A stretch of 64,000 nucleotides of DNA. Source: Diplonema papillatum (lineage: Eukaryota > Euglenozoa > Diplonemea > Diplonemida > Diplonemidae). The stretch's first letter is position 1; every line of letters starts with the position of its first letter. This document shows, piece by piece, positions 1 to 64,000 of the stretch. The stretch spans positions 1 to 64,000 of the forward strand of contig JAPJBO010000523.1 of assembly GCA_030068145.1 (NCBI GenBank), given 5' to 3'. The position numbers were made by a program, and so were the translations under genes. The notes under the pieces were generated by a model. The model was not told the origin of the DNA. It did no database searches and saw only the letters and a program-made list of their open reading frames with translations.

Positions 1-35
1 AGGCCCCGAAACGACAGCAAACCTCGAAATAATCT

Positions 36-112
36 TGACCGGAAAAGTGTCATGGGCGGGGTTTGAACCCGGACACACCGGCCTGAAGGCGACACCGCTC
101 ACTCTGCACCCA
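36..112 (-). repeat. Possible tRNA-derived (SINE-like) fragment
   Basis: Read on the minus strand, this stretch has a D-arm-like gagtgagcggtgtcgcc followed after about 20 bases by a near-canonical pol III B box, ggttcaaacccc. This is the A-box/B-box spacing of tRNA-derived SINEs. The anticodon arm does not pair well, so it is not an intact tRNA gene. Only one copy is in the window, so the repeat nature is inferred. Confidence 0.3.
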
Positions 113-261
113 TATACATTTTCCCAGGGGGAGAAAAAGCAGCTCCGCGCTATTATCTAGTTCAAAACAATACACTTTTTTAGTCTAGAGAAAAGTGGGG
201 TTGGCTCGAATAGAGGCTATTCACATTGCATGTTCATAGGACCTCCAGTCTCGAAACATAC

Positions 262-3007
262 CAGTAGCAGCGGCTTCGAGAGGATTTGCTGGCGGAGGGC
301 TTTGTGACTCTCCCCTGTGAACGGCAGCTCGTTGAGGAAGAGATAGTGGAGGAGAATGCCCATCTGCCAGCAGTCGCTCATGGAGTATAGGTACAGGGAC
401 GGGTCGAGCGGGGTGTCGCCGGCTGTGGCCCGACACGCCTCGGGCGACCAGAACCCGGGGGTCCCCTCGACCTGCTTGAAGTTCGCTGGCGAGAAGTACT
501 GCCGCTCGCGGCGGGACAGTGTGTGCTCGACGGACACGACAGCGGATTTCGGCGTCTTCGGCGAGACCGTCGGCGTGACCCTCGTCGCACCGCAGCCCTT
601 CGGGGTGTCGACCGGCGTGTGGTTCAGGTTGGACTGGGGGCGCGCGAAGCTGCTTTTCCAGTCGCTGTCCGCAGCGTCCGACTGGAGGTGGTACGGGGAG
701 GTCAGCCGTTCCGCCACCGACGAGCACTCGGTCGACTGCAAGCCAGACGGTCCCCCGCTGATGGCCCGGCCGTCTTCTCCGAAGAGCATCGCGGCGCCGA
801 AGTCGCCGAGCTTCGGAATGCCTGATTCGTCGATGAACACGTTCGACGGCTTCAAATCGCGGTGGACGACTCCGTTTTGGTGGCAGTACCGCACTGCGGC
901 AGCGACCGCCGTCAGCACCTCGCTTAGAGTCGGGCTAGCCTGTGTCATGCCGCCGATGCTCTTGCCCGTCGTCCACGACAGCGTCATCGGCTGCGTCATC
1001 GGCGACTGAACCGAGGGCCGCAGCGTGGGCGCCGGCGTCGGGGGCTCGACGCAAATGCCGGGCGCGTCTAACGAGGCCTGGCTCATCCGAGTCGCTAGGT
1101 CGGCGAAGTTGACCGTCTTCGGGCTCGGCTGCGGGCTCCCCCGCAGGCTGCACTCCGCCATGAAGCAGCTTTCGTCGCGCCGCGACTCGTTCAGCTCCGT
1201 GTTGATCTCGTCGAGCTCGATGGAAACGTTCCACGGCCCATTGCCGGCGTCTGCGCGTTGGGGTGGGAAAAGTCTTCGTTTAATGTTAGGCAGTGTCCTC
1301 TCATGCATGTTTGATGCTACTAGGGGGGCCTGATTACTATTGAACCATATAACACGATCGAACTTTTCTTTGGGAAAATCGGCGCATGCCAACCGTATAA
1401 TACAATCAAATTGTAATGTTACTGTACGGTTACGGCTCCAAAAAGGGGACCCAGTCTCCGGAAAGGTTTCGTAACACATCTCTTCACAGCAGCACACATT
1501 AATCCTTTTCGACGAGTCTTTGCTCTGGAAGCCGAGGGTCTCCCATCCGCAAACGGTGAACTACTCCGTGTGGAAAGAGTAGTGCTGGCGCTCTTTCGGG
1601 TTTTAACAGTTTTGAGTCTGAAAACTGCAAAGAGATGAAGCAACGATCTTCTATGTGTCGTTCGGCAGGAAAATGGTACACGAAGAGATGTGAAAACGGG
1701 TTTTTGCCTGGAGGCTTTTCGTGTTATTTTGCAAATGCTTTGAGCTATCTTTGTGTCTGTGCTTTCAGTCGTCTTTTTAACCAATGGTACACGAAGAGAG
1801 TACCTTGCGTTGCTTTGTGCGTGAGCCGCGCGACGCTAGGCGAGCTGCTGTTCTCGACGGAGAGGATGGGAGACGTGTAGTTGCCGTTCGACGGAGTTTT
1901 GTCCTGCGACGTGGTCAGCACGTCGGAGAAGTCGAGTTCGCCGTGGAGCATGTGCGCCTGGTCTCCGTCGACGGCGCCGGCGGCCTCTTGCGTCCAAAGG
2001 CGGGCCGGCGGCGCGGGGTTCGGGTTCTGCTCCGCGTGCGGCGCGTCGAGCAGCACGGGGGAGTTGACCAGCCGGTGGAACGAGGGGCACGACGCCGACG
2101 ACAGGATGTTCATCTCGGTCTCCCACTGGCTCTCCTGCTCGTCGCGCTCGGTCACGACCCTCAAGGTCTCCGGATCGATCTTAACGACCGCGCCCTTCGC
2201 GCAGTAGTCGGTGATCATGTACAGCTTCGGGTGGCTCGGGTCGTCGATGACCTCGTGGAGAGTGATGATATTCGGGTGGTACAGCCTCTGCAGAATCGCG
2301 ATCTCCCGCCGGATGTTGTCGAGGGCCGGCCGCCCGCACCACGTCACCTTCGCCAGCCGGTACTTGTGCAGGACCTTCATCGCGTACAGCTTGTTGGTAG
2401 CGGTGTGCAGCACCAGCTTCACCTTCCCGTACCCGCCTTTTCCGAGCTCCTCGAGAACCTCGTACTCGTTGATGGTTTTAGTCCCGCTGTAGTTGACGGC
2501 GAGCCGTGCCTTCGTCGTCAGCTTGACATGGGTCGGCTGGTCGCTGTTCCCCACCGATTCGGACTCGGATTCGCCGCCGCCGCCGTTTGGACGCGCCTTT
2601 GGCGCCTGCCGGAGGGGCGAAGGCGGCTTGTTCGCCTGCAGCGGCGGCAGCACCCCCCCCGCCCTCGGCGGCGGTGCGTCCGCAGAGCGGCCGTGCGCGA
2701 GCGCCGGGTCAAGGGCCCGCGGCCTGTTGAGCCGGGGCCGCGCCATTACCGTCGCGGCGGCCGCAGCCGCGGGCGCCGCCGCCGCCGCCGCCGCCGCCTC
2801 TCCGCTGTCGTCGAGCCCGGCGCGGTTGTCGATCACCCGCGCGCCTTTGCCTCCGCCGCCCGCCGCCGCCGCCGCCGGCAGCGGCGGCGTCGCGACGGGA
2901 GCCACCGGCGGCCCGTCATCGCCCCCTCCCGAATCGGCCAGTCGGCTCGACCGCGACTCGCAGCCGCGCGGGCTCACGTCCCCTTCGCGCGCGCAGCACG
3001 CTCCCAT
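262..3007 (-). CDS. CaMKK-like serine/threonine kinase, two exons, 3' end outside window
   Basis: Exon 1 is 3007-1804 and exon 2 is 1250-262. The intron is GT-AG (GTACTC donor, CGCAG acceptor) and the phases join cleanly (CAA G|AC). A further GTATGT donor at 261 shows the gene continues left; 731 residues are visible. The first about 175 residues are low-complexity (Ala, Pro, Gly). The kinase domain has the glycine loop GKGGYGKV, the lysine motif YAMKVL, the helix-C glutamate in RREIAIL, the catalytic loop VVHRDLKPSN, DFG in KLGDFGAA and a TPGFWSPEA activation-segment end. The hinge and helix-C region (HPNIITLHEVIDDPSH, LYMITDY) matches the CaMKK/SAK1 group, which activates AMPK- or CaMK-type kinases. 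Long Ser/Pro-rich inserts lie between the hinge and HRD and between DFG and SPE. The N-terminus MGACC has Gly2 and Cys4/Cys5, as in myristoylated and palmitoylated proteins. Family assignment is by motif reading only. Confidence 0.85.
1672..1799. repeat. Intron insertion flanked by 17-bp direct repeats at a kinase donor site
   Basis: The sequence aatggtacacgaagaga occurs at 1672-1688 and again at 1783-1799. Between the copies are 94 bases beginning tgtgaaaacgggtttttgcc. A relative of that stretch lies at 21791-21868. The right copy ends a few bases inside the kinase intron 1 donor. The arrangement resembles an inserted element with a target-site duplication. Confidence 0.5.
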
Positions 3008-3056
3008 CTACCGCAACCCCTCGCCCCCGCCTCGGCGGGAATCGGGCGCAGGGGGG

Positions 3057-3262
3057 AGTGCAAGCACGTGGTTGGAATGGGGATATGTGCGCAACACCGC
3101 ACTGGTTCCGTCCGCGCCGTGTTTCGGTCCTTTAAGCCACGGACACGACCCCCCCCGGGACCGGGTATTGCAAGAACGTGCGTGGAATGGGGATATGTGC
3201 TGCTCAACACCGCACTGGTCCCGTCTGCGCCGTGTTTCGGTCCTTTAAGCCACGGACACGAC
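3057..3262 (+). repeat. R1 dispersed repeat, two partial tandem copies
   Basis: Copies at about 3057-3147 and 3166-3262 share ggaatggggatatgtgc, caccgcactggt and ttaagccacggacacgacc with the longer R1 copies at 18254 and 53218. They lie directly upstream of the kinase start. A shorter R1 scrap is at 3490-3525. Confidence 0.8.
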
Positions 3263-3288
3263 CGACGGGAACCCGGCAAAGGTCAACC

Positions 3289-3385
3289 AGCGGTGTCACC
3301 TCGGAGGGGGGTAGTCTCAGGGCCGCCCGCCACGTGGTAAAAGCCGTTCAGCAGCGGCTGCCGGCTTTTTTTTTCCCCCGTGGCA
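3289..3385 (+). repeat. R5 module
   Basis: It carries ggtgtcacctcggaggggg, gggccgcccgccacgtgg and cagcagcggctgccggc in the same order as the R5 copies around 8.98-9.04 kb. It ends in a short T tract. Confidence 0.6.
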
Positions 3386-3772
3386 CTTTTGTTTATAAAG
3401 CAGTCAAATTTATTTCTTTCTTTTCGTGAACTAGCTGCCGCGCGCGGAAAGAGTGTAGTGTTTGGGGCGTCTTTCTGTCGGGTAACGTTACCGCACCGGT
3501 CCCGTCTGCGCCGCGTTTCGGAACTGGGGGGCGGGTGGGGAAGGGGTACGAAAAGAACCCTCCCGCCCCGAGGAGGCCGTCGGTTGTGCAAAGAAAAACA
3601 CGCAGCAGGGAGGAGGAGGAGGAGGTGGAAGGAGTACTGTGCTGCGAAGCCGCGTCGCACACGCGAAAACACACGCAGGAATGGGGGAGGGTTCGGGGAG
3701 GAGGAACAACGCGTGGGAGGAGCGTGGGGCGTGTTTTGGTATGCCGGTGTTCCCTTTTCTCTCGTCGACCAG

Positions 3773-4041
3773 GTATGTGTGTGTGCGTGCTGTGAACCCG
3801 TTGCTACGTGATGCCTTCCTTTACGGGAGTGTGTGTTAGCACGAAAGAGCACACGCCTGTGTTTGTGCGTGCGGGTGTGCTACTTTTCCTCAAGCCTTGT
3901 TCCTTTCGGCGTATGTGTGTGTGCGTGTTGTGGACCCGTTGCTACGTGATGCCTCCTTTACGGGAGTGTGTGCTAGCACGAAAGAACACACGCCGGTGTT
4001 TGTGTGTGCAACTGCTCCTCAAGCCTTGTTCCTTCCGGCGT
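3773..4041 (+). repeat. Tandem duplication, about 135 bp twice
   Basis: Units at 3773-3910 and 3911-4041 each run from gtatgtgtgtgtgcgtg through acccgttgctacgtgatgcc to ctcaagccttgttcctt. No coding potential is convincing. The flanks 3386-3772 and 4042-4419 hold no gene that I can recognise. Confidence 0.75.
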
Positions 4042-4419
4042 AAACACCGCCTGAGACAGAGGGGTATTGGGCGGTTCCAGCGTATCTTCGACGCAGATAG
4101 GGTGCCCGGAGATGGCGTTCGCCTTCTTTCGTGTTTGACCGACTGGGGGGGGAGGTGTCTTTTCCTTCCTTTGTTTTCTTTTCGGTTCGTGGCACCACGG
4201 GCTTCCGTTGCACCGCCGCCTTCCTTTTCCCCCCCTCAGTTTTTTCTCGCTCTCGGCGAGGATGGGGTGTGTGTTCAATTTTATTTTGCTTTCTACTTTC
4301 CTGAAGTGTGGAGTTTCCAAGCCTCGATGTGGCTACTATTTATAGTGTACAGGGAATCGCAAGTCTTCCTGGGATGATAAATGGTACACGGAAAATTCCA
4401 GCCGCTATTGCCGGGGGGA

Positions 4420-4568
4420 TTGCAAGAACGTGCTTGGAATGGGTATGTGCTCAACACCGCACTGGTAGCGTCTGCGCCGTGTTTCGGTCGTTTAAGCCAC
4501 GGACACAGAAGGCGGACCATCATCAGCGCGGAACCTGAATGTCTGCAGACAGGACAGCGGTGTGAGTA
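4420..4568 (+). repeat. R1 dispersed repeat
   Basis: An R1 copy starting near caagaacgtgcttggaatgg and reaching ctgcagacaggacagcgg, truncated relative to the copies at 18254 and 53218. Confidence 0.8.
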
Positions 4569-5299
4569 CGTGCCGGGGGGGAGGATTAGCCTGCTAGTGA
4601 ATGACTGTGTGAATACGATCGTCAGGCTAACCTTCTCCCAAACACGCTGCCAGCGTTCTCTTTCGTGTTTACAATGTATTGTTAAACCGGATGTGGATCG
4701 CCGCAGCGTACTTCTCACGTGTATCTTGTGGCGAAAAGCAGGTGCCACATTCGGGCGTCTTGACAGCAAGACGGGCCACGGAAGTCGGCATCCGACAATG
4801 AGTGTGTTCAGGTCAAGATGCCAAGACCACCAAACCCTTACTTGCTGACACAGCTGCAGCGGACCTTCTTAATGAATCGAGAGGCGCGTTGAGGGTGATC
4901 AGGTCACGCAAGTACTACTATGCCGAGGCAGTCCAGACCTCACCTGCCTTCATGCGCGCGTTCATGAGGCACGGACAACAGAGGACAGCAAGTGCAGGAG
5001 CAACAACCCACCTGCCGAATGCACGGTGCCGGTTCCAAAAATGGATGATGCTCAAGCGATCCACCCATCGTGGCCGCGTACTGGTATCACAAAGCCAGGC
5101 GTGCGTAGGAGTGCATGGTCCGCGCCGCGAAGTCGTTGGCGTGAGCCTCGATGGAGCGTGGATGAGTGCAGATCTTGGTTGCAGAAGCTCGTGACAGCCA
5201 GGACCACCCGTGCACCATCGGGTAGGATACACAGCTGCAGGCAACGTCCAGGTCCTTGACTAGCGCATGATGGCAGGATGGGGCGGCTGTTCACTTCAA

Positions 5300-5695
5300 C
5301 AAGCATACATCCTTCCCGATGACGGCACGCGGCTCGGTCTTGCGAAACAAGGCAAAAGGAGTGTCGGGAAAACAGTCGTTTGTCGTTCGCTTTGAAAGGT
5401 GCAAGTTCGCTCGGGACTCCCGAGATTTTCCGCGTTCTGTTTCCCAGCGCGAAGCGCCGCAGCGGGCCTTGGGCGAGCTATCGATAACTGCACGTGGCTC
5501 AGCATTGCGAAACTAGGCAAGATGGGAACCGGGAAAAAACTGTCGGTTGTCTTTCGCCTTTCGAGGCGGCGGCTCGGGTGAGACTCCAGCACTTTCTGGG
5601 CTTCTGATTTCCAGCGCGAACCGCGCACAGCGAGCTATCCTTCCCGATAACTGCACGGCTGGCTTTGCGAAACTACGCAAAACGGGTATAAGGGG
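5300..5695 (+). repeat. Three diverged tandem units, about 130-170 bp
   Basis: Each unit carries a variant of gataactgcacg, cttgcgaaac and ggcaa, followed by a tttcgcctttcgagg-like stretch and cagcgcgaa. Units start near 5310, 5475 and 5640. No coding function is apparent. Confidence 0.55.
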
Positions 5696-5739
5696 AACCT
5701 CGCCATTCATTCGATTTCTTCTTTTTTTTTTTTTGTTCT

Positions 5740-6030
5740 GGCTGTCAGTGGCTGAGGTACCAGGGAAAGCCTGCTACACGGGAGCCAAGCTTCACGCGTT
5801 CGGCGGTACTGCAGAGCCACGGGCCTACGGGTCAAGTGGCTACCAATTTCCCAAACAAAAGCATCAAGGCTTGGCGCACCTTGGGGCTTGGCGCTCGCGC
5901 TGAACACAAGCTCGTCGAGACGGTCAGCCGCAGGGCAGAGCGGACGGGGGTTGTGGCACTGTGCTGCCTCCGACTCAAGCTTTGCAAGCTGTGGTTGACG
6001 TTCCTGGACCAGGAGCGGCTTTCTTTTTCT
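5740..6030 (+). repeat. R7 dispersed repeat, forward copy
   Basis: It is the reverse complement of 36297-36575, with shared stretches such as agggaaagcctgctacacgg, gctcgtcgagacggtcagcc and ggttgacgttcctggacc. The copy lies inside the inverted-arm segment at 4752-6480. The other copy is in an armadillo-gene intron. Confidence 0.8.
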
Positions 6031-6658
6031 TCTTCTTTCTTCTTGTTCTGGCTGAGACTTGAGTTCCAGGCCTGTCGCTAAACGGCGTTCCAAGGGGGCT
6101 ACAAAGACGTACGGTGTGCTCCAGCACCGGGTGGGGTGCGGTCCATTTCGCGGGTGTAGCACACCTGCTGTGCCATGACACCCGCAATAACAGGTGATCA
6201 CACTGTATTTACACGGAAACCTTCTCCACTCCGGCCTTCAATGTTCTCCATTCAATACTCGCTACTACAACCAAGATCCACGCTCCATCGAGGCTCACGC
6301 CAACGACTTCGCTCGTGGCCACGCACGCCTGGCTTTGTGATACCAGTACGCGGCCAACTATGGGTGGATCGCTTGAGCATCATCCATTTTCGGGACCGGT
6401 GCATTCGGCAGGTGAGTTGCTACACACTCATTATCGGATGCCGACTTCCATGGCCACCGTCCTGCTGTCAAGATGAACCGACGCCCTTTGTGGGATCTAA
6501 TGAGCGATCACTCGGACACCTTAAGTCAGCTCTCGGTTCATCCGCGTCGCCAGTCCTGCTTACCAGAAGTGGCCCACTTAGAACCAGGAATCTACGTCAG
6601 GGTTCAATGAAGTAACCCCGAGCTGGAGTTGGTTCACACTCATTATCGGACATCTGAA

Positions 6659-7846
6659 TTTGCGGGTGTGGCACACTGGATTTGCGGGTGTGGCACACTG
6701 GATTTGCGGGTGTGGCACACTGGATTTGCGGGTGTGGCACACTGGATTTGCGGGTGTGGCACACTGGATTTGCGGGTGTGGCACACTGGATTTGCGGGTG
6801 TGGCACACTGGATTTGCGGGTGTGGCACACTGGATTTGCGGGTGTGGCACACTGGATTTGCGGGTGTGGCACACTGGATTTGCGGGTGTGGCACACTGGA
6901 TTTGCGGGTGTGGCACACTGGATTTGCGGGTGTGGCACACTGGATTTGCGGGTGTGGCACACTGGATTTGCGGGTGTGGCACACTGGATTTGCGGGTGTG
7001 GCACACTGGATTTGCGGGTGTGGCACACTGGATTTGCGGGTGTGGCACACTGGATTTGCGGGTGTGGCACACTGGATTTGCGGGTGTGGCACACTGGATT
7101 TGCGGGTGTGGCACACTGGATTTGCGGGTGTGGCACACTGGATTTGCGGGTGTGGCACACTGGATTTGCGGGTGTGGCACACTGGATTTGCGGGTGTGGC
7201 ACACTGGATTTGCGGGTGTGGCACACTGGATTTGCGGGTGTGGCACACTGGATTTGCGGGTGTGGCACACTGGATTTGCGGGTGTGGCACACTGGATTTG
7301 CGGGTGTGGCACACTGGATTTGCGGGTGTGGCACACTGGATTTGCGGGTGTGGCACACTGGATTTGCGGGTGTGGCACACTGGATTTGCGGGTGTGGCAC
7401 ACTGGATTTGCGGGTGTGGCACACTGGATTTGCGGGTGTGGCACACTGGATTTGCGGGTGTGGCACACTGGATTTGCGGGTGTGGCACACTGGATTTGCG
7501 GGTGTGGCACACTGGATTTGCGGGTGTGGCACACTGGATTTGCGGGTGTGGCACACTGGATTTGCGGGTGTGGCACACTGGATTTGCGGGTGTGGCACAC
7601 TGGATTTGCGGGTGTGGCACACTGGATTTGCGGGTGTGGCACACTGGATTTGCGGGTGTGGCACACTGGATTTGCGGGTGTGGCACACTGGATTTGCGGG
7701 TGTGGCACACTGGATTTGCGGGTGTGGCACACTGGATTTGCGGGTGTGGCACACTGGATTTGCGGGTGTGGCACACTGAATTTGCGGGTGTGGCACACTG
7801 GATTTGCGGGTGTGGCACACTGGATTTGCGGGTGTGGCACACTGGA
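6659..7846. repeat. 22-bp satellite, 54 units
   Basis: The unit tttgcgggtgtggcacactg plus ga repeats 54 times almost without change. One unit near 7780 has a G-to-A change (ctgaattt). Because 22 is not a multiple of three, open frames of about 365-445 codons appear in several frames and on both strands. These are artefacts of the array. Confidence 0.98.
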
Positions 7847-7856
7847 TTTGCGGGTG

Positions 7857-8150
7857 CAGGGTGCACCCACACCCGCGAATCGACACGTTGACCCCCACGC
7901 GGAGCTGGAGCACACCGTGTAGTCAAGAAGGCGTGTTTTTGTGGTTGGCTGAAGAATGCCCGCACACGAAACAGGGCAAAAAAAAATTGCCTTTTCCGGA
8001 AGTCCTTTGTTGGCTCCAGAGGGAACCCTCGGAGCGGACCAGCGATTCTGTTGTGCGATGGGCAGGGGGGAAATCTTAGTTTAGTGTTTGGGCAGAATGC
8101 TGCCTCCGTGTGTCTGATGCTAGAATCCAGTCTTCTTCGAGGGAACGCAG
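7857..8150. other. Unique spacer without a recognisable gene
   Basis: After the satellite the sequence passes through gggtgcacccacacccgc into AT-richer DNA. I see no exon, RNA gene or clear repeat before the R2 modules at 8155. Confidence 0.5.
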
Positions 8151-8154
8151 TTTT

Positions 8155-8620
8155 TTAGCGTTATTTGTGGATTAGAAGGTCGGTATTTTAAAGTCTCCGG
8201 TTGACCGTAGAGGCTTGGGTATGGAGGGGGTTGAGAAAAGTGAGACGGTGCCGCTCGTTTCGGGTGGTGTGTCGTTCTGTTGTGAAACCTTGTGGAGTCC
8301 CCTAACGCGTTTAGGGGGTGTTTGGGATTGGGCAGGGTGTGGTCGTTCTGCTACGGCGTGAAAAGCCAGGAAGTTTCGAAGCGATTTTTAGAGTGAACGT
8401 TCGCTTGAAACTCCGGGGGTTTAAAGTCTCCGGGTGACCTTCGTCGTTCTGGGGAGATATCCTTTGTGCTCTGAGTGTCGTAAGAGTGGTGGTTACACGA
8501 GGTAAGAAAATCGGTGGATGCCTTGGTTGTTGGTCATTGGTGGTTTCGGCCATTGTCCACATACCTTACTTACGGTAGGCCCTTCTCAGTATGGTGCCGC
8601 AGTAGGTGACTGTATCAGCT
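8155..8620 (+). repeat. R2 dispersed repeat, two modules
   Basis: Module a (8155-8230) contains ttatttgtggattagaaggt and ctccggttgaccgtagagg. Module b (8390-8620) contains gttcgcttgaaactccgggg, aagagtggtggttacacgag and ccttacttacggtaggccc. The same modules occur at 22093-22420 in the opposite relative order, and module b again at 26720-26950. Confidence 0.85.
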
Positions 8621-8934
8621 GGATCAGCTGGTGTGTAAGGCACGTCACCGGTCTGCACGAGTGCGCTGTCGACAAGCCGTGACCAGAGAAGCCAGCAATG
8701 CCTCCTCTGTGGACGCATCGCCTTACGAGAATGCTTGAAAGTACCCGTATCAAAGTGGACGGACCCTATCTTCACCCACCTCTGCGACGACTGCTACGTC
8801 CTTGCTGATGACATTCGTCTTCAGTAAGGGCGGCTTTTTTTTCTTTTTTCTTTTCTGCTTCTTCCACGTTTTCCCAGGGGCAGCAGCTGGATCTACTCCA
8901 GGACGGATTTGGCAGGTAAACAGCGACAACTCCC

Positions 8935-9090
8935 CTCAATGCAGGGGCGCTGGCCTGTCAAGGGAGTTTTAGTATGGCTAAAGATAAAGTGGTGTCACCT
9001 GAGGGGGTAATCTCAGGGCCGCCCACGTGATAAGCCGTTAAGCAGTGTGAACTTGAAATGCAGGTACCACAGGGGTAAGCTTGCATTTGT
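8935..9090. repeat. Glycosyltransferase exon scrap plus R5 module
   Basis: The stretch ggggcgctggcctgtcaagg at about 8943 also occurs inside the glycosyltransferase exon at about 11610. It is followed by R5 sequence (gataaagtggtgtcacctga, then cgttaagcagtgtgaacttg). This places a small exon fragment next to the R5 family. Bases 8621-8934 hold nothing else that I recognise. Confidence 0.55.
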
Positions 9091-9102
9091 CATAGGCTAG
9101 GG

Positions 9103-9732
9103 TTATTTGAATTCATCGTCCGAGGACGATCTCAAAGCGGACGAGGACGGTGATAATAGGCTGGTGATTACCAGCTCCATTTTTCGTTTGTTGCGCTTTC
9201 GCGCCGGCTGTCCCGCCGAAGCAGTCGCTCGAGGGGGCGATCCTGACATGGATGAGGATGATGTCGAGGTGGCAGGGCTGGTGATATCCAGCCCCATTCT
9301 CGAAATGTTGCGCTTTCGCGCCGCGTGCTTTTTTCCGGGTTTTCTCGCCGGGTCATTCGGTGGTGTCGGGAGTCGGGCTCTTTTCTGCCCCTTTCTTGGT
9401 GGTGTCGCTCGGGCCGGCTCGGTCGGAGCGTGCTTTTTCGCCATCTTGGCCGCCTTTGGGGACGCTTGACGCGTCCTCTTCATGCGCGGTGGTGTCGTCG
9501 GCTTCTGTCGGCCCTTCTTTCGCGGCGTTGTTGGCTTCGGCTTAGCGGGGGCTGGCTTCGGGGGCGCTGGCACGTGGTGGCCCTTTTTGCAGCAGGCTGA
9601 CGGCCGCCGTTCCGCTAGCGTCGGTAAGCCGCGGCAGTCGTCACACGGCCCGCGGGCGTGTTCGCGGCAGTCATGGTGGCCGGCCTTGCAGCACGCTGTT
9701 GGCGTGTTGCACTCCACGCATCTCCGTTAAGC
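9103..9732 (-). CDS. Small basic Cys/His and Lys/Pro-rich protein ORF
   Basis: About 205-210 residues. The N-terminal part is Cys/His rich (CVEC, ACCKAGHHDC, GPCDDC, ACCKKGHH), a spacing compatible with zinc binding. The middle is Lys/Pro/Arg rich (KPAPAKPKPTTPRKKGRQK, then KAAKMAKKHAP). A short motif of the type ARKRNxxxMxLxITS is duplicated near the C-terminus, and the end is acidic (SSSDDEFK). The open frame begins at an in-frame stop inside the R5 cttaacgg edge and has no early in-frame ATG. It may therefore be an exon or part of an element rather than a complete gene. Related short ORFs occur at 9995-10390 and 59673-59935. I do not recognise the family. Confidence 0.45.
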
Positions 9733-9985
9733 ATTGAGTTCTTTTAAGTACATGAACCACATGGATTAGCATGCACTTGCCCCGTTAAGCAGTGTGAACT
9801 TGAAATGCAGGTACCACAGGGGTAAGCTTGCATTTAACGAAAGGTCCGTCTGGATATTTTACTTAGATGCAAGTAGAAGTATGGTTAAAGATAAAGTGGT
9901 GTCACCTGAGGGGGTACCTGAGGGGCCGTTAAGCATTGAGTTCTTTTAAGTACATGAACCACACGGAATAACATGCACTGCCTTG
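9724..9985 (+). repeat. R5 spacer modules between basic ORFs
   Basis: It contains two copies of cgttaagcattgagttcttt with catgaaccacacgg, one copy of cgttaagcagtgtgaacttg, and gataaagtggtgtcacctga. The same modules recur near 59400-59490 and 59880-59935. Confidence 0.7.
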
Positions 9986-9994
9986 AAAGGCAGG

Positions 9995-10396
9995 TTATCG
10001 GATGACGTCGTCACCTGCCATTGCGTCGTCAAGGTCGAGCACTTGTGGAGCTAGCGGGGTTTGGCTTTCTTGCGATTCCAGAGACTGAGACGGCGAGTAC
10101 GAGGGCGGGCACGTGTGCCCGTTTTTCACTTTCGAGGGCATTGGCGTGCCCGTGGTCCCCGGTCGTTTCTGAGAGCTGCTTGCCCTCGGAACCTTCTTCT
10201 TCCTTCGATGCACCCCTGAGTCGGGGGTGGTCGCCTTCGTCTTCTTCCGCTTGCGGCCGGCGATCGGGCCTTCCTTCGGGTGCCAAGCACCCTCTTTTTC
10301 AGCGCTGGTCGTTCGCTGGTTCCTGGCGTTGGTGGCGGCCTCTTGGTCGCCCGTCCGGTCGTCGCCGTCTCCTTTTTCGTTGCCGCGTTAAGCAGC
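9995..10396 (-). CDS. Second basic ORF of the R5 element, acidic C-terminal peptide
   Basis: The minus-strand frame ends in PQVLDLDDAMAGDDVIR and is preceded by Ser/Pro/Lys-rich sequence. The block begins, as at 9.7 kb, at a cttaacg edge. The PQVLDLDD ending is shared with the ORF at 59673-59903, and a close variant (QVLVLDDAMAG) recurs in the array at 39955-40830. The frame breaks upstream, so this may be decayed. Function is unknown. Confidence 0.35.
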
Positions 10397-10552
10397 GGCT
10401 GCCGGCTTATCCCGTGACACCTTTTATATGTACGTTATTGAAAGAGTAGCGTTGGCACTCTTACAGGTTCGTTCCCTCGTAGCTCGCCGGGAACGGGCAC
10501 TCCAGTGAAACTGGGTATGTTACCGTTTCAGGTTTGGATCTTGGGAGCATTG

Positions 10553-10665
10553 CCTCATGGACAAAGACGGCAGGTAGTCGTCGTCGAACACATAGCTGCG
10601 ACCCCGCCGCTTCGCCGTCGTGGGAGGACGTCTGGCGGCGTGGTCGAGCCTTCCTCGCCGCGATA
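10553..10665 (-). pseudogene. Partial third copy of glycosyltransferase exon end
   Basis: It matches the exon around 11625-11740 (gacaaagacggcaggtagtc, then ggaggacgtctggcgg), with indels that break the frame. It is the outermost copy of a roughly 600-bp downstream duplication unit. Confidence 0.75.
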
Positions 10666-10831
10666 GTCAATCGAAATTGCAGATGCATGGGACCCATCAG
10701 GTCGTCGAACAATAACATTAGCGGGCTGGGACGCCCAGCAGCAGTTGATTGTCGCTTGAGAATACAATCCCTCGACATTCTGGCGCGACAGTGTCTAGGT
10801 CCAACGTGTCGGAAGGGCCGAACAGTTCACT

Positions 10832-11290
10832 TACCGTGCGAGTCCACCCTTCCGCCGGATGTTGTGCCGGACGAAAGCCAGGAAGAAGATGCCGGCCACC
10901 ATCGAGATGAAGTACGAGTCCGCGGACCGCGCCGGCGCAGCACCCGAGTATACCACACGGCTGGACGCCGGCGCTGGCCTGTCAAGGGACAAAGACGGCA
11001 GGTAGTCGTCGTCGAACAACAACGTTTTCCCCGCCGCTTCGCCGGCCACCCGCGGGAGAACGTCTGGCGGCGCGGTCGAGCCTTCCTCGCCGGCCGCAGC
11101 ATACGTCAGGTTGTCACACACGTCGCGAAGGGGGGTCTCCTCGTTGTTGATCCGGATCGTCGTGGACGCCGGCAACGGCTTGCCGTGCCACCAATCCGCT
11201 TGAGCCATTCGGCCGGCCGCAGGAGCGGGTGCTTCGGGTCGCCGTTGAAGTGGAAGAGTACCGGCGTCGAGTTTGTAGGAAGGTTTTGGC
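10832..11290 (-). pseudogene. Second copy of glycosyltransferase C-terminal coding segment
   Basis: It duplicates the last about 150 codons of the gene at 11448-12647, including the lumenal tail, the membrane segment (variant SYFISMVAGIFFLAF) and the final GGLAR. An internal stretch of about 25-30 bp is deleted relative to the parent. The consensus donor GTAAGT at the coding end is kept, as is the spacer gtcggaagggccgaacag. It could be an alternative exon or a decaying duplicate. Upstream the frame runs into non-homologous sequence. Confidence 0.7.
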
Positions 11291-11447
11291 CTCGACGATG
11301 AAGACCGCGGCCTGGCGCGATAGTCTACGGGAACTGCGGAAGCACGAGACTCATCAGGTCGTCGACCCTCGAAAGTCCATTCTTTCAGATTGCGTTCGAC
11401 GCTCTGGCAGTGTAGGTACAACGTGTCGGAGGGGCCGAACAGTTCAC

Positions 11448-12647
11448 TTACCGTGCGAGTCCACCCTTCCGCCGGATGTTGTGCCGGACAAAAGCCAGGA
11501 AGAAGATGCCTGCCACCATCAAGATGAAGTATGAGTCCGCGGACCGTGCTGGCGCAGCACCCGAGTATACCACACGGCCGGACGCCGGGCGGGCCGCCTT
11601 CGCGCGGAGGGGCGCTGGCCTGTCAAGGGACAAAGACGGCAGGTAGTCGTTGTCGAACAACAACGTTTTCCCCGCGGCCGCCCGCGGGAGAACGTCTGGC
11701 GGTGCGGTTGAGCCTTCCTCGCCGGCCGCAGCGTACGTCAGGCTGCCGCACACGTCGCGGAGGGGGGTCTCCTCGCCGTTGATCCGGATCACCGCGGACG
11801 CCGGCAACGGCTTGCCGTGCCACCACATCCGCTTGAGCCATTCGGCCGGCCGCAGGAGGGGGTGCTTCGGGTCGCCGTTGAAGTGGAAGAGCACCGGCGT
11901 CGAGTCCGTGTGGCAGTTCCGGATTTTCTTCCGCGGCCCACCAACCCCGGCGCCGCCGCGGCAGCCCTTGAAGTCGAACTGCGAGCCGAACAGATTCTGC
12001 GCTACGTGGCAGCGGTGGTCCAGCGCAATGCTTTTGTTCCACCCGTCGGAAAAGTACGCCTTGCCGAAGACCGCCTGGTCCCCACACTTGTCGCACGTAG
12101 CGGGGTCGAAGTTGCCGAGGGTCGAAATCGCGTATTCGAGGAGCGGCTTCACGTGGCTCAAGGGGCCCATCCACATTCCGCTGTTCAAAAACTTGTACTG
12201 CGAGCCGCCGACTTCCGGCCACAGCTTGCAGGTCCACTTCGGGAGAGACCGTATCCAGCAGGATCGTTCGGCGCTGAACACGATCGGGCGCTCTTTGGTT
12301 GCGACTTTGTGGTACCCAGCGAGCAGGTCGTCTGTTCCGCCTTGCCAGAGGACGTCGCCGCCGTCGAAGAAGGCGATGATTGTGTCGGGGGGCCAGTCCT
12401 TGACGTAGTCGTACAGGAGCGGGATCTTCTGCCGCAGGCGCTGCTCCTTCGCGTTCTTGAAGTCGCGCACCGTCAAGCCCGCGTCACCCCAGCCGACCAC
12501 GTGCACGTTGATCCCGTTGTGCGCGGCGCTCGCCATCATCTCGCACGACATCCGGTACGTGTTCGACAGCACCGTGAGCACCTCCAAGTCCCCCTGTGCG
12601 GCCACTACACCTGCCATCAGCAGGATGGAAAGCATCGCTCGGCACAT
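11448..12647 (-). CDS. PLOD-type glycosyltransferase with signal peptide and C-terminal membrane anchor
   Basis: 399 residues from ATG 12647; ATG 12635 is an alternative start that also leaves a signal sequence. The order is: hydrophobic signal (MLSILLMAGVVAAQG); glycosyltransferase domain with AFFDGGDVLW as the DxD-like metal site, IVFSAERSCW, NSGMWMG and CGDQAVF; a variable tail; one membrane helix (ILMVAGIFFLAFV); and a basic tail HNIRRKGG. These motifs fit the glucosyltransferase-type domain of lysyl hydroxylase/PLOD proteins, which glycosylate hydroxylysine in the secretory pathway. The hydroxylase domain is absent. The terminal TAA lies inside a perfect GTAAGT donor (CACG|GTAAGT), so the exon may splice onward. 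Partial copies lie downstream (10.55-11.29 kb) and a scrap lies upstream at 13.03 kb. Confidence 0.8.
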   Translation of the reverse strand: MCRAMLSILLMAGVVAAQGDLEVLTVLSNTYRMSCEMMASAAHNGINVHVVGWGDAGLTVRDFKNAKEQRLRQKIPLLYDYVKDWPPDTIIAFFDGGDVLWQGGTDDLLAGYHKVATKERPIVFSAERSCWIRSLPKWTCKLWPEVGGSQYKFLNSGMWMGPLSHVKPLLEYAISTLGNFDPATCDKCGDQAVFGKAYFSDGWNKSIALDHRCHVAQNLFGSQFDFKGCRGGAGVGGPRKKIRNCHTDSTPVLFHFNGDPKHPLLRPAEWLKRMWWHGKPLPASAVIRINGEETPLRDVCGSLTYAAAGEEGSTAPPDVLPRAAAGKTLLFDNDYLPSLSLDRPAPLRAKAARPASGRVVYSGAAPARSADSYFILMVAGIFFLAFVRHNIRRKGGLAR

Positions 12648-13030
12648 GATGCTCTGCTTTTTTCTCGATTCTTTCTTCCCCCTTCAGTGCCTTCACCACC
12701 ACCGCCACCTCCACTTTCCGGTTATTAGTGAGTTCGACTGCTTTTTTTTTTTTGTCGTATAAGACGCTAGTCTTAGAAGATTAATATTAACCGACTAATG
12801 ATATACTGTGAAACAGGGCCTCTCGCTCCTCACACAACCGCTCACGCCTTGCATGGAAATGTGGCGAACACACGAAGATCATTAACAGTTGGTTCGTTTT
12901 CTACTTACCATTTTACGCAGCGGCACTGAGACTGGAGCTAATTGCAGCACGAGACGCAGAATACTACTCGAACAGACTGACTTTTTGTGTAACAAATGCA
13001 AGGTATCGAACCAAAACCCCCGATTAATAG
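12648..13030. other. Intergenic DNA upstream of the glycosyltransferase
   Basis: AT-richer sequence with a T tract at about 12741. I see no exon or known repeat. Confidence 0.4.
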
Positions 13031-13290
13031 CAGCGGACTATCCTCGGTGTCGGGGGGCCAGTCCTTGACGTAGGCGTACAGGAGCGGGATCTCCGGCAGA
13101 ATTTCGCAGTGTAAAACGAGCCGAACGTCGAAATGGGCCCAAATGGACCCCAGAGGACCCGAAGTGAAGATCAAGATTGGTGTATGGTGAGACTGGCATG
13201 GTAGCCTCAGGGCCCATCCAGAAGCAGGCGACGATCGCGTGGGCAAAACAGTCGGACGGGAGCGGGATCTTCTGCCGCCGGGGGGATTCC
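13030..13290 (-). pseudogene. Fragments of glycosyltransferase exon
   Basis: ggggggccagtccttgacgt at about 13048 followed by ggcgtacaggagcgggatct copies exon positions 12387-12440. A second scrap, gagcgggatcttctgccgcc, is at about 13260. Both are too short to code and lie on the upstream side of the gene. Confidence 0.7.
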
Positions 13291-13914
13291 CCTTTTTTGA
13301 AGGGGATGCAAGCCCAGGCCATGTCTCACTTTCTTGAACATGATGCAAGGCGAGGCCACGCCTCACGACCCGTGCCGGGGTGCTACCTGAATGAAACACG
13401 CAAAACGAGATCGAAACGAGAAAAGCAGAGCAAAAGACCGGCACAACGGAGGGCGCACACGATCCGCTAGAGGCAGGATGGACGCGAAAAGGCGAGGCGG
13501 CCCGCAATGCAGCTTCGCTGGTTTTGTTACCAGGGATAGGCGGGGGGGGGGGGCAAGAACGTGCTGGACGGAGCGGGTGTGTGCTGAACGCCGAGTCCCG
13601 TCTGCTCAACCGCAATCGATGCAGCATGGATGAGGGCAGCATAGTGTGCGCACTGGCTTCGAGCATCTGGTGCACTGAGCGTTTTATCAATCAATGATGA
13701 CCTTTTCAGTCCTCTGGGGGCCAATTTTTTGCGTGCCTGAGATTCGCTTCCCGCGATGCGTGTCCGTTTGGAAGGCGGACAGCAAACGCGGGTCTGGGTC
13801 GTACAAGCGCAATATGGGGGGAGGTGGTGGCGGGGCCCACAACCAGTGGTCATGTGTAGGTGGAGTCGCCCTCGGGCTGAATCGAGCGCGCAGAGCCACA
13901 ACACCTTTCAGACA
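13291..13914. other. Intergenic DNA with an R1-like scrap
   Basis: A G-run at about 13545 is followed by gcaagaacgtgctgg and cccgtctgc, a degraded R1 fragment. Nothing else is recognisable. Confidence 0.4.
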
Positions 13915-15445
13915 GGCTGCTCAACCGAGAACGGGATGACGTCAATGAGGTGAGGGGCCAGCCCGGAGAACAGAGCCCCCGTCGTGACCGCCTCTCGCGC
14001 GACAGCAGCGACGCGGTGGGCGCTCCCCCAGTCCGCGGGCTCGCTTATCTGCGTCGTGACGACGGACGTGGTGGAGACCAACTTGGACACGTACAATCCA
14101 AGCATTCTTTGTCATCGCGAGATCAAGATTTTCCCCCGGAATATTTGCCTTCTTTTTTAGCAAGGTCTTGGGGTGATTTGAGGTACGATGCGCAGAGCCT
14201 GTGACAGCGCTGCCACAACCCTACGAGGGCGGCGTTCGAAGGCGGACCATCAGCGTTTCGTAGGTGAGGAAGTACAGGGCCGAGAACGGGATGACGCGCA
14301 TGAGGTGCGGGGCCAGCCCGGAGAACAGAGTCCCCGTCGCGCCGCCTCTCGCGCGACAGCAGCAACGCGGCGGGCGCGGGCTTGCGTATCCGCGTCGTGA
14401 CGACGGACGTGGGGTACGCCACCTCCGACGCGCAGAGCCTGCGTTCCACGGTACAGCAGCGCTGCTAAACCCGAAAGTTTCCTTCCGGGAGATGGGGTAC
14501 AGGTTGCGAAGATTGTTCACACAGCGGGCGCTTGTCCCGACGTGCGACGATTGTTGCTGGCAGCGCTGAAACGCAGCACTCGGTATTCGACGGAAGATTG
14601 CTGCAAAAGCGCGCAGAGAGCCTCAATACCCTTCACATGGCGCTACTCAGCAGGCTGCGAAGATCGTCCTCACAGGGACGCTTGCCCCGAGGGGCGGCGA
14701 GTATAGTGTTGAAACACAACGCTGGGTGATATACGCAAAGAATGCTGCGAAGCGCGCAGAGCTGTGCTACATGGTATCATGCGTACCCTTCACGACAGCG
14801 CTTCTGCCGTATGAGGGCGGCGTTTGCAGGCGGACCATCAGCGTTTCGTAGGTGAGGAAGTACAGGGCCGAGAACGGGATAACGCGCATGAGGTGCGGGG
14901 CCAGCCCGGAGAACAGAGTCCCCGTCGCGACCGCTTCTCGCGCGACAGCAGCGACGCGGTGGGCGCCCCCCCCCAGTCGCGCCCGCGTCGTGACGACGGA
15001 CGTGGGGTACGCCACCTCCGACGCGCAGAGCCAGTGTCCCAGGCAGCACTGCTCAACCCGAAAGTTTCCTTCCGGGAGTCGGGGTACAGGTTGCGAAGAT
15101 CGTTCTCAGGGACGCTTGCCCCGAGATGTGGCGATTACAGTGTTGGAGCACAACACTGAGTGATCGACGCGAGAAAGAAAGGTTGCGCGCAGAGTTGTGC
15201 TCCATGGTACCAGCGCCTACGAGGGCGGCGTTTGCAGGCGGACCATCAGCGTTTCGTAGGTGAGGAAGTACAGGGCCGAGAACGGGATGACGTGCATGAG
15301 GTGCGGGGCCAGCCCGGAGAACAGAGTCCCCGTCGCGACCGCCTCTCGCGCGACAGCAGCGACACGGCGGGCGCCCCCCCAGTCCGCGGGCTCGCGTATC
15401 CGCGTCGTGACGACGGACGTGGGGCACGCCACCTCCGACGCGCAA
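13915..15445 (-). pseudogene. Four tandem partial copies of the carrier gene 3' end
   Basis: Copies at about 15217-15445, 14811-15030, 14220-14440 and 13925-14060 match the last about 72 codons of the SLC25 gene at 15805-16638, including SGLAPHLMRVIPFSALYFLTY. Similarity stops near gacgcgcagagcc. The spacers share gaaagtttccttccggga and ggtacaggttgcgaagat and also carry cgcgcagagcc. The copies contain point changes and small indels. The most distal copy is shortest and lacks the stop-codon region. All lie downstream of the intact gene. Confidence 0.85.
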
Positions 15446-15804
15446 AGTCAGTGTCCCAGACAGCACCGAAAGTTTCCTTCCGGGAGATGGGGTACAGGTT
15501 GCGAAGATCGTTCTCACAGGGGCGCGTGTCCCGAGGTGCGACGATTCTTGCTGGCAGAGTTGAAACGAAACACAGCACTGGGTAATCGACGCAAGATTGC
15601 TGCAAAACGCGCAGAGCCTCAATACCCTTCAGACAGCGCTTCTCAATCCGAAAAAATCTGAGAGACTGCGAAGATCGTTCTCAAAGGGACGCTTGCCCCG
15701 AGATGCGGTGATTCCAGTGTTGAACAGTGATCGACGCGAGAAAATGTTGTGAAGCGCGCAGAGCTGTTCCATGCGTACCCTTCGCGCACAGCGCTGCCAC
15801 AACC

Positions 15805-16638
15805 CTACGAGGGCGGCGTTTGCAGGCGGACCATCAGCGTTTCGTAGGTGAGGAAGTACAGGGCCGAGAACGGGATGACGCGCATGAGGTGCGGGGCCAG
15901 CCCGGAGAACAGAGTCCCCGTCGCGACCGCCTCTCGCGCGACAGCAGCGACACGGCGGGCGCCCCCCCAGTCCGCGGGCTCGCGTATCCGCGTCGTGACG
16001 ACGGACATCGGGTACGCCACCACCGACGCGCAGAGCCTCGACAGCCCCGCCGCGCCCATCACGTCGCTGACGGAGTCCGTGAACCGAACCGCTTTGTGCT
16101 GCCGCCTCTCCTGCCTGAGGACCGCGAGCCCCTTCAGCCTCTCATACGCCGCGAAGAACACGCAGAACTCGACTCCCTTGTTGGCACACGACGGCAGCAG
16201 CCCCGCGTAAAACCCGCGAACGCCCTCGGCCCGGTACGTGCTCCGCACGATCTCGGTCACGTTGCACTCCGGCAGCAGCTGGCACCTCGTCTTCAGCACC
16301 CAAACGGGCGACGTGACGACGGCTGTCACCAGACCACTAATGAACCCTCGGGCCGCCGGCTCCTCTACACCCACCTGCGAGAGTGCAGTGTAAGTGATCA
16401 TCTTCACGGAAGGGCTGATGGTGTACCCGGTGAAGTACAGGAAGGACCCAAGCTGCGCGCCGCGGAGCCCTTCCCTCGCGAGCAGGGCCTTCACGCCGCC
16501 GGCGCCGAGCAGCGCTTCCTTCCGCCGACTCTGCCGCCGCACCTTCACCACGTCGAACGGGTTCGTGAGGATCACCGGGACGATGCTGGCGCACAGCGTG
16601 ACGCCTGCGTGGGTGCCCCAGCCGACGCCATTTGACAT
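15805..16638 (-). CDS. SLC25 mitochondrial carrier, pyrimidine-nucleotide-carrier-like
   Basis: 277 residues in one exon, ATG 16638, TAG 15805; family members are usually about 300 residues. The three carrier signatures are present in degenerate form: NPFDVVKVRRQ in repeat 1, SPVWVLKTRCQ in repeat 2 and YPMSVVTTRIRE in repeat 3. Repeats 2 and 3 resemble the NPIW-K-TR and YPHEV-R-TRLRE signatures of SLC25A33/A36 and yeast Rim2. This suggests pyrimidine nucleotide transport across the mitochondrial inner membrane, but substrate is inferred only. The third signature lacks the usual acidic and basic pair. Just upstream is an SSU-rDNA-like scrap; downstream lie four copies of the gene's own 3' end. 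Confidence 0.85.
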   Translation of the reverse strand: MSNGVGWGTHAGVTLCASIVPVILTNPFDVVKVRRQSRRKEALLGAGGVKALLAREGLRGAQLGSFLYFTGYTISPSVKMITYTALSQVGVEEPAARGFISGLVTAVVTSPVWVLKTRCQLLPECNVTEIVRSTYRAEGVRGFYAGLLPSCANKGVEFCVFFAAYERLKGLAVLRQERRQHKAVRFTDSVSDVMGAAGLSRLCASVVAYPMSVVTTRIREPADWGGARRVAAVAREAVATGTLFSGLAPHLMRVIPFSALYFLTYETLMVRLQTPPS

Positions 16639-16673
16639 CAAAACTGCCCCACCCCCCGATGCCCTCTTTTCTT

Positions 16674-16756
16674 CAGCAACCCGGTGGGGAGTGCCGTGGG
16701 ATCCAAAACGACTTCCCTCGATCCTGAGACGGCATCGGTTACAGCAGCGGACTAAA
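16674..16756 (-). rRNA. Short SSU rDNA-like fragment
   Basis: ggggagtgccgtgggatcc, gacttccctcgatcctgaga and cggcatcgg match the antisense SSU-like sequence at 29125-29200. Only about 80 bp are present. It lies at the 5' edge of the carrier gene. It is a fragment, not a gene. Confidence 0.5.
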
Positions 16757-16945
16757 TAGGGGGTCGTTGTTATTTGGTGCTGGTTTTGAGGGATAAGGAA
16801 ACGTAATAAATCGTTTTGCGGTGGTCTCCGCTGGCCCTGTAGTTTGTGCTACCGCCATCTTTTACACTCGTTCTCTTCTCGTCTCACTACTGTACGTACT
16901 CTTTCACTCTTTTTCTCACTTTGGCTGGCCAAAAAAAGACTCCTG

Positions 16946-17195
16946 TGACCGACACCACGAACACATTCGCAATGAATGTGGCCCTGGGCCCCACGTGCAT
17001 ACATGTTGAGCAGGGGTTGCCATGTAGCCCGTATCGGACTAAAGAGGGGGAGGTTTGCAAGAACGTGCTTGGAATAGGTATGTGCTCAACACCGCACTGG
17101 TCCCGTCTGCGCCGTGTTTCGGTCCTTTAAGCCACGGACACATAAGGCGGACCATCATCAGCGCGGAACCTGAATGTCTGCAGACAGGACAAAGG
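16946..17195 (+). repeat. R8 repeat followed by R1 copy
   Basis: R8 (16946-17042) contains gtgaccgacacca and gttgagcaggggttgcc and recurs at 27233-27332. R1 (17056-17195) follows at once, with caagaacgtgcttggaat and ccacggacacataaggcgg. Confidence 0.8.
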
Positions 17196-17286
17196 GTCGA
17201 ATGAGTAACAGTCATTTGACACGCGTAGTGGTGGCCTGCCATTAGACACAGGTCGCTTCGCGTCCTTTCCTTCCTCGTCGGCGTGC

Positions 17287-17567
17287 ATGCTTCTGCGGCT
17301 CCTGCCTTCGCGTTCACGGGTGGCGCTGAACACTTCTTCTTCCTTTGCCTGCTTGTTTGCGATAGCCCGGCGCCAGGCGGCGAATTCCAGGCTTAGCCCG
17401 CAGCGCTGCAAGCCGGTCAACTGTCCGCCCATACCTCCTAGAACTGCGTCGAATTGCCCGCCGCTGTGGAAGGCATCGGCGCGCGGCAAATCGAAAACGA
17501 GGGATGACGACCCCAACGGAAGAAGAAGTGTCCAGCGCCACCCGCGAAAGCGAGAGAAGGGATGGTC
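17287..17567. repeat. Segment with about 45-bp inverted ends
   Basis: The left end (cgggtggcgctgaacacttc) and right end (gaagtgtccagcgccacccg) are imperfect inverted copies around about 190 bp. Both strands are open for more than 90 codons, so no coding call is made. It could be a small inverted-repeat element. Confidence 0.45.
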
Positions 17568-17577
17568 ACCTAGTGAC

Positions 17578-17852
17578 GAATGCAGGCCATCGCTACAGAT
17601 ATTCTGCATTCTATCCTCAACCTGTGCCAACGACTAATGCAGGCCATCGCTACAGATATTCTGCGTTCTAATCTCAACCTGTGCCAACGACTAATGCAGG
17701 CCATCGCTACAGATATTCTGCATTCTATCCTCAACCCGTACCAACGACTAATGCAGGCCATCGCTACAGATATTCTGCGTTCTAACCTCAACCTGTGCCA
17801 ACGACTAATGCGGGCCATCGCTACAGATACTCTGCATTCTAACCTCAACTAA
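17578..17852. repeat. 57-bp tandem repeat, about 4.8 units
   Basis: The unit begins atgcaggccatcgctacaga and ends aacctgtgccaacgact. Because 57 is divisible by three, both strands show a 19-residue peptide repeat. No start context or neighbouring exon supports translation. Confidence 0.9.
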
Positions 17853-18253
17853 CCTCAACCATCACTGTCTTCCACAGTCTAGCACCAGTCTGTCAGCAGG
17901 GGGGTACATGCGTACGTACGTGTGCAGGCGCTTCTGCTAAATTCGCTGCCTGGCTTCTCAGAGATCCGGAACTGAAACGGGAGATAAAGCAACTGCAGAG
18001 GCGCCCGACGGAGCCGAGTCTGATGCATGACATCCCTCGCTTCCCCCTCCCACACACAGAAAAAAAAAAAAAAAAAAAAAAAAACAACGATGTTCCTCGG
18101 AACCCCGACGGGAGGGACGTTCGAGCCCACCGCCAAAAAGGGCAGAAACCCCACAAAAAGGAGCGAACGGCGCTAGCGGTGAAAAGAGAAAGGGGCGGGG
18201 GGGGTGCAAAAGAAAACAATAAGAACAACGCGCAAGGAAAAAAGAGAACGCTG

Positions 18254-18590
18254 CGGGGGATTGCAAGAACGTGCTTGGAATGGGTACGTGTTCAACACCG
18301 CACTGGTCCCGTCTGCGCCGTGTTTCGGTCCTTTAAGCCACGGACACATGAGGCGGACCATCATCAGCGCGGAACCTGAGTGTCTGCAGACAGGACTGCG
18401 GTGTGAGTCTAGTTTTTCAGGCGGCTGTTCGTAGCTCGTCACAGCCAGGACCACCCGTGCTACTAGAGCACAGGCGAATCCGTCACGGGGAGAAGGCCCC
18501 GACAACCGTGTCTGAGCATTCAGTTAAAAACTCAGGGCGCTCGCCCTGATGGTGACTGCGACTCGCTAGGCAGCACTGATTTGTCTTCTT
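18254..18590 (+). repeat. R1 dispersed repeat, long copy
   Basis: One of the two longest R1 copies. It extends past gtgagtctag through cacagccaggaccacccgtg, gaatccgtcacggggagaag and gactgcgactcgctaggcag. The copy at 53218-53555 has the same extent. It is preceded by an A tract of about 25 at 18060. Confidence 0.85.
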
Positions 18591-19105
18591 TTTAAAAGGG
18601 AACACTGCGGGGGAAAATCTTAGTTTCGTGTTCAGGCGCTACTTGCCTCTAAGTGTTTGATGCTAGCATCAAGTCTTCTTCGCGGAATGCAGAGTCTTTT
18701 TTCTTCTTTTTTTCTTTTTTTCCGTTTTCTGTTTTTTCTGTTCTTTCTTTCGTTGTCGCCAATTTCTTTTTTCTCCTTTTACTTCTAATTTTAACTTTAA
18801 TTTTCTTTACCATGGTATTTTTGGACTTTCTGGTGCCGTAGAGTAGTTCTTCTTTCTCTATGCCGCCCACGTCGATGTTCGTTTAGCAGCGGCTGCCGAA
18901 TCATGCCGTGGCACCGTCCTTTTGTGCGTCTGCCTTGCTGAAGAAGTGTGGGAAAGGAGTCCAGGACTCCGTGGTTTGAAACCATGTGCTATGGCTTCAC
19001 TTCCTCCTCCCTTCGTCCGTTTTTCTTTAAAAAAAGGGGGTTTACAAATTGGGTTGTGGCTCGTAACCAACCGCCACGGGGCACTACTTCCACCAGGTGA
19101 AAGTG
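18591..19105. other. Spacer between R1 and the protease gene
   Basis: It contains a T/C-rich tract (18690-18800), an R5 fragment (ttagcagcggctgccga at about 18885) and no recognisable exon. Confidence 0.45.
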
Positions 19106-19106
19106 T

Positions 19107-19889
19107 TTACGCTTTCTCGAGAGAGATGACGTAGCCATTGGTTGTGAATCTCCTGGCACATTCCTCCCATGAGAGTACGGATACTTGCTGGTCGTCGTAG
19201 CATACCCATTCATCGTCTTCCTTTAACACGGTATAGTAATGACCTGCCGTTGCTCTTCCGGTGTGGATAATGAAGCCTTTTACCGTGTAGGAGTCTTCAC
19301 CGATCAGTATGGTTTGTCGGATCGGGGTGCGGGCTGGTATTTTTATTTCTTCGCGTGTTTTTTTCGATAGCTGTGCTCGTTGCAGTGTTACATCCATTTG
19401 CTTTGGAAATGTGTAATCTTCCTTCGTGGATCCAACGGTCTTTTTGTTACAGGTGCTACAGGGGAAGTCGTCCACTTTGGTTGCTCTCTTGTTTTGCACT
19501 TTCTTTATCAGATCCTCAACTGACTCGGTGTAGGGCTTCTCCCTGTTTTTGAGTTCAAGCATCAGGAACGGTTCTGACGCCGGCGATGCTCGTGAAGACT
19601 CTTTGCATATTGTGCACGTTGTCAAACGGGAGTATGTCACCGTAGCTTGGTCGTCGTCGTCGCCCGTCACGCAGGAGCGTATCCACGTCAGCAGTTCGTG
19701 CACGTCCCGATGCGCGGAGTCGTCTGCCGTCGTGTTGAACACGAGGCTCCGGAGTGTGGCCATTGTACCGTGGATGTTTTGGCCTGCGTCGAAATCCGTG
19801 AACAGCCTCTGCACCATCTGCTGGTTGGTGTCCAGGTGCGTTAGGTTTGCGAGTTGTAGTCGGAAGGACGTCCTTCGCGCCAGGAACTG
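19107..19889 (-). CDS. Ubiquitin-specific protease, C-terminal exon without the cysteine box
   Basis: 260 codons from an acceptor at 19890, where a long pyrimidine tract ends in GTGCAG, to TAA. It contains the His-box region GHYYTVLKEDDEWVCYDD of USP/UBP cysteine proteases, a CTIC/CSTC pair as in the USP zinc ribbon, and DVHELLTWI, corresponding to the conserved QDVHEFL segment after the Cys box. The catalytic-cysteine motif should lie upstream, but I find no exon encoding it in 19.9-34 kb. The 5' part is therefore missed, very short, or lost. Base composition is visibly less GC-rich than the other exons, which could reflect a different origin or decay. The protein would remove ubiquitin from targets if intact. 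Confidence 0.75.
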   Translation of the reverse strand, partial: QFLARRTSFRLQLANLTHLDTNQQMVQRLFTDFDAGQNIHGTMATLRSLVFNTTADDSAHRDVHELLTWIRSCVTGDDDDQATVTYSRLTTCTICKESSRASPASEPFLMLELKNREKPYTESVEDLIKKVQNKRATKVDDFPCSTCNKKTVGSTKEDYTFPKQMDVTLQRAQLSKKTREEIKIPARTPIRQTILIGEDSYTVKGFIIHTGRATAGHYYTVLKEDDEWVCYDDQQVSVLSWEECARRFTTNGYVISLEKA

Positions 19890-19905
19890 CACGCTGGCGG
19901 CGAAG

Positions 19906-20635
19906 AAACGGGGGAGGGGGGAGGGTGAGCGGGGATGTAGGGAAGAAATGGGTTTTCGCGTTTCACCCGTCCTAGTCCCACTGCTTCCCGATTGGTGTAC
20001 GTAGTGTTTGATTCAGGATGCGAGCAGGGGGGACGGGCCACCATTTTCATTCACTCCAGTTGAAGGCGAGACCCGTGGTGAAAGAGATGTTGAGCTCCGG
20101 GTGCAAGTGTAGGCGTGAGCGCCCAGTCGGGCCAGCTGTCGATTGCCGAAGCTAGCGGCAAACCCCCACGCGTTCATCGAGACTGGGTGCTGGCAAGACG
20201 TTCTTGCCACAATCCTGTGGTGGCATCGGCATCCGGGGATGTCCTATCGAACCACCGCAGATACCAGGCACTAGAAACGGGAGCACCACTCGCCACTACA
20301 CTACACCATCCCCAACCCCCAACGTGAATTCCCTTTCGTCAAGTGCGTTTGTTCGCGCGCACACAAGGGGTTCTCGTCTGCATGGGGGAAAGGTTAACAT
20401 CGGTAGCCGAGATTGATTACACTGACGAGCTATGTCAGTCACTTGACGACGGGGTTTGTCAATGCTCTGGATGCATAGGTATTCCTGATTGAGACGAGAT
20501 ACGAGCAGCCATTTGATCGGATGACGTCTCGCTCCGGAGTAATTTGTGAAGGTAGTCGCTCCGGCGGCCTACAACAGTCACCCGACGGCCGTGTCTGTTC
20601 TCTCGTAGCATCGGTGCATAGTAGTCCGGGTTGTG
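19906..20635. other. Region upstream of the protease exon
   Basis: The strong pyrimidine tract (minus strand, 19893-19950) belongs to the protease intron. The rest shows no clear exon. Confidence 0.4.
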
Positions 20636-20866
20636 ACGAGCAGCGATTTGACTGTGCTTCCCCTTGTCTGCGCTCAGCTACGACAGACAGCTGACTGTGC
20701 TTGTAACACAGGTAGGCCTGGCTGAGGCGACCGACGAGCAGCGATTTGACTGTGCTTCCCCTCCCGCAAGAACTTGTCTGCGCTCAGCTACGACAGACAG
20801 CTGACTGTGCTTGCAACACAGGTAGGCCTGGCTGAGGCGACCGACGAGCAGCCACTTGTCTGGATG
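20636..20866 (+). repeat. Tandem duplication, about 115-125 bp twice
   Basis: gagcagcgatttgactgtgc, cgctcagctacgacagacag and aggtaggcctggctgaggcg occur twice in order, followed by a third start at 20848. Looser relatives extend back to 20440. Confidence 0.75.
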
Positions 20867-21252
20867 ACTCCTCTCCCCGAAGAAAAACTCTTGCTTACGC
20901 TATCGTAGCACAGGTAGTCCCGGCTGGTGACGAACTACGCACAGCCCACTGACTGCAACGACCTTGCGCCGACGAGGCTTGGCCTGCGACAATTTTCAAA
21001 AATATTTTACATGACCCCCTTGTGTGCCAAATGCTCTTTGACAGCAGCAGCGCACAATCCCGACACCAAGCCCGTCCTTGGCCGCCACACGTGCACGGGC
21101 CGAGGTGTGCTTTCGCTGCGCGGTTCCCGTGGAACACCTTCATCGAAGGACTGTTTCTATTCGGCCTCGTGCCGGCCCCAGTCTCCCGAAATGTTTCGGT
21201 AAGAGCTGTGCAATTTTTTTTCTCGTACTTCGGTACCCCCGAAACCCCCGTA

Positions 21253-21550
21253 CTGCGTAGTTTGTGCGTATACGTCGATCTTTGAGTGCGTGAGCCCCTC
21301 CAAAGAAAGGTCATCACACTCTGCGTAGTTCGTGCGGGGTTGGTGAAACAGTGAGGGCGGTGGCAAGTTATATAAGCCCTGTAGGACCGTCTAGACACTC
21401 AGTTAGCCACCAGCTGCATGTGGAGTATCAAAATGTAGCCCTACCCCGTGTTGCGTAGTTCCCGCGTAGTTCCTGCGTATAAGTCGATCTTTGAGTGCGT
21501 GAGCCCCTCCGAAGAAAGGTCCATCACACTCGCATAGTTTGTGCGGGTCT
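21253..21550 (+). repeat. Direct repeat, about 90 bp, two copies
   Basis: Copies at 21253-21340 and 21465-21550 share cgatctttgagtgcgtgagc and gaaaggt followed by catcacact. A third, shorter relative leads into R3 at 24843. Confidence 0.7.
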
Positions 21551-21790
21551 TGCGTACTTCGTTACTTCGGTTTTCGGGGGGTCCCAGCTGTGCATGTTTT
21601 TTTCTCGTACTTTTCTTGAATGATAACTGGTTATTTCTTTTCTTACGTTTTCCCTGGTTTACTTTTCCTCTGTCTGACATCCGAGCCATGTCATGTGCTG
21701 TTCTGTTGTTCCCCCCATTTGTTTTTTGTTCCCGCTTTTTTTTTTGCGCATCTAACAGAAAAGAACGAAAATATGAAACTGAAGAAGAAG

Positions 21791-21868
21791 TGTGAAAACG
21801 GAGTTTTGCCAAGAGGCTTTTTCGTGTTATTCTGCAGATGCTTTGAGCTATATTTGTGTCTAGGTTTT
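21791..21868 (+). repeat. Relative of the kinase-intron insertion
   Basis: tgtgaaaacggagttttgcc and atgctttgagcta match 1689-1760. It is followed at 21889 by aaatggtgtac, resembling the direct repeat at 1672. Confidence 0.6.
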
Positions 21869-21996
21869 CGTACGTATGGTTGAGTGCGCAAATGGTGTAC
21901 CCCGAAGCTGGTGAGGCTTCGACGCCGCCCGCGTTATGTAGTTATGCATTGAGTTCCACGTGGCACATTTTTCACGAGGGTTTTTGTTGTTGTCAG

Positions 21997-22483
21997 TAAA
22001 GGGGGGAGTCGAATAATAACAGTTAGGTGACACACGTGTGGTTGTCTGAAAACACTACCACTAATTGATCCTGCTTTGGCTACCCGGAACTTTTATTAGA
22101 GTGAAACTTCGCTTGAGACTCCGGGGTTTTAAAGTCTCCGGGTGACCTTCGTCGTTAAGGGAAGATATTCTTTGTGCTCTGAGTGTCGTAAGAGTGGTGG
22201 TTACACGAGGTAAGAGGATCGGTGGGTACCTTGGTCGTTGGTCAGTGGTGGTTTCGGCCATTGTCCGCATACCTTACTTACGGTAGGCCCTCCTCAGTAT
22301 GGTGCCGCTATTTCGCTTATTAGCGTTATTTGTGGATTAGAAGGTCGGTATTTTAAAGTCTCCGGTTGACCGTAGAGGCTTGGGTATGGCGGGGGGTTGA
22401 GAAAAGTAAAAGAGTGCTTATTGTTCGACAAAACGAATCATAACACAGGTGTTATTATTCGACCCCCCCCCCCCCCCCTTTAC
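21997..22483 (+). mobile_element. M1 MITE interrupted by an R2 element
   Basis: The left part (21997-22092) starts taaaggggggagtcgaataa and reads through cacgtgtggttgtctg to gctacccggaactttta. The right part (22424-22483) holds gttcgacaaaacgaatcata and ends in a C-run plus tttac. Together they reproduce the intact M1 at 35301-35463. The intervening 330 bp is R2. The nested order shows that R2 is mobile and younger than this M1 copy. Confidence 0.8.
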
Positions 22484-23837
22484 AGTGCTTGGGTGCACGC
22501 CTCTGTGAGACCCGGAAGCAAACCCCGAGGGCAGGCCGGTAGGGCCTGCCCTACCTGGGCTTTCGCGTTTTACTTCCGCACAAGATGTTCAAACCATGCA
22601 GTCCAGTCAAAGAGGGACACCAGAAGCATTGCCAAACCAAGAAGGAAGACATAACAATTTTGTCGAGCAGGGTCCTGGGGAGACACGCTTGTGTCGGTCC
22701 TGCGATGTGCACGGGGCCACCCCACTTCCATTTTTTTAGCGGAAAATAAAAGAGGAGCAAAACCCTTTTGGTTTGGATGATAAGCCCCACACACAAAAAG
22801 CTCGCTGGCTCGGGTTTTGCTTCTTCAGAATTAATCAGGGTAGGGCGCTGCCCTGACACACGGCAACACTGCGAGTCACCCTCCACGTAAAACCCGGTAA
22901 GAAACCTGCAAAAACTTGAAACTGATCGCGCCACAAAAGCATGGTCGTCGATGGAATGCGAAAGTTCCGAGCCATCGGGGGAAGAGGCAAACCAGCTGAG
23001 CTGCCTCCCGTTCGCTCGAATCAGGAGGGGGTTGTCAAGCTTGGGTTAGACTCGTCAGCCGCGACTCTGATCAAAGAACCAGCCACAAACCCCGCCGGCA
23101 GTTGAGCGCTGCCATGTTCACCTCTTCTTTCAGCTTTATTTGTGGATTAGAAGGTCGGTGTTTCTTCAAAAGAGCGTTTTATCATCTTGCGCGATGCTTG
23201 GCAGCCGCTGACACTTGCACTTACAGAACGCAATGCTTAGTGCATGCGAATCCATGTGGTTCATGCGGTACTCAAAAGGCAGGCAAATGGACCCCAGGCC
23301 TCGGCAATGAGGCAGCTGTTGACGGAGTTTCTTTTTCGCAAGCCTTTTACCTCTGCCCTCCCTAACTATGTCCGGTGTGCCAAAACCCTACGACAACACT
23401 GAGGGCGAACATCACCGTTCCTAGACGGTTTTGAGTTTTAGAAAGGGGTAAAAGCGGTTGTAGTGATCACAGCCGGTTGGGTAGGCCGTTGCTTGTCTGC
23501 CATTTACACACATTTAAGTCAACCCCGCCTGAAAACGACCTGAGCTCGATTACGCGGCGATAGCTGGATTGCGCTCGACTTTTCGTTGAATACATTCTAC
23601 AATGCTCTACGAAGCTCGTGACGTGATGCAGATTATCGCCACAGATTCTTGCGGTATAAACCAAACACATACGTTCTACAATGCTCGATCGGGCCGGGGG
23701 TGAATTTGCTCCTCATTTCTGGCCGTACTTTGTGTTTTGGTTCCTATTGTGAGTCGCCTTGCGTCGGCGGCTGGCACGTTTGACAACCCAGACTCTTGTC
23801 GTTACTGGTCCAGAGATTCCATGTTTTATCATTCACG
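22484..23837. other. Non-coding stretch
   Basis: I find no exon. A scrap of R2 module a (tttatttgtggattagaagg) is at 23136. The rest looks unique. Confidence 0.4.
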
Positions 23838-24000
23838 GCGAACGCCTGCTTTGGGCACGCTGGTTTGTTCACAGTAACATCGGTGGTCGACCCGTATGCG
23901 TATGGGCACGCGTAAGCGCTTTCATTTCGATGAAGAGATTCCTTGCGAGGCACCATTACCACCGTTCATAGAGCACAGGTCTTGATGCGAGGAGTTTGTC
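23838..24000 (+). repeat. R9 dispersed repeat
   Basis: ggcgaacgcctgctttgggc, ggtggtcgacccgtatgcgt and gttcatagagcacaggtctt recur at 31268-31425. A shorter inverted copy is at about 41803-41865. Confidence 0.8.
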
Positions 24001-24299
24001 TCAGCCCTCTGAATACCAGCAGTACGCTGATGCCCAGCAAACTGGGCCACCTTGCAACCTGAGCTCTGGATCCAACCACGAGCTTTTTAACACCAGCAGC
24101 CAGCAGCACGCTATTGGTGCTGGAATTGCCGCTGGTGCTGGCACCAGACTTGTCCACCAATTGTGTGCATTGACAAATTTAGATATCCTCCATTGCATCT
24201 AGCGTACTAAGTACGTGTCGAGGCTATCTCTCCCCACTGCCTCAGCAGTGTTGCAATTGGGCAATTTGCGTACCTGCTGCCATCCTTAGATTTGGTGGG

Positions 24300-24522
24300 A
24301 AGACCTGGGCTATACTCCATACCCATCATCAAATTCCACACACGCCGACACACCCCCGCAATGGACATTTTGACTCTGGGGACAGAGGGGTCCAGGAACA
24401 TCACATGTTTCGCAAGGTGCCGACATCGCCGCACGAAACGCACTGGGTGGAGGGAGCACCACAGGGGGTCCGTCCTCCGCAGCACTTTCACGCCCCAATG
24501 TTGGCCCGAAACTGAGAAGAAG
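24300..24522 (-). other. Candidate exon of unknown gene
   Basis: On the minus strand a good acceptor (pyrimidine tract ending CTTCTTCTCAG) is followed by two open frames. One contains CETCDVPGPLCPQSQ and looks protein-like. There is no matching donor or family resemblance. It could be a downstream exon of the armadillo gene, an upstream exon of the protease, or noise. Confidence 0.2.
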
Positions 24523-24544
24523 GCAAAAGAGAAATACTCGACGT

Positions 24545-25070
24545 AGCTGTGTTTGTGTGTCATGTCGTGTAGGGGTAGACCCGCTTGACCTCACGTCCGT
24601 TCAACACGTGTTCGGTAGTCACAGCACTTGGGATCTTTGTCTGGTCAGCTTCGTCGAGCGTTTCCTTCCATAAGCTGGCGCTTATGGAAAAAGAAATGCG
24701 TAGTTTTGTTGAAAAAGAGTTAGGATGTTGAGGGGGGAAGGTGAAAAGTCTAGGAAGAAAAAGAAACCGGGAGGGATGAACAAAGACATTCTTTTTCTCT
24801 TCAAAACGGCACCGCAGCAAAACGTGAGCCCTTCCCCATCGGACACGTGCATATAAAGTCGAATTTTGAGTGCGTGGGCGCTCCGGAGAAAAAAGACAGG
24901 CGCTTCGTTTTGTTTGTGCGTGCCGGTTGATCGTGTTCCCACTTGTATTTACCCTGTGGATATTCAGGTAAGGATTTCTGATCAACCACGAAAACGCGCT
25001 GCCTACGTCTTTTTAGCCTGCACAATGGGCAAACCCGCAAGATTGTTGGTACTAAAAAGCCCACCACGCT
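24545..25070 (+). repeat. R4 followed by R3
   Basis: R4 (24545-24700) has gacctcacgtccgttcaaca and ttccttccataagctggcgc. R3 (24843-25070) has gcgtgccggttgatcg, attcaggtaag, gatcaaccacgaaaacgcgc and acccgcaagattgttggtac. Confidence 0.8.
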
Positions 25071-25206
25071 GAGTCCTGACTACTTAGACCGGGTCTCTGG
25101 GCCGCGTCCCCGTTCTGTTCTGCCGGACACGTGTAACTACCGTCGACCTTCGGTGATCGGGTGCCCTCAGGGTGGAACATAAGATCTGGGCCTCTGGGCC
25201 AAGGGC

Positions 25207-25335
25207 CACGCTCATGTAACGCTACTGTACAGTGACATGTCACGCTCGTGTCACGCTACTTTACGGTCGAATTTGGCAGGTAACGCTCGTGTAACGCTAA
25301 TTTACAGTCATATTTGGTATGTCACGCCGAGTGGC
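25207..25335 (+). repeat. Short degenerate tandem repeat, about 30-60 bp
   Basis: cgctcgtgtaacgcta or close variants followed by ttacagt recur three to four times. Confidence 0.5.
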
Positions 25336-26384
25336 GTGGCCCCCGGACCCCTCATTTCGAGCAAACTCATGTACCGTACCGTTCGCCTGGGGGCGAAGCC
25401 CCCCGGACCCCCCCATAGTCGTGAGGCTGGTAAGGCCACAAAAAAAACCCAAAAAACCTCACCGTAGGCGCGGGTCAAGGGCCAAGCAATGTTCCAGGCT
25501 GGGTGCCTTGCTTCCTCGGGCGCAACTAAGCCGGTCCATCCCCTCCTGATAGACTGTGATAGTTTGGGTTAGAATGCAAAGAATCTGTGGCGAGAATCTG
25601 CATTGCCGACGGCACGGCTATCTCTTTGCACGTGATGTGTCATGCTTTCGCCTCTTAAGCTCGTCTTGATCGTCGCGCTCAGGCGCGCGTTTGGTGCCGC
25701 GCTTCCCTTTCGATTGCTCGTCCAGGTGCATCGGACTGTTATAGACAGAAGAATGCAGCTCCAGGCAATTTTATGCAGCTCTAGGGGATAGGGATGACCT
25801 GATAGACCGTGGTGGACCTCGATTCGCTACAAGGCAATCCGATGCAGTTCCACGAGATAGGGATGCACCGGCTTAGCAACGCCCCCCGGTCGCGACAGAA
25901 CGAGACCGGGGGGTAGTGGGCCGGGATGTTGTGTGTTTTGTTGGAGGGAACCTTCTGGAGAGATTCTGCTTTGGAATGAACCTGGGGTTCTCGTGCCGGG
26001 GCGTCGGCGTTCAACAAAAAGGATGCATCGTTTCCGTGTTGACATCGCCAGGGCAGCCATGCAGCGCTTTCTGACCACAAACGATGCACCGGGGTGTTCT
26101 CAACAATGTTTTGTGCATTTGAGGCACCAGATTAGCTACTGCTCTTTTTACGGCTAGCAATTTTCCAAATGGGTGGACGGTGTCCTTTTTCTAGGTTGAG
26201 TGGTACCAGTGCATTACCAACACGAAAGAGAACGCTGGCAGCGTGTTTGGGTGAAGATTAGCAGAACGACATATTCACTCACAAACAGGCTAATCCTCCG
26301 GCGCGTACACCATCAAGTTCCGCTTTTACATCACTCGCCTCTGGAGGGATGAAAATACTCAAGGGACTGCCTTGTGCGTACTTC
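25336..26384. other. Non-coding stretch
   Basis: gggcgaagccccccggaccc and similar GC-rich runs are present at 25340-25420. I recognise no gene or dispersed family. Confidence 0.4.
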
Positions 26385-26560
26385 GAAGGAGGCTAGAGGG
26401 GGAGAAACAACACAACTACAAAGCGGGTCTTTTTTGTTGAACGCTTACGCACGCCACTGGACCCAGATTCACCTGTGTTTCGTGTGGGCTACAGCACATT
26501 TACCTCCTTTGATCTTTTGCAGCTGGCAGCCTCCTCAAGTATTTCCTACAAAGCAGGTAC
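26385..26560 (+). repeat. R6 dispersed repeat
   Basis: ggctagagggggagaaacaa, ttttttgttgaacgcttacg, ttcgtgtgggctacagcaca and tcctacaaagcaggt recur at 50925-51115. Parts recur at 50390-50480 and 53590-53615. Confidence 0.8.
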
Positions 26561-26719
26561 TTATGCAAAATAATTTTGGACCAACTCGTCGCAACCTGGG
26601 GTGCCATCGGAATGTCGATGCGTACCACATGCTGCTCAGTTTTACGAAAACCCCCACCGATGCTTCAGGGGCCCGAAAGGTTCGTATTGACTGCGCGTTC
26701 CCACTTCGGGGACGAAGGG

Positions 26720-27205
26720 CGTAGTTTTAGAGTGAAAGTTCGCTTGAAACTCCGGGGTTTTAAAGTCTCCGGGTGACCTTCGTCGTTATGGGAAGATATC
26801 CTTTGTGCTCTGAGTGTCGTAAGAGTGGTGGTTACACGAGATAAGAGGATCGGTGGGTACCGTAGTTGTTGGTCATTGGTGGTTTCGGCCATTGTCCACA
26901 TACCTTACTTACGGTAGGCCCTCCTCAGTATGGTGCCGCAGTAGGTGAATGTCTGTCTTCTTGGTACCGTCTGACCGTCTCTTTTCGTGAATTTGTGGTG
27001 CTGCTTGTGGTTTGCTCAGGTTGAATATCCGTAACTATATCGTTTTAGGGTGCAGTTCTTGACGGGTTTTTTTTTAGAGTTAAAGTTCGCTTGAAATTCC
27101 GGGGTTTTAGGGTCTCCGTGTGACCGTTCATGAATGGGTTCTCTTAGAGCAAGAAAGCGCTATGTGGTTACGGGTTGTATATTGCGTGCACGCTTTCGTT
27201 ATGGG
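26720..27205 (+). repeat. R2 repeat, one full module b and one variant
   Basis: 26720-26950 is a full module b (gttcgcttgaaactccgggg to ccttacttacggtaggccc). 27070-27205 is the variant gttcgcttgaaattccgggg with ggttctcttagagcaagaaa, as at 47128-47220. Confidence 0.85.
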
Positions 27206-27232
27206 TTATGGCTAGCCATGTCCGGGACTATT

Positions 27233-27332
27233 TGTGACCGACACCAAGTACATTCCTTCGTGGAGTGTAGTCTTGGGCCCCCCACGTTCTACAAGTTGAG
27301 CAGGGGTTGCCTTGTAGCCCGTACCGGTCTGT
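27233..27332 (+). repeat. R8 dispersed repeat
   Basis: gtgaccgacaccaagtacat and gttgagcaggggttgccttg match 16946-17042. Confidence 0.75.
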
Positions 27333-27519
27333 TGTCCGCGTTTATATGCATTTTTTGTTGAACGCTTACGCCCGGCGCTTAAAGCTAGATTTACCTCTGA
27401 TTTACGTTACGTGCAGCACCATTTGGTGGGCTTCCTTCCTCCTCCTCAGGACCATCCTGCAACCATCCTAGAGGCTTGGTAGATTGACTTTTTGCAAAGC
27501 GGGCCCCCACTCTCAAAAA

Positions 27520-27720
27520 AACGACAGGTGCTTCGTTTGCTTGTTGTGTGCTGGTTGATCGTTTTCGTATTGTTTTTACCTTTTTTTTTTTTTTTTTTTC
27601 ATTTCCAGGTATTCTGAATTTTCCTGATCTACCACCAAAACACGCTGTGTGTGCCTACGTCTTTCTAGCCTTCGCAATACGTTGTAGGTCAACCCCGCAA
27701 GGGCTGTTGGTACTGAAAAC
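27520..27720 (+). repeat. R3 dispersed repeat
   Basis: ggtgcttcgtttgcttgttg, a T-run, a diverged aggt core, ccaccaaaacacgctg and cccgcaagggctgttggtac mark a diverged R3 copy. Non-coding DNA follows to 28225. Confidence 0.7.
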
Positions 27721-28225
27721 CTAGGCGCGTCGGTTCAATTTCCACGGCTTCGCTCGTCTGCGCGTAGGGGAATCGGGGGGTCCATGTACAGCTTTCTGGT
27801 CGGTTCGTTCTTTACTCTAGGACTCCTCGTCAGGGGTGGGGACTTAAAAAAAAGGGGGGGGGGGGGAAAAGAAAAGGCGGGGTGAAGTGGGGGGGATTAG
27901 AAAGAGATGAACAACTGAACTGAGCAAAACAAAACTTTTCTTTTCTTTCGAGGGGGGCGGGGAGGGGCGGGTTGCGTGGAAGAAGAAGGACGTATGAATG
28001 CGTAGGTTTGTTGGGAAAATGCTATACGAGCGGATCGATTATCGTGTCGTCTCAAGCGTGACCAGAGTCGTGGTGCACTTTCCTGTGGCACCTTCGGCTC
28101 GCCAGATTGGTGCGTTTAGATTTTCCACGTTGCTGGCGCGTCCACAGTCTCTGAGTAGACTGAGAATGAAGGCCGATACTTTATGGAGTCTCCAGTTGCC
28201 CAAGGAGGCTGGAGGTGGGGGTGGA

Positions 28226-28425
28226 TTGCAAGAACGTGCTTGGAATGGATATGTGCTCAACACCGCACTGGTCCCGTCTGCGCCGTGTTTCGGTCCTTTA
28301 AACCACGGACACAGAAGGCGGACCATCATCAGCGCGGAACCTGAGTGTCTGCAGGCAGGACAGCGGTGTGAGTCTGGTTTGTCAGGCGGCTGTTCGTAGC
28401 TCGTCACAGCCAGGACCACCCTGGA
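28226..28425 (+). repeat. R1 dispersed repeat
   Basis: It runs from gcaagaacgtgcttggaatg to cgtcacagccaggaccaccc, intermediate in length between the short and long R1 copies. Confidence 0.85.
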
Positions 28426-28529
28426 GGTGGGGGTGGAGGGGAAGAAGATGGGGGGGTTGTAGGGTTACTGCGTGCCGGGTGGATTCTCACTCCGTAGCGT
28501 GTCAAACCTCGAGATTGTCCTGGCCTGGT

Positions 28530-29053
28530 AAAAAGTCAAATCACGCCGCACGCACCCCGCCTGGGTGGTGTCCTTCCGTCATTTCCTTTCGTTAGCTACT
28601 CGCCTGGAGAAAACACGTCCCCCTTGCATCCACAACTTTTTGACTTCTCAGTAGGCTAGCGCCGTGGGGGCCAGAAAAGTCGTCGCTCGATCCTGAGCAG
28701 GCACCGTCGACGGCAGTGGACTTCGACGGTCACGCTCTCATTCTTGAGTAATGAAGACATGCTGACATGATACAACGGTCCGAAGGAGAAACTAAACCGA
28801 ACCATTCACTCGTCCTGGAATCCAACTCGCGTGCGAGTGCCTGGTAAATGCGCCAGTTTGTACCGATGGTGATGCACAACATTTCTTCGAGTTTACGCCT
28901 TGGCTTATTGGACAATGCTCTCCAATAAGCCAATCCTTAGGTACCACCGGTCGAATGCTTTCGCAGAAGTTCGTCTTCCTTTGATCTAAGAATCTGTCGC
29001 AGAATTCCCCAGTGTTGAGTCAAATTAAGCCGCATACTCCACGCCTGGTGTCA

Positions 29054-29086
<33 letters not shown>

Positions 29087-29330
29087 GTGCACTCCCCTTG
29101 GACACACAATCTCTGATTTCTCGTTCGGGGAGTGCTGTGGGAGCCAAAATGACTTCCCTCGATCCTCAGACGGCATCGTTTCCAGCAGTGGACTACGACG
29201 GTATCTGATCATCTTGGATCCCCACGCTCTCGTTCTTGAGCAACGAAGACATTCTGGTCGAATGCTTTTCGCAAGAAACTCGTCTTTCTTTGATCTAATA
29301 ATTTCACCAGTGACGTGGAACCGTATTGGC
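28530..29330 (-). rRNA. Two tandem decayed SSU (18S-like) rDNA fragments
   Basis: On the plus strand these read as antisense SSU. Copy 2 (28948-29330) contains gagtcaaattaagccgca, cgtcaattcctttaagtttc and gacggtatctgatcatcttg, and these match the universally conserved central SSU region. Copy 1 (28530-28995) covers the same region, is more diverged, and holds an extra segment of about 175 bp (28768-28945). Both are partial and contain indels, so they are rDNA-derived repeats and not a functional gene. The conserved core is clear; the exact ends are approximate. Confidence 0.75.
28900..28933. repeat. Perfect 13-bp hairpin
   Basis: ttggcttattgga and tccaataagccaa flank an 8-base loop, inside the extra segment of SSU copy 1. 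Confidence 0.75.
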
Positions 29331-29690
29331 CCCGCACGTAGGATGGTGGGTGCGTGGGTTTGATGATCGTTCTACCCTTGCGTAAGGAGGCAGGGGGGCC
29401 CGCCCCAGAGGTCCGACAAAAGGTTCTGACGTTTGTACGGTGGAATCATCAGGAAGTTCGGCTCTGTCGGCTGCCCCAAAACCAAAGCCTGGGCCGGCTT
29501 GTCTCCCGCCCGATGGTCTCCCGGTCGCAAGCATTGCGATTGAAATAGGATGATCATGTCAAAAAAAAACAAGAACAACTTCTTTGCTTACTGATCAATC
29601 CCAAAACACGCTGCTTTCCTCTCGCAATACTCTTAAAGATGGCCTTGTCCAAAGAGTTCGTCAGAGTGCTTTGATAGGACTCTAGTCGTT

Positions 29691-30163
29691 GGTCGAGTCA
29701 TGGGTCGAGTCATGGGTCGAGTCATGGGTCGAGTCATGGGTCGAGTCATGGGTCGAGTCATGGGTCGAGTCATGGGTCGAGTCATGAGTCGAGTCATGGG
29801 TCGAGCCATGGGTCGAGTCATGGGTCGAGTCATGGAGTCATGGGTCGAGTCATGGGTCGAGTCATGGGTCGAGTCATGGGTCGAGTCATGGGTCGAGTCA
29901 TGGGTCGAGTCATGGGTCGAGTCATGGGTCGAGTCATGGGTCGAGTCAAGGGTCGAGTCATGGGTCGAGCCATGGGTCGAGTCATGGGTCGAGTCATGGG
30001 TCGAGTCATGGGTCGAGTCATGGGTCGAGTCATGGGTCGAGTCATGGGTCGAGTCATGGGTCGAGTCATGGGTCGAGTCATGGGTCGAGTCATGGGTCGA
30101 GTCATGGGTCGAGTCATGGGTCGAGTCATGGGTCGAGTCATGGGTCGAGTCATGGGTCGAGTC
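29691..30163. repeat. 12-bp satellite, about 39 units
   Basis: The unit tgggtcgagtca repeats from 29691 to 30163, with a few single-base variants and one unit shortened to 8 bp at about 29834. The array is open in several frames (Met-Gly-Arg-Val on plus, Met-Thr-Arg-Pro on minus). I treat these as artefacts. Confidence 0.97.
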
Positions 30164-30170
30164 CCCTGCC

Positions 30171-31267
30171 TCCTAGTCATGCAAGGAGCTAGCCGACATG
30201 GCTCGTCGAGGATGCATTCAGATCACATCCCGTGCTTGATTTTCATGGTCATCCCAGCGACTGCTTTTGACGGCAGCGCAACACGCCGTCACGACGTCCC
30301 CCTTGTGCTTCCGACCTGCTGCCCTCATCATACTGCCACGAGGCTCTCAGTGGCCTTTACCACCTCCCGTTGCAAGACGGACATGCCACAAATCTAAGCT
30401 TTGCCGAGCACTGAAACCACCGCCGGTTTTCGGGCATCGTCAATTCACACACACTGCAGGTGCGCGGGAGGGATAGGTCAAGGTGGGTGGGGGGGGCTGG
30501 GGTAGAGGCGGGTCTAGTATCTAAGAGGCTTCACATGAGGTCAACCCCGTTGACTTGCCCGTCGTGCCGCTGACTGCTGCAGCTTCTACGTACGAAAGGC
30601 AGCCCGATGAGCTACTCGCTTATGGCACTTCAGAACGCGTCGAGTCTACCTGTGAACGTGATGACTGGAGCGCAGGTGGCCGACTTCAACTGTGTGTGGT
30701 GTGTGTGCTTATTTTTAAGTTCAGAGCTTAAGCGGGTAACGGCTGAATCGAAGTATGTCCACTTGTCACCAGTCGGCTTTGAGTTTCCGACACGCTGCTT
30801 TTGGGTCCTGTGACTCCTCTCCGAAGGGTGGGTGGGGCGGGATCCTTCGGGGGCCGGATAGAGCGTGGGAGGTTGTCAGCTTCTCCATCCGGCACTCGGC
30901 ACTCTTACGGTGTTAGCTGCACGGGGTTTTCGGCCCCGTGCAACAGCTGAGTGTCTTTACACAGGCGGCACATCTCACCCCAGGATGTGTGTGGGTCTGT
31001 GTGCACCCTCGTTCCAGAAGAGCCGGAGCAGTAGTAGAAGGCTGCTTTGGGTACCTCAAAAGCTCTCCCTGCGGACATGGACCTGGAAAGAGCTGAGCCG
31101 TCTGCCAATCTGTTACCCGTTGATATCGTGGAGATCGGGCTTCTCTACTGGTTGCGGTCAGGGGGCGCGTGCAATAACCGGCAAAACTGTTGCAAACAGA
31201 AGCAGCCGCTGCTGCGAGTCATCAGGACCTCAACAGCTTGAGACTCGAAGCTCCTTCATTTCCGTAG
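30171..31267. other. Non-coding stretch with a strong short hairpin
   Basis: gcacgggg and ccccgtgc pair around a 7-base loop at about 30918-30940. An open minus frame at 30905-31108 has no exon signals. No dispersed family is recognised. Confidence 0.35.
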
Positions 31268-31645
31268 CAGGGCGAACGCCTGCTTTGGGCACGCTGGGTT
31301 GTTCACAGTAGCATCGGTGGTCGACCCGTATGCGTATGTGTACGCGTAAGCGCTTTTCATCTCGATGAAGGGATTACTTGCAAGGACCGTTCATAGAGCA
31401 CAGGTCTTGGTGCGAGGGGTTGGTCCCGGTTCTTCATGAGAGCGAGTCTGTCTCTCGTGCATGCTAACGTAGAAACGAGAGGCAATCGCGGAAAAGACCC
31501 AGGGACTAGGCCTGTACTGCGCCCAAGAACTCCGTGTGAAACGCCGTCTCCACGACCGCGATAATCAACCGCCGAAGCACGCTGTCTACGTCTTTTCAGC
31601 CTGCACCATTGAAGGGCAACCCGCAAGATTGTTAGTACTAGAAAG
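31268..31645 (+). repeat. R9 followed by R3 fragment
   Basis: R9 (31268-31425) matches 23838-24000. R3 (31550-31645) has ataatcaaccgccgaagcac, gcctgcaccattgaagggca and acccgcaagattgttagtac. Confidence 0.75.
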
Positions 31646-31765
31646 AACAACACGTCTCGCTCGACCAAAAGCGCTAAAAAGGAGGCAAACGCATACGTAT
31701 CAAATTCACCGGGATCAGCGCTTTGTTTGATGGATTCTTCGCAAGCGTGGACAGAGAGAAGGTCG

Positions 31766-32055
31766 CTACCTGCGGGGTTTGAGAAGGCATTGCACTTTGG
31801 AAGACCGGGCTTGCTTGAGCACCTTCGGTGTGTCTAGGTGGTCGAGTGAGGAGTAGCAGTAGTAGTTGTAGTAGTATGTGTCATCATAATCCGGGAACAA
31901 GTCAGGGAGAAGAACGGAGCAATCTTTACAAACAAACGAGCGACTTAAGGTGGCCGCTTGAGCGCCTATCCGAGCGCACACAGCAGCAGTGACGCGTCGG
32001 CAGTATTTGAACTTCAGGATGAGGCTGCCGTCATGAACGGTCGAGTGAGGACCTA
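31766..32055 (-). other. Candidate exon of unknown gene
   Basis: On the minus strand an acceptor (cttgtctttttttag) leads into an open frame containing HDGSLILKFKYCRRV. It could be the next exon of the armadillo gene, but there is no armadillo similarity and no clear donor. Low confidence. Confidence 0.2.
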
Positions 32056-32156
32056 AAAAAAGACAAGAGGTATTGGACGACAAGCCCTGAGTGTTCGAAG
32101 TTCCGCTTGCTTCAGAAGCAACCGGAACTTGCAGCAAGGTTGGAAGGGGATTTCGT

Positions 32157-32280
32157 TGACCGCACTACCCTGAGCCCAAATCCTGGACGTGGTAGCAGGT
32201 GGCAAATTTGGCAAATGATCATGATCAGAAGGTCCTACTTGGGCTGTTCAGTTTCCTCACACATTGCATGTGGCTAAAAG
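32157..32280 (+). repeat. Duplicated segment, uninterrupted copy
   Basis: ttgaccgcactaccctgagc, aatttggcaaatgatcatga and cctcacacattgcatgtggc match 36584-36662 plus 36964-37012. The second copy is split by about 300 bp. Confidence 0.8.
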
Positions 32281-32433
32281 CTTAAGGGAGGGAGGTCCTG
32301 AAAGGTTCCGTTCGCGGAGCTCTTGTGCAGACACTAGCCATCTGTTCCAACTGTTGTTGTCCATGAAAAGCCCCCCCTGTGTGGCGACAAGGCTTTCTCG
32401 GCAGGAAATAGAAATTTCGCCACACAGCACAGG

Positions 32434-34524
32434 ACTGGCAACACTGGCACACTGGCAACACTGGCAACACTGGCCACACTGGCCACACTGGCAACACTGG
32501 CCACACTGGCAACACTGGCCACACTGGCCACACTGGCAACACTGGCAACACTGGCAACACTGGCAACACTGGCAACACTGGCAACACTGGCAACACTGGC
32601 AACACTGGCAACACTGGCAACACTGGCAACACTGGCAACACTGGCAACACTGGCAACACTGGCAACACTGGCAACACTGGCAACACTGGCAACACTGGCA
32701 ACACTGGCAACACTGGCAACACTGGCAACACTGGCAACACTGGCAACACTGGCAACACTGGCAACACTGGCAACACTGGCAACACTGGCAACACTGGCAA
32801 CACTGGCAACACTGGCAACACTGGCAACACTGGCAACACTGGCAACACTGGCAACACTGGCAACACTGGCAACACTGGCAACACTGGCAACACTGGCAAC
32901 ACTGGCAACACTGGCAACACTGGCAACACTGGCAACACTGGCAACACTGGCAACACTGGCAACACTGGCAACACTGGCAACACTGGCAACACTGGCAACA
33001 CTGGCAACACTGGCAACACTGGCAACACTGGCAACACTGGCAACACTGGCAACACTGGCAACACTGGCAACACTGGCAACACTGGCAACACTGGCAACAC
33101 TGGCAACACTGGCAACACTGGCAACACTGGCAACACTGGCAACACTGGCAACACTGGCAACACTGGCAACACTGGCAACACTGGCAACACTGGCAACACT
33201 GGCAACACTGGCAACACTGGCAACACTGGCAACACTGGCCACACTGGCAACACTGGCAACACTGGCAACACTGGCAACACTGGCAACACTGGCAACACTG
33301 GCAACACTGGCAACACTGGCCACACTGGCAACACTGGCAACACTGGCAACACTGGCAACACTGGCAACACTGGCAACACTGGCAACACTGGCAACACTGG
33401 CAACACTGGCAACACTGGCAACACTGGCAACACTGGCAACACTGGCAACACTGGCAACACTGGCAACACTGGCAACACTGGCAACACTGGCAACACTGGC
33501 AACACTGGCAACACTGGCAACACTGGCAACACTGGCAACACTGGCAACACTGGCAACACTGGCAACACTGGCAACACTGGCAACACTGGCAACACTGGCC
33601 ACACTGGCAACACTGGCAACACTGGCAACACTGGCAACACTGGCAACACTGGCAACACTGGCAACACTGGCAACACTGGCAACACTGGCAACACTGGCAA
33701 CACTGGCAACACTGGCAACACTGGCAACACTGGCAACACTGGCAACACTGGCAACACTGGCAACACTGGCAACACTGGCAACACTGGCAACACTGGCAAC
33801 ACTGGCAACACTGGCAACACTGGCAACACTGGCAACACTGGCAACACTGGCAACACTGGCAACACTGGCAACACTGGCAACACTGGCAACACTGGCAACA
33901 CTGGCAACACTGGCAACACTGGCAACACTGGCAACACTGGCAACACTGGCAACACTGGCAACACTGGCAACACTGGCAACACTGGCCACACTGGCAACAC
34001 TGGCAACACTGGCAACACTGGCAACACTGGCAACACTGGCAACACTGGCAACACTGGCAACACTGGCAACACTGGCAACACTGGCAACACTGGCAACACT
34101 GGCAACACTGGCAACACTGGCAACACTGGCAACACTGGCAACACTGGCAACACTGGCAACACTGGCAACACTGGCAACACTGGCCACACTGGCAACACTG
34201 GCAACACTGGCAACACTGGCAACACTGGCAACACTGGCAACACTGGCAACACTGGCAACACTGGCAACACTGGCAACACTGGCAACACTGGCAACACTGG
34301 CAACACTGGCCACACTGGCAACACTGGCAACACTGGCAACACTGGCAACACTGGCAACACTGGCAACACTGGCAACACTGGCAACACTGGCAACACTGGC
34401 AACACTGGCAACACTGGCAACACTGGCCACACTGGCAACACTGGCCACACTGGCAACACTGGCAACACTGGCAACACTGGCCACACTGGCAACACTGGCA
34501 ACACTGGCAACACTGGCCACACTG
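32434..34524. repeat. 9-bp satellite, about 232 units, in armadillo-gene intron
   Basis: The unit is actggcaac. Fifteen units read actggccac; nine of these are in the first and last about 100 bp. The first repeats include one 8-bp unit. Frame length is preserved, so all frames are open: Val-Ala-Ser on minus continuing from the armadillo exon, Gln-Cys-Cys, Leu-Pro-Val, and His-Trp-Gln on plus. Confidence 0.98.
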
Positions 34525-34610
34525 CACCGTGTGACCCGAGGAAAGGACCTTCTCTTGTGTTTTGCGTCGATATTTGGGGCGGGACCCCCGGGGGCGGAAG
34601 GGAAGCACAC

Positions 34611-37600
34611 CTTCTTTATGGAGTCGGAGGGGCTCGTCTCGACGAGGTTGACGAGCTCGGTGACCCCGTGCGACCGGCCTATGAGGTCGTTGTTCTCTTC
34701 ATTTTGCGCCAAGTTCTTGAGGCACAGCGCAGCTTCTCGGACGACGTTTTCGTTGCCGCACTTCAGCAAACCGATGATCTTCGGGATCGCGTCCAAGTCC
34801 CTCAAGAGCTTCTGATTCCGCTCGTTGTTCGAGGTGCAGTTCTGCGGGCGGTTGGTTATTGCGTGTTGTTATTACAAAGTACTCGATGTAGCTGCTTTTG
34901 ACTCCGAAATGGAGGGAGAAAATATAGGAGTAGACGGGCAAATACAATACAAACACAATCTGGCTTGTTCTTCGCTTACACCACCCGTGTGTTGGTTTCT
35001 CACACAGGACTTTGACCTGTTGTGTTTGTGTGTCTTGTCGTATAGGGGTAGACCCGCATGACCTCACGTCCGTTCAACACGGGGTTCGGTAGTTACAGCA
35101 CTTGGAAGGAAATGCTCGGCAAAAGCTGCTGGACAAAGAACTGCGTAGTTTTGGTTTATTCTTTTGCTTTTCGTTGTCGACAACATTATTTACTTTCAGC
35201 GTCTTTTCATGCCTTTTAGTGACGGTATTTTTGGTTTCTTTCTTCACCATGGATTTTCTGGACTTTATGGTGCCATAGAGTTGTCGGTTCTCTCTGCATT
35301 TAAAGGGGGGGGAGTCGAATACTAACAGTTATTTGACACACGTCTGGTTGTCCAAAAACACTACCACTATTTGATCCTGCCACTGTTCGGCTACCCGGAA
35401 CTTTTTCTAGTATTCGACAAATCGAATAATAACACAGGTGTTACTATTCGACCCCCCCCTTTACCTGGTTTCATTCAGGTTAGGAATTCTGATCAACCCC
35501 CATTACACGCTGACTCCCACAATCGTGGTTAGCACAAACTCAAGAGGTCGAGTCAACTGTTCCCTGCAGTGTTAGCACACTTGTGTCACTTTCAGGATTA
35601 GGAAGTCTGATCAACCACCAAAACACGCCTTGCCTCCGTTTTTTTGCACACAACCTACCCCGGCGGCGCAAACCCGGACAGATTTTAGTACCAACAATCT
35701 TGCGGGTTGCCCTTCAATGTAATGTGCAGGCTAAAAAGACGTAGGCAGCGTGTTTGGGTGGTTGATCAGAATTTCCTTACCTGAATATACACAGGGTAGA
35801 TACAAGTGGGAAAACAATCACCCGGCACGCACAAACAAAACGAAGCGCCTGTCTTTTTTAGTGCTATTAAATTGCCTCCTTGGAGAGAGTCACTCGGAGC
35901 CGTTGTTCCTTCTCCATCCGCCAATTTAACATCCGTTTAATTCATGTCATACCTACCAAAGGATCATTCACGGTTAGCTCTCCTTAGCTGGCTTGCTGGT
36001 ACCTTGGGAACGAGCTGACCGGCGAAGTTGGCTGCCCGGCGGCTGCCTCAGTTGGGGAGATCGGTCCTCCTGGCTACCGCATCAGTCACAGCTCAACTGG
36101 CGAAGGCCTGAGTTGGCTTCAATCTAACACAACTGGCTGCGGCGGGCCGGCTCACGATGCCTGGCTGCTCGCATTCGCCTCGCGGGACTCTATTTGTTTG
36201 TGCGTATGTGCTATCACCTGTATGGTAATTTCCACAGTACGCTGCCAACCGTCACTTTTTGATAATGACAACCGCGGTTGTTACCATAAAAAAAAAAGGC
36301 CGCTCCTGGTCCAGGAATGTGACGGTCAACCACTGTTTGCAAAGCTTGAGTCGGAGGCAGCATAGTGCCACAACCCCGTCCGCTCTGCCCTGCGGCTGAC
36401 CGTCTCGACGAGCTTCAGTTCAGCGCGAGCGCCAAGCCCGAAGGTGCGCCAAGCCTTGATGCTTTAGTTTGGGAAATCGGTAGCCACGCGACCCGCAGGC
36501 CCGTGGCTCTGCAGTACCGCCGAACACGTGAAGATTGGCTCCCGTGTAGCAGGCTTTCCCTGGTACCTAAGTCTGCATTTTCGTTGACCGCACTACCCTG
36601 AGCCCAAATCCTGGACGTGGTTTCAGGTGGCAAATTTGGCAAATGATCATGATCAGAAGGTCTTACAGTCTCACTGCGGGAATGCTGCTGCGCAGTCGTC
36701 AAGCCACCCAAGAACCAGGTGGTTGGAGGGGGTGTTCGTTGGACGGGAAGAAAACTTCCCCCTGTGACCTTGTCCAGACAAGCTTATTTCCGTAAGTCCC
36801 CTGGACGGGTATTTTTCATCTTGCCCCTACGCAATGTAAGTGATAGGTTTACCCTGGATGGTTTGATTCCTCTTCGTTCTTTCTTGCAGTCATGTCACCA
36901 AGAAGTATCCCGCAGACTTTACGTCTGCGAACACAAAAGGCGCAGACAGACCAGTAAGCAGAATTCCTACTTGGGCGGTTCAGTTTCCTCACACATTGCA
37001 TGTGGCTAAAGAAAAAAAGAAAGGGATAATTAGCTTATAGCCACCAAGAAAACTTTTTATTTAGCTTGTAGCCACAAAAAACTTTTTATTTAGCTTATAG
37101 CCAGGAGGTCCTGAAACTTTTTATATATATATAAAGAAAAGGAACGACGGCGCACCTTCAGGGCGCCGGTGACGTTTTCGAGGATGAACTCGTTGGTGGA
37201 CGAGAGGCACTTGACGAGGGCCTGGATGCCGCCGATGTCGCGGAGGTGGTCGCGGTTGTCGGTGTTGAGGGTGAGCGACAGCAGTGACCCGGCCGCGTTC
37301 TCGACGACGGAGTCCGAGCGGTCGGACAGCAGGTTGGTGAGCACCTGGATCGCTCCCTCGTTGCGCGCGGTCACCTTGTCGTCCCGCGCCACGTTCCACA
37401 GCGTCGCGGCGGCGTACTCTCGCATGCCACTGGTCAGCTTCTCGGGAGGCCCGCTCAGGATCTCGACGAGCTTTGCTATCGCGCTGCAGCTGATCAGCGC
37501 GAGCCTGTTCTCCGCGAGTGTCGAACAGTTCCGGAGGATGCCGAGCGCCTTCTCCTTTATGCTGAAGTTTTCGTGGTCGAGCACCTTAAGCAGCTTCGGG

Positions 37601-39897
37601 AACCCGTTACACTCCCTGATCACGTGCTTGTTGTCGTTGTTGATGCTGCAGATCCACAGGGTGCTCGTCAGCTTCTCGAGCACCGAGTACTTGGTTTTGT
37701 CGAGCAGGTCGATGAAGAGGTGAAGCCCCCCCAGGTCCTTCAGCGCGACCTTGTTCTGGTCGTTGATGGCGCAGTTCCGGATGGCACCCGCCGCGTTTTC
37801 CTGGATGTTCTCATTGTGCGCGAGCAGCAGCTTCAGCAGCGGGTCGAGCCCCCCTAGCTTCCGGATGGCAACCCGGTTTTCGCCGATCGCGGCGCAGTTC
37901 CACAGCGTGCCGGAGGCGTTTTCAACGACAGACTCCACCGGGGACGAGAGCAGGTGGATCAGCGGCTGGAGACCACCGAGCTCGCGGACGAGCCGCTTGT
38001 TCTCGGTGTCGACCGCGCAATTCCACAGTCCGCCGGCGGCGTTCTCCTGGACCGACTCGTTGCGGGAGGACAGCAGGTCGATGAGCGCCGCGATGCTGCC
38101 GAGCTGCCGGATGACGACCTTGTTCTCGGTGTTCGACGCGCAGTTCCACAGTGCGCCGGCAGCCTTCGACTGGATGGATTCCGACGGGTAGTACAGCGTC
38201 GCTATCAGCTTTTCGAGCCCGTTGCACTTCCGGATGGCTATTTTATTCGAATCGTCCCGGGTGAGGTACCCGAGGGCGATCGTCGCGTTCTCGAGGATCA
38301 CGTCGTTGTCGGTGTGCAGCAGGTCGACGATGGCGACCAGCCCGCCCGCCTCGCGGATGATCGTCTTGTTCGTGTCCGACATCGCCATGTGCCACACGCA
38401 GGTGAGCGCCTTCTCGAGCACGAAGTCGTTGCTTTTCTGCTTCAAAATCTGCACCAGCGCGTGGATCCCGCCGGCGTTACCGAAGGTGTCCTTCAGCGTG
38501 ATGTCGGTCGTCAGCGTGGTGACAAGCACGGCGACGTCCGCCTTCACCTCGAGGTTGACCGATTGGAGGAGCTTGACGAAGTGGTCGAGGGCGTGGTCTT
38601 GGACGAAGACGTCGGGCATCATAGGCTCGCCGTCGGGTCGGCCGCGCCCGGTTTGGATGTTGCTGTTCCAGCGCTTCACGATCTCGATCAAGCACCGCAG
38701 GATGTGCGCTTGAACCACCGGCAGCGCCGAGAGCAAGTGCTGGAGGAGGCCGTGGATGCCCCGCACCCAGTGCGTGTACGTCGCGGCCTCCCACGGCGCC
38801 TCGTCGACCGAGACGCAGAACATCTCGAACTCGGACAGCGACCGCTGGATGTCGCCCTCCTTCACCTGCCGGTTCTGCAGGTGCCAAAGGACAGCGTCGA
38901 TCCTGCGCGCGTCGGTCATTCCGGTCATGCTGTCGAAGTGCGGCCCCCCTGACGTCGAGCGCTTCGACGCCGCCGCCTCCGTGGCAATGGGCTCCATCGC
39001 GACCGCGTTGGCTTGCGCCGAGGTCGGCTGCGTCGTGCTCTGCAGGTTGCCGCTGCTGTTGAGCCCCGCGTAAGTGCCGACGCCGGCCGGGAGCTCTTGC
39101 CGGACGGGGCCCTTCAGCTGCTGCTGGTGGGAGATGGGGGGCTGGTCGTTGGGGTAGTCCTGGCCTTGGGTGTAAAGCAACGGCTTGATCTGGTCGAGCT
39201 TGAGCATGGACTCCTGGTTGGTGAGGTCCTTCAGGCAGCTGTCGGTGTACTTTTGGTGTAGGCGGATCGACTTCTTCTTCTCATCGAGCTGCTTGAGCGT
39301 GACGTCGAACTTCTTCATCTCCATCGCGAGCTTTTCCCGCGCGTTGCTCTTCACCTCGATCTGGTTCAGGAGGTCGCGTTCGGCCTTCTTCAACGTCTCG
39401 AGCTTCTGCATCAAATGCTCTTGCAGCGGCGTATTCGGCTGGGCCGATGCCTCGGATCGAAGGTTCAAGACGAACTGAAGGTGGGTTAATTGCAATGCGT
39501 TGCGATGAAGCCCGCGTTGAAGCTTGGACGACACCCGAGTTGGGGCCGGACGCCTCTGAACGTGCAGGCGGCGCAAGCGTGCGCCACACGCCTGCGAAAG
39601 TGCGGCGAAAAACAGTGTGGCGCTGTCTTTTGCCTGTGCGCACTAGCGGAACTCACCCTGCTTTGGCAACGTTCATGTCGTATTCCACCACTACTAATTA
39701 TTGGTACCAACAACTGCACTGTTGACACGAAAAAGAAGAAGCCGTCTCTAAAGAAAAACGCCGACTGCGAACTGGTGCGGGGGAGAAACACACCGAGACC
39801 ATGGGATCGTCATCCTGGTTGCACTTGTGGATGATCTTCCACATCTGATACGCGATGTCCGGTTGCTCATCGGCGAGGGGGCCGCTGAGGGCCTCCA
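34611..39897 (-). CDS. Armadillo-repeat protein, three exons seen, 3' end unresolved
   Basis: Exons: 39897-39799 (33 codons), 39474-37156 (773 codons) and 34841-34611 (77 codons). The introns are GT-AG and all visible joins are in phase; exons 2 and 3 join within an armadillo repeat (ENVTGALK then NCTSNNERN). After an N-terminal segment with a likely coiled coil (about residues 40-110) and a Gln/Ser/Pro-rich linker come about 14-15 armadillo repeats. Many have the [10 protein letters not shown]-like helix and NK.AIR.LGGL starts, most like the Vac8/ARMC4 type. Such solenoids are protein-binding scaffolds; ciliary proteins of this type exist, but I cannot assign one. The GTGTGC donor at 34610 leads into an intron holding the 9-bp satellite. 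I cannot identify later exons. The first exon is the least certain. Confidence 0.85.
34880..35870. repeat. Intron repeat cluster: R4, M1 and inverted R3 copies
   Basis: R4 is 34880-35110 (gacctcacgtccgttcaaca). Intact M1 is 35301-35463 (see its own entry). R3 fragments follow at 35470-35530 and 35590-35700, then an inverted R3 at 35690-35870 (acaatcttgcgggttgccct), so R3 copies lie head to head. All are inside the armadillo intron. Confidence 0.8.
35301..35463 (+). mobile_element. M1 MITE, intact copy
   Basis: 163 bp with terminal inverted repeats: taaagggggggg then gtcgaatactaaca on the left; tgttactattcgaccccccc then cttta on the right. The interior contains cacgtctggttgtccaaaaa and ttcggctacccggaactttt. 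No coding capacity. Other copies are at 21997-22483 (split) and 59505-59675 (inverted). The A/T at the ends suggests a TA- or TTA-type target, not proven. Confidence 0.85.
36297..36575 (-). repeat. R7 dispersed repeat, inverted copy
   Basis: The reverse complement of 5740-6030. It lies in the armadillo intron. Confidence 0.8.
36584..37012 (+). repeat. Duplicated segment split by about 300 bp
   Basis: 36584-36662 and 36964-37012 together equal 32157-32280. The intervening 36663-36963 has no second copy in the window. It is either an insertion here or a deletion in the other copy. Confidence 0.7.
37015..37130 (+). repeat. Short tandem repeat, about 35 bp, three units
   Basis: aactttttatttagctt and tagcca recur three times just inside the donor of armadillo exon 2. 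Confidence 0.75.
39475..39798 (-). other. Armadillo intron 1 containing a dispersed segment
   Basis: Within this 324-bp intron, gcgcactagcggaactcacc and accaacaactgcactgttga match 63160-63260, next to the zinc-finger exon. The same repeat thus sits near exon edges of two genes. Confidence 0.6.
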
Positions 39898-39954
39898 TTT
39901 GCCCACCCTTTTCCCACCCTCCCTCTTTCTGTGAGCCTTGGTTTGAACTACCTG

Positions 39955-40830
39955 CGCCTTTTCGAAGGCATGGGCGTGTCTCGGGCCTCTTTCCAGCACT
40001 TTCTCGAGACGCGCAGCCCCTGCCATTGCGTCGTCAAGAACAAGCACTTGTCGAGTTTGCGGGGCTGCGTCTTCTTGCAACTATGATGCCCTGGGCGAAC
40101 CCAAAGCAAGCAAGAGTTCCATTTTCGAAGGCACGGACGTGTCTGGAGCCTCTTTCCAGCACTTTCTCAAGACGCGCAGCCCCTGTCATTGCGTCGTCAA
40201 GAACAAGCAGTCTTCTTGCGACTATGATGCACTGGACGAACCCAAAGCAGCAAGAGCGTTCCATTTTCGAAGACTGAGGCCACTTTCCAGCAGTTTCTCG
40301 AGACGCGCAGCCCCTGCCATTGCGTCCATCAAGAACAAGCACTTGTCGAGTTTGCGGGGCTGCGTCTTCTTGCAATTATGATGCCCTGGGCGAACCCAAA
40401 GCAATCAAGAGTTCCATTTTCGAAGGCATGTACGTGTGAGGCCACTTTCCAGCACTTTCTCAAGATGCGCAGCCCCTGCCGTTGCGTCCATCAAGAACAA
40501 GCACGTGTCGAGTTTGCGGGGCTGCGTCTTGTCGATTATGACGCACTGGACGAACCCAAAGCAGGCAAGCGTTCCATTTTCGAAGGCATGGACGTGTCTG
40601 AGGCCACTTTCCAGCACTTTCTCGAGACGCGCAGCCCCTGCCGTTGCGTCCATCAAGAACAAGCACGTGTCGAGTTTGCGGGGCTGCGTCTTCTTGCGGT
40701 TGTGATGCACCGGACGAACCCAAAGCAGGCAAGAGTTCCATTTTCGGGGGCGTGGAGTGCCTGAGGCCTTTTTCCAGCACTTTCTTGAGACTCGCGGGAC
40801 GTGGTAGACACTCTACACCCCGGACTTCAG
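39955..40830 (-). repeat. Tandem array, about 145-165 bp, six units, encoding a decayed peptide
   Basis: Each unit carries ttttcgaagg on the left, a centre gacgcgcagcccctgcc, and caagaacaagcacttgtcga or close variants. On the minus strand several units encode QVLVLDDAMAGAARLEKVLE or variants. This is close to the QVLDLDDAMAG ending of the basic ORF at 9995. Frames are broken between units. It looks like another tandemly repeated 3' gene end. Confidence 0.75.
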
Positions 40831-40848
40831 CAGCCATATACTAAGTCA

Positions 40849-40945
40849 ATGCGGGAGTGAAAAAGTGCGGGAGTGGCCACTCCCGCATTGAGGGAGTGAG
40901 GCCGACCGCACAAACGGCCGCAAAACCACTCCCGCAATCCAGAGT
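40849..40945. repeat. Cluster of cactcccgcaatt-type palindromes
   Basis: A perfect 22-bp palindrome at 40867-40888 has half-site tgcgggagtgg. Further half-sites are at 40850 (aatgcgggagtg) and 40923 (cactcccgcaat). It could be a binding site or an element end. Confidence 0.6.
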
Positions 40946-41135
40946 GGAGTCCGGGGTGCACGTAACATTTGTTTCGCCGAACGCAATGCCTTCGCTTTTT
41001 ACGTTCAGGTTCATAACGCAGGTGAAACCGCCAGGGTGTGCGGTGGCGTCCTCGAGTCCCCTTCATGTTTCGGTGGTAAAAGGGGGAGAAGTCGCCACAG
41101 TTGGTTGATGCCAGCAAGTGATACCGGAGAGGACC

Positions 41136-41500
41136 GGCACTGTGCTCTCTTCTTGTTTTACTTCTTCTTTCTTGACGGATGGTGATAGCTTCTAAAACCC
41201 AAAAAAAAGACGGCGAGGGAGAGAGGGGGGGGCGGGGGCTAGCGCTTTTTGGTCGGGCGAAGCTGGCCTCGCTGCACCGCGAGGCGATGATGTACTTGAA
41301 AGCGAAGGGGGGACACCTCTTTCGTGTCCTCTGACGGAAGAATGAGAGAGAGAGAGAGACGAGTTAGAGTGCAGGGATCTCTCTCCGGGGAGTTTCCGGT
41401 CTCCTCACTTCTCTTCGCACTGCTACGGCGGGCGTAAGTCGCTCCGGAGGCACGCTGCAGGTTGCGGCTCTGCTACAGTGAGTGGCGGCACCGGAGTTGG
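41136..41500. other. Non-coding stretch with a GA microsatellite
   Basis: An AG run lies at about 41343-41360. No gene is recognised. Confidence 0.4.
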
Positions 41501-41511
41501 TGCTGCAGCGG

Positions 41512-41578
41512 GCGCTCTGGCCGGCGGGTGAGCTCGTCTCGCGGGTCGCGAGACGATCTCACCCGCCGGCCAGAGCGC
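41512..41578. repeat. Near-perfect 32-bp inverted repeat with 3-base loop
   Basis: The left arm 41512-41543 (gcgctctggccggcgggtga ...) and right arm 41547-41578 pair with one mismatch around ggt. This gives an extremely stable GC-rich hairpin or cruciform. Confidence 0.9.
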
Positions 41579-42099
41579 GAGAATGATGCCATCTACGAAC
41601 CTAACACGAAAAAGGCTAGAACTCTGGGGAATTTCCCTCGAACAGTAAGTCCGGCGTGGGGTCGAGTGCGTTCAAACGAGCACGGGTGAGCCAGCGAGCG
41701 GCTGCAAGGCAGGTCCTCTTGCGACCGGCCTCCGTCGGTTCAGTGGCTGAAAAGCAAGAAACGTGGCGGGCAGCCTTGCGAGCAATCTCTTCATCGAGGG
41801 GGATGTTCCTGTGATCAAACCAGCGTGCCCAAAGCAGGCGTTCGCCGTGGTTGAGGAAGCATGGAATGAACCAGGGATCGATCCTCTCGAGAATAACATG
41901 GTGTGAACAATGCATTGCTGGGTGCGTGGCGGTTCTCTTCCGAGGTTCGTTTAAGGCCTCGTTGCTTCCCAGAACGTACCCAAGTCTTCAAGTGTCCGCA
42001 GGTGCTTCTTACTCAAAAGCCAACCCGAAGCCGCGGGGCTAGACGCCGAGATTGCGAGCGCCGAGGGGGTACAACAGATATTTTCGTCGTTTCAAAACA

Positions 42100-45000
42100 C
42101 GTTGGTGTTTGGCCGCAAAAAGAATAGAACGGTCAGTTTTTGGTGCCCGTTCTGCAGCTGGAAAGTACCTCACCGGTGTCAAGGGCCGATGGAAGCTCAG
42201 CCGAGGGTGGCGACTGCTTTCTGGTGAGCGTACTCAATTTCGGCGTGTCTTGTTTGGCCACAAAACAAGAACGGGCCACGGGACTTGGTGCCCTCACAGG
42301 ATGGCCGAGCGGCGCATTTCAATCTTTCTGGCAGCGGCCTGTCTATAGCTCGCGGTTAATAACAGGGAGAACAGCCGTTGACGTTACGTTTTCCGACTCC
42401 GGCAATCGGGGGACCACCGCCCCGAACACTCCGTTCCTTCCTGCTTTGCACGTAGCAACAGTAAAGATGACCGGAATCCCCTCAGGAAAGTGCAGTCCAA
42501 AGCGAGCAGCGCGCAGCAACAAAGAGGCAAGCCCTTGGAAAAGTGAATCCGGGCAAGGTGGCGGTAAATAAGTCGGTCCATCCCCACCCCCCTGGAAACT
42601 GCGTCGAATAACCGGCCTAAGAAGCGGACGCGCGAAGTAAATAATTACCCGCACGACTCATTGAAGCAGCTTATTTCACGGCACGCTGCCTCGCTGCCGC
42701 AAATGACTGACCGGTCCACTTGGCGCTCTTGGATATCCGTTGTCATCCTCGACGGACCGATGGACTGCGGTTCCACACCAGCCACAGCTGCCGCATCCGT
42801 TGCTGCGAATTCTTCACGAAAGCAGCAGACGGTCGACCGGCGCTACGTGTGTAGGCTGCTTTCCGCGGTGCCGTCAAACGGCAGAGGGCAGTCAACTGGG
42901 CGCTCTTTGGATTCTTTCCTTCGCAACCGTTTGGAACTACGGCTCGACATTCGCACGTGTGTCGTGCTGCCTTCCGCGGTGTCTCGTTGCCGTCAAAAGG
43001 CAGAGGGCAGTCAGCTGGGCGCTCTTTGGATTCCTTCCTTCGCAACCGTTCGGAACTACGGCTCGACGTTCGCACGTGCATTCTTCACAAAAGCAGAAAA
43101 GCAGAATTATCCGGTCCGTTCGTCTACGCATGTATCTGCGCAGCTGAGTTGTCGGTAAGTGCCGAACGTTATTGCCCCCATCGCCGTTCGGAGAAAGCAA
43201 AGCATCGAAACTGCACCCGTCGCTCGCTTGCCCGCACCCCCCGTTTGAAGCCTTGTGTAGCAAACGGTCGGCCGGAGCCACGTGTGTCGTGCTGCCTTCC
43301 GCGGTGCCTCGTTGCCGTCAAAAGGCAGAGGACGGTCAACCGGGCGCTCTTTGGATCCCTTCCTTTGCAACCGTTTGGAACTACGGCTCGACACCAGCCA
43401 CGGCTGCCGCACCCGTTGCTGCGCATTCTTCACGAAAGCAGCTGACAGCTTACGACGAGCCATGTGTGTAGAGTCTTGCCTTCCGTAGCTCCTCGTTGTG
43501 GGGTTGTACAACAACTCTGGAGTTCACTGTCAGAAACAATCGGAACCTACTGTTTCGCGAATGCAAGATCGGGCCCGTTTAGGCCTCTTCGCCTAGCCTC
43601 ATGGTGAGAAAGCGCCTTTTAGAGCACGTCTGTCGGCGTCGGACACCAGAAAGGCCAGCTTTTGGAACTCATTTAGCCGTATGTGCGCTACAAGGAGGAC
43701 GACAGGTCGAGGTAGTACGCTCGATACCCCCTTCCAGGACGTACCCTGGTGCCAGTTGTGTCCAGGAATGGGTATGTTCAACACCCGCACACGCCTGCCC
43801 TGGTCGCATCTGCACCGTGCTTCGGTCCTTTCAGTCACAGACGCAGCACAGACCATCAACAGCGTAGAACCAGAGTGCCTGCGGACAGGGCAGCGGTGCG
43901 AGTCTGGTTTGTCAGGCTGCTGTTCGCAGCTCGTCGGCAATCGTCCGTCCCCAACTCAAATGAGCACAGATTGGTGTCTGCAGATCATTTCTTTGCTTCG
44001 AAACACGTATGTGCTTGGCCAGCCACAAGAACAGGTCAGTTTTGGTACCCCGCAGGTGTGTGGTAGTGCTCCAGTCGCTGGGAAAGGTCCTCACCGATGC
44101 CAAGGGCCCGGAAGCTCAAATCAGCTGAGGTCCCCAGCTCAAGGACAGACTGGTGTCTGCAGATCTTTTCGTCGTTTCAAAACACGTTAGTGTTTGGCCA
44201 CAAAAGAATAGAACGGCCAGTTTTTGGTGCCCGTTATGCAGCTGGAAAGTGCCTCACCGGTGTCAAGGGCCGATGGAAGCTCAGCTGAGGGCGGCGACTG
44301 CTTCCTGGTGAGCGTACTCAATTTCGGCGTGTCTTGTTTGGCCACAAAAAGAATAGAACGGCCAGTTTTTGGTGCCCGATATGCAGCTGGAAAGTGCCTC
44401 ACCGGTGTCAAGGGCCGATGGAAGCTCAGCTGAGGGCGGCGACTGCTTCCTGGTGAGCGTACTCAATTTTGGCGTGTCTTGTTTGGCCACAAAACAAGAA
44501 CGGGTCACTTGGTGCCCTCACAGTCGTGTGATAGTGCTCCAGGTGTATCCGCTCGAAACGGTGCCAACCGATGCCATGGAAGCTCAGCTGAGGGCGGCGA
44601 CCGCTTCCTGGAGGGAGGCGTACTCGGGCGACTTGCCGTGGCCGTCTTCGGCCAGCTTCAGCACGGGCTGGACCTGCATGAGCGCCTGCGCCTTCGGCGC
44701 GCCTTGGTCCGGAAGCCTCGAGTGCCTCTTCGGACACCTTCGCCGCGCACTGCACGGCGCACGCAATGGCGATTTCCCGTCCCCAGCTCGAAGGTGGACA
44801 GGTTGGTGTCTTGTTTGGCCACATAACAAGAACGGGTCAATTTTGGTGACCCGTGAGGGCGGCGGCTGCTTCCTGGAGAGCGTACTCAATTTTTTTCGGC
44901 GTGTGTCTTGTTTGGCCACAAAACAAGAACCGGTCACTTGGTGCCCTCACAGTTGTGTGATAGTGCTCCAGGTGTATCCCGCTCAAAAAGGTGCCACCGA

Positions 45001-46163
45001 TGCCATGGAAGCTCAGCTGAGGGCGGCGACTGCTGCCTGGAGAGTGTACTCAATTTCGGCGTGTGTCTTGTTTGGCCACAAAACTAGAACCGGTCACTTG
45101 GTGCCCTCACATAGTGCTCCAGGTGTATCCCGCTCAAAAAGGTGCCACCGATGCCATGGAAGCTCAGCTGAGGGCGGCGACCGCTTCCTGGAGGGTGGCG
45201 TACTCAGGCGACTTGCCGTGGCCGTCTTCGGCCAGCTTCAACACAGGCTGGACCTGCATGAGCGCCTGCGCCTTCGGCGCCTTGGTCCGGAAGCCTCGAG
45301 TGCCTCTTCGGACACCTTCGGCGCGCACTGCACGGCGCACGCAATGGCGATTTCCCGTCCCCAGCTCGAAGGTGGACAGGTTGGTGTCTTGTTTGGCCAC
45401 ATAACAAGAACGGGTCAATTTTGGTGACCCGTGAGGGCGGCGGCTGCTTCCTGGAGAGCGTACTCAATTTTTTTCGGCGTGTGTCTTGTTTGGCCACAAA
45501 ACAAGAACCGGTCACTTGGTGCCCTCACAGTTGTGTGATAGTGCTCCAGGTGTATCCCGCTCAAAAAGGTGCCACCGATGCCATGGAAGCTCAGCTGAGG
45601 GCGGCGGCTGCTGCCTGGAGAGCGTACTCAATTTCGGCGTGTGTCTTGTTTGGCCACAAAACTAGAACCGGTCACTTGGTGCCCTCACATAGTGCTCCAG
45701 GTGTATCCCGCTCAAAAAGGTGCCACCGATGCCATGGAAGCTCAGCTGAGGGCGGTGACCGCTTCCTGGAGGGCGGCTCAGGCGACTTGCCGTGGCCGTC
45801 TTCGGCCAGCTTCAACACAGGCTGGACCTGCATGAGCGCCTGCGCCTTCGGCGCCTTGGTCCGGAAGCCTCGAGTGCCTCTTCGGACACCTTCGGCGCGC
45901 ACTGCACGGCGCACTCAATGGCGATTTCCCGTCCCCAGCTCGAAGGTGGACAGGTTGGTGTCTTGTTTGGCCACATAACAAGAACGGGTCAATTTTGGTG
46001 ACCCGTGAGGGCGGCGGCTGCTTCCTGGAGAGCGTACTCAATTTTTTCGGCGTGTGTCTTGTTTGGCCACAAAACAAGAACGGGTCACTTGGTGCCCTCA
46101 CAGTTGTGTGATAGTGCTCCAGGTGTATCCCGCTCAAAAAGGTGCCACCGATGCCATGGAAGC
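42100..46163 (-). repeat. Array of TTC27 3'-end copies
   Basis: The last codons of TTC27 with stop and 3' flank (plus strand gaagctcagctgagggcggc) recur at about 42190, 44276, 44414, 44578, 44865, 45007, 45167, 45430, 45590, 45737 and 46003. Linkers contain tcttgtttggccacaaaa and ggtgccctcacag. Three copies (44578-44800, 45167-45370, 45737-45925) extend further into the exon, over QALMQVQPVLKLAEDGHGKS, with frameshifts. The array lies wholly downstream of the intact gene. Bases 43460-43960 also hold a diverged R1 copy (about 43740-43945). Confidence 0.85.
42700..43460 (+). repeat. Tandem repeat, about 120-180 bp, three to four units
   Basis: Units with ggcagagggcagtcaactgg or variants, gcgctctttggat and gtttggaactacggctcgac occur at about 42880, 42995 and 43325. 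Flanking parts gctgccgcatccgttgctgc and ttcttcacgaaagcag recur at 42790 and 43410. No gene is recognised. Confidence 0.75.
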
Positions 46164-49100
46164 TCAGCTGAGGGCGGCGACCGCTTCCTGGAGGGCGGCG
46201 TACTCGGGCGACTTGCCGTGGCCGTCTTCGGCCAGCTTCAACACAGGCTGGACCTGCATGAGCGCCTGCGCCTTCGGCGCCATGGTCCGGACGGTCCTCG
46301 CTGCGAGCGCCTCTTCGGACACCTTCGCCGAGCACTGCGCGGCTCGGCAGGCCGCCTCGATCGTCTGCAGCGCCGTCTTCTTGTCAACCTGCCACCCCCT
46401 CTTCGCCAGGCACCGCAGCTCCTTCAAGCGCTGGTCGAACGCCTCGAGGTCGTTGCCGGTACCCTCCAAGAAATCGCCGTACGCCCGGAACAAGCCGGCG
46501 TCGGTCGTAATCAGGGTTGTCGCCTTACCGAGCAGCTTGTGCGTCTGTTTTTAGCGTTCATTAGTGTGCAAGTTCACCCCCCGTAGTAAGCACCCCCCGA
46601 CCGGTCGATTTGCCACTCTCGTGGCCCTCTATTCCGGGCGGTGTCAGCACTCCGCGTCGCGTCAAGTACATGATGCTGGCGGTTGGGGGATCGGCGACCG
46701 CGACTCAATTAAGGTACGGTCAACAGTGTCGCCACGTGAAGGCCCCCCCATGACACCATGAAAAGGGATGCAAAAAATAGCAAAACGTGAAAAAGGGGTT
46801 ACCTCTTGTTTCAAGTTCGCGAGCGAGCGCTCCTTCGCCTTCTCGACGGCTTGCTGGTGCGCGGTGTTCACCTCCCGCTCCGCCACCTCCTCGCCCGGCA
46901 GCAGGTCGATGTCGGCACCGAAGGGCGTGATGTCAAAGATCTCGTCGTCCAACTCCTCCTGCGCGGGCTCCGGCAGCAGGTCGGCCCGGTCGTGGATGTC
47001 GACCTCCTCTTCCTTTCCGTCGAGAACGGCGAGCACCTTTTGCACGAGCAGCAGCACAATCGACTGGTCTACTTTGTAGTTGCGGCCGTTAGTGTCAAGC
47101 AACTTGTTCAGCGTCTGTGTGTTTTTAGAGTTAAAGTTCGCTTGAAATTCCGGGGGTTTAGGGTCTCCGTGGGACCGTTCATGAATGGGTTCTCTTAGAG
47201 CAAGAAAGGGCTATATGGTTACTGTCAAGCAACTTGTTCAGCGTCTGTGTTGGTAATAGAGTTATAGTTCGCTTGAGAATCTTCGATTTTAGAGTCTCCG
47301 GGTGTCCTTCGTCGAATGGGTTCTTTAAATGCTAATACGTACTGGGTGGGTTTGGGGGGCATGCATGGCTTTTTTCGTGTACACTTTACTTGTCTGCTTT
47401 CGCAAGTCAGGTTCGAAACAATTTGCGACTGACACCACAATCTCACCAGGTTAGTTTATTGTGGTACCGCGATTAGTTTGGTGTCTTGCGACCTTTGTTG
47501 GTTTGGCAATTGGCAAGGAGTTTTGGTGACGTGCTTCAGTTAGAGAAAGCGGCTCTCAGAAAGGAAAGCAAATAAGATGCCAAAATCAGTTTGCTCGCTC
47601 TCTTACCGGGTGCTCAATTCACGACTCAGCCAGTTTGCCCACTCTGCGGCTTTGTCTTCCGACTCTTGCACTCGTATCCGCTCGCAAACACTCTTCATTG
47701 CAGCTGTCTTCCGACTCTTGCACTCGTATCCGCTCGCAACACTCTTCATTGCAGCTGTCTTCCGACTCTTGCACTCGTATCCGCTCGCAACACTCTTCAT
47801 TGCAGCTGTCTTCCGACTCTTGCATTCGTATCCGCTCGCAACACTCTTCATTGCAGCTGTCTTCCGACTCTTGCACTCGTATCCGCTCGCAAACACTCTT
47901 CATTGCAGCTGTCTTCCGACTCTTGCACTCGTATCCGCTCGCAACACTCTTCATTGCAGCTGTCTTCCGACTCTTGCACTCGTATCCGCTCGCAACACTC
48001 TTCATTGCAGCTGTCTTCCGACTCTTGCACTCGTATCCGCTCGCAACACTCTTCATTGCAGCTGTCTTCCGACTCTTGCATTCGTATCCGCTCGCAACAC
48101 TCTTCATTGCAGCTGTCTTCCGACTCTTGCATTCGTATCCGCTCGCAAACACTCTTCATTGCAGCTGTCTTCCGACTCTTGCATTCGTATCCGCTCGCAA
48201 ACACTCTTCATTGCAGCTGTCTTCCGACTCTTGCACTCGTATCCGCTCGCAAACACTCTTCATTGCAGCTGTCTTCCGACTCTTGCACTCGTATCCGCTC
48301 GCAACACTCTTCATTGCAGCTGTCAACACTCTTCATTGCAGCTGTCTTCCGACTCTTGCATTCGTATCCGCTCGCAACACTCTTCATTGCAGCTGTCTTC
48401 CGACTCTTGCACTCGTATCCGCTCGCAACACTCTTCATTGCAGCTGTCTTCCGACTCTTGCACTCGTATCCGCTCGCAACACTCTTCATTGCAGCTGTCT
48501 TCCGACTCTTGCACTCGTATCCGCTCGCAACACTCTTCATTGCAGCTGTCTTCCGACTCTTGCATTCGTATCCGCTCGCAACACTCTTCATTGCAGCTGT
48601 CTTCCGACTCTTGCACTCGTATCCGCTCGCAAACACTCTTCATTGCAGCTGTCTTCCGACTCTTGCACTCGTATCCGCTCGCAACACTCTTCATTGCAGC
48701 TGTCTTCCGACTCTTGCACTCGTATCCGCTCGCAACACTCTTCATTGCAGCTGTCTTCCGACTCTTGCACTCGTATCCGCTCGCAAACACTCTTCATTGC
48801 AGCTGTCTTCCGACTCTTGCACTCGTATCCGCTCGCGAACACTCTTCATTGCAGCTGTCTTCCGACTCTTGCACTCGTATCCGCTCGCAACACTCTTCAT
48901 TGCAGCTGTCTTCCGACTCTTGCATTCGTATCCGCTCGCAACACTCTTCATTGCAGCTGTCTTCCGACTCTTGCACTCGTATCCGCTCGCAAACACTCTT
49001 CATTGCAGCTGTCTTCCGACTCTTGCATTCGTATCCGCTCGCAACACTCTTCATTGCAGCTGTCTTCCGACTCTTGCACTCGTATCCGCTCGCAAACACT

Positions 49101-52100
49101 CTTCATTGCAGCTGTCTTCCGACTCTTGCACTCGTATCCGCTCGCAAACTCTCCTCATTGCAGCTTTGTTGCACAATTATTTTCCTTCCTGGTTCCGAAA
49201 ACTGGCATCTTTTTTGCCTGTGCCAGTGCCCAGGTTGGGTCCAAAAAGACAGGCGCTTCGTTTTGTTTGTGCATGCCGGTTGATCGTTTTCCCACTTGTA
49301 TTTACCCTGTGTATATTCAGGTAAGAAATTCTGATCAACGACCAAAGCACGCTGCCTACGTCTTTTTAGCCTGCACAATACATTGAAGGGCAACCCGCAA
49401 GATTGTTAGATAATAAATCGGATTTTCAGCACTTTGGCGGTGGCCGTCGTGTTCTGCACACCGAAACCGATTTTGTAGAGAGTCGTTCGGTTCTGAGCAT
49501 TCGCACGCAGGATCATCAGCTCACAAGCAAGCAGATTGCATCGCTATAGTTTTTTTTTTTGATTTGCATTGGTATGCGCACTGAACCAAACTCCAGGAAA
49601 CAAAACGTGAAACTCTCTCAGAAAAGTGCAACTCTCTCAGGGGGGGATTTTTTCCTGTGTGGTTGCACTGGTTCGTTTGTGCTTCATCGTTCTTCAGTAC
49701 AACAGCACAACTAAGAAAAAGAGGGAGAAACGCACCTGGATGGCCGTGCGGTGTTCTCCTATTTCGACGGACACGGTGAAGAGGTTGTCGAGGATGCGCC
49801 ACTCACCCGCACCCCACTTCTTTGCCTGGAGCAGGGCGTGGTAGGCGGAGATCAGCCTGTTGAGCTGCAGGTAGCACGTGGCCAAGTTGCTCCACGACAA
49901 GCCGTCCTCCAGGTCCAGCTGCACGTTGCGCGTGTAGCACTCGGACGCCCGTTCCCACTGCTTCGTCTTCAGAGCCGCCCAGCCCATTGAGAACCAGTTC
50001 GCGCCGTACACAGGGTTCAGCGTGAGAGCTTTGTCGAAGCACTCGACGGCTTCCTCATACTTTTCGGTCTCGAGGAACAGCTCCCCGAGTCCTCTCATAG
50101 GCTGCGTCAGGAGGTGCTTCGACAGTTCCCATGACTTGTAGTAGTACTCAGGGTTGCGCGTGGCGTCGCCCAAGGAGGCCCACAGGATAGCGTCCTCCGG
50201 TGATTTCTGTTGGGTGGATTGTGTTCGGTGAACGTGATGGTGATAGTAGTTTGAACTTGCAACAATCTGTGACGATGGACTGCTCAAGTAGTGATAGTAG
50301 TAGTTTCACGCCTTCCCGTCCGTCCCGCAAGGGGTTAAAATTGATCAGGCAACAGCTTCTGGCCTCCGCACTGGTTTCGGCTGACACGTAGTGGTGTTTC
50401 ATGTAGGCCACAGCACATTTACCTCCTTTTGAGATTTCGCAACTGGCAGCCTCCCCAAGGATTTCCTACAAAGCAGGTGCTTCGTTTTGTTTGTGCGTGC
50501 CGGTTGATCGGTTTCCCACTTGTATTAACCCTGTGCCATTTTCAGGTAAGGAATTCTGATCAACCACCAAAACACGCTGCCTACGTCTTTTTAGCCTGCA
50601 CAATACGTTGAAGGGCAACCCGCAAGATTGTCCCTCGGCGTGCACGGTGTCGCATGAGGGATAGAACACACAAGTTGTTCTTTCATCAGCTTTCGTCTCC
50701 TCCGCGGGCCACTCGACCGCGGCCACGTCCTTCCACTTCACAGTGGAAAGATCAATGTCGTCACGATGAACGGCGGGCTTACTTACGTCCCTTTTTGTTT
50801 GTGCGCACTTCCTTCAAACCTGTTTTGTTCATCTAACGGGAGTGAGGATAGTACACTGCCATCGATCTGTTTTTGTTCTTGACAAACTGCATTCGTTAGA
50901 CACAAAATACGAGGGCTGCCGTGTGCTTACTTCGAAGGAGGCTAGAGGGGGAGAAACAATACAACTACAAAGTGGGTCTTTTTTGTTGAACGCTTACGCC
51001 CGCCACTAAACCCAGATTCACCGTGTGTGTTTCGTGTGGGCTGCAGCACATTTACCTCCTTTGATCTTTTGCAGCTGGCAGCCTCCTGAAGTATTTCCTA
51101 CAAAGCAGGTGCTTGTACAAAAGTAGTAAGTAGTAGTATGTGTCGTCTGCCGAAGCAGCCGGAGACAGCAGGCGCAGGGGGCAGGTCTTGCTTTACTTTT
51201 CTCTTCTTCATGGAGACCCGCCCCCGGCATCCCGACTGTCCAATCACTGTCGAGAAAGTTTGCGCCTGTTGTGATGAGGTGGTTGACCAGGCCCCCACGA
51301 AGCCTCATACACAACACGGCTACAACACGAGGATGCAGCACTGCTTAGGTGTGCACTCAGCCATCGGGCCATTGGCTGCTAAGCACCCCCCGACCGGTTG
51401 ATTTGCCACTTTTGTGGCCCTCTATTCGCCGGGCGGTGCTGTCAGCACTTGTTCCGCGTCGCATCAAGTACATGATGCTGGCGGTTGGGGGATCGGCGAC
51501 CGCGACTCAATGAAGGTGCGGTCAACAGTGTCGCCACGTGAAGGCGACACATGACACCTAATGAAAAGCTTGTACAATAATAAAATCCTCACTCCTATGC
51601 TTGTGTCTGTCACTCTCGTCCTCCGCTCCTGCTCTGCTTGCCGCGCGCCGTATAGTTGGAGTAAAAAGTGAAGCCTGCTAATCTTGCTGCTGACCACATG
51701 AAGTGGTGCCACGGGAACTCCGAAGAAAAATGAAGCAAGTGGGAAGGGAGGGAGAGGAAGCAAGCTACTTTGTTTCTCTGGACGGATTGGGAGCGGCAAA
51801 CCTGTCGTTTGGATTATTATGAGTCTTCAAAGAAACAAGTTTCTTTTCCTACAAAAAAAAAAAAAAAAAAAAAAAAAAAGAAACGAGTACCTCGAGCATT
51901 TCGCGGATGAGGGCTTCGGCCTTCGTCTTCTTGCCGAGCCGTTTGCAGCACGCGATGACCTTGCTCCAGTTGCCGAGGCTCTCGTGGATGTCGAGCGACG
52001 ACTTGTCGAGGCCGATGTCTGCGTACACGTTGGCGAGCTCGGTCTTGAGCCCGAAGGACGTGGGGTACAGCACGGTCCAGAAGTGCTTGTGCCGGTGCAG

Positions 52101-52429
52101 GGCCGACGTCTCGAGCTGCGCCGACGTGGTGGGGTCCTTGACGGGGTTCGAGAACTGGTCGCAGAGCTCGCAGAGCTGCATCAGGCCGCGTTCTCGGACG
52201 CGGACGCGGGCTTGCTCCATCCGGCTGCGGATGAGCAGCGCCTGCGACCGCAGGGCCCACGGCATGTTCTCCTCGCCGATCAGCCGCTCGACGTACGCGA
52301 GCCGCTCCTGCTCGCTCAGCCCGTGCAGCGGGTTGTTGTTGCGGACGTTCACGCAGAGGCCCATCAGGACCGCCTGCTCGAGCTCCGACAGCGGCGTGTC
52401 CTCCTCCGCCAAATCCCCCGGGTCCTCCT

Positions 52430-52463
<34 letters not shown>

Positions 52464-54508
52464 CGTTCATTACAGGCTATGAGCTTCATTTTTCCTCAGT
52501 TTTCCAAATTCCGTCTCAATAGCCAATTTGCTTTTCCCGCTCTGAAATCGAAGCCTTTGTTTAGTTAGGCCACCCGAACCTTCCAAGAGGGGGCACCGCC
52601 CCCCGGCAAACGGTACGGTACATTCAGGTGGAGAAAGAGTTTGCACTTCTCAGTCCGTTTGTCGCGTAAGACATACGACCAACGTACTGGTGGCACTGTT
52701 TGCCATCTGTGTGACCCTCGCCCCGCTCCCCCTGGTGCGAATCCTGAAGCCACCAGCCCATTTCAAATTCATCCACCACTCAGATAGTGTGTGCTGGTAA
52801 ATCATTGGCACGAGTAGATGCAGACCGGAGATCACACGGAACAAGGCACTTGTTTCAACTCGGAGAGAATCTGTCAAGAATTCTGGGCTGCTTCTGAGCC
52901 TCGACTCTCCCACTCGGCTCAGCACCGGCGGCAGCCCCAAACTTCTGCCAGTCAGCCCACCATGCCCAGCGGCGACCCACCGATGGCCAGCCCCTGACCG
53001 CCAGCCAGCTTCCTGGCCACAGCTGGCCTAACCCACGCCTCCACCGGACCCCCACGACCTTTTTCATCGAAGGTCGTTTCTTGCACTTATTTTTTGAGCT
53101 GCCCGGATTTCCAAATTCCGTCAGCTGACGGAATTTGGAATGCGAAGCTAATGTCCTGGTTCATTGTGGTTGAGAGGTTCGGTGTTGTAGGGTCTCCGGT
53201 TGACCATTGAGGCTGGGCTTGCAAGAACGTGCTTGGAATGGGTATGTGCTCAACACCGCACTGGTCCCGTCTGCGCTGTGCTTCGGTCCTTTAAGCCACG
53301 GACACATAAGGCGGACCATCATCAGCGCGGAACCTGAGTGTCTGCAGACAGGACTGCGGTGTGAGTCTGGTGTTTCAGTCGGCTGTTCGTCCTAGCTCGT
53401 CACAGCCAGGACCACCCGTGCTACTAGAGCACAGGCGAATCCGTCACGGGGAGAAGGCCCCTACAACCGTGTCTGAGCAATCAGTTAAAAAACTCAGGGC
53501 ACTCGCCCTGATTGTGACTGCGACTCGCTAGGCAGCACTGACTTGTCCTCTTTTTTACGGTTTGAGGCGCTGGGAGGGGTAATACGTGAGAAGGATTTCC
53601 TACAAAGCAGGTGCTTGTAGTAGCCTTATGCAAAAAGAAAAGCGCCATACCACTTTTTCGAGGAACACGGCGCTCGACTCCTTGACCGTCCCGGCGTCGA
53701 TGTTCTGCTGCAGGGTCCTCGGCCGGTGCAGCACGTTGGACCCCTCGCAGACCACGGGGCTGAACTCCGCCGGCGCCGCCGGAGGGTCTCTCCCGCCCGT
53801 CCTCGCCTTGACGACGAGCTGCGCGGTTTCGAACACCTGGTGTTCGGTCCGCACTCCGACCATCGACGTGAGGTCGGCTTTCATGCCGCTCAGCTCGTAC
53901 GCCTTCCGCAGGTGCTCGTTGGACTCCCGCGGCTTGAGGTAGTAGTAGTGCACGAGCCCTAGAACCAGGTGCACTTCCGTCGGCGACGGCGCGCCACCGC
54001 CCGGCGGGAGGGACAGGAGTGCGGTGTACGCGTCAACGCACTTCTTGAACAGCTGATGCGCCTTGTTTTCGAGCACCCGCTGGTGCGTGAAGTAGAGCCG
54101 CGCCCGCCACAACCCGAGCAAAGGCCGTTCCTCTGCGATGCCGGTGGCGGCGAGGATGTTGCACGCTACGAGAATGCAAGGGTGGAGGACGTTCTTGTTG
54201 GCGACCTCGCCGTCGACCACAAGCGCCGCGAGGCACTCGGACGCGGCGGCAGCGCTTCCGTCGACGAAGTGCTTGACGCTCGCCCAGCGGGCGGTGGACG
54301 CCCAGTCGGCGTCGGTCAGGCGCCCCGTGAAATTCTCGCACGCGAACGCCTGCAGCAGCACGGCCAGCACCTCGAGCAGCGCGTCCTTCGCCTCGTCGCC
54401 GTGCGCCTCCAGAACGCCGGCGACTTGTTCCCTTAGCCTCTCCGCGTACCCCGCGCAGTCCCCCACCACCGGCGGGGGCATCAGCTTTTCGAACAGCTGG
54501 TCCGTCAT
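46164..54508 (-). CDS. TTC27: TTC27 homologue (TPR protein), five exons, complete
   Basis: Exons: 54508-53651 (286 codons), 52427-51891 (179), 50206-49736 (157), 47114-46803 (104) and 46544-46164 (126 plus TGA). All are phase 0, with GT donors (GTATGG, GTACTC, GTGCGT, GTAACC) and CAG acceptors. The 852-residue product is close to the 840-odd of animal TTC27. Recognisable parts are the N-terminal helical region, the ELEQAVLMGLCV and LALIRSRMEQARVR-like core, GDATRNPEYYYKSWELS, and TPRs with NPVYGANWFSMGWAAL and LEDGLSWSNLATCYL. The last two exons fit the TTC27 C-terminal helices (LNKLL, then LGKATTLITTDAGLFRAYGDF). TTC27/Emw1 proteins are TPR scaffolds of incompletely known role. Exon 2 is flanked by A and T tracts. 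The introns are repeat-filled, and the 3' end is serially duplicated downstream. Confidence 0.9.
46587..46762 (+). repeat. R10 repeat filling most of TTC27 intron 4
   Basis: gtaagcaccccccgaccggt, catgatgctggcggttgggg and aacagtgtcgccacgtgaag match 51377-51558 in intron 2 of the same gene. The intron is only 258 bp and about two thirds of it is R10. Confidence 0.85.
47090..47345 (+). repeat. R2 variants at TTC27 exon 4 acceptor, with duplicated exon edge
   Basis: R2 (47128-47220) abuts the exon 4 acceptor. The exon's first 25 bases, caagcaacttgttcagcgtc, recur at 47226-47245 in the intron, followed by a second R2 variant (gttcgcttgagaatcttcg). Exon edge plus repeat were thus duplicated together. 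Confidence 0.75.
47655..49164. repeat. 51-bp satellite, about 29 units, in TTC27 intron 3
   Basis: The unit starts cttccgactcttgcactcgt and ends cttcattgcagctgt. Many units have 52 bp (caaacac for caacac), and one is truncated at about 48325. The 51-bp length keeps long frames open on both strands; they are not genes. A single diverged relative lies near 57.8 kb. Confidence 0.97.
49240..49410 (+). repeat. R3 dispersed repeat in TTC27 intron 3
   Basis: agacaggcgcttcgttttgt, attcaggtaag, ctgcctacgtctttttagcc and cccgcaagattgtt are present. Confidence 0.85.
50390..50640 (+). repeat. R6 fragment and R3 copy in TTC27 intron 2
   Basis: gcctccccaaggatttccta leads directly into gcttcgttttgtttgtgcgt and ttttcaggtaaggaattctg. 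R6 and R3 are fused here. Confidence 0.8.
50640..50775 (-). other. Exon-like open segment inside TTC27 intron 2
   Basis: The minus frame contains DDIDLSTVKWKDVAAVEWPA and a Cys-containing tail and looks coding, directly beside R3. TTC27 exons 2 and 3 join without it. It may be a captured fragment of another gene's exon. No homologue is recognised. Confidence 0.3.
50925..51115 (+). repeat. R6 dispersed repeat in TTC27 intron 2
   Basis: Matches 26385-26560 over most of its length. Confidence 0.85.
51377..51558 (+). repeat. R10 repeat, second copy
   Basis: See 46587-46762. This copy lies in TTC27 intron 2. Confidence 0.85.
51853..51879 (+). repeat. A tract of about 27, downstream of TTC27 exon 2
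   Basis: In the transcript sense this is a U tract just after the exon 2 donor. Confidence 0.95.
52431..52461 (+). repeat. T tract of about 31, upstream of TTC27 exon 2
   Basis: In the transcript sense this is an A tract directly before the CAG acceptor of exon 2, where a pyrimidine tract would be expected. Confidence 0.95.
53218..53555 (+). repeat. R1 dispersed repeat, long copy, in TTC27 intron 1
   Basis: Collinear with 18254-18590 to gactgcgactcgctaggcag. It is preceded by a scrap of R2 module a (gggtctccggttgaccattg). Confidence 0.85.
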
Positions 54509-54544
54509 CTTGCTTGACACTTTCTTTGGATACCTACCAGCTGT

Positions 54545-56070
54545 TTCTTTTCTAGCGAAAGTCCGCTTGAGAATCAAGAATCTCGAAGCTCTCCGAGTGG
54601 CCATGGTTGAAAGGGGGTTTTAGTGCAGGAATTTGGGTCTTGCAGCAGCCGCAGCCGCCGCGGCGTCCACCCGCCCATGACGTCGCTGGAGGCGAGTATC
54701 TTCGTGACTTGCTCCTTGAACTTCTCGTTCTCTTCCATCTTCGAGCTCTTGTACCACATGTCCAAGATTTGCACCAGGGTCTCTTTGTGCATCGGCTCGA
54801 CGTGCCTGCATGTTGAAGAGTAGAGTTCCAGTTTCATGAAACCGGTATTCTTGTTTTCACATTTCTGTTCTCAGGCCAGCCATTTCTTTTTTAGCGAAAG
54901 TCCGCTTGAGAATCAAGAATCTCGAAGCTCTCCGAGTGGCCATGGGTTGAAAGGGGGTTTTAGTGCAGGAATTAGGGTCTTGCAGCAGCCGCAGCCGCCG
55001 CGGCATCCACCCGCCCATGATGTCGCTGGAGGCGAGCATCTTCGTGACTTTCTCCTTGAACTTCTCGTTCTCTTCTATCTTCGAGCTCTTGTACCACATG
55101 TCCAAGATTTGCACCAGGGTACGTACCTGCATGTTGAAGAAGTTTTATGAAACCTCAGGCCAGCCATTTCTTTTTCAGCGAAAGTCCGCTTGAGAATCAA
55201 GAATCTCGAAGTCTCCGAGTGGCCATGGTTGAAAGGGGGCTTTAGTGCAGGAATTTGGGTCTTGCAGCAGCCGCAGCCGCCGCGGCGTCCGGGTGCGGGC
55301 CCGCCCATGACGTCGCTGGAGGCGAGTATCTTCGTGACTTGCTCCTTGAACTTCTCGCTCTCTTCCATCTTCGAGCTCTTGTACCACATGTCCAAGATTT
55401 GCACCAGGGTCTCTTTGTGCATCGGCTCGACGTACCATGTTGAGGAGTAGAGTTCGAGTTTTATGAAACCTCAGGCGATCAAGAATCTCGAAGTCTCCGA
55501 GTGGACATGGTTGAAAGGGGGTTTGAGTGCAGGAATTTTGGTCTTGCCGCAGCCGCCGCGGCGTCCGCTGGTGCGGGCCCGCCCATGACGTCGCTGGAGG
55601 CGAGTATCTTCGTGACTTGCTCCTTGAACTTCTCGTTCTCTTCCATCTTCGAGCTCTTGTACCACATGTCCAAGATTTGCACCAGGGTCTCTTTGTGCAT
55701 CGGCTCGACGTGCCTGCATGTTGAAGAGTAGAGTTCCAGTTTTATGAAACCGGTATTCTTGTTTTCACATTTCTGTTCTCAGGCCAGCCATTTCTTTTTT
55801 AGCGAAAGTCCGCTTGAGAATCAAGAATCTCGAAGTCTCCGAGTGGCCATGGTTGAAAGGGGGTTTTAGTGCAGGTCTTGCAGCAGCCGCGGCGTCGCCC
55901 GGCGCGGGCGCCCATGACGTCGCTGGAGGCGAGCATCTTCGCGACTTGCTCCTTGAATTTCTCGTTCTCTTCCATCTTCGAGCTCTTGTACCACATGCCC
56001 AAAATCTGCAGCAGGGTCGCATTGTGCATCGGGTCGACGTACCTACGTTTGTTAGAGTTCGAGTCATATG
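54545..56070 (-). CDS. Five tandem copies of a short terminal exon, alternating with R2 variants
   Basis: Copies, in transcription order: 56040-55870, 55720-55510, 55440-55230, 55130-54950 and 54810-54610. Each has an AG acceptor (CATGCAG or ACGTAG), encodes TLVQILDMWYKSSKMEENEK then FKEQVTKILASSDVMG or variants, and runs into an R2 variant (tccgcttgagaatcaagaat). The frame is open in all five. Phase 2 entry fits the donor of the coiled-coil exon at 61652, so this may be the last exon of that gene. Copies 1 and 4 are identical in the core; the 56-kb copy is most diverged. I do not recognise the protein. TTC27 starts 40 bp beyond the last copy's R2. Confidence 0.6.
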
Positions 56071-57039
56071 AAGCGGTATTTTTCTGTCATTTTCACATTT
56101 CTGTTCTTAGCGCGCTTCCGTCGTGGTGCAACCCGCGGCGGTTGCAACTGGTGCTGGTAGCTTGTGACAAGCTCGTGATCAGATCCGGTATCGGAGTCCC
56201 CACGGGTACTGAATCCCGAGCGACATCAATATCTTCTTCTCACTTCCAAAGTCTGGTTCTTCGCTTTCCAGTACAGGTGAATCTGGGTTCAGTGGCGGGC
56301 GTAAGCGTTCAACAAAAAAGACCCACTCCACGCTCACGTAGGTGTGCTAGTCTTCCTCACGTCAAGTCACACCCACCCCCATCCTTGCCGCAAGGTCAAG
56401 CAGGTTCAAGCAGAAAATGATGAAGCACGGCGTCAGAAGAGTCTGTGGGCCAGAACGAGGGGGACGAGCATGTCGGTTTTCGTTTTTTGTTCTTAGGAAC
56501 GCAGTCGCAGTGAAGGGACACTTTCGGAGCATTGGCTGCACGCGGAGACAGCTAAACGAACCCAAATTTAGTATTGTGTGCAGTTGCTATTTGATAGGTT
56601 TAACACGATACGCAGACAACAGGTCTCTTTTGAATGAAGACAAACATAGCTCATCCAACATAGTAGACCAGTTGAAGTTGATCATCCGTTGGTTCGTTTA
56701 ACAATGCAATCCCCCAACTCCGGAAATGCACTTCGTCTATTCTGGTAGTCGCTCAGAGGCAGGCAGCGCGGGTTGCACAATGCCAATGAGCGGCAAATGG
56801 AACGTAGTTGTTGAGAGAGAGGCAGATTACGGCAAGAAGTGTCTGTGGGCCAGTACGGTGGAGGGTGGGGTGGGAACGCGTCTGTTTTCCTTCTTTGGGA
56901 ACGTGTCAGCTAGACTTTGGCGGACAGTGTCCGGCATGGGGAGTGGGGGGCTCTCGGGCCTTATTTTGTATGGTTTGCCATGCCGCCATATGTTGATAAA
57001 AAGAAGGAGGGGGGGGGGGCGACAATGTAGGCAAAAAAA
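56071..57039. other. Non-coding stretch
   Basis: gtctgtgggccagaacgagg near 56440 and gtctgtgggccagtacggtg near 56838 suggest a weak direct repeat. No exon is supported. Confidence 0.4.
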
Positions 57040-57455
57040 CGAATCCTGGAGCAAAAAAACAGCAAAAAAACAAAAAAACAAAAAAACAAAAAAACGCAAA
57101 AAAACAAAAAACAAGGCCCTCCTGGTGAACCCAAATACTCGTGCACACGCCCGGCCGAACCTTGCTACACTGCACCTAGGCCACCAAAAAACGCCCAGCT
57201 TTTCACATTCTGCCTGCCAAGCCCATTCAGCTACTGCTCAACAATCCTGATAGTTCTGCAGACTGCTTCAAAAGCTTCTGATAAGTACTCGAAATGCCAC
57301 CTCACCAGACCGCTGGCCTGCATGTGGAAGACCCTGGCTCACCCGAGCCAGCAAGAGTGCACCAGCAGACCACCAGGGCAAAAAAACACAAACCTCCAGA
57401 GCAAAAAAACAGCAAAAAAACAAAAAAACAAAAAAACAAAAAAACAAAAAAACAG
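57040..57455 (+). repeat. Two AAAAAAAC octamer microsatellites
   Basis: Runs of caaaaaaa at 57040-57115 and 57378-57455, both starting gagcaaaaaaacagc. The second is followed by aggtagggtgcc. Confidence 0.85.
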
Positions 57456-57614
57456 GTAGGGTGCCAACATTGGGGGGCGAGGGGCATCGGCGACAGTAGC
57501 CTATAGGACAAAGCCATGGTTTGCCATGCCGTCCGTCAAAAAATATAACGGTGGGGAGTTCTCCGCTATGCAAGTGTCCGCCAAAGTCTAACTGCTACGT
57601 TCCCTTTCGTTCTT

Positions 57615-58005
57615 TTCCTTTTGTGTTTCCGACGATCCCGTGGGACGTACAGATTGGTGTCTTTCGACCTTTTGTTTGTTTGTGAGCTTCAGCTTGGTGC
57701 GTGTGGTCGGTGGGCGGGGGGGTTGGATAGGAAGCTCTACTGTATCGGGCTAGACTTTAATTCATGCTTGAGCCAGGATGCCCACTCCGCAGCCTTTCCG
57801 CTGGGCTCTTGGTAGCTGATCCGCTCGCATACACTTTTCATTACAGTGGCGTTGCGCGCTGTGAAGTCGTCCATGATTTGCCAGTACGTCACGTTGCATC
57901 GTCCATAAATTCTCGCCTTCCTTTTGTGTTTCCGACGATCCGAATGGACGTACAGATTGGTGTCTTTCGACCTTTTGGATGCTTGTAAAGTTCAGCTTAG
58001 TGCGT
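57615..58005 (+). repeat. Direct repeat, about 95 bp, and a relative of the 51-bp satellite
   Basis: ttttgtgtttccgacgatcc and gattggtgtctttcgacctt occur at 57618 and 57921. Between them, gatgcccactccgcagcctt and gatccgctcgcatacacttt with tcattacag resemble the start and unit of the satellite at 47.6 kb. Confidence 0.65.
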
Positions 58006-58204
58006 GCTTGTGGTGATCGGTGGGGTTCCCAAAAGAAAACTTTTTTTGTTTTCCCTTCTCAAAGGATGGGAAGAAGAGGGCGGTTTTAATGACGTTCATT
58101 CGCACGCAGTACAGTAACAGGGGAAGACTACTTTAGGTGTCCGACTGCACCACGAACTGCCGGGTCTGGCGATCAGTTTGTAGCGAATCCTTACCACGCC
58201 AGTG

Positions 58205-58632
58205 ACCATGGCAAACGTTGAACGTTTACAAACGTTTGCGTTTGCAAAATTTATGTCAAACGTGTATCAAACGTCAGTGAGGCGCTGGCTGCGCCTGCAG
58301 TGGGGATCCGAGTGTGGAGTCGGCTTGTGAACACTCGAGCCACAAGGGCAGGAAATTCATGCCCGGGGCCCCAGAAAGTGGGAGGGAACACTTGCTGAAG
58401 GCTAGTATCTCCCTGTATCTCCCTGCGCACGCCCAAGGAGAACCAGAAGGATGTCTTGTTCCCTTATTCGTCGTGTCCGCCTGCAGCCGCGTGGACAAGT
58501 GCTATCAAGGGTCGTGTCCTGTGTATAGACCCGGTCCATCGATTGGCAAACGTCACGTTTGCACGTTTGTCAAACGTTTGTGTGTGATAAATCGTGTCAA
58601 ACGTACGTTTGCAAACGTTTGATAACATCACT
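58205..58632. mobile_element. Possible element with caaacgtttg clusters at both ends
   Basis: Clusters of the palindrome caaacgtttg and its halves lie at 58210-58270 and 58543-58630. The right cluster is roughly the reverse complement of the left (both with gtga at the outer edge and an atttat or ataaat core). About 270 bp lie between. It could be a MITE with subterminal repeats. Confidence 0.5.
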
Positions 58633-59395
58633 GTACCACGCGGGGGACCTCGTTGCCTCGGTTCCCGGCGCAACTTCCGCTCCCGCGGTCACGTGCCACA
58701 CACTTTGACTTGTTTTAATGTGTGCTCGGGAAAGGTCAGCGCGGTAGCGGTGACCACGAGAACACATACAGGTGGGCGAGGAGAGGCCCTGGGACTGCTA
58801 AGGCGTGAGTAACCCCGCCCCTGTCCCTCCCAGGGAGCCACCCCGAATCTAGCCTGGCCCACCTGATCGTGGAGGCCCACACCCTTTGGTCATAGTGCGT
58901 TGCTCAGGGTCGTCGAAGGCCTGACAATCACACTAAAGCAACATGCTGGGAGAATGCTATCGTCATATGTGGTAGCCGTTCCGCCCAGGCTCCTCTCCGG
59001 AATGGAACCTGGCCTGATTCCCGTGCGTCCACTACACTACCGCCAAAAGCTGATAGGGCAGAAGCTCTCGCCGCACTCGACGACAGCGGCGGCTTTCGCA
59101 AACGAAGCCGCACGGTGCACTCCAGCCTCAGCAGCCAGGAGTTGCTTTTCCTTCCCCGGCGTGGTCATTATTCGCTCTCCCCTTCCTCCGCTCGCCTTTA
59201 GTCTATTGTTGAGTGTCCTCCGCTGAGAGGGCCAGGCGTATCTGAGCCTTCTGGATCGTGGTGGACGAAAAGAGCCTATATACAGCGGCACGAGCGTTGT
59301 TCCACCTGGACGGCCAAGTTTGTGCGGAAAGACCGACGTGGCTGGAGGGGGGCCTCCAGGGGAACTAAGCGTCTTGCAAGTAAGTTGTGGTGTGG
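58633..59395. other. Non-coding stretch
   Basis: No exon, RNA gene or dispersed family recognised. Confidence 0.4.
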
Positions 59396-59490
59396 TTGAA
59401 GATAAAACAGGGGCGTCACCTGAGGGGTCATCTCACGTTAAGCACCGGGAACTTTGAAGTACACGGACCACACGGATCAGCATGCACTTT
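59396..59490 (+). repeat. R5 modules
   Basis: gataaaacaggggcgtcacc, cgttaagcaccgggaac and cacacggatcagcatgcact parallel those at 9.9 kb. Confidence 0.7.
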
Positions 59491-59504
59491 TCTCGCGGGC
59501 TAGG

Positions 59505-59675
59505 TTAAAGGGGAAGGGGGTCGAGTAATAACTGAGATATTACTCGATTTGTCGAATATTAACAAAAAAGTTCCGGGTAGCCGAACAGTTGCAAGATCAA
59601 ATAGTGGTTACCAGGTAGTGTTTTTAGACAACCAGACGTGTGTCCAATAACTGTTATTATTCGACCCCCCCTTTA
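59505..59675 (-). mobile_element. M1 MITE, inverted copy
   Basis: The ends are taaaggggaagggggtcgag and gttattattcgaccccccct plus tta. The interior is the reverse complement of 35301-35463 (gttccgggtagccgaacagt). It lies immediately next to the C-terminal end of an R5 basic ORF. Confidence 0.8.
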
Positions 59676-59935
59676 CGTAATGACGTCATCAAGGTCGAGT
59701 ACTTGCGGTGTAAACGGGGCTAGGTGACCTGGCGAGTCTGATTCAATGTCTGAGTCCAAGAGCGAGCAGGCACGCTCGTTTCCACCCTTCGAGAGCACGG
59801 GCCGCCGGGCGCCTCTGCGTTTTCCCCGTTTTCGGGATTCTTCCTCTTCCTTCGTTGTGCCCCCGTATCGGGCGCGGCCGACATGGACCACATGGATCAG
59901 CATGCACTACCGTTAAGCAGCGGCTGCCGGCAACG
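59673..59935 (-). CDS. R5 basic ORF, third copy
   Basis: The minus frame (about 76 codons) is Lys/Arg/Glu rich (EEESRKRGKRRGARR) and ends PQVLDLDDVIT. The block begins at a cttaacgg edge with gtgcatgctgatccatgtgg, as in the 9.7-10.4 kb blocks. It is shorter than the ORF at 9103 and lacks the Cys/His part. Probably a partial element copy. Confidence 0.35.
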
Positions 59936-60109
59936 CGTTCTTATTTCCTCAGACGTTGCATGTTTTTGGTAAAAAAATAAAATTCGGCTGGGGGCTAGAA
60001 ACTCAAGTCAGGTGATGATTGAGCGGCTAATGGTACGTGGGTGTTGAGAGCACACGTGCGGTGAGCGGATAATGGCGTTTATCTGCGTTTGGTGCAAAAC
60101 AACGGGAGG

Positions 60110-60415
60110 GAGAAATACTCGACGTAGCTGCTGACTCGAAATGGAAGGGATAGAGGGGCAACTACAATACAAACACCATCTGATTTGTTCTTCGCTTACA
60201 CCACCGTGCCGTATGTTGTTTTTCCACACACGCCTTTTTCCCCTGTTGTGTTTGTGTGTCTTGTCGTGTACGGGTGGACCCGCATGACCTCACGTCCGTT
60301 CAGCGTGTTCCCCCCGGTAGTTATACCCGAAGGGATTCCAAGTGCTGTTTGTCTGGCAGCTTCGTCGAGCATTCCCTTCCAAGCTGGCGATTATGTAAAA
60401 AAAAAAAAAAGCAGG
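60110..60415 (+). repeat. R4 dispersed repeat with A tract
   Basis: aaatactcgacgtagctgct, caatacaaacaccatctgat and gacctcacgtccgttcagcg are present, ending in an A tract at about 60398-60411. It resembles a retroposed sequence. Confidence 0.75.
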
Positions 60416-60701
60416 GGAGGACGGGCATATAGGAGAGATGTAGTGATACGACTCCTGGAGAAGATAATCTTCATGAGTGGGGAAAACGGAGCTCGCCACG
60501 CGCGGGCGCGCGGGCCCACGCAGCGGCTGTTCGACATTGGTTGGAAGGTGATGACCTGTCGTTGATTCACGCCAAAAGCGTGGCAGCAAAGGGAGGAGGG
60601 TCGATTGATTTAATTGTCTTTTTAGAGGTCTTCGACTGGTATATCGGGGAAACGCAATCCGTCGTCCGAGGCAAGGAACAGCACATGGAACTGCACAAAG
60701 A

Positions 60702-61160
60702 CGCAAGGTTCTACCGTCTGCGCCGAGACCCCCTTCAGCTTTACGCAGCGTGTTCGCCGCGACACTTGGACGAGGAAGCTGCTGTGTCACCATCACACAC
60801 TGAAGGCAGAATACGCAGTACGCCGGCCACCGCAGGAACACACACGGAACTGCAAATACGCAAGGTTCTACCGTCTTGCGTCGAGACCCATTTGAGTGTC
60901 CTTCAACTTCTCACGCAGTGTGTGCAGCTCGAGCTGCATGGCGCGGTTTTCGGCACGGAGCCGCTCGGTTTCGTCGGCGTCGACCTCGCGGCAGATCTGC
61001 CCGAAGAGCCCCTGCAGCTCGGCGTCCCCGACGGTCGCCACCACCTCCCCGAACACGTGCCGCGCGTTGCGGATGCGGCCCCGCTGCTCGTCGCGCAGCG
61101 CCCGCACCGAGACCACTTGGGCGAGGAAGTGCTAGAGCCGTCATCCGCACACTGAAGGCG
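60702..61160 (-). pseudogene. Downstream partial copies of the coiled-coil exon end
   Basis: 60872-61140 copies the last about 80 codons of the exon at 61652-62285 almost exactly, including the donor (ACG|GTAGAA). 60702-60815 is a more decayed copy (ctaccgtctgcgccgagacc). Scraps of the same end appear at about 61250-61330 and 61540-61575. Confidence 0.8.
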
Positions 61161-61651
61161 GGACACGCATTGCGCCGGCCTGCGATTGTATGCGAAAAAG
61201 GCGCCAGAATATTGCGTTCGCCCTTCATGCGGCGTTTCCGGCGACTGTCAACCCAACCGTTTTGGGTCGAGACCCTCATGGGTGTCCTGCTGAAAGTCCA
61301 GACAGAACTGCCTCTCATGCATGACATGACTGATGCTAGCACCAAGTCTTCTTCGGGTTGATCGTCGGAATCCGAGGCACTGATGCCCCGCCTCCTCCGG
61401 AGGGTATGTGGTCCTCAAAATACGTTCATTTTCTTGCTGACTTGAAACTGTCGCCTGCACTGGGGGCGCTCTGCTTGCAGATGATGTCGGCAAACGCTCG
61501 GTCCAGCTTCAGCATTTCGCACAGCATGTTCAACGCAACACTGCGATGAGGAAAATGCTCAAGCCACCATCACACACTGAGGCAGGATACGGCCAACGCT
61601 GGGGTGTACAGGCATGTTCGCTACGTAACTACCAAAGATGCAAGGTCCTAC

Positions 61652-62285
61652 CGTCTTGCGTCGAGACCCAGCTGAGTGTCCTTCAACTTCTCACGCAGTG
61701 TGTGCAGCTCGAGCTGCATGGCGCGGTTTTCGGCACGGAGCCGCTCGGTTTCGTCGGCGTCGACCTCGCGGCAGAGCTGCCCGAAGAGCCCCTGCAGCTC
61801 GGCGTCCCCGACGGTCGCCACCACCTCCCCGAACACGTGCCGCGCGTTGCGGATGCGGCCCCGCTGCTCGTCGCGCAGCGCCCGCACCGCCGCCGCCTGG
61901 GCGAGGAAGTGCTTGAGCCACGCCTTCAAGCAGCGCCTGACAGACTCGACGTCACCGCCGGCGAGGATCCGCTGCAGCTCCGCCTGCGGCGGCACGTCCG
62001 CCCGCCAGCAGTCCAGCTCGTCGCACATCCTCCGCAGCCGACCGCTGTGCGCGGCGTGGCTGTCGGCGATCTCCGCCGACGCGCCTTCCGCGCCGCGCGG
62101 GTCGAAGACGCCGTAGGCCCGGCCTTCTTCTTGCCGCGCCCGCGGGGAAGGGGGACGCTCCGTCGACGCGCTGCTGCAGGTTTCGCGGAAGTAGTGCGGG
62201 TCGGAGGCTTGGTTTCTGCCGGGTTGCGAACCCTCGCTGCCCGTCAGCCCGTGGCTTTCCGGCGAAAGTTCCGCGTATCGTATTC
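61652..62285 (-). CDS. Coiled-coil protein exon
   Basis: From the CGACAG acceptor at 62286 to the GTAGGA donor at 61651, about 211 codons, phase 2 at the end. The N-terminal part is polar. The middle contains DELDCWRADVPPQAELQRIL. The C-terminal third is a strong coiled coil (ETERLRAENRAMQLELHTLR). The zinc-finger exon at 63979 lies upstream, and the terminal-exon array at 54.6-56.1 kb lies downstream with compatible phase. One gene of the form zinc finger, coiled coil, short tail is plausible but not shown. No family recognised. Confidence 0.65.
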
Positions 62286-62464
62286 CTGTCGTGGGGTTTG
62301 TACTTGTGATACGTCCACTCAAGGAGATGTCGGAGGATTCTTCTGTACAGTCACACCGAAAGGCCATATATTCGGAAACGGTAGGCACTGGACCTACCAG
62401 TGTCAAGCTGAACACAGGGCACTCCTTTTCACGGAGCTAGCGCGGGCTATTAGTGCTTTGTTAA

Positions 62465-62640
62465 GCACTCGGTACCGCATCCTCCGCAGCCGACCGCTGT
62501 GCGCGGCGTGGCTGTCGGCGATCTCCGCCGACGCGCCTTCCACGCCGCGCGGGTCGAAGACGCCGTAGGCCCGGCCTTGCTGCAGGTTTCGCGGAAGTAG
62601 TGCGGGTCGGAGGCTAGGTTTCTGCCGGGTTGCCGAAATC
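62465..62640 (-). pseudogene. Upstream partial, frameshifted copy of the coiled-coil exon
   Basis: It matches 62020-62235 (ggctgtcggcgatctccgcc) with an internal deletion of about 45 bp that breaks the frame. Unlike most duplicated ends here, it lies upstream of the parent. Confidence 0.8.
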
Positions 62641-62849
62641 ACATTTTTGAAGCAGCTTCCTGACAGCCTTTTAGCAAGGTGTGAGCAATTTGGTGCCTAC
62701 TCAAGGAACTATCGAGGGTCGTCAGTATTTATGGATAGTGCTGCATTCAAAGCCAAGTTCTGAAGCAGCTTCCTGACAGAGCGCGAAGCAGCGCGAGCTA
62801 AGCACGCTCAGTTGCGATCCATCATCGCGAGACCGCAAGCTCAAAAATA

Positions 62850-63135
62850 CTCGACGTAGCTGCTTCGACTTCGAATGGAAGGGAGGAAATATAGAGGTAA
62901 GGGGCAAATACAATACAAACACAATCTGATTTGTACTTCGCTTACACCACCGTGTGTTGCTTTCACTCAGGACTTTGACCTGTTGTGTTTGTGTGATTTG
63001 TCGTGTAGGGCTAGACCCGCATGACCTCACGTCCGTTCAACACGTGGTTCGGTAGTTACAGCACTTGGGATCCCTTCTGTTCTTTGTCGGGCAGCAACGT
63101 CGAGCATTTCCTTTCAAGCTGGCGCTTATGTATAA
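62850..63135 (+). repeat. R4 dispersed repeat
   Basis: actcgacgtagctgcttcg, caatacaaacacaatctgat, gacctcacgtccgttcaaca and ttcaagctggcgcttatgta are present. Confidence 0.8.
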
Positions 63136-63159
63136 AAAAATTAGTATGGCGCTTTCTTT

Positions 63160-63260
63160 TGTTTTGTGCGCACTAGCGGAACTCACCTGCTTTGGTAAGT
63201 TTCATGTAGCACGCTGCCAACTACTAATTTTTAGTACCAACAATGCATTGTTAACACAAA
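63160..63260 (+). repeat. Dispersed segment shared with armadillo intron 1
   Basis: gcgcactagcggaactcacc and taccaacaatgcattgttaa match 39637-39735. Confidence 0.7.
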
Positions 63261-63979
63261 AAACAGTGGGGCATGCCTGTGGGAACCGCTGGGTCCACGT
63301 CTCTGTCGGTGGCGAAGACTTTCCCGAAGCAGTGCCTGCACGGGTTTCCTTCGTGCGGGCCCGCGTGTGCGGTGCCGCTGGCGGGGCTTGCGACGAACGG
63401 TTTGGCGCCCGGCGGCGTCGTCGACCGCAGGTACGCAGCGGCGGCCGGCGGGGTGCTCGCCTGCAGCGGGACCGCGGGTGCTAGGCCGCGCGGCGGGAGA
63501 GGGGGCGGCGGGCTGACAGCCGTGCGCTCAGCGGGGATGGGCGAGGGCACTTCAGCTCGGGAGACTCGGGTGGGATCGATTGGCTGGTGCGTCGTGCGGA
63601 CTGCCGAAGCGAGGATGGGCGAGGGAACTTCAGCTCGGGGGAAGCGGGTGGGATCGATGGGCTGGTGCGTTGTGCGGACTGCCGTGGCGAGGGTTGATTG
63701 CAGATGCGTCGACGCAGCGGGTTGGACGCGCGGAGGCAGCTGCCCCCCGGTGCAGGTCGTGCACGCGTCGAAGTCGCAGTGCATGGCGCAGACGCGCCGG
63801 GCTTCCGCGTAGCCGCCGGTCTTGCCGCACAGGTCGCAGACCCAGTCTCCGACCAACGTGCCGGCCACCCCCCGCCGCGTGTACCCTGGCTGCGTCATCA
63901 CCAGCTCGCGCCCGCACAGGCACTCAGCCCGCCGCGGCGACCGCTCAGGCCGCTTCGGCGACAGCGACGGGCGAGCCAT
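63251..63979 (-). CDS. Cys-rich zinc-finger protein, N-terminal exon
   Basis: ATG 63979; the open frame is 242 codons, but the true end is probably an unidentified donor near 63255-63300. Residues 20-76 hold C20-x-C22, C48-x2-C51, C64, H67-C68 and C73-x2-C76 (WVCDLCGKTGG, then CDFDACTTC), like ZZ/DC1-type treble-clef fingers. A Pro/Ser-rich linker follows, with a 24-25-residue tandem repeat (VRTTHQPIDPTR, AEVPSPI) twice. Near the end CRHC and CFLC could form a second site. Such fingers bind proteins or metal. The downstream coiled-coil exon may belong to the same gene. Only 21 bases of upstream DNA are in the window. Confidence 0.65.
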   Translation of the reverse strand: MARPSLSPKRPERSPRRAECLCGRELVMTQPGYTRRGVAGTLVGDWVCDLCGKTGGYAEARRVCAMHCDFDACTTCTGGQLPPRVQPAASTHLQSTLATAVRTTHQPIDPTRFPRAEVPSPILASAVRTTHQPIDPTRVSRAEVPSPIPAERTAVSPPPPLPPRGLAPAVPLQASTPPAAAAYLRSTTPPGAKPFVASPASGTAHAGPHEGNPCRHCFGKVFATDRDVDPAVPTGMPHCFLC

Positions 63980-64000
63980 GGCTCGGTCCTCCGAAGCCCC

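Follow-up and report, generated by a model that had tools for sequence, protein, structure and literature searches.

The genome of Diplonema papillatum has been reported to contain genes whose ends are repeated beside them. Valach et al. (2023; BMC Biol 21:99, PMC10161547) described 'repeat-bounded gene structures' in this species in which a terminal portion of a gene is repeated as degenerate direct copies next to it; in single-exon genes the 3' end is repeated inside the 3'-UTR. According to the sections dealing with these structures, dozens of cases were found by hand, many of them 5'-sided, and PacBio long reads cross one such array, a 5' one. These sections emphasize 5' arrays and give no counts by side. 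Gene-end repeats in D. papillatum are, therefore, not new, and the view expressed in an earlier note on this DNA that no described system does this has to be abandoned. What is new here is a count by side within one family, 41 genes for SLC25 mitochondrial carriers, in which 3' copies outnumber 5' copies. In these carriers mainly 3' arrays are found, the copies start near the stop, and the coding parts of the copies are ~68-100% identical to their parents, compared to 71-96% for copies 1-12 in the legend to Fig. 2 of Valach et al.

Other known systems resemble these structures in part. Partial tandem gene duplication in general also produces direct, adjacent, incomplete copies, leaves the parent whole and mostly ends in decay. 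What sets the present structures apart is how often they occur: close to half of the carrier stops in the sample are affected, and in usual genomes far fewer partial tandem copies at gene ends are known. 5'-truncated retrocopies, i.e., processed pseudogenes, are likewise 3'-biased gene fragments. Here, however, the copies are adjacent and on the same strand, run into the genomic flank, and no poly(A) is seen.

The window, i.e., the whole stretch of 64,000 nt that was analysed, was aligned against itself. All coding segments attributed by a codon-usage score are on the minus strand, so that downstream means lower coordinates; exon boundaries derive from this score and a reading of splice sites rather than from RNA. 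Direct repeats are present at all six places listed in the earlier note, with E-values of ~1e-18 to 0. Four of them are 3' ends of genes of different families, and the claimed recurrence across unrelated genes is upheld; the other two, at 54.6-56.1 kb and 39.96-40.8 kb, are not 3' ends of local genes. Unit sizes vary between loci, and each gene has unit sequences of its own. This rules out one mobile repeat as the cause, as the earlier note had stated.

The first parent is a PLOD-type glycosyltransferase, a single open frame at 11448..12647 identified as a codon-usage segment and by Pfam (PF25342 GT_PLOD, E=3.2e-25; stop 11448-11450). A partial copy of its 3' end and 3' flank is located downstream at 10793..11272 (88% identity to 11410-11905), followed by a shorter one at 10559..10660; 46 nt of internal coding sequence (12382-12427) recur upstream of the gene at 13047..13092. 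The second is an SLC25 carrier, again one open frame (15805..16848, stop 15805-15807; PF00153 in three stretches, E=1.1e-33). Four copies follow: A at 15092..15447, which comprises about the last 75 codons plus 3' flank, B at 14807..15136, C at 14204..14552, and D at 13925..14071. All of these copies, like those below, are on the minus strand.

The third parent is a TPR gene which we take to be TTC27-like; TPR repeats are present in another of its exons (49697-50197, Pfam). The last exon, 46164..46550, ends with the stop at 46164, and its acceptor AG is just above 46550. Partial copies of this exon and its flank are at 45596..45910 (90%; parent 46006-46343), 45018..45336 (90.5%) and 44431..44758 (91.5%), with a remoter copy of flank sequence at 42075..42299. 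The fourth is a coiled-coil exon at 61651..62277 (stop 61651; codon usage) to which no Pfam family matched. Its 3' end and flank recur downstream at 60733..61139 (87%), and a part of the exon (62026-62227) recurs on the upstream side at 62478..62633 (76%). At the fifth gene end, stop 63251, no copies were found, and only ~750 nt of the window lie upstream of this stop. By a wide criterion, then, direct copies lie downstream of four of the five stops studied here. A narrow test within ±500 nt finds duplications crossing 3/5 stops and 1/5 starts, that of the glycosyltransferase; the coiled-coil copy starts 512 nt behind the stop and is outside this test. Internal exon boundaries were tested as well, 11 of them in the window, and no duplication crosses any of these (0/11).

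The array at 54537..56110 (minus strand) comprises five units. Their coding-like stretch resembles a coding exon of contig C346, and it is there that the longest open version is present (414-aa frame). In the window the array immediately precedes the TTC27-like gene on its upstream side, and the unit extends into the leader of this gene. A CID domain in its peptide was considered and is unsupported by Pfam or PDB. The array at 39959..40795 is non-coding, has a period of ~162 nt and is built locally around a ~59-nt dispersed element; no gene end was found there. As a separate observation, rRNA fragments occur in the window; the genome paper mentions ~3600 28S pieces genome-wide (PMC10161547). 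An origin from a cryptophyte or another alga was rejected: PF00504 gave no match, whereas the Synechococcus control did; PF02972 gave none either, but is uninformative since the controls were equally negative.

Comparing downstream with upstream copies at stops, as the earlier note had proposed, was carried out with 41 SLC25 genes drawn from among the carrier matches listed. Four later additions (L083-L086) were chosen partly for their long open frames. The sample does not include C142, C90, C85, C369, C99, C41, C226, C1472/C1256, C190, C755, C1192 and the second C1288 gene; C2795 and C2312 were left out of the counts, as they show no difference from C1110 and C1288 over the stretches compared. 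Pairs with a period <80 nt, and pairs within such satellites, were dropped. The sampled carriers are mostly single-exon genes with open parent frames; 8 have no certain stop and 4 no certain start, which was decided from the completeness of the domain and without regard to duplication. Coding sequence is copied downstream in 15/33 genes with a certain stop, the downstream pair of C854 (stop uncertain) being excluded, and upstream of the start in 4/37 genes with a certain start, the copy at C56 (stop uncertain) being included. Among the 31 carriers with both ends certain, 10 have copies only 3', none only 5' and 3 on both sides (discordant 10:0, p = 0.002). Removing the gene of the window, which was not picked blind, leaves 14/32 stops, 4/36 starts and a discordant ratio of 9:0; the pattern evidently reaches beyond the window. 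Hence, the assertion that nearly all copies lie downstream is correct as regards a 3' excess in carriers, yet upstream copies occur, as at 13047-13092 and 62478-62633. After shuffling the 33 carrier loci in 50-nt blocks, repeats are found in 0/33. Local pairs are nearly all direct; within ±1 kb of these 41 carriers there are only 2 inverted pairs.

The carriers are the only family for which a 3' excess is shown. Other families were tallied by coordinates, the counts are thin, and no clear excess emerges. Among cyclophilins (81 matches) C-terminal partials are downstream at C221, C1430 and C301, and N-terminal partials upstream at C304 and C1278. Ras (118 matches) has one case on either side, downstream at C738 and upstream at C292. 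For UQ_con the stop could be called with certainty, by eye, at 8 of 30 loci, and one of these (L054) is a downstream case; the gene on C36 has a degenerate copy ~3.5 kb away on its upstream side. For adh_short there is no case in 19 scored of 101 candidates.

Are stops special? In a point test with the carriers, duplications cross 15/33 certain stops (0.45), 3/36 starts and 2/27 points at -500. Crossing is maximal at the stop and falls to 3/23 at +600 and 3/18 at +900. In the window, local duplications cross 53/155 non-coding points situated >1.5 kb away from any of the five stops according to the wide criterion, and 45/204 points >1.2 kb from listed starts and stops according to the narrow one. 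The expectation that would have spoken against a peculiarity of gene ends, copies equally frequent elsewhere, is thus half borne out. Against the raw window background of 0.22 the excess at stops is clear (p = 0.002); when longer detectability is allowed for, it is marginal or absent (p = 0.024 against 0.28, p = 0.32 against 0.40). This background exceeds the first estimate, which came from carrier flanks, and weakens a claim of targeting. Further, a direct duplication over a stop which leaves the parent whole must place the partial copy downstream; a downstream position by itself is therefore uninformative.

The copies show no coding constraint. Across 38 carrier alignments, 41 indels shift the frame and 9 preserve it, and there are 7 premature stops. 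Divergence from the parent is 0.052 per site in the coding part and 0.093 in the flank, as expected if only the coding sequence of the parent is held. Copies start close behind the stop and their 5' sides are truncated. Among carriers with a certain start, no downstream copy extends further towards the start than coding nt 369 (C1302); at C109, where the start is uncertain, nt 99 of the open frame is reached. Whole-gene duplication followed by decay is ruled out, since with certain starts no downstream copy holds the first part of the coding sequence. No intron was found within the copied stretch among the copies examined. At C731, C482 and C935 the units are head-to-tail with a spacer that is nil or nearly so. 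Some copies, however, are sharp-ended and set off by a spacer (42 nt at C673), which is not what plain tandem duplication leaves.

The 3' ends of many D. papillatum genes, then, exist as decaying direct copies right downstream of their parents. We regard it as probable that repeat-bounded genes arise by local direct duplication, decay and tolerance of the 3'-UTR, with purging at coding sequences and starts. Stretches of ~85-750 nt would often be duplicated in direct orientation beside themselves. Where such a stretch extends from the coding end into the long 3'-UTR, the parent would remain whole and a 5'-truncated copy would come to lie in the 3'-UTR; repeated events and duplication of the array itself would generate serial copies, and these decay free of coding constraint. 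Selection would remove duplications in the coding sequence, over the start or over the spliced-leader acceptor but not those in the tolerant 3'-UTR, and this is most likely why 3' copies preponderate in the carriers. Orientation and head-to-tail units suggest slippage, backward template switching or unequal sister exchange as the molecular step. Background duplication together with selection against start-spanning events nearly suffices to account for the data. Against this count the focus at the stop above a flat background, the spacers as at C673, the uncrossed exon boundaries, the 5' emphasis of the published description and the lack of a clear 3' excess in the other families tallied.

A mutational process aimed at 3' ends is possible, yet we consider it rather unlikely. 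In a polycistronic genome, R-loops would form in the intergenic zone where polyadenylation and trans-splicing take place; forks or breaks would stall there and be re-primed upstream, in the coding end, which would produce serial direct copies. The peak of crossing at the stop and the truncated 5' sides of copies starting near it are in line with such a process, as is C97, where the copy nearer to the parent in sequence sits outside an older one. In the euglenozoan Trypanosoma brucei, R-loops are described as most abundant between genes, at polyadenylation sites (PMC6294496). However, the same events are frequent elsewhere, the excess over the detectability-corrected background is marginal, and in the SLC25 array of the window it is the adjacent copy A which, over the coding sequence, is nearer to the parent than copy B. 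Somewhat more doubtful still is the extended proposition that the mRNA-processing zone behind the coding sequence is a mutation hotspot in which stalled replication or repair re-copies the coding end, and that the serial, decaying copies lengthen the 3'-UTRs, which have a median of ~800 bp (PMC10161547) and are thought to be regulatory in this lineage.

RNA-templated copying, i.e., recombination of 5'-truncated cDNA from mRNA 3' ends into the vicinity of the gene, appears improbable. The 3' bias, the 5' truncation and the mostly intronless parents would fit, but no A-tract was found at the junctions of the 14 carrier loci examined, the copies continue into ordinary flank, and exact head-to-tail units exist at some loci; the suggestion was not supported.

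Even less credit is due to the idea that selection keeps the copies for use as alternative C-termini or last exons. Some copies still have an open frame, for example copy A of SLC25 and that of the coiled-coil exon, and 16/38 carrier alignments are free of frameshifts and premature stops, many of these being short or young. The excess of frameshifts over in-frame indels speaks against this idea, as does the single-exon structure of most sampled carriers. In contrast to alternative last exons, the TTC27-like copies begin inside the exon without its splice acceptor, and the frames of the copies are unconstrained. An assembly artefact has next to no probability: two contig pairs identical over the compared stretches indicate some redundancy, yet between most copies and their parents there are indels and a divergence of 1 to 32%, parent frames are open, and long reads cross one such array in the published account (PMC10161547).

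If nearly half of the single-exon carriers have partial copies of their own ends, this affects the automated annotation of diplonemids, the mapping of their RNA-seq reads and the counting of paralogues. It would also make the origin of the unusually long 3'-UTRs testable, which may grow via self-duplication of the coding end. The asymmetry between 3' and 5' copies offers a simple, genome-wide way to tell a mutational hotspot where RNA is processed from mere tolerance.

The genome assembly of Diplonema papillatum searched here comprises 271.4 Mb in 2910 contigs. No match to the light-harvesting family was present in it, in keeping with this species. A codon-usage scan with carrier genes as training set places the genes of the window on the minus strand, i.e., downstream means towards lower coordinates. 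Pfam matches indicate a PLOD-type glycosyltransferase, an SLC25 carrier, a TPR protein, an armadillo protein and a kinase. A self-alignment of the window shows local repeats at every one of the six sites for which the earlier note had claimed, or in one case suspected, serially copied gene 3' ends. At four of these the claim stands: the glycosyltransferase (stop at 11448), the SLC25 carrier (15805), the TTC27-like last exon (46164) and the coiled-coil gene (61651) carry downstream copies. The fifth gene end examined, at 63251, has none. In a tighter test within ±500 nt, direct duplications crossed three of five stops and one of five starts. None of the 11 internal exon boundaries tested is crossed. 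A 78-nt tandem duplication (63530-63692) is situated within an open reading frame belonging to the 63.3-64.0 kb gene.

The two remaining sites are not local gene ends. The array at 54537-56110, previously considered a terminal-exon array, is located on the upstream side of the TTC27-like gene, and its repeat unit extends into the leader of that gene. Its coding-like stretch recurs in a 414-aa open frame on another contig, C346, where a partial copy sits upstream of the frame; the units in the window and on C346 (28900-31300, locus L088) are 78-91% alike. Judged by this likeness, part of an exon array belonging to another gene seems to have relocated to a site upstream of the TTC27-like gene and multiplied there. 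Pairs within the array have dN/dS values spread from 0.3 to 3.7, based on few changes. The array at 39.96-40.8 kb, the supposed sixth gene end, contains no coding segment by the codon-usage scan. It holds a dispersed element of about 59 nt with 40 matches listed elsewhere in the genome (44 in total, with 40 of the 50 candidates scored).

The non-coding DNA of the window further contains scattered LSU and SSU rRNA gene fragments, identified by rRNA model search on the minus strand at 6324-6530, 29102-29231 and 24111-24385, the last with its top score to a microsporidian SSU model. About 3600 scattered 28S pieces are reported from this genome (PMC10161547). Long, nearly perfect satellites have periods of 22 nt (6654-7856), 12 nt (29691-30163), 9 nt (32434-34524) and 51 nt (47653-49165).

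The pattern extends beyond the window. A genome search for the SLC25 family yielded 151 matches, of which the best 30 were returned as loci; with genes fetched afterwards the sample comprised 41 distinct genes, including that of the window. Starts and stops were taken from open frames, and a copy was counted when at least 25 nt of CDS was duplicated within 1 kb. CDS was copied downstream in 15 of the 33 carriers whose stop is certain and upstream in 4 of the 37 whose start is certain. Among the 31 carriers with both ends certain, ten had the 3' kind only, none the 5' kind only and three had both (sign test on the ten discordant carriers, p = 0.002). Excluding the window's own gene the counts are 14/32, 4/36 and 9:0. 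Stops were crossed in 15/33 and starts in 3/36 carriers (Fisher p = 0.0007); a block-shuffled control of the carrier loci gave 0/33. Carriers of loci L022/L034 (contig C279) and L072 (C272) have partial CDS copies on both flanks. At C36:108300-111100 (L081) a satellite of about 1 kb with a 52-nt period comes as close as about 7 nt to a carrier ATG, so the leader of this gene is probably part of the satellite. Carrier-type matches in tandem on C190:89872-105231, C755:2045-19456 and C1192:11756-20896 are probably whole-gene families. A tandem gene array is also present at C1847:26-9309, with seven Ras-type matches at an even spacing of about 1.3 kb and one partial. Contigs C1110/C2795 and C1288/C2312 are pairwise identical across the compared stretches, i.e., assembly redundancy.

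The first copy behind a gene mostly starts 4 to 358 nt past the stop; its 5' truncation point falls about 50 to 700 nt ahead of the stop. Exceptions are an array on C462, which starts in the flank, and C109, where one copy itself covers the stop. Units are head-to-tail with zero spacer on C731 and C482; those on C673 have sharp ends and a spacer. No poly(A) was present at copy junctions in 14 loci inspected. In 38 alignments covering 5139 nt of CDS, copy and parent differ at codon positions 1, 2 and 3 by 93, 81 and 148 changes. Frameshift indels in the copies number 41 and in-frame indels 9; premature stops add up to 7, and 16 alignments are free of both frameshifts and premature stops. Divergence per site is 0.052 in the CDS part and 0.093 in the flank, as expected when the copy drifts and the parent alone is held. 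The window's SLC25 and coiled-coil pairs, a small sample, have dN/dS of about 0.5 to 0.8.

The earlier note knew of no described system of this kind. Yet passages of Valach et al. 2023 (PMC10161547) treat the phenomenon in this very species, with the assembly backed by long reads at one 5' array. By title, none of the other papers listed in the literature searches is devoted to repeated gene ends, and the passages found by word search in a 2025 paper on diplonemid introns do not treat them. Within the reach of these searches, four things are new: the counts, the prevalence of 3' over 5' copies within one large family, the neutral evolution of the copies, and the finding that two of the six loci had to be corrected.

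When a direct duplication runs from inside a gene to beyond its end and leaves the parent whole, the truncated copy necessarily comes to lie downstream; when it spans the start, the copy comes to lie upstream. Thus, the side on which nearly all copies had been noticed is geometry, and the informative datum is that 3' events outnumber 5' events, as the carriers bear out (10:0). With a range of 500 nt to each side, the share of carriers that a direct duplication crosses amounts to 0 to 0.09 in mid-CDS, 0.45 at the stop, 0.41, 0.24, 0.13 and 0.17 at +200, +500, +600 and +900, and 0 to 0.16 upstream of the start. The RNA-processing zone behind genes might itself be a duplication hotspot; in Trypanosoma brucei R-loops are reported to be most abundant there (PMC6294496). 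The 15/33 crossed stops exceed the raw window background of 0.22 (p = 0.002), i.e., 45/204 non-coding points lying over 1.2 kb away from listed starts and stops at ±500 nt, although neighbouring points are non-independent and some pairs are dispersed repeats. Because of its lower divergence, however, a CDS-containing duplication remains visible about 1.8 times longer. Against a background so corrected (0.40) the excess is not significant (p = 0.32); against the far downstream flank, whose corrected background is about 0.28, its significance is marginal (p = 0.024). Of all non-coding window points 87/279 were crossed at ±500 nt, and 9/57 CDS points. With the wide criterion of the carrier count it was 53/155 non-coding points, all over 1.5 kb away from any of the five stops, or 47/141 without the 53.5-57.2 kb array.

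Of the two readings such targeting is the less probable, and we favor tolerance. Duplications would arise everywhere in the genome; those in the CDS and in the short leader that carries the spliced-leader acceptor would be purged, and those in the long 3'-UTR would survive.
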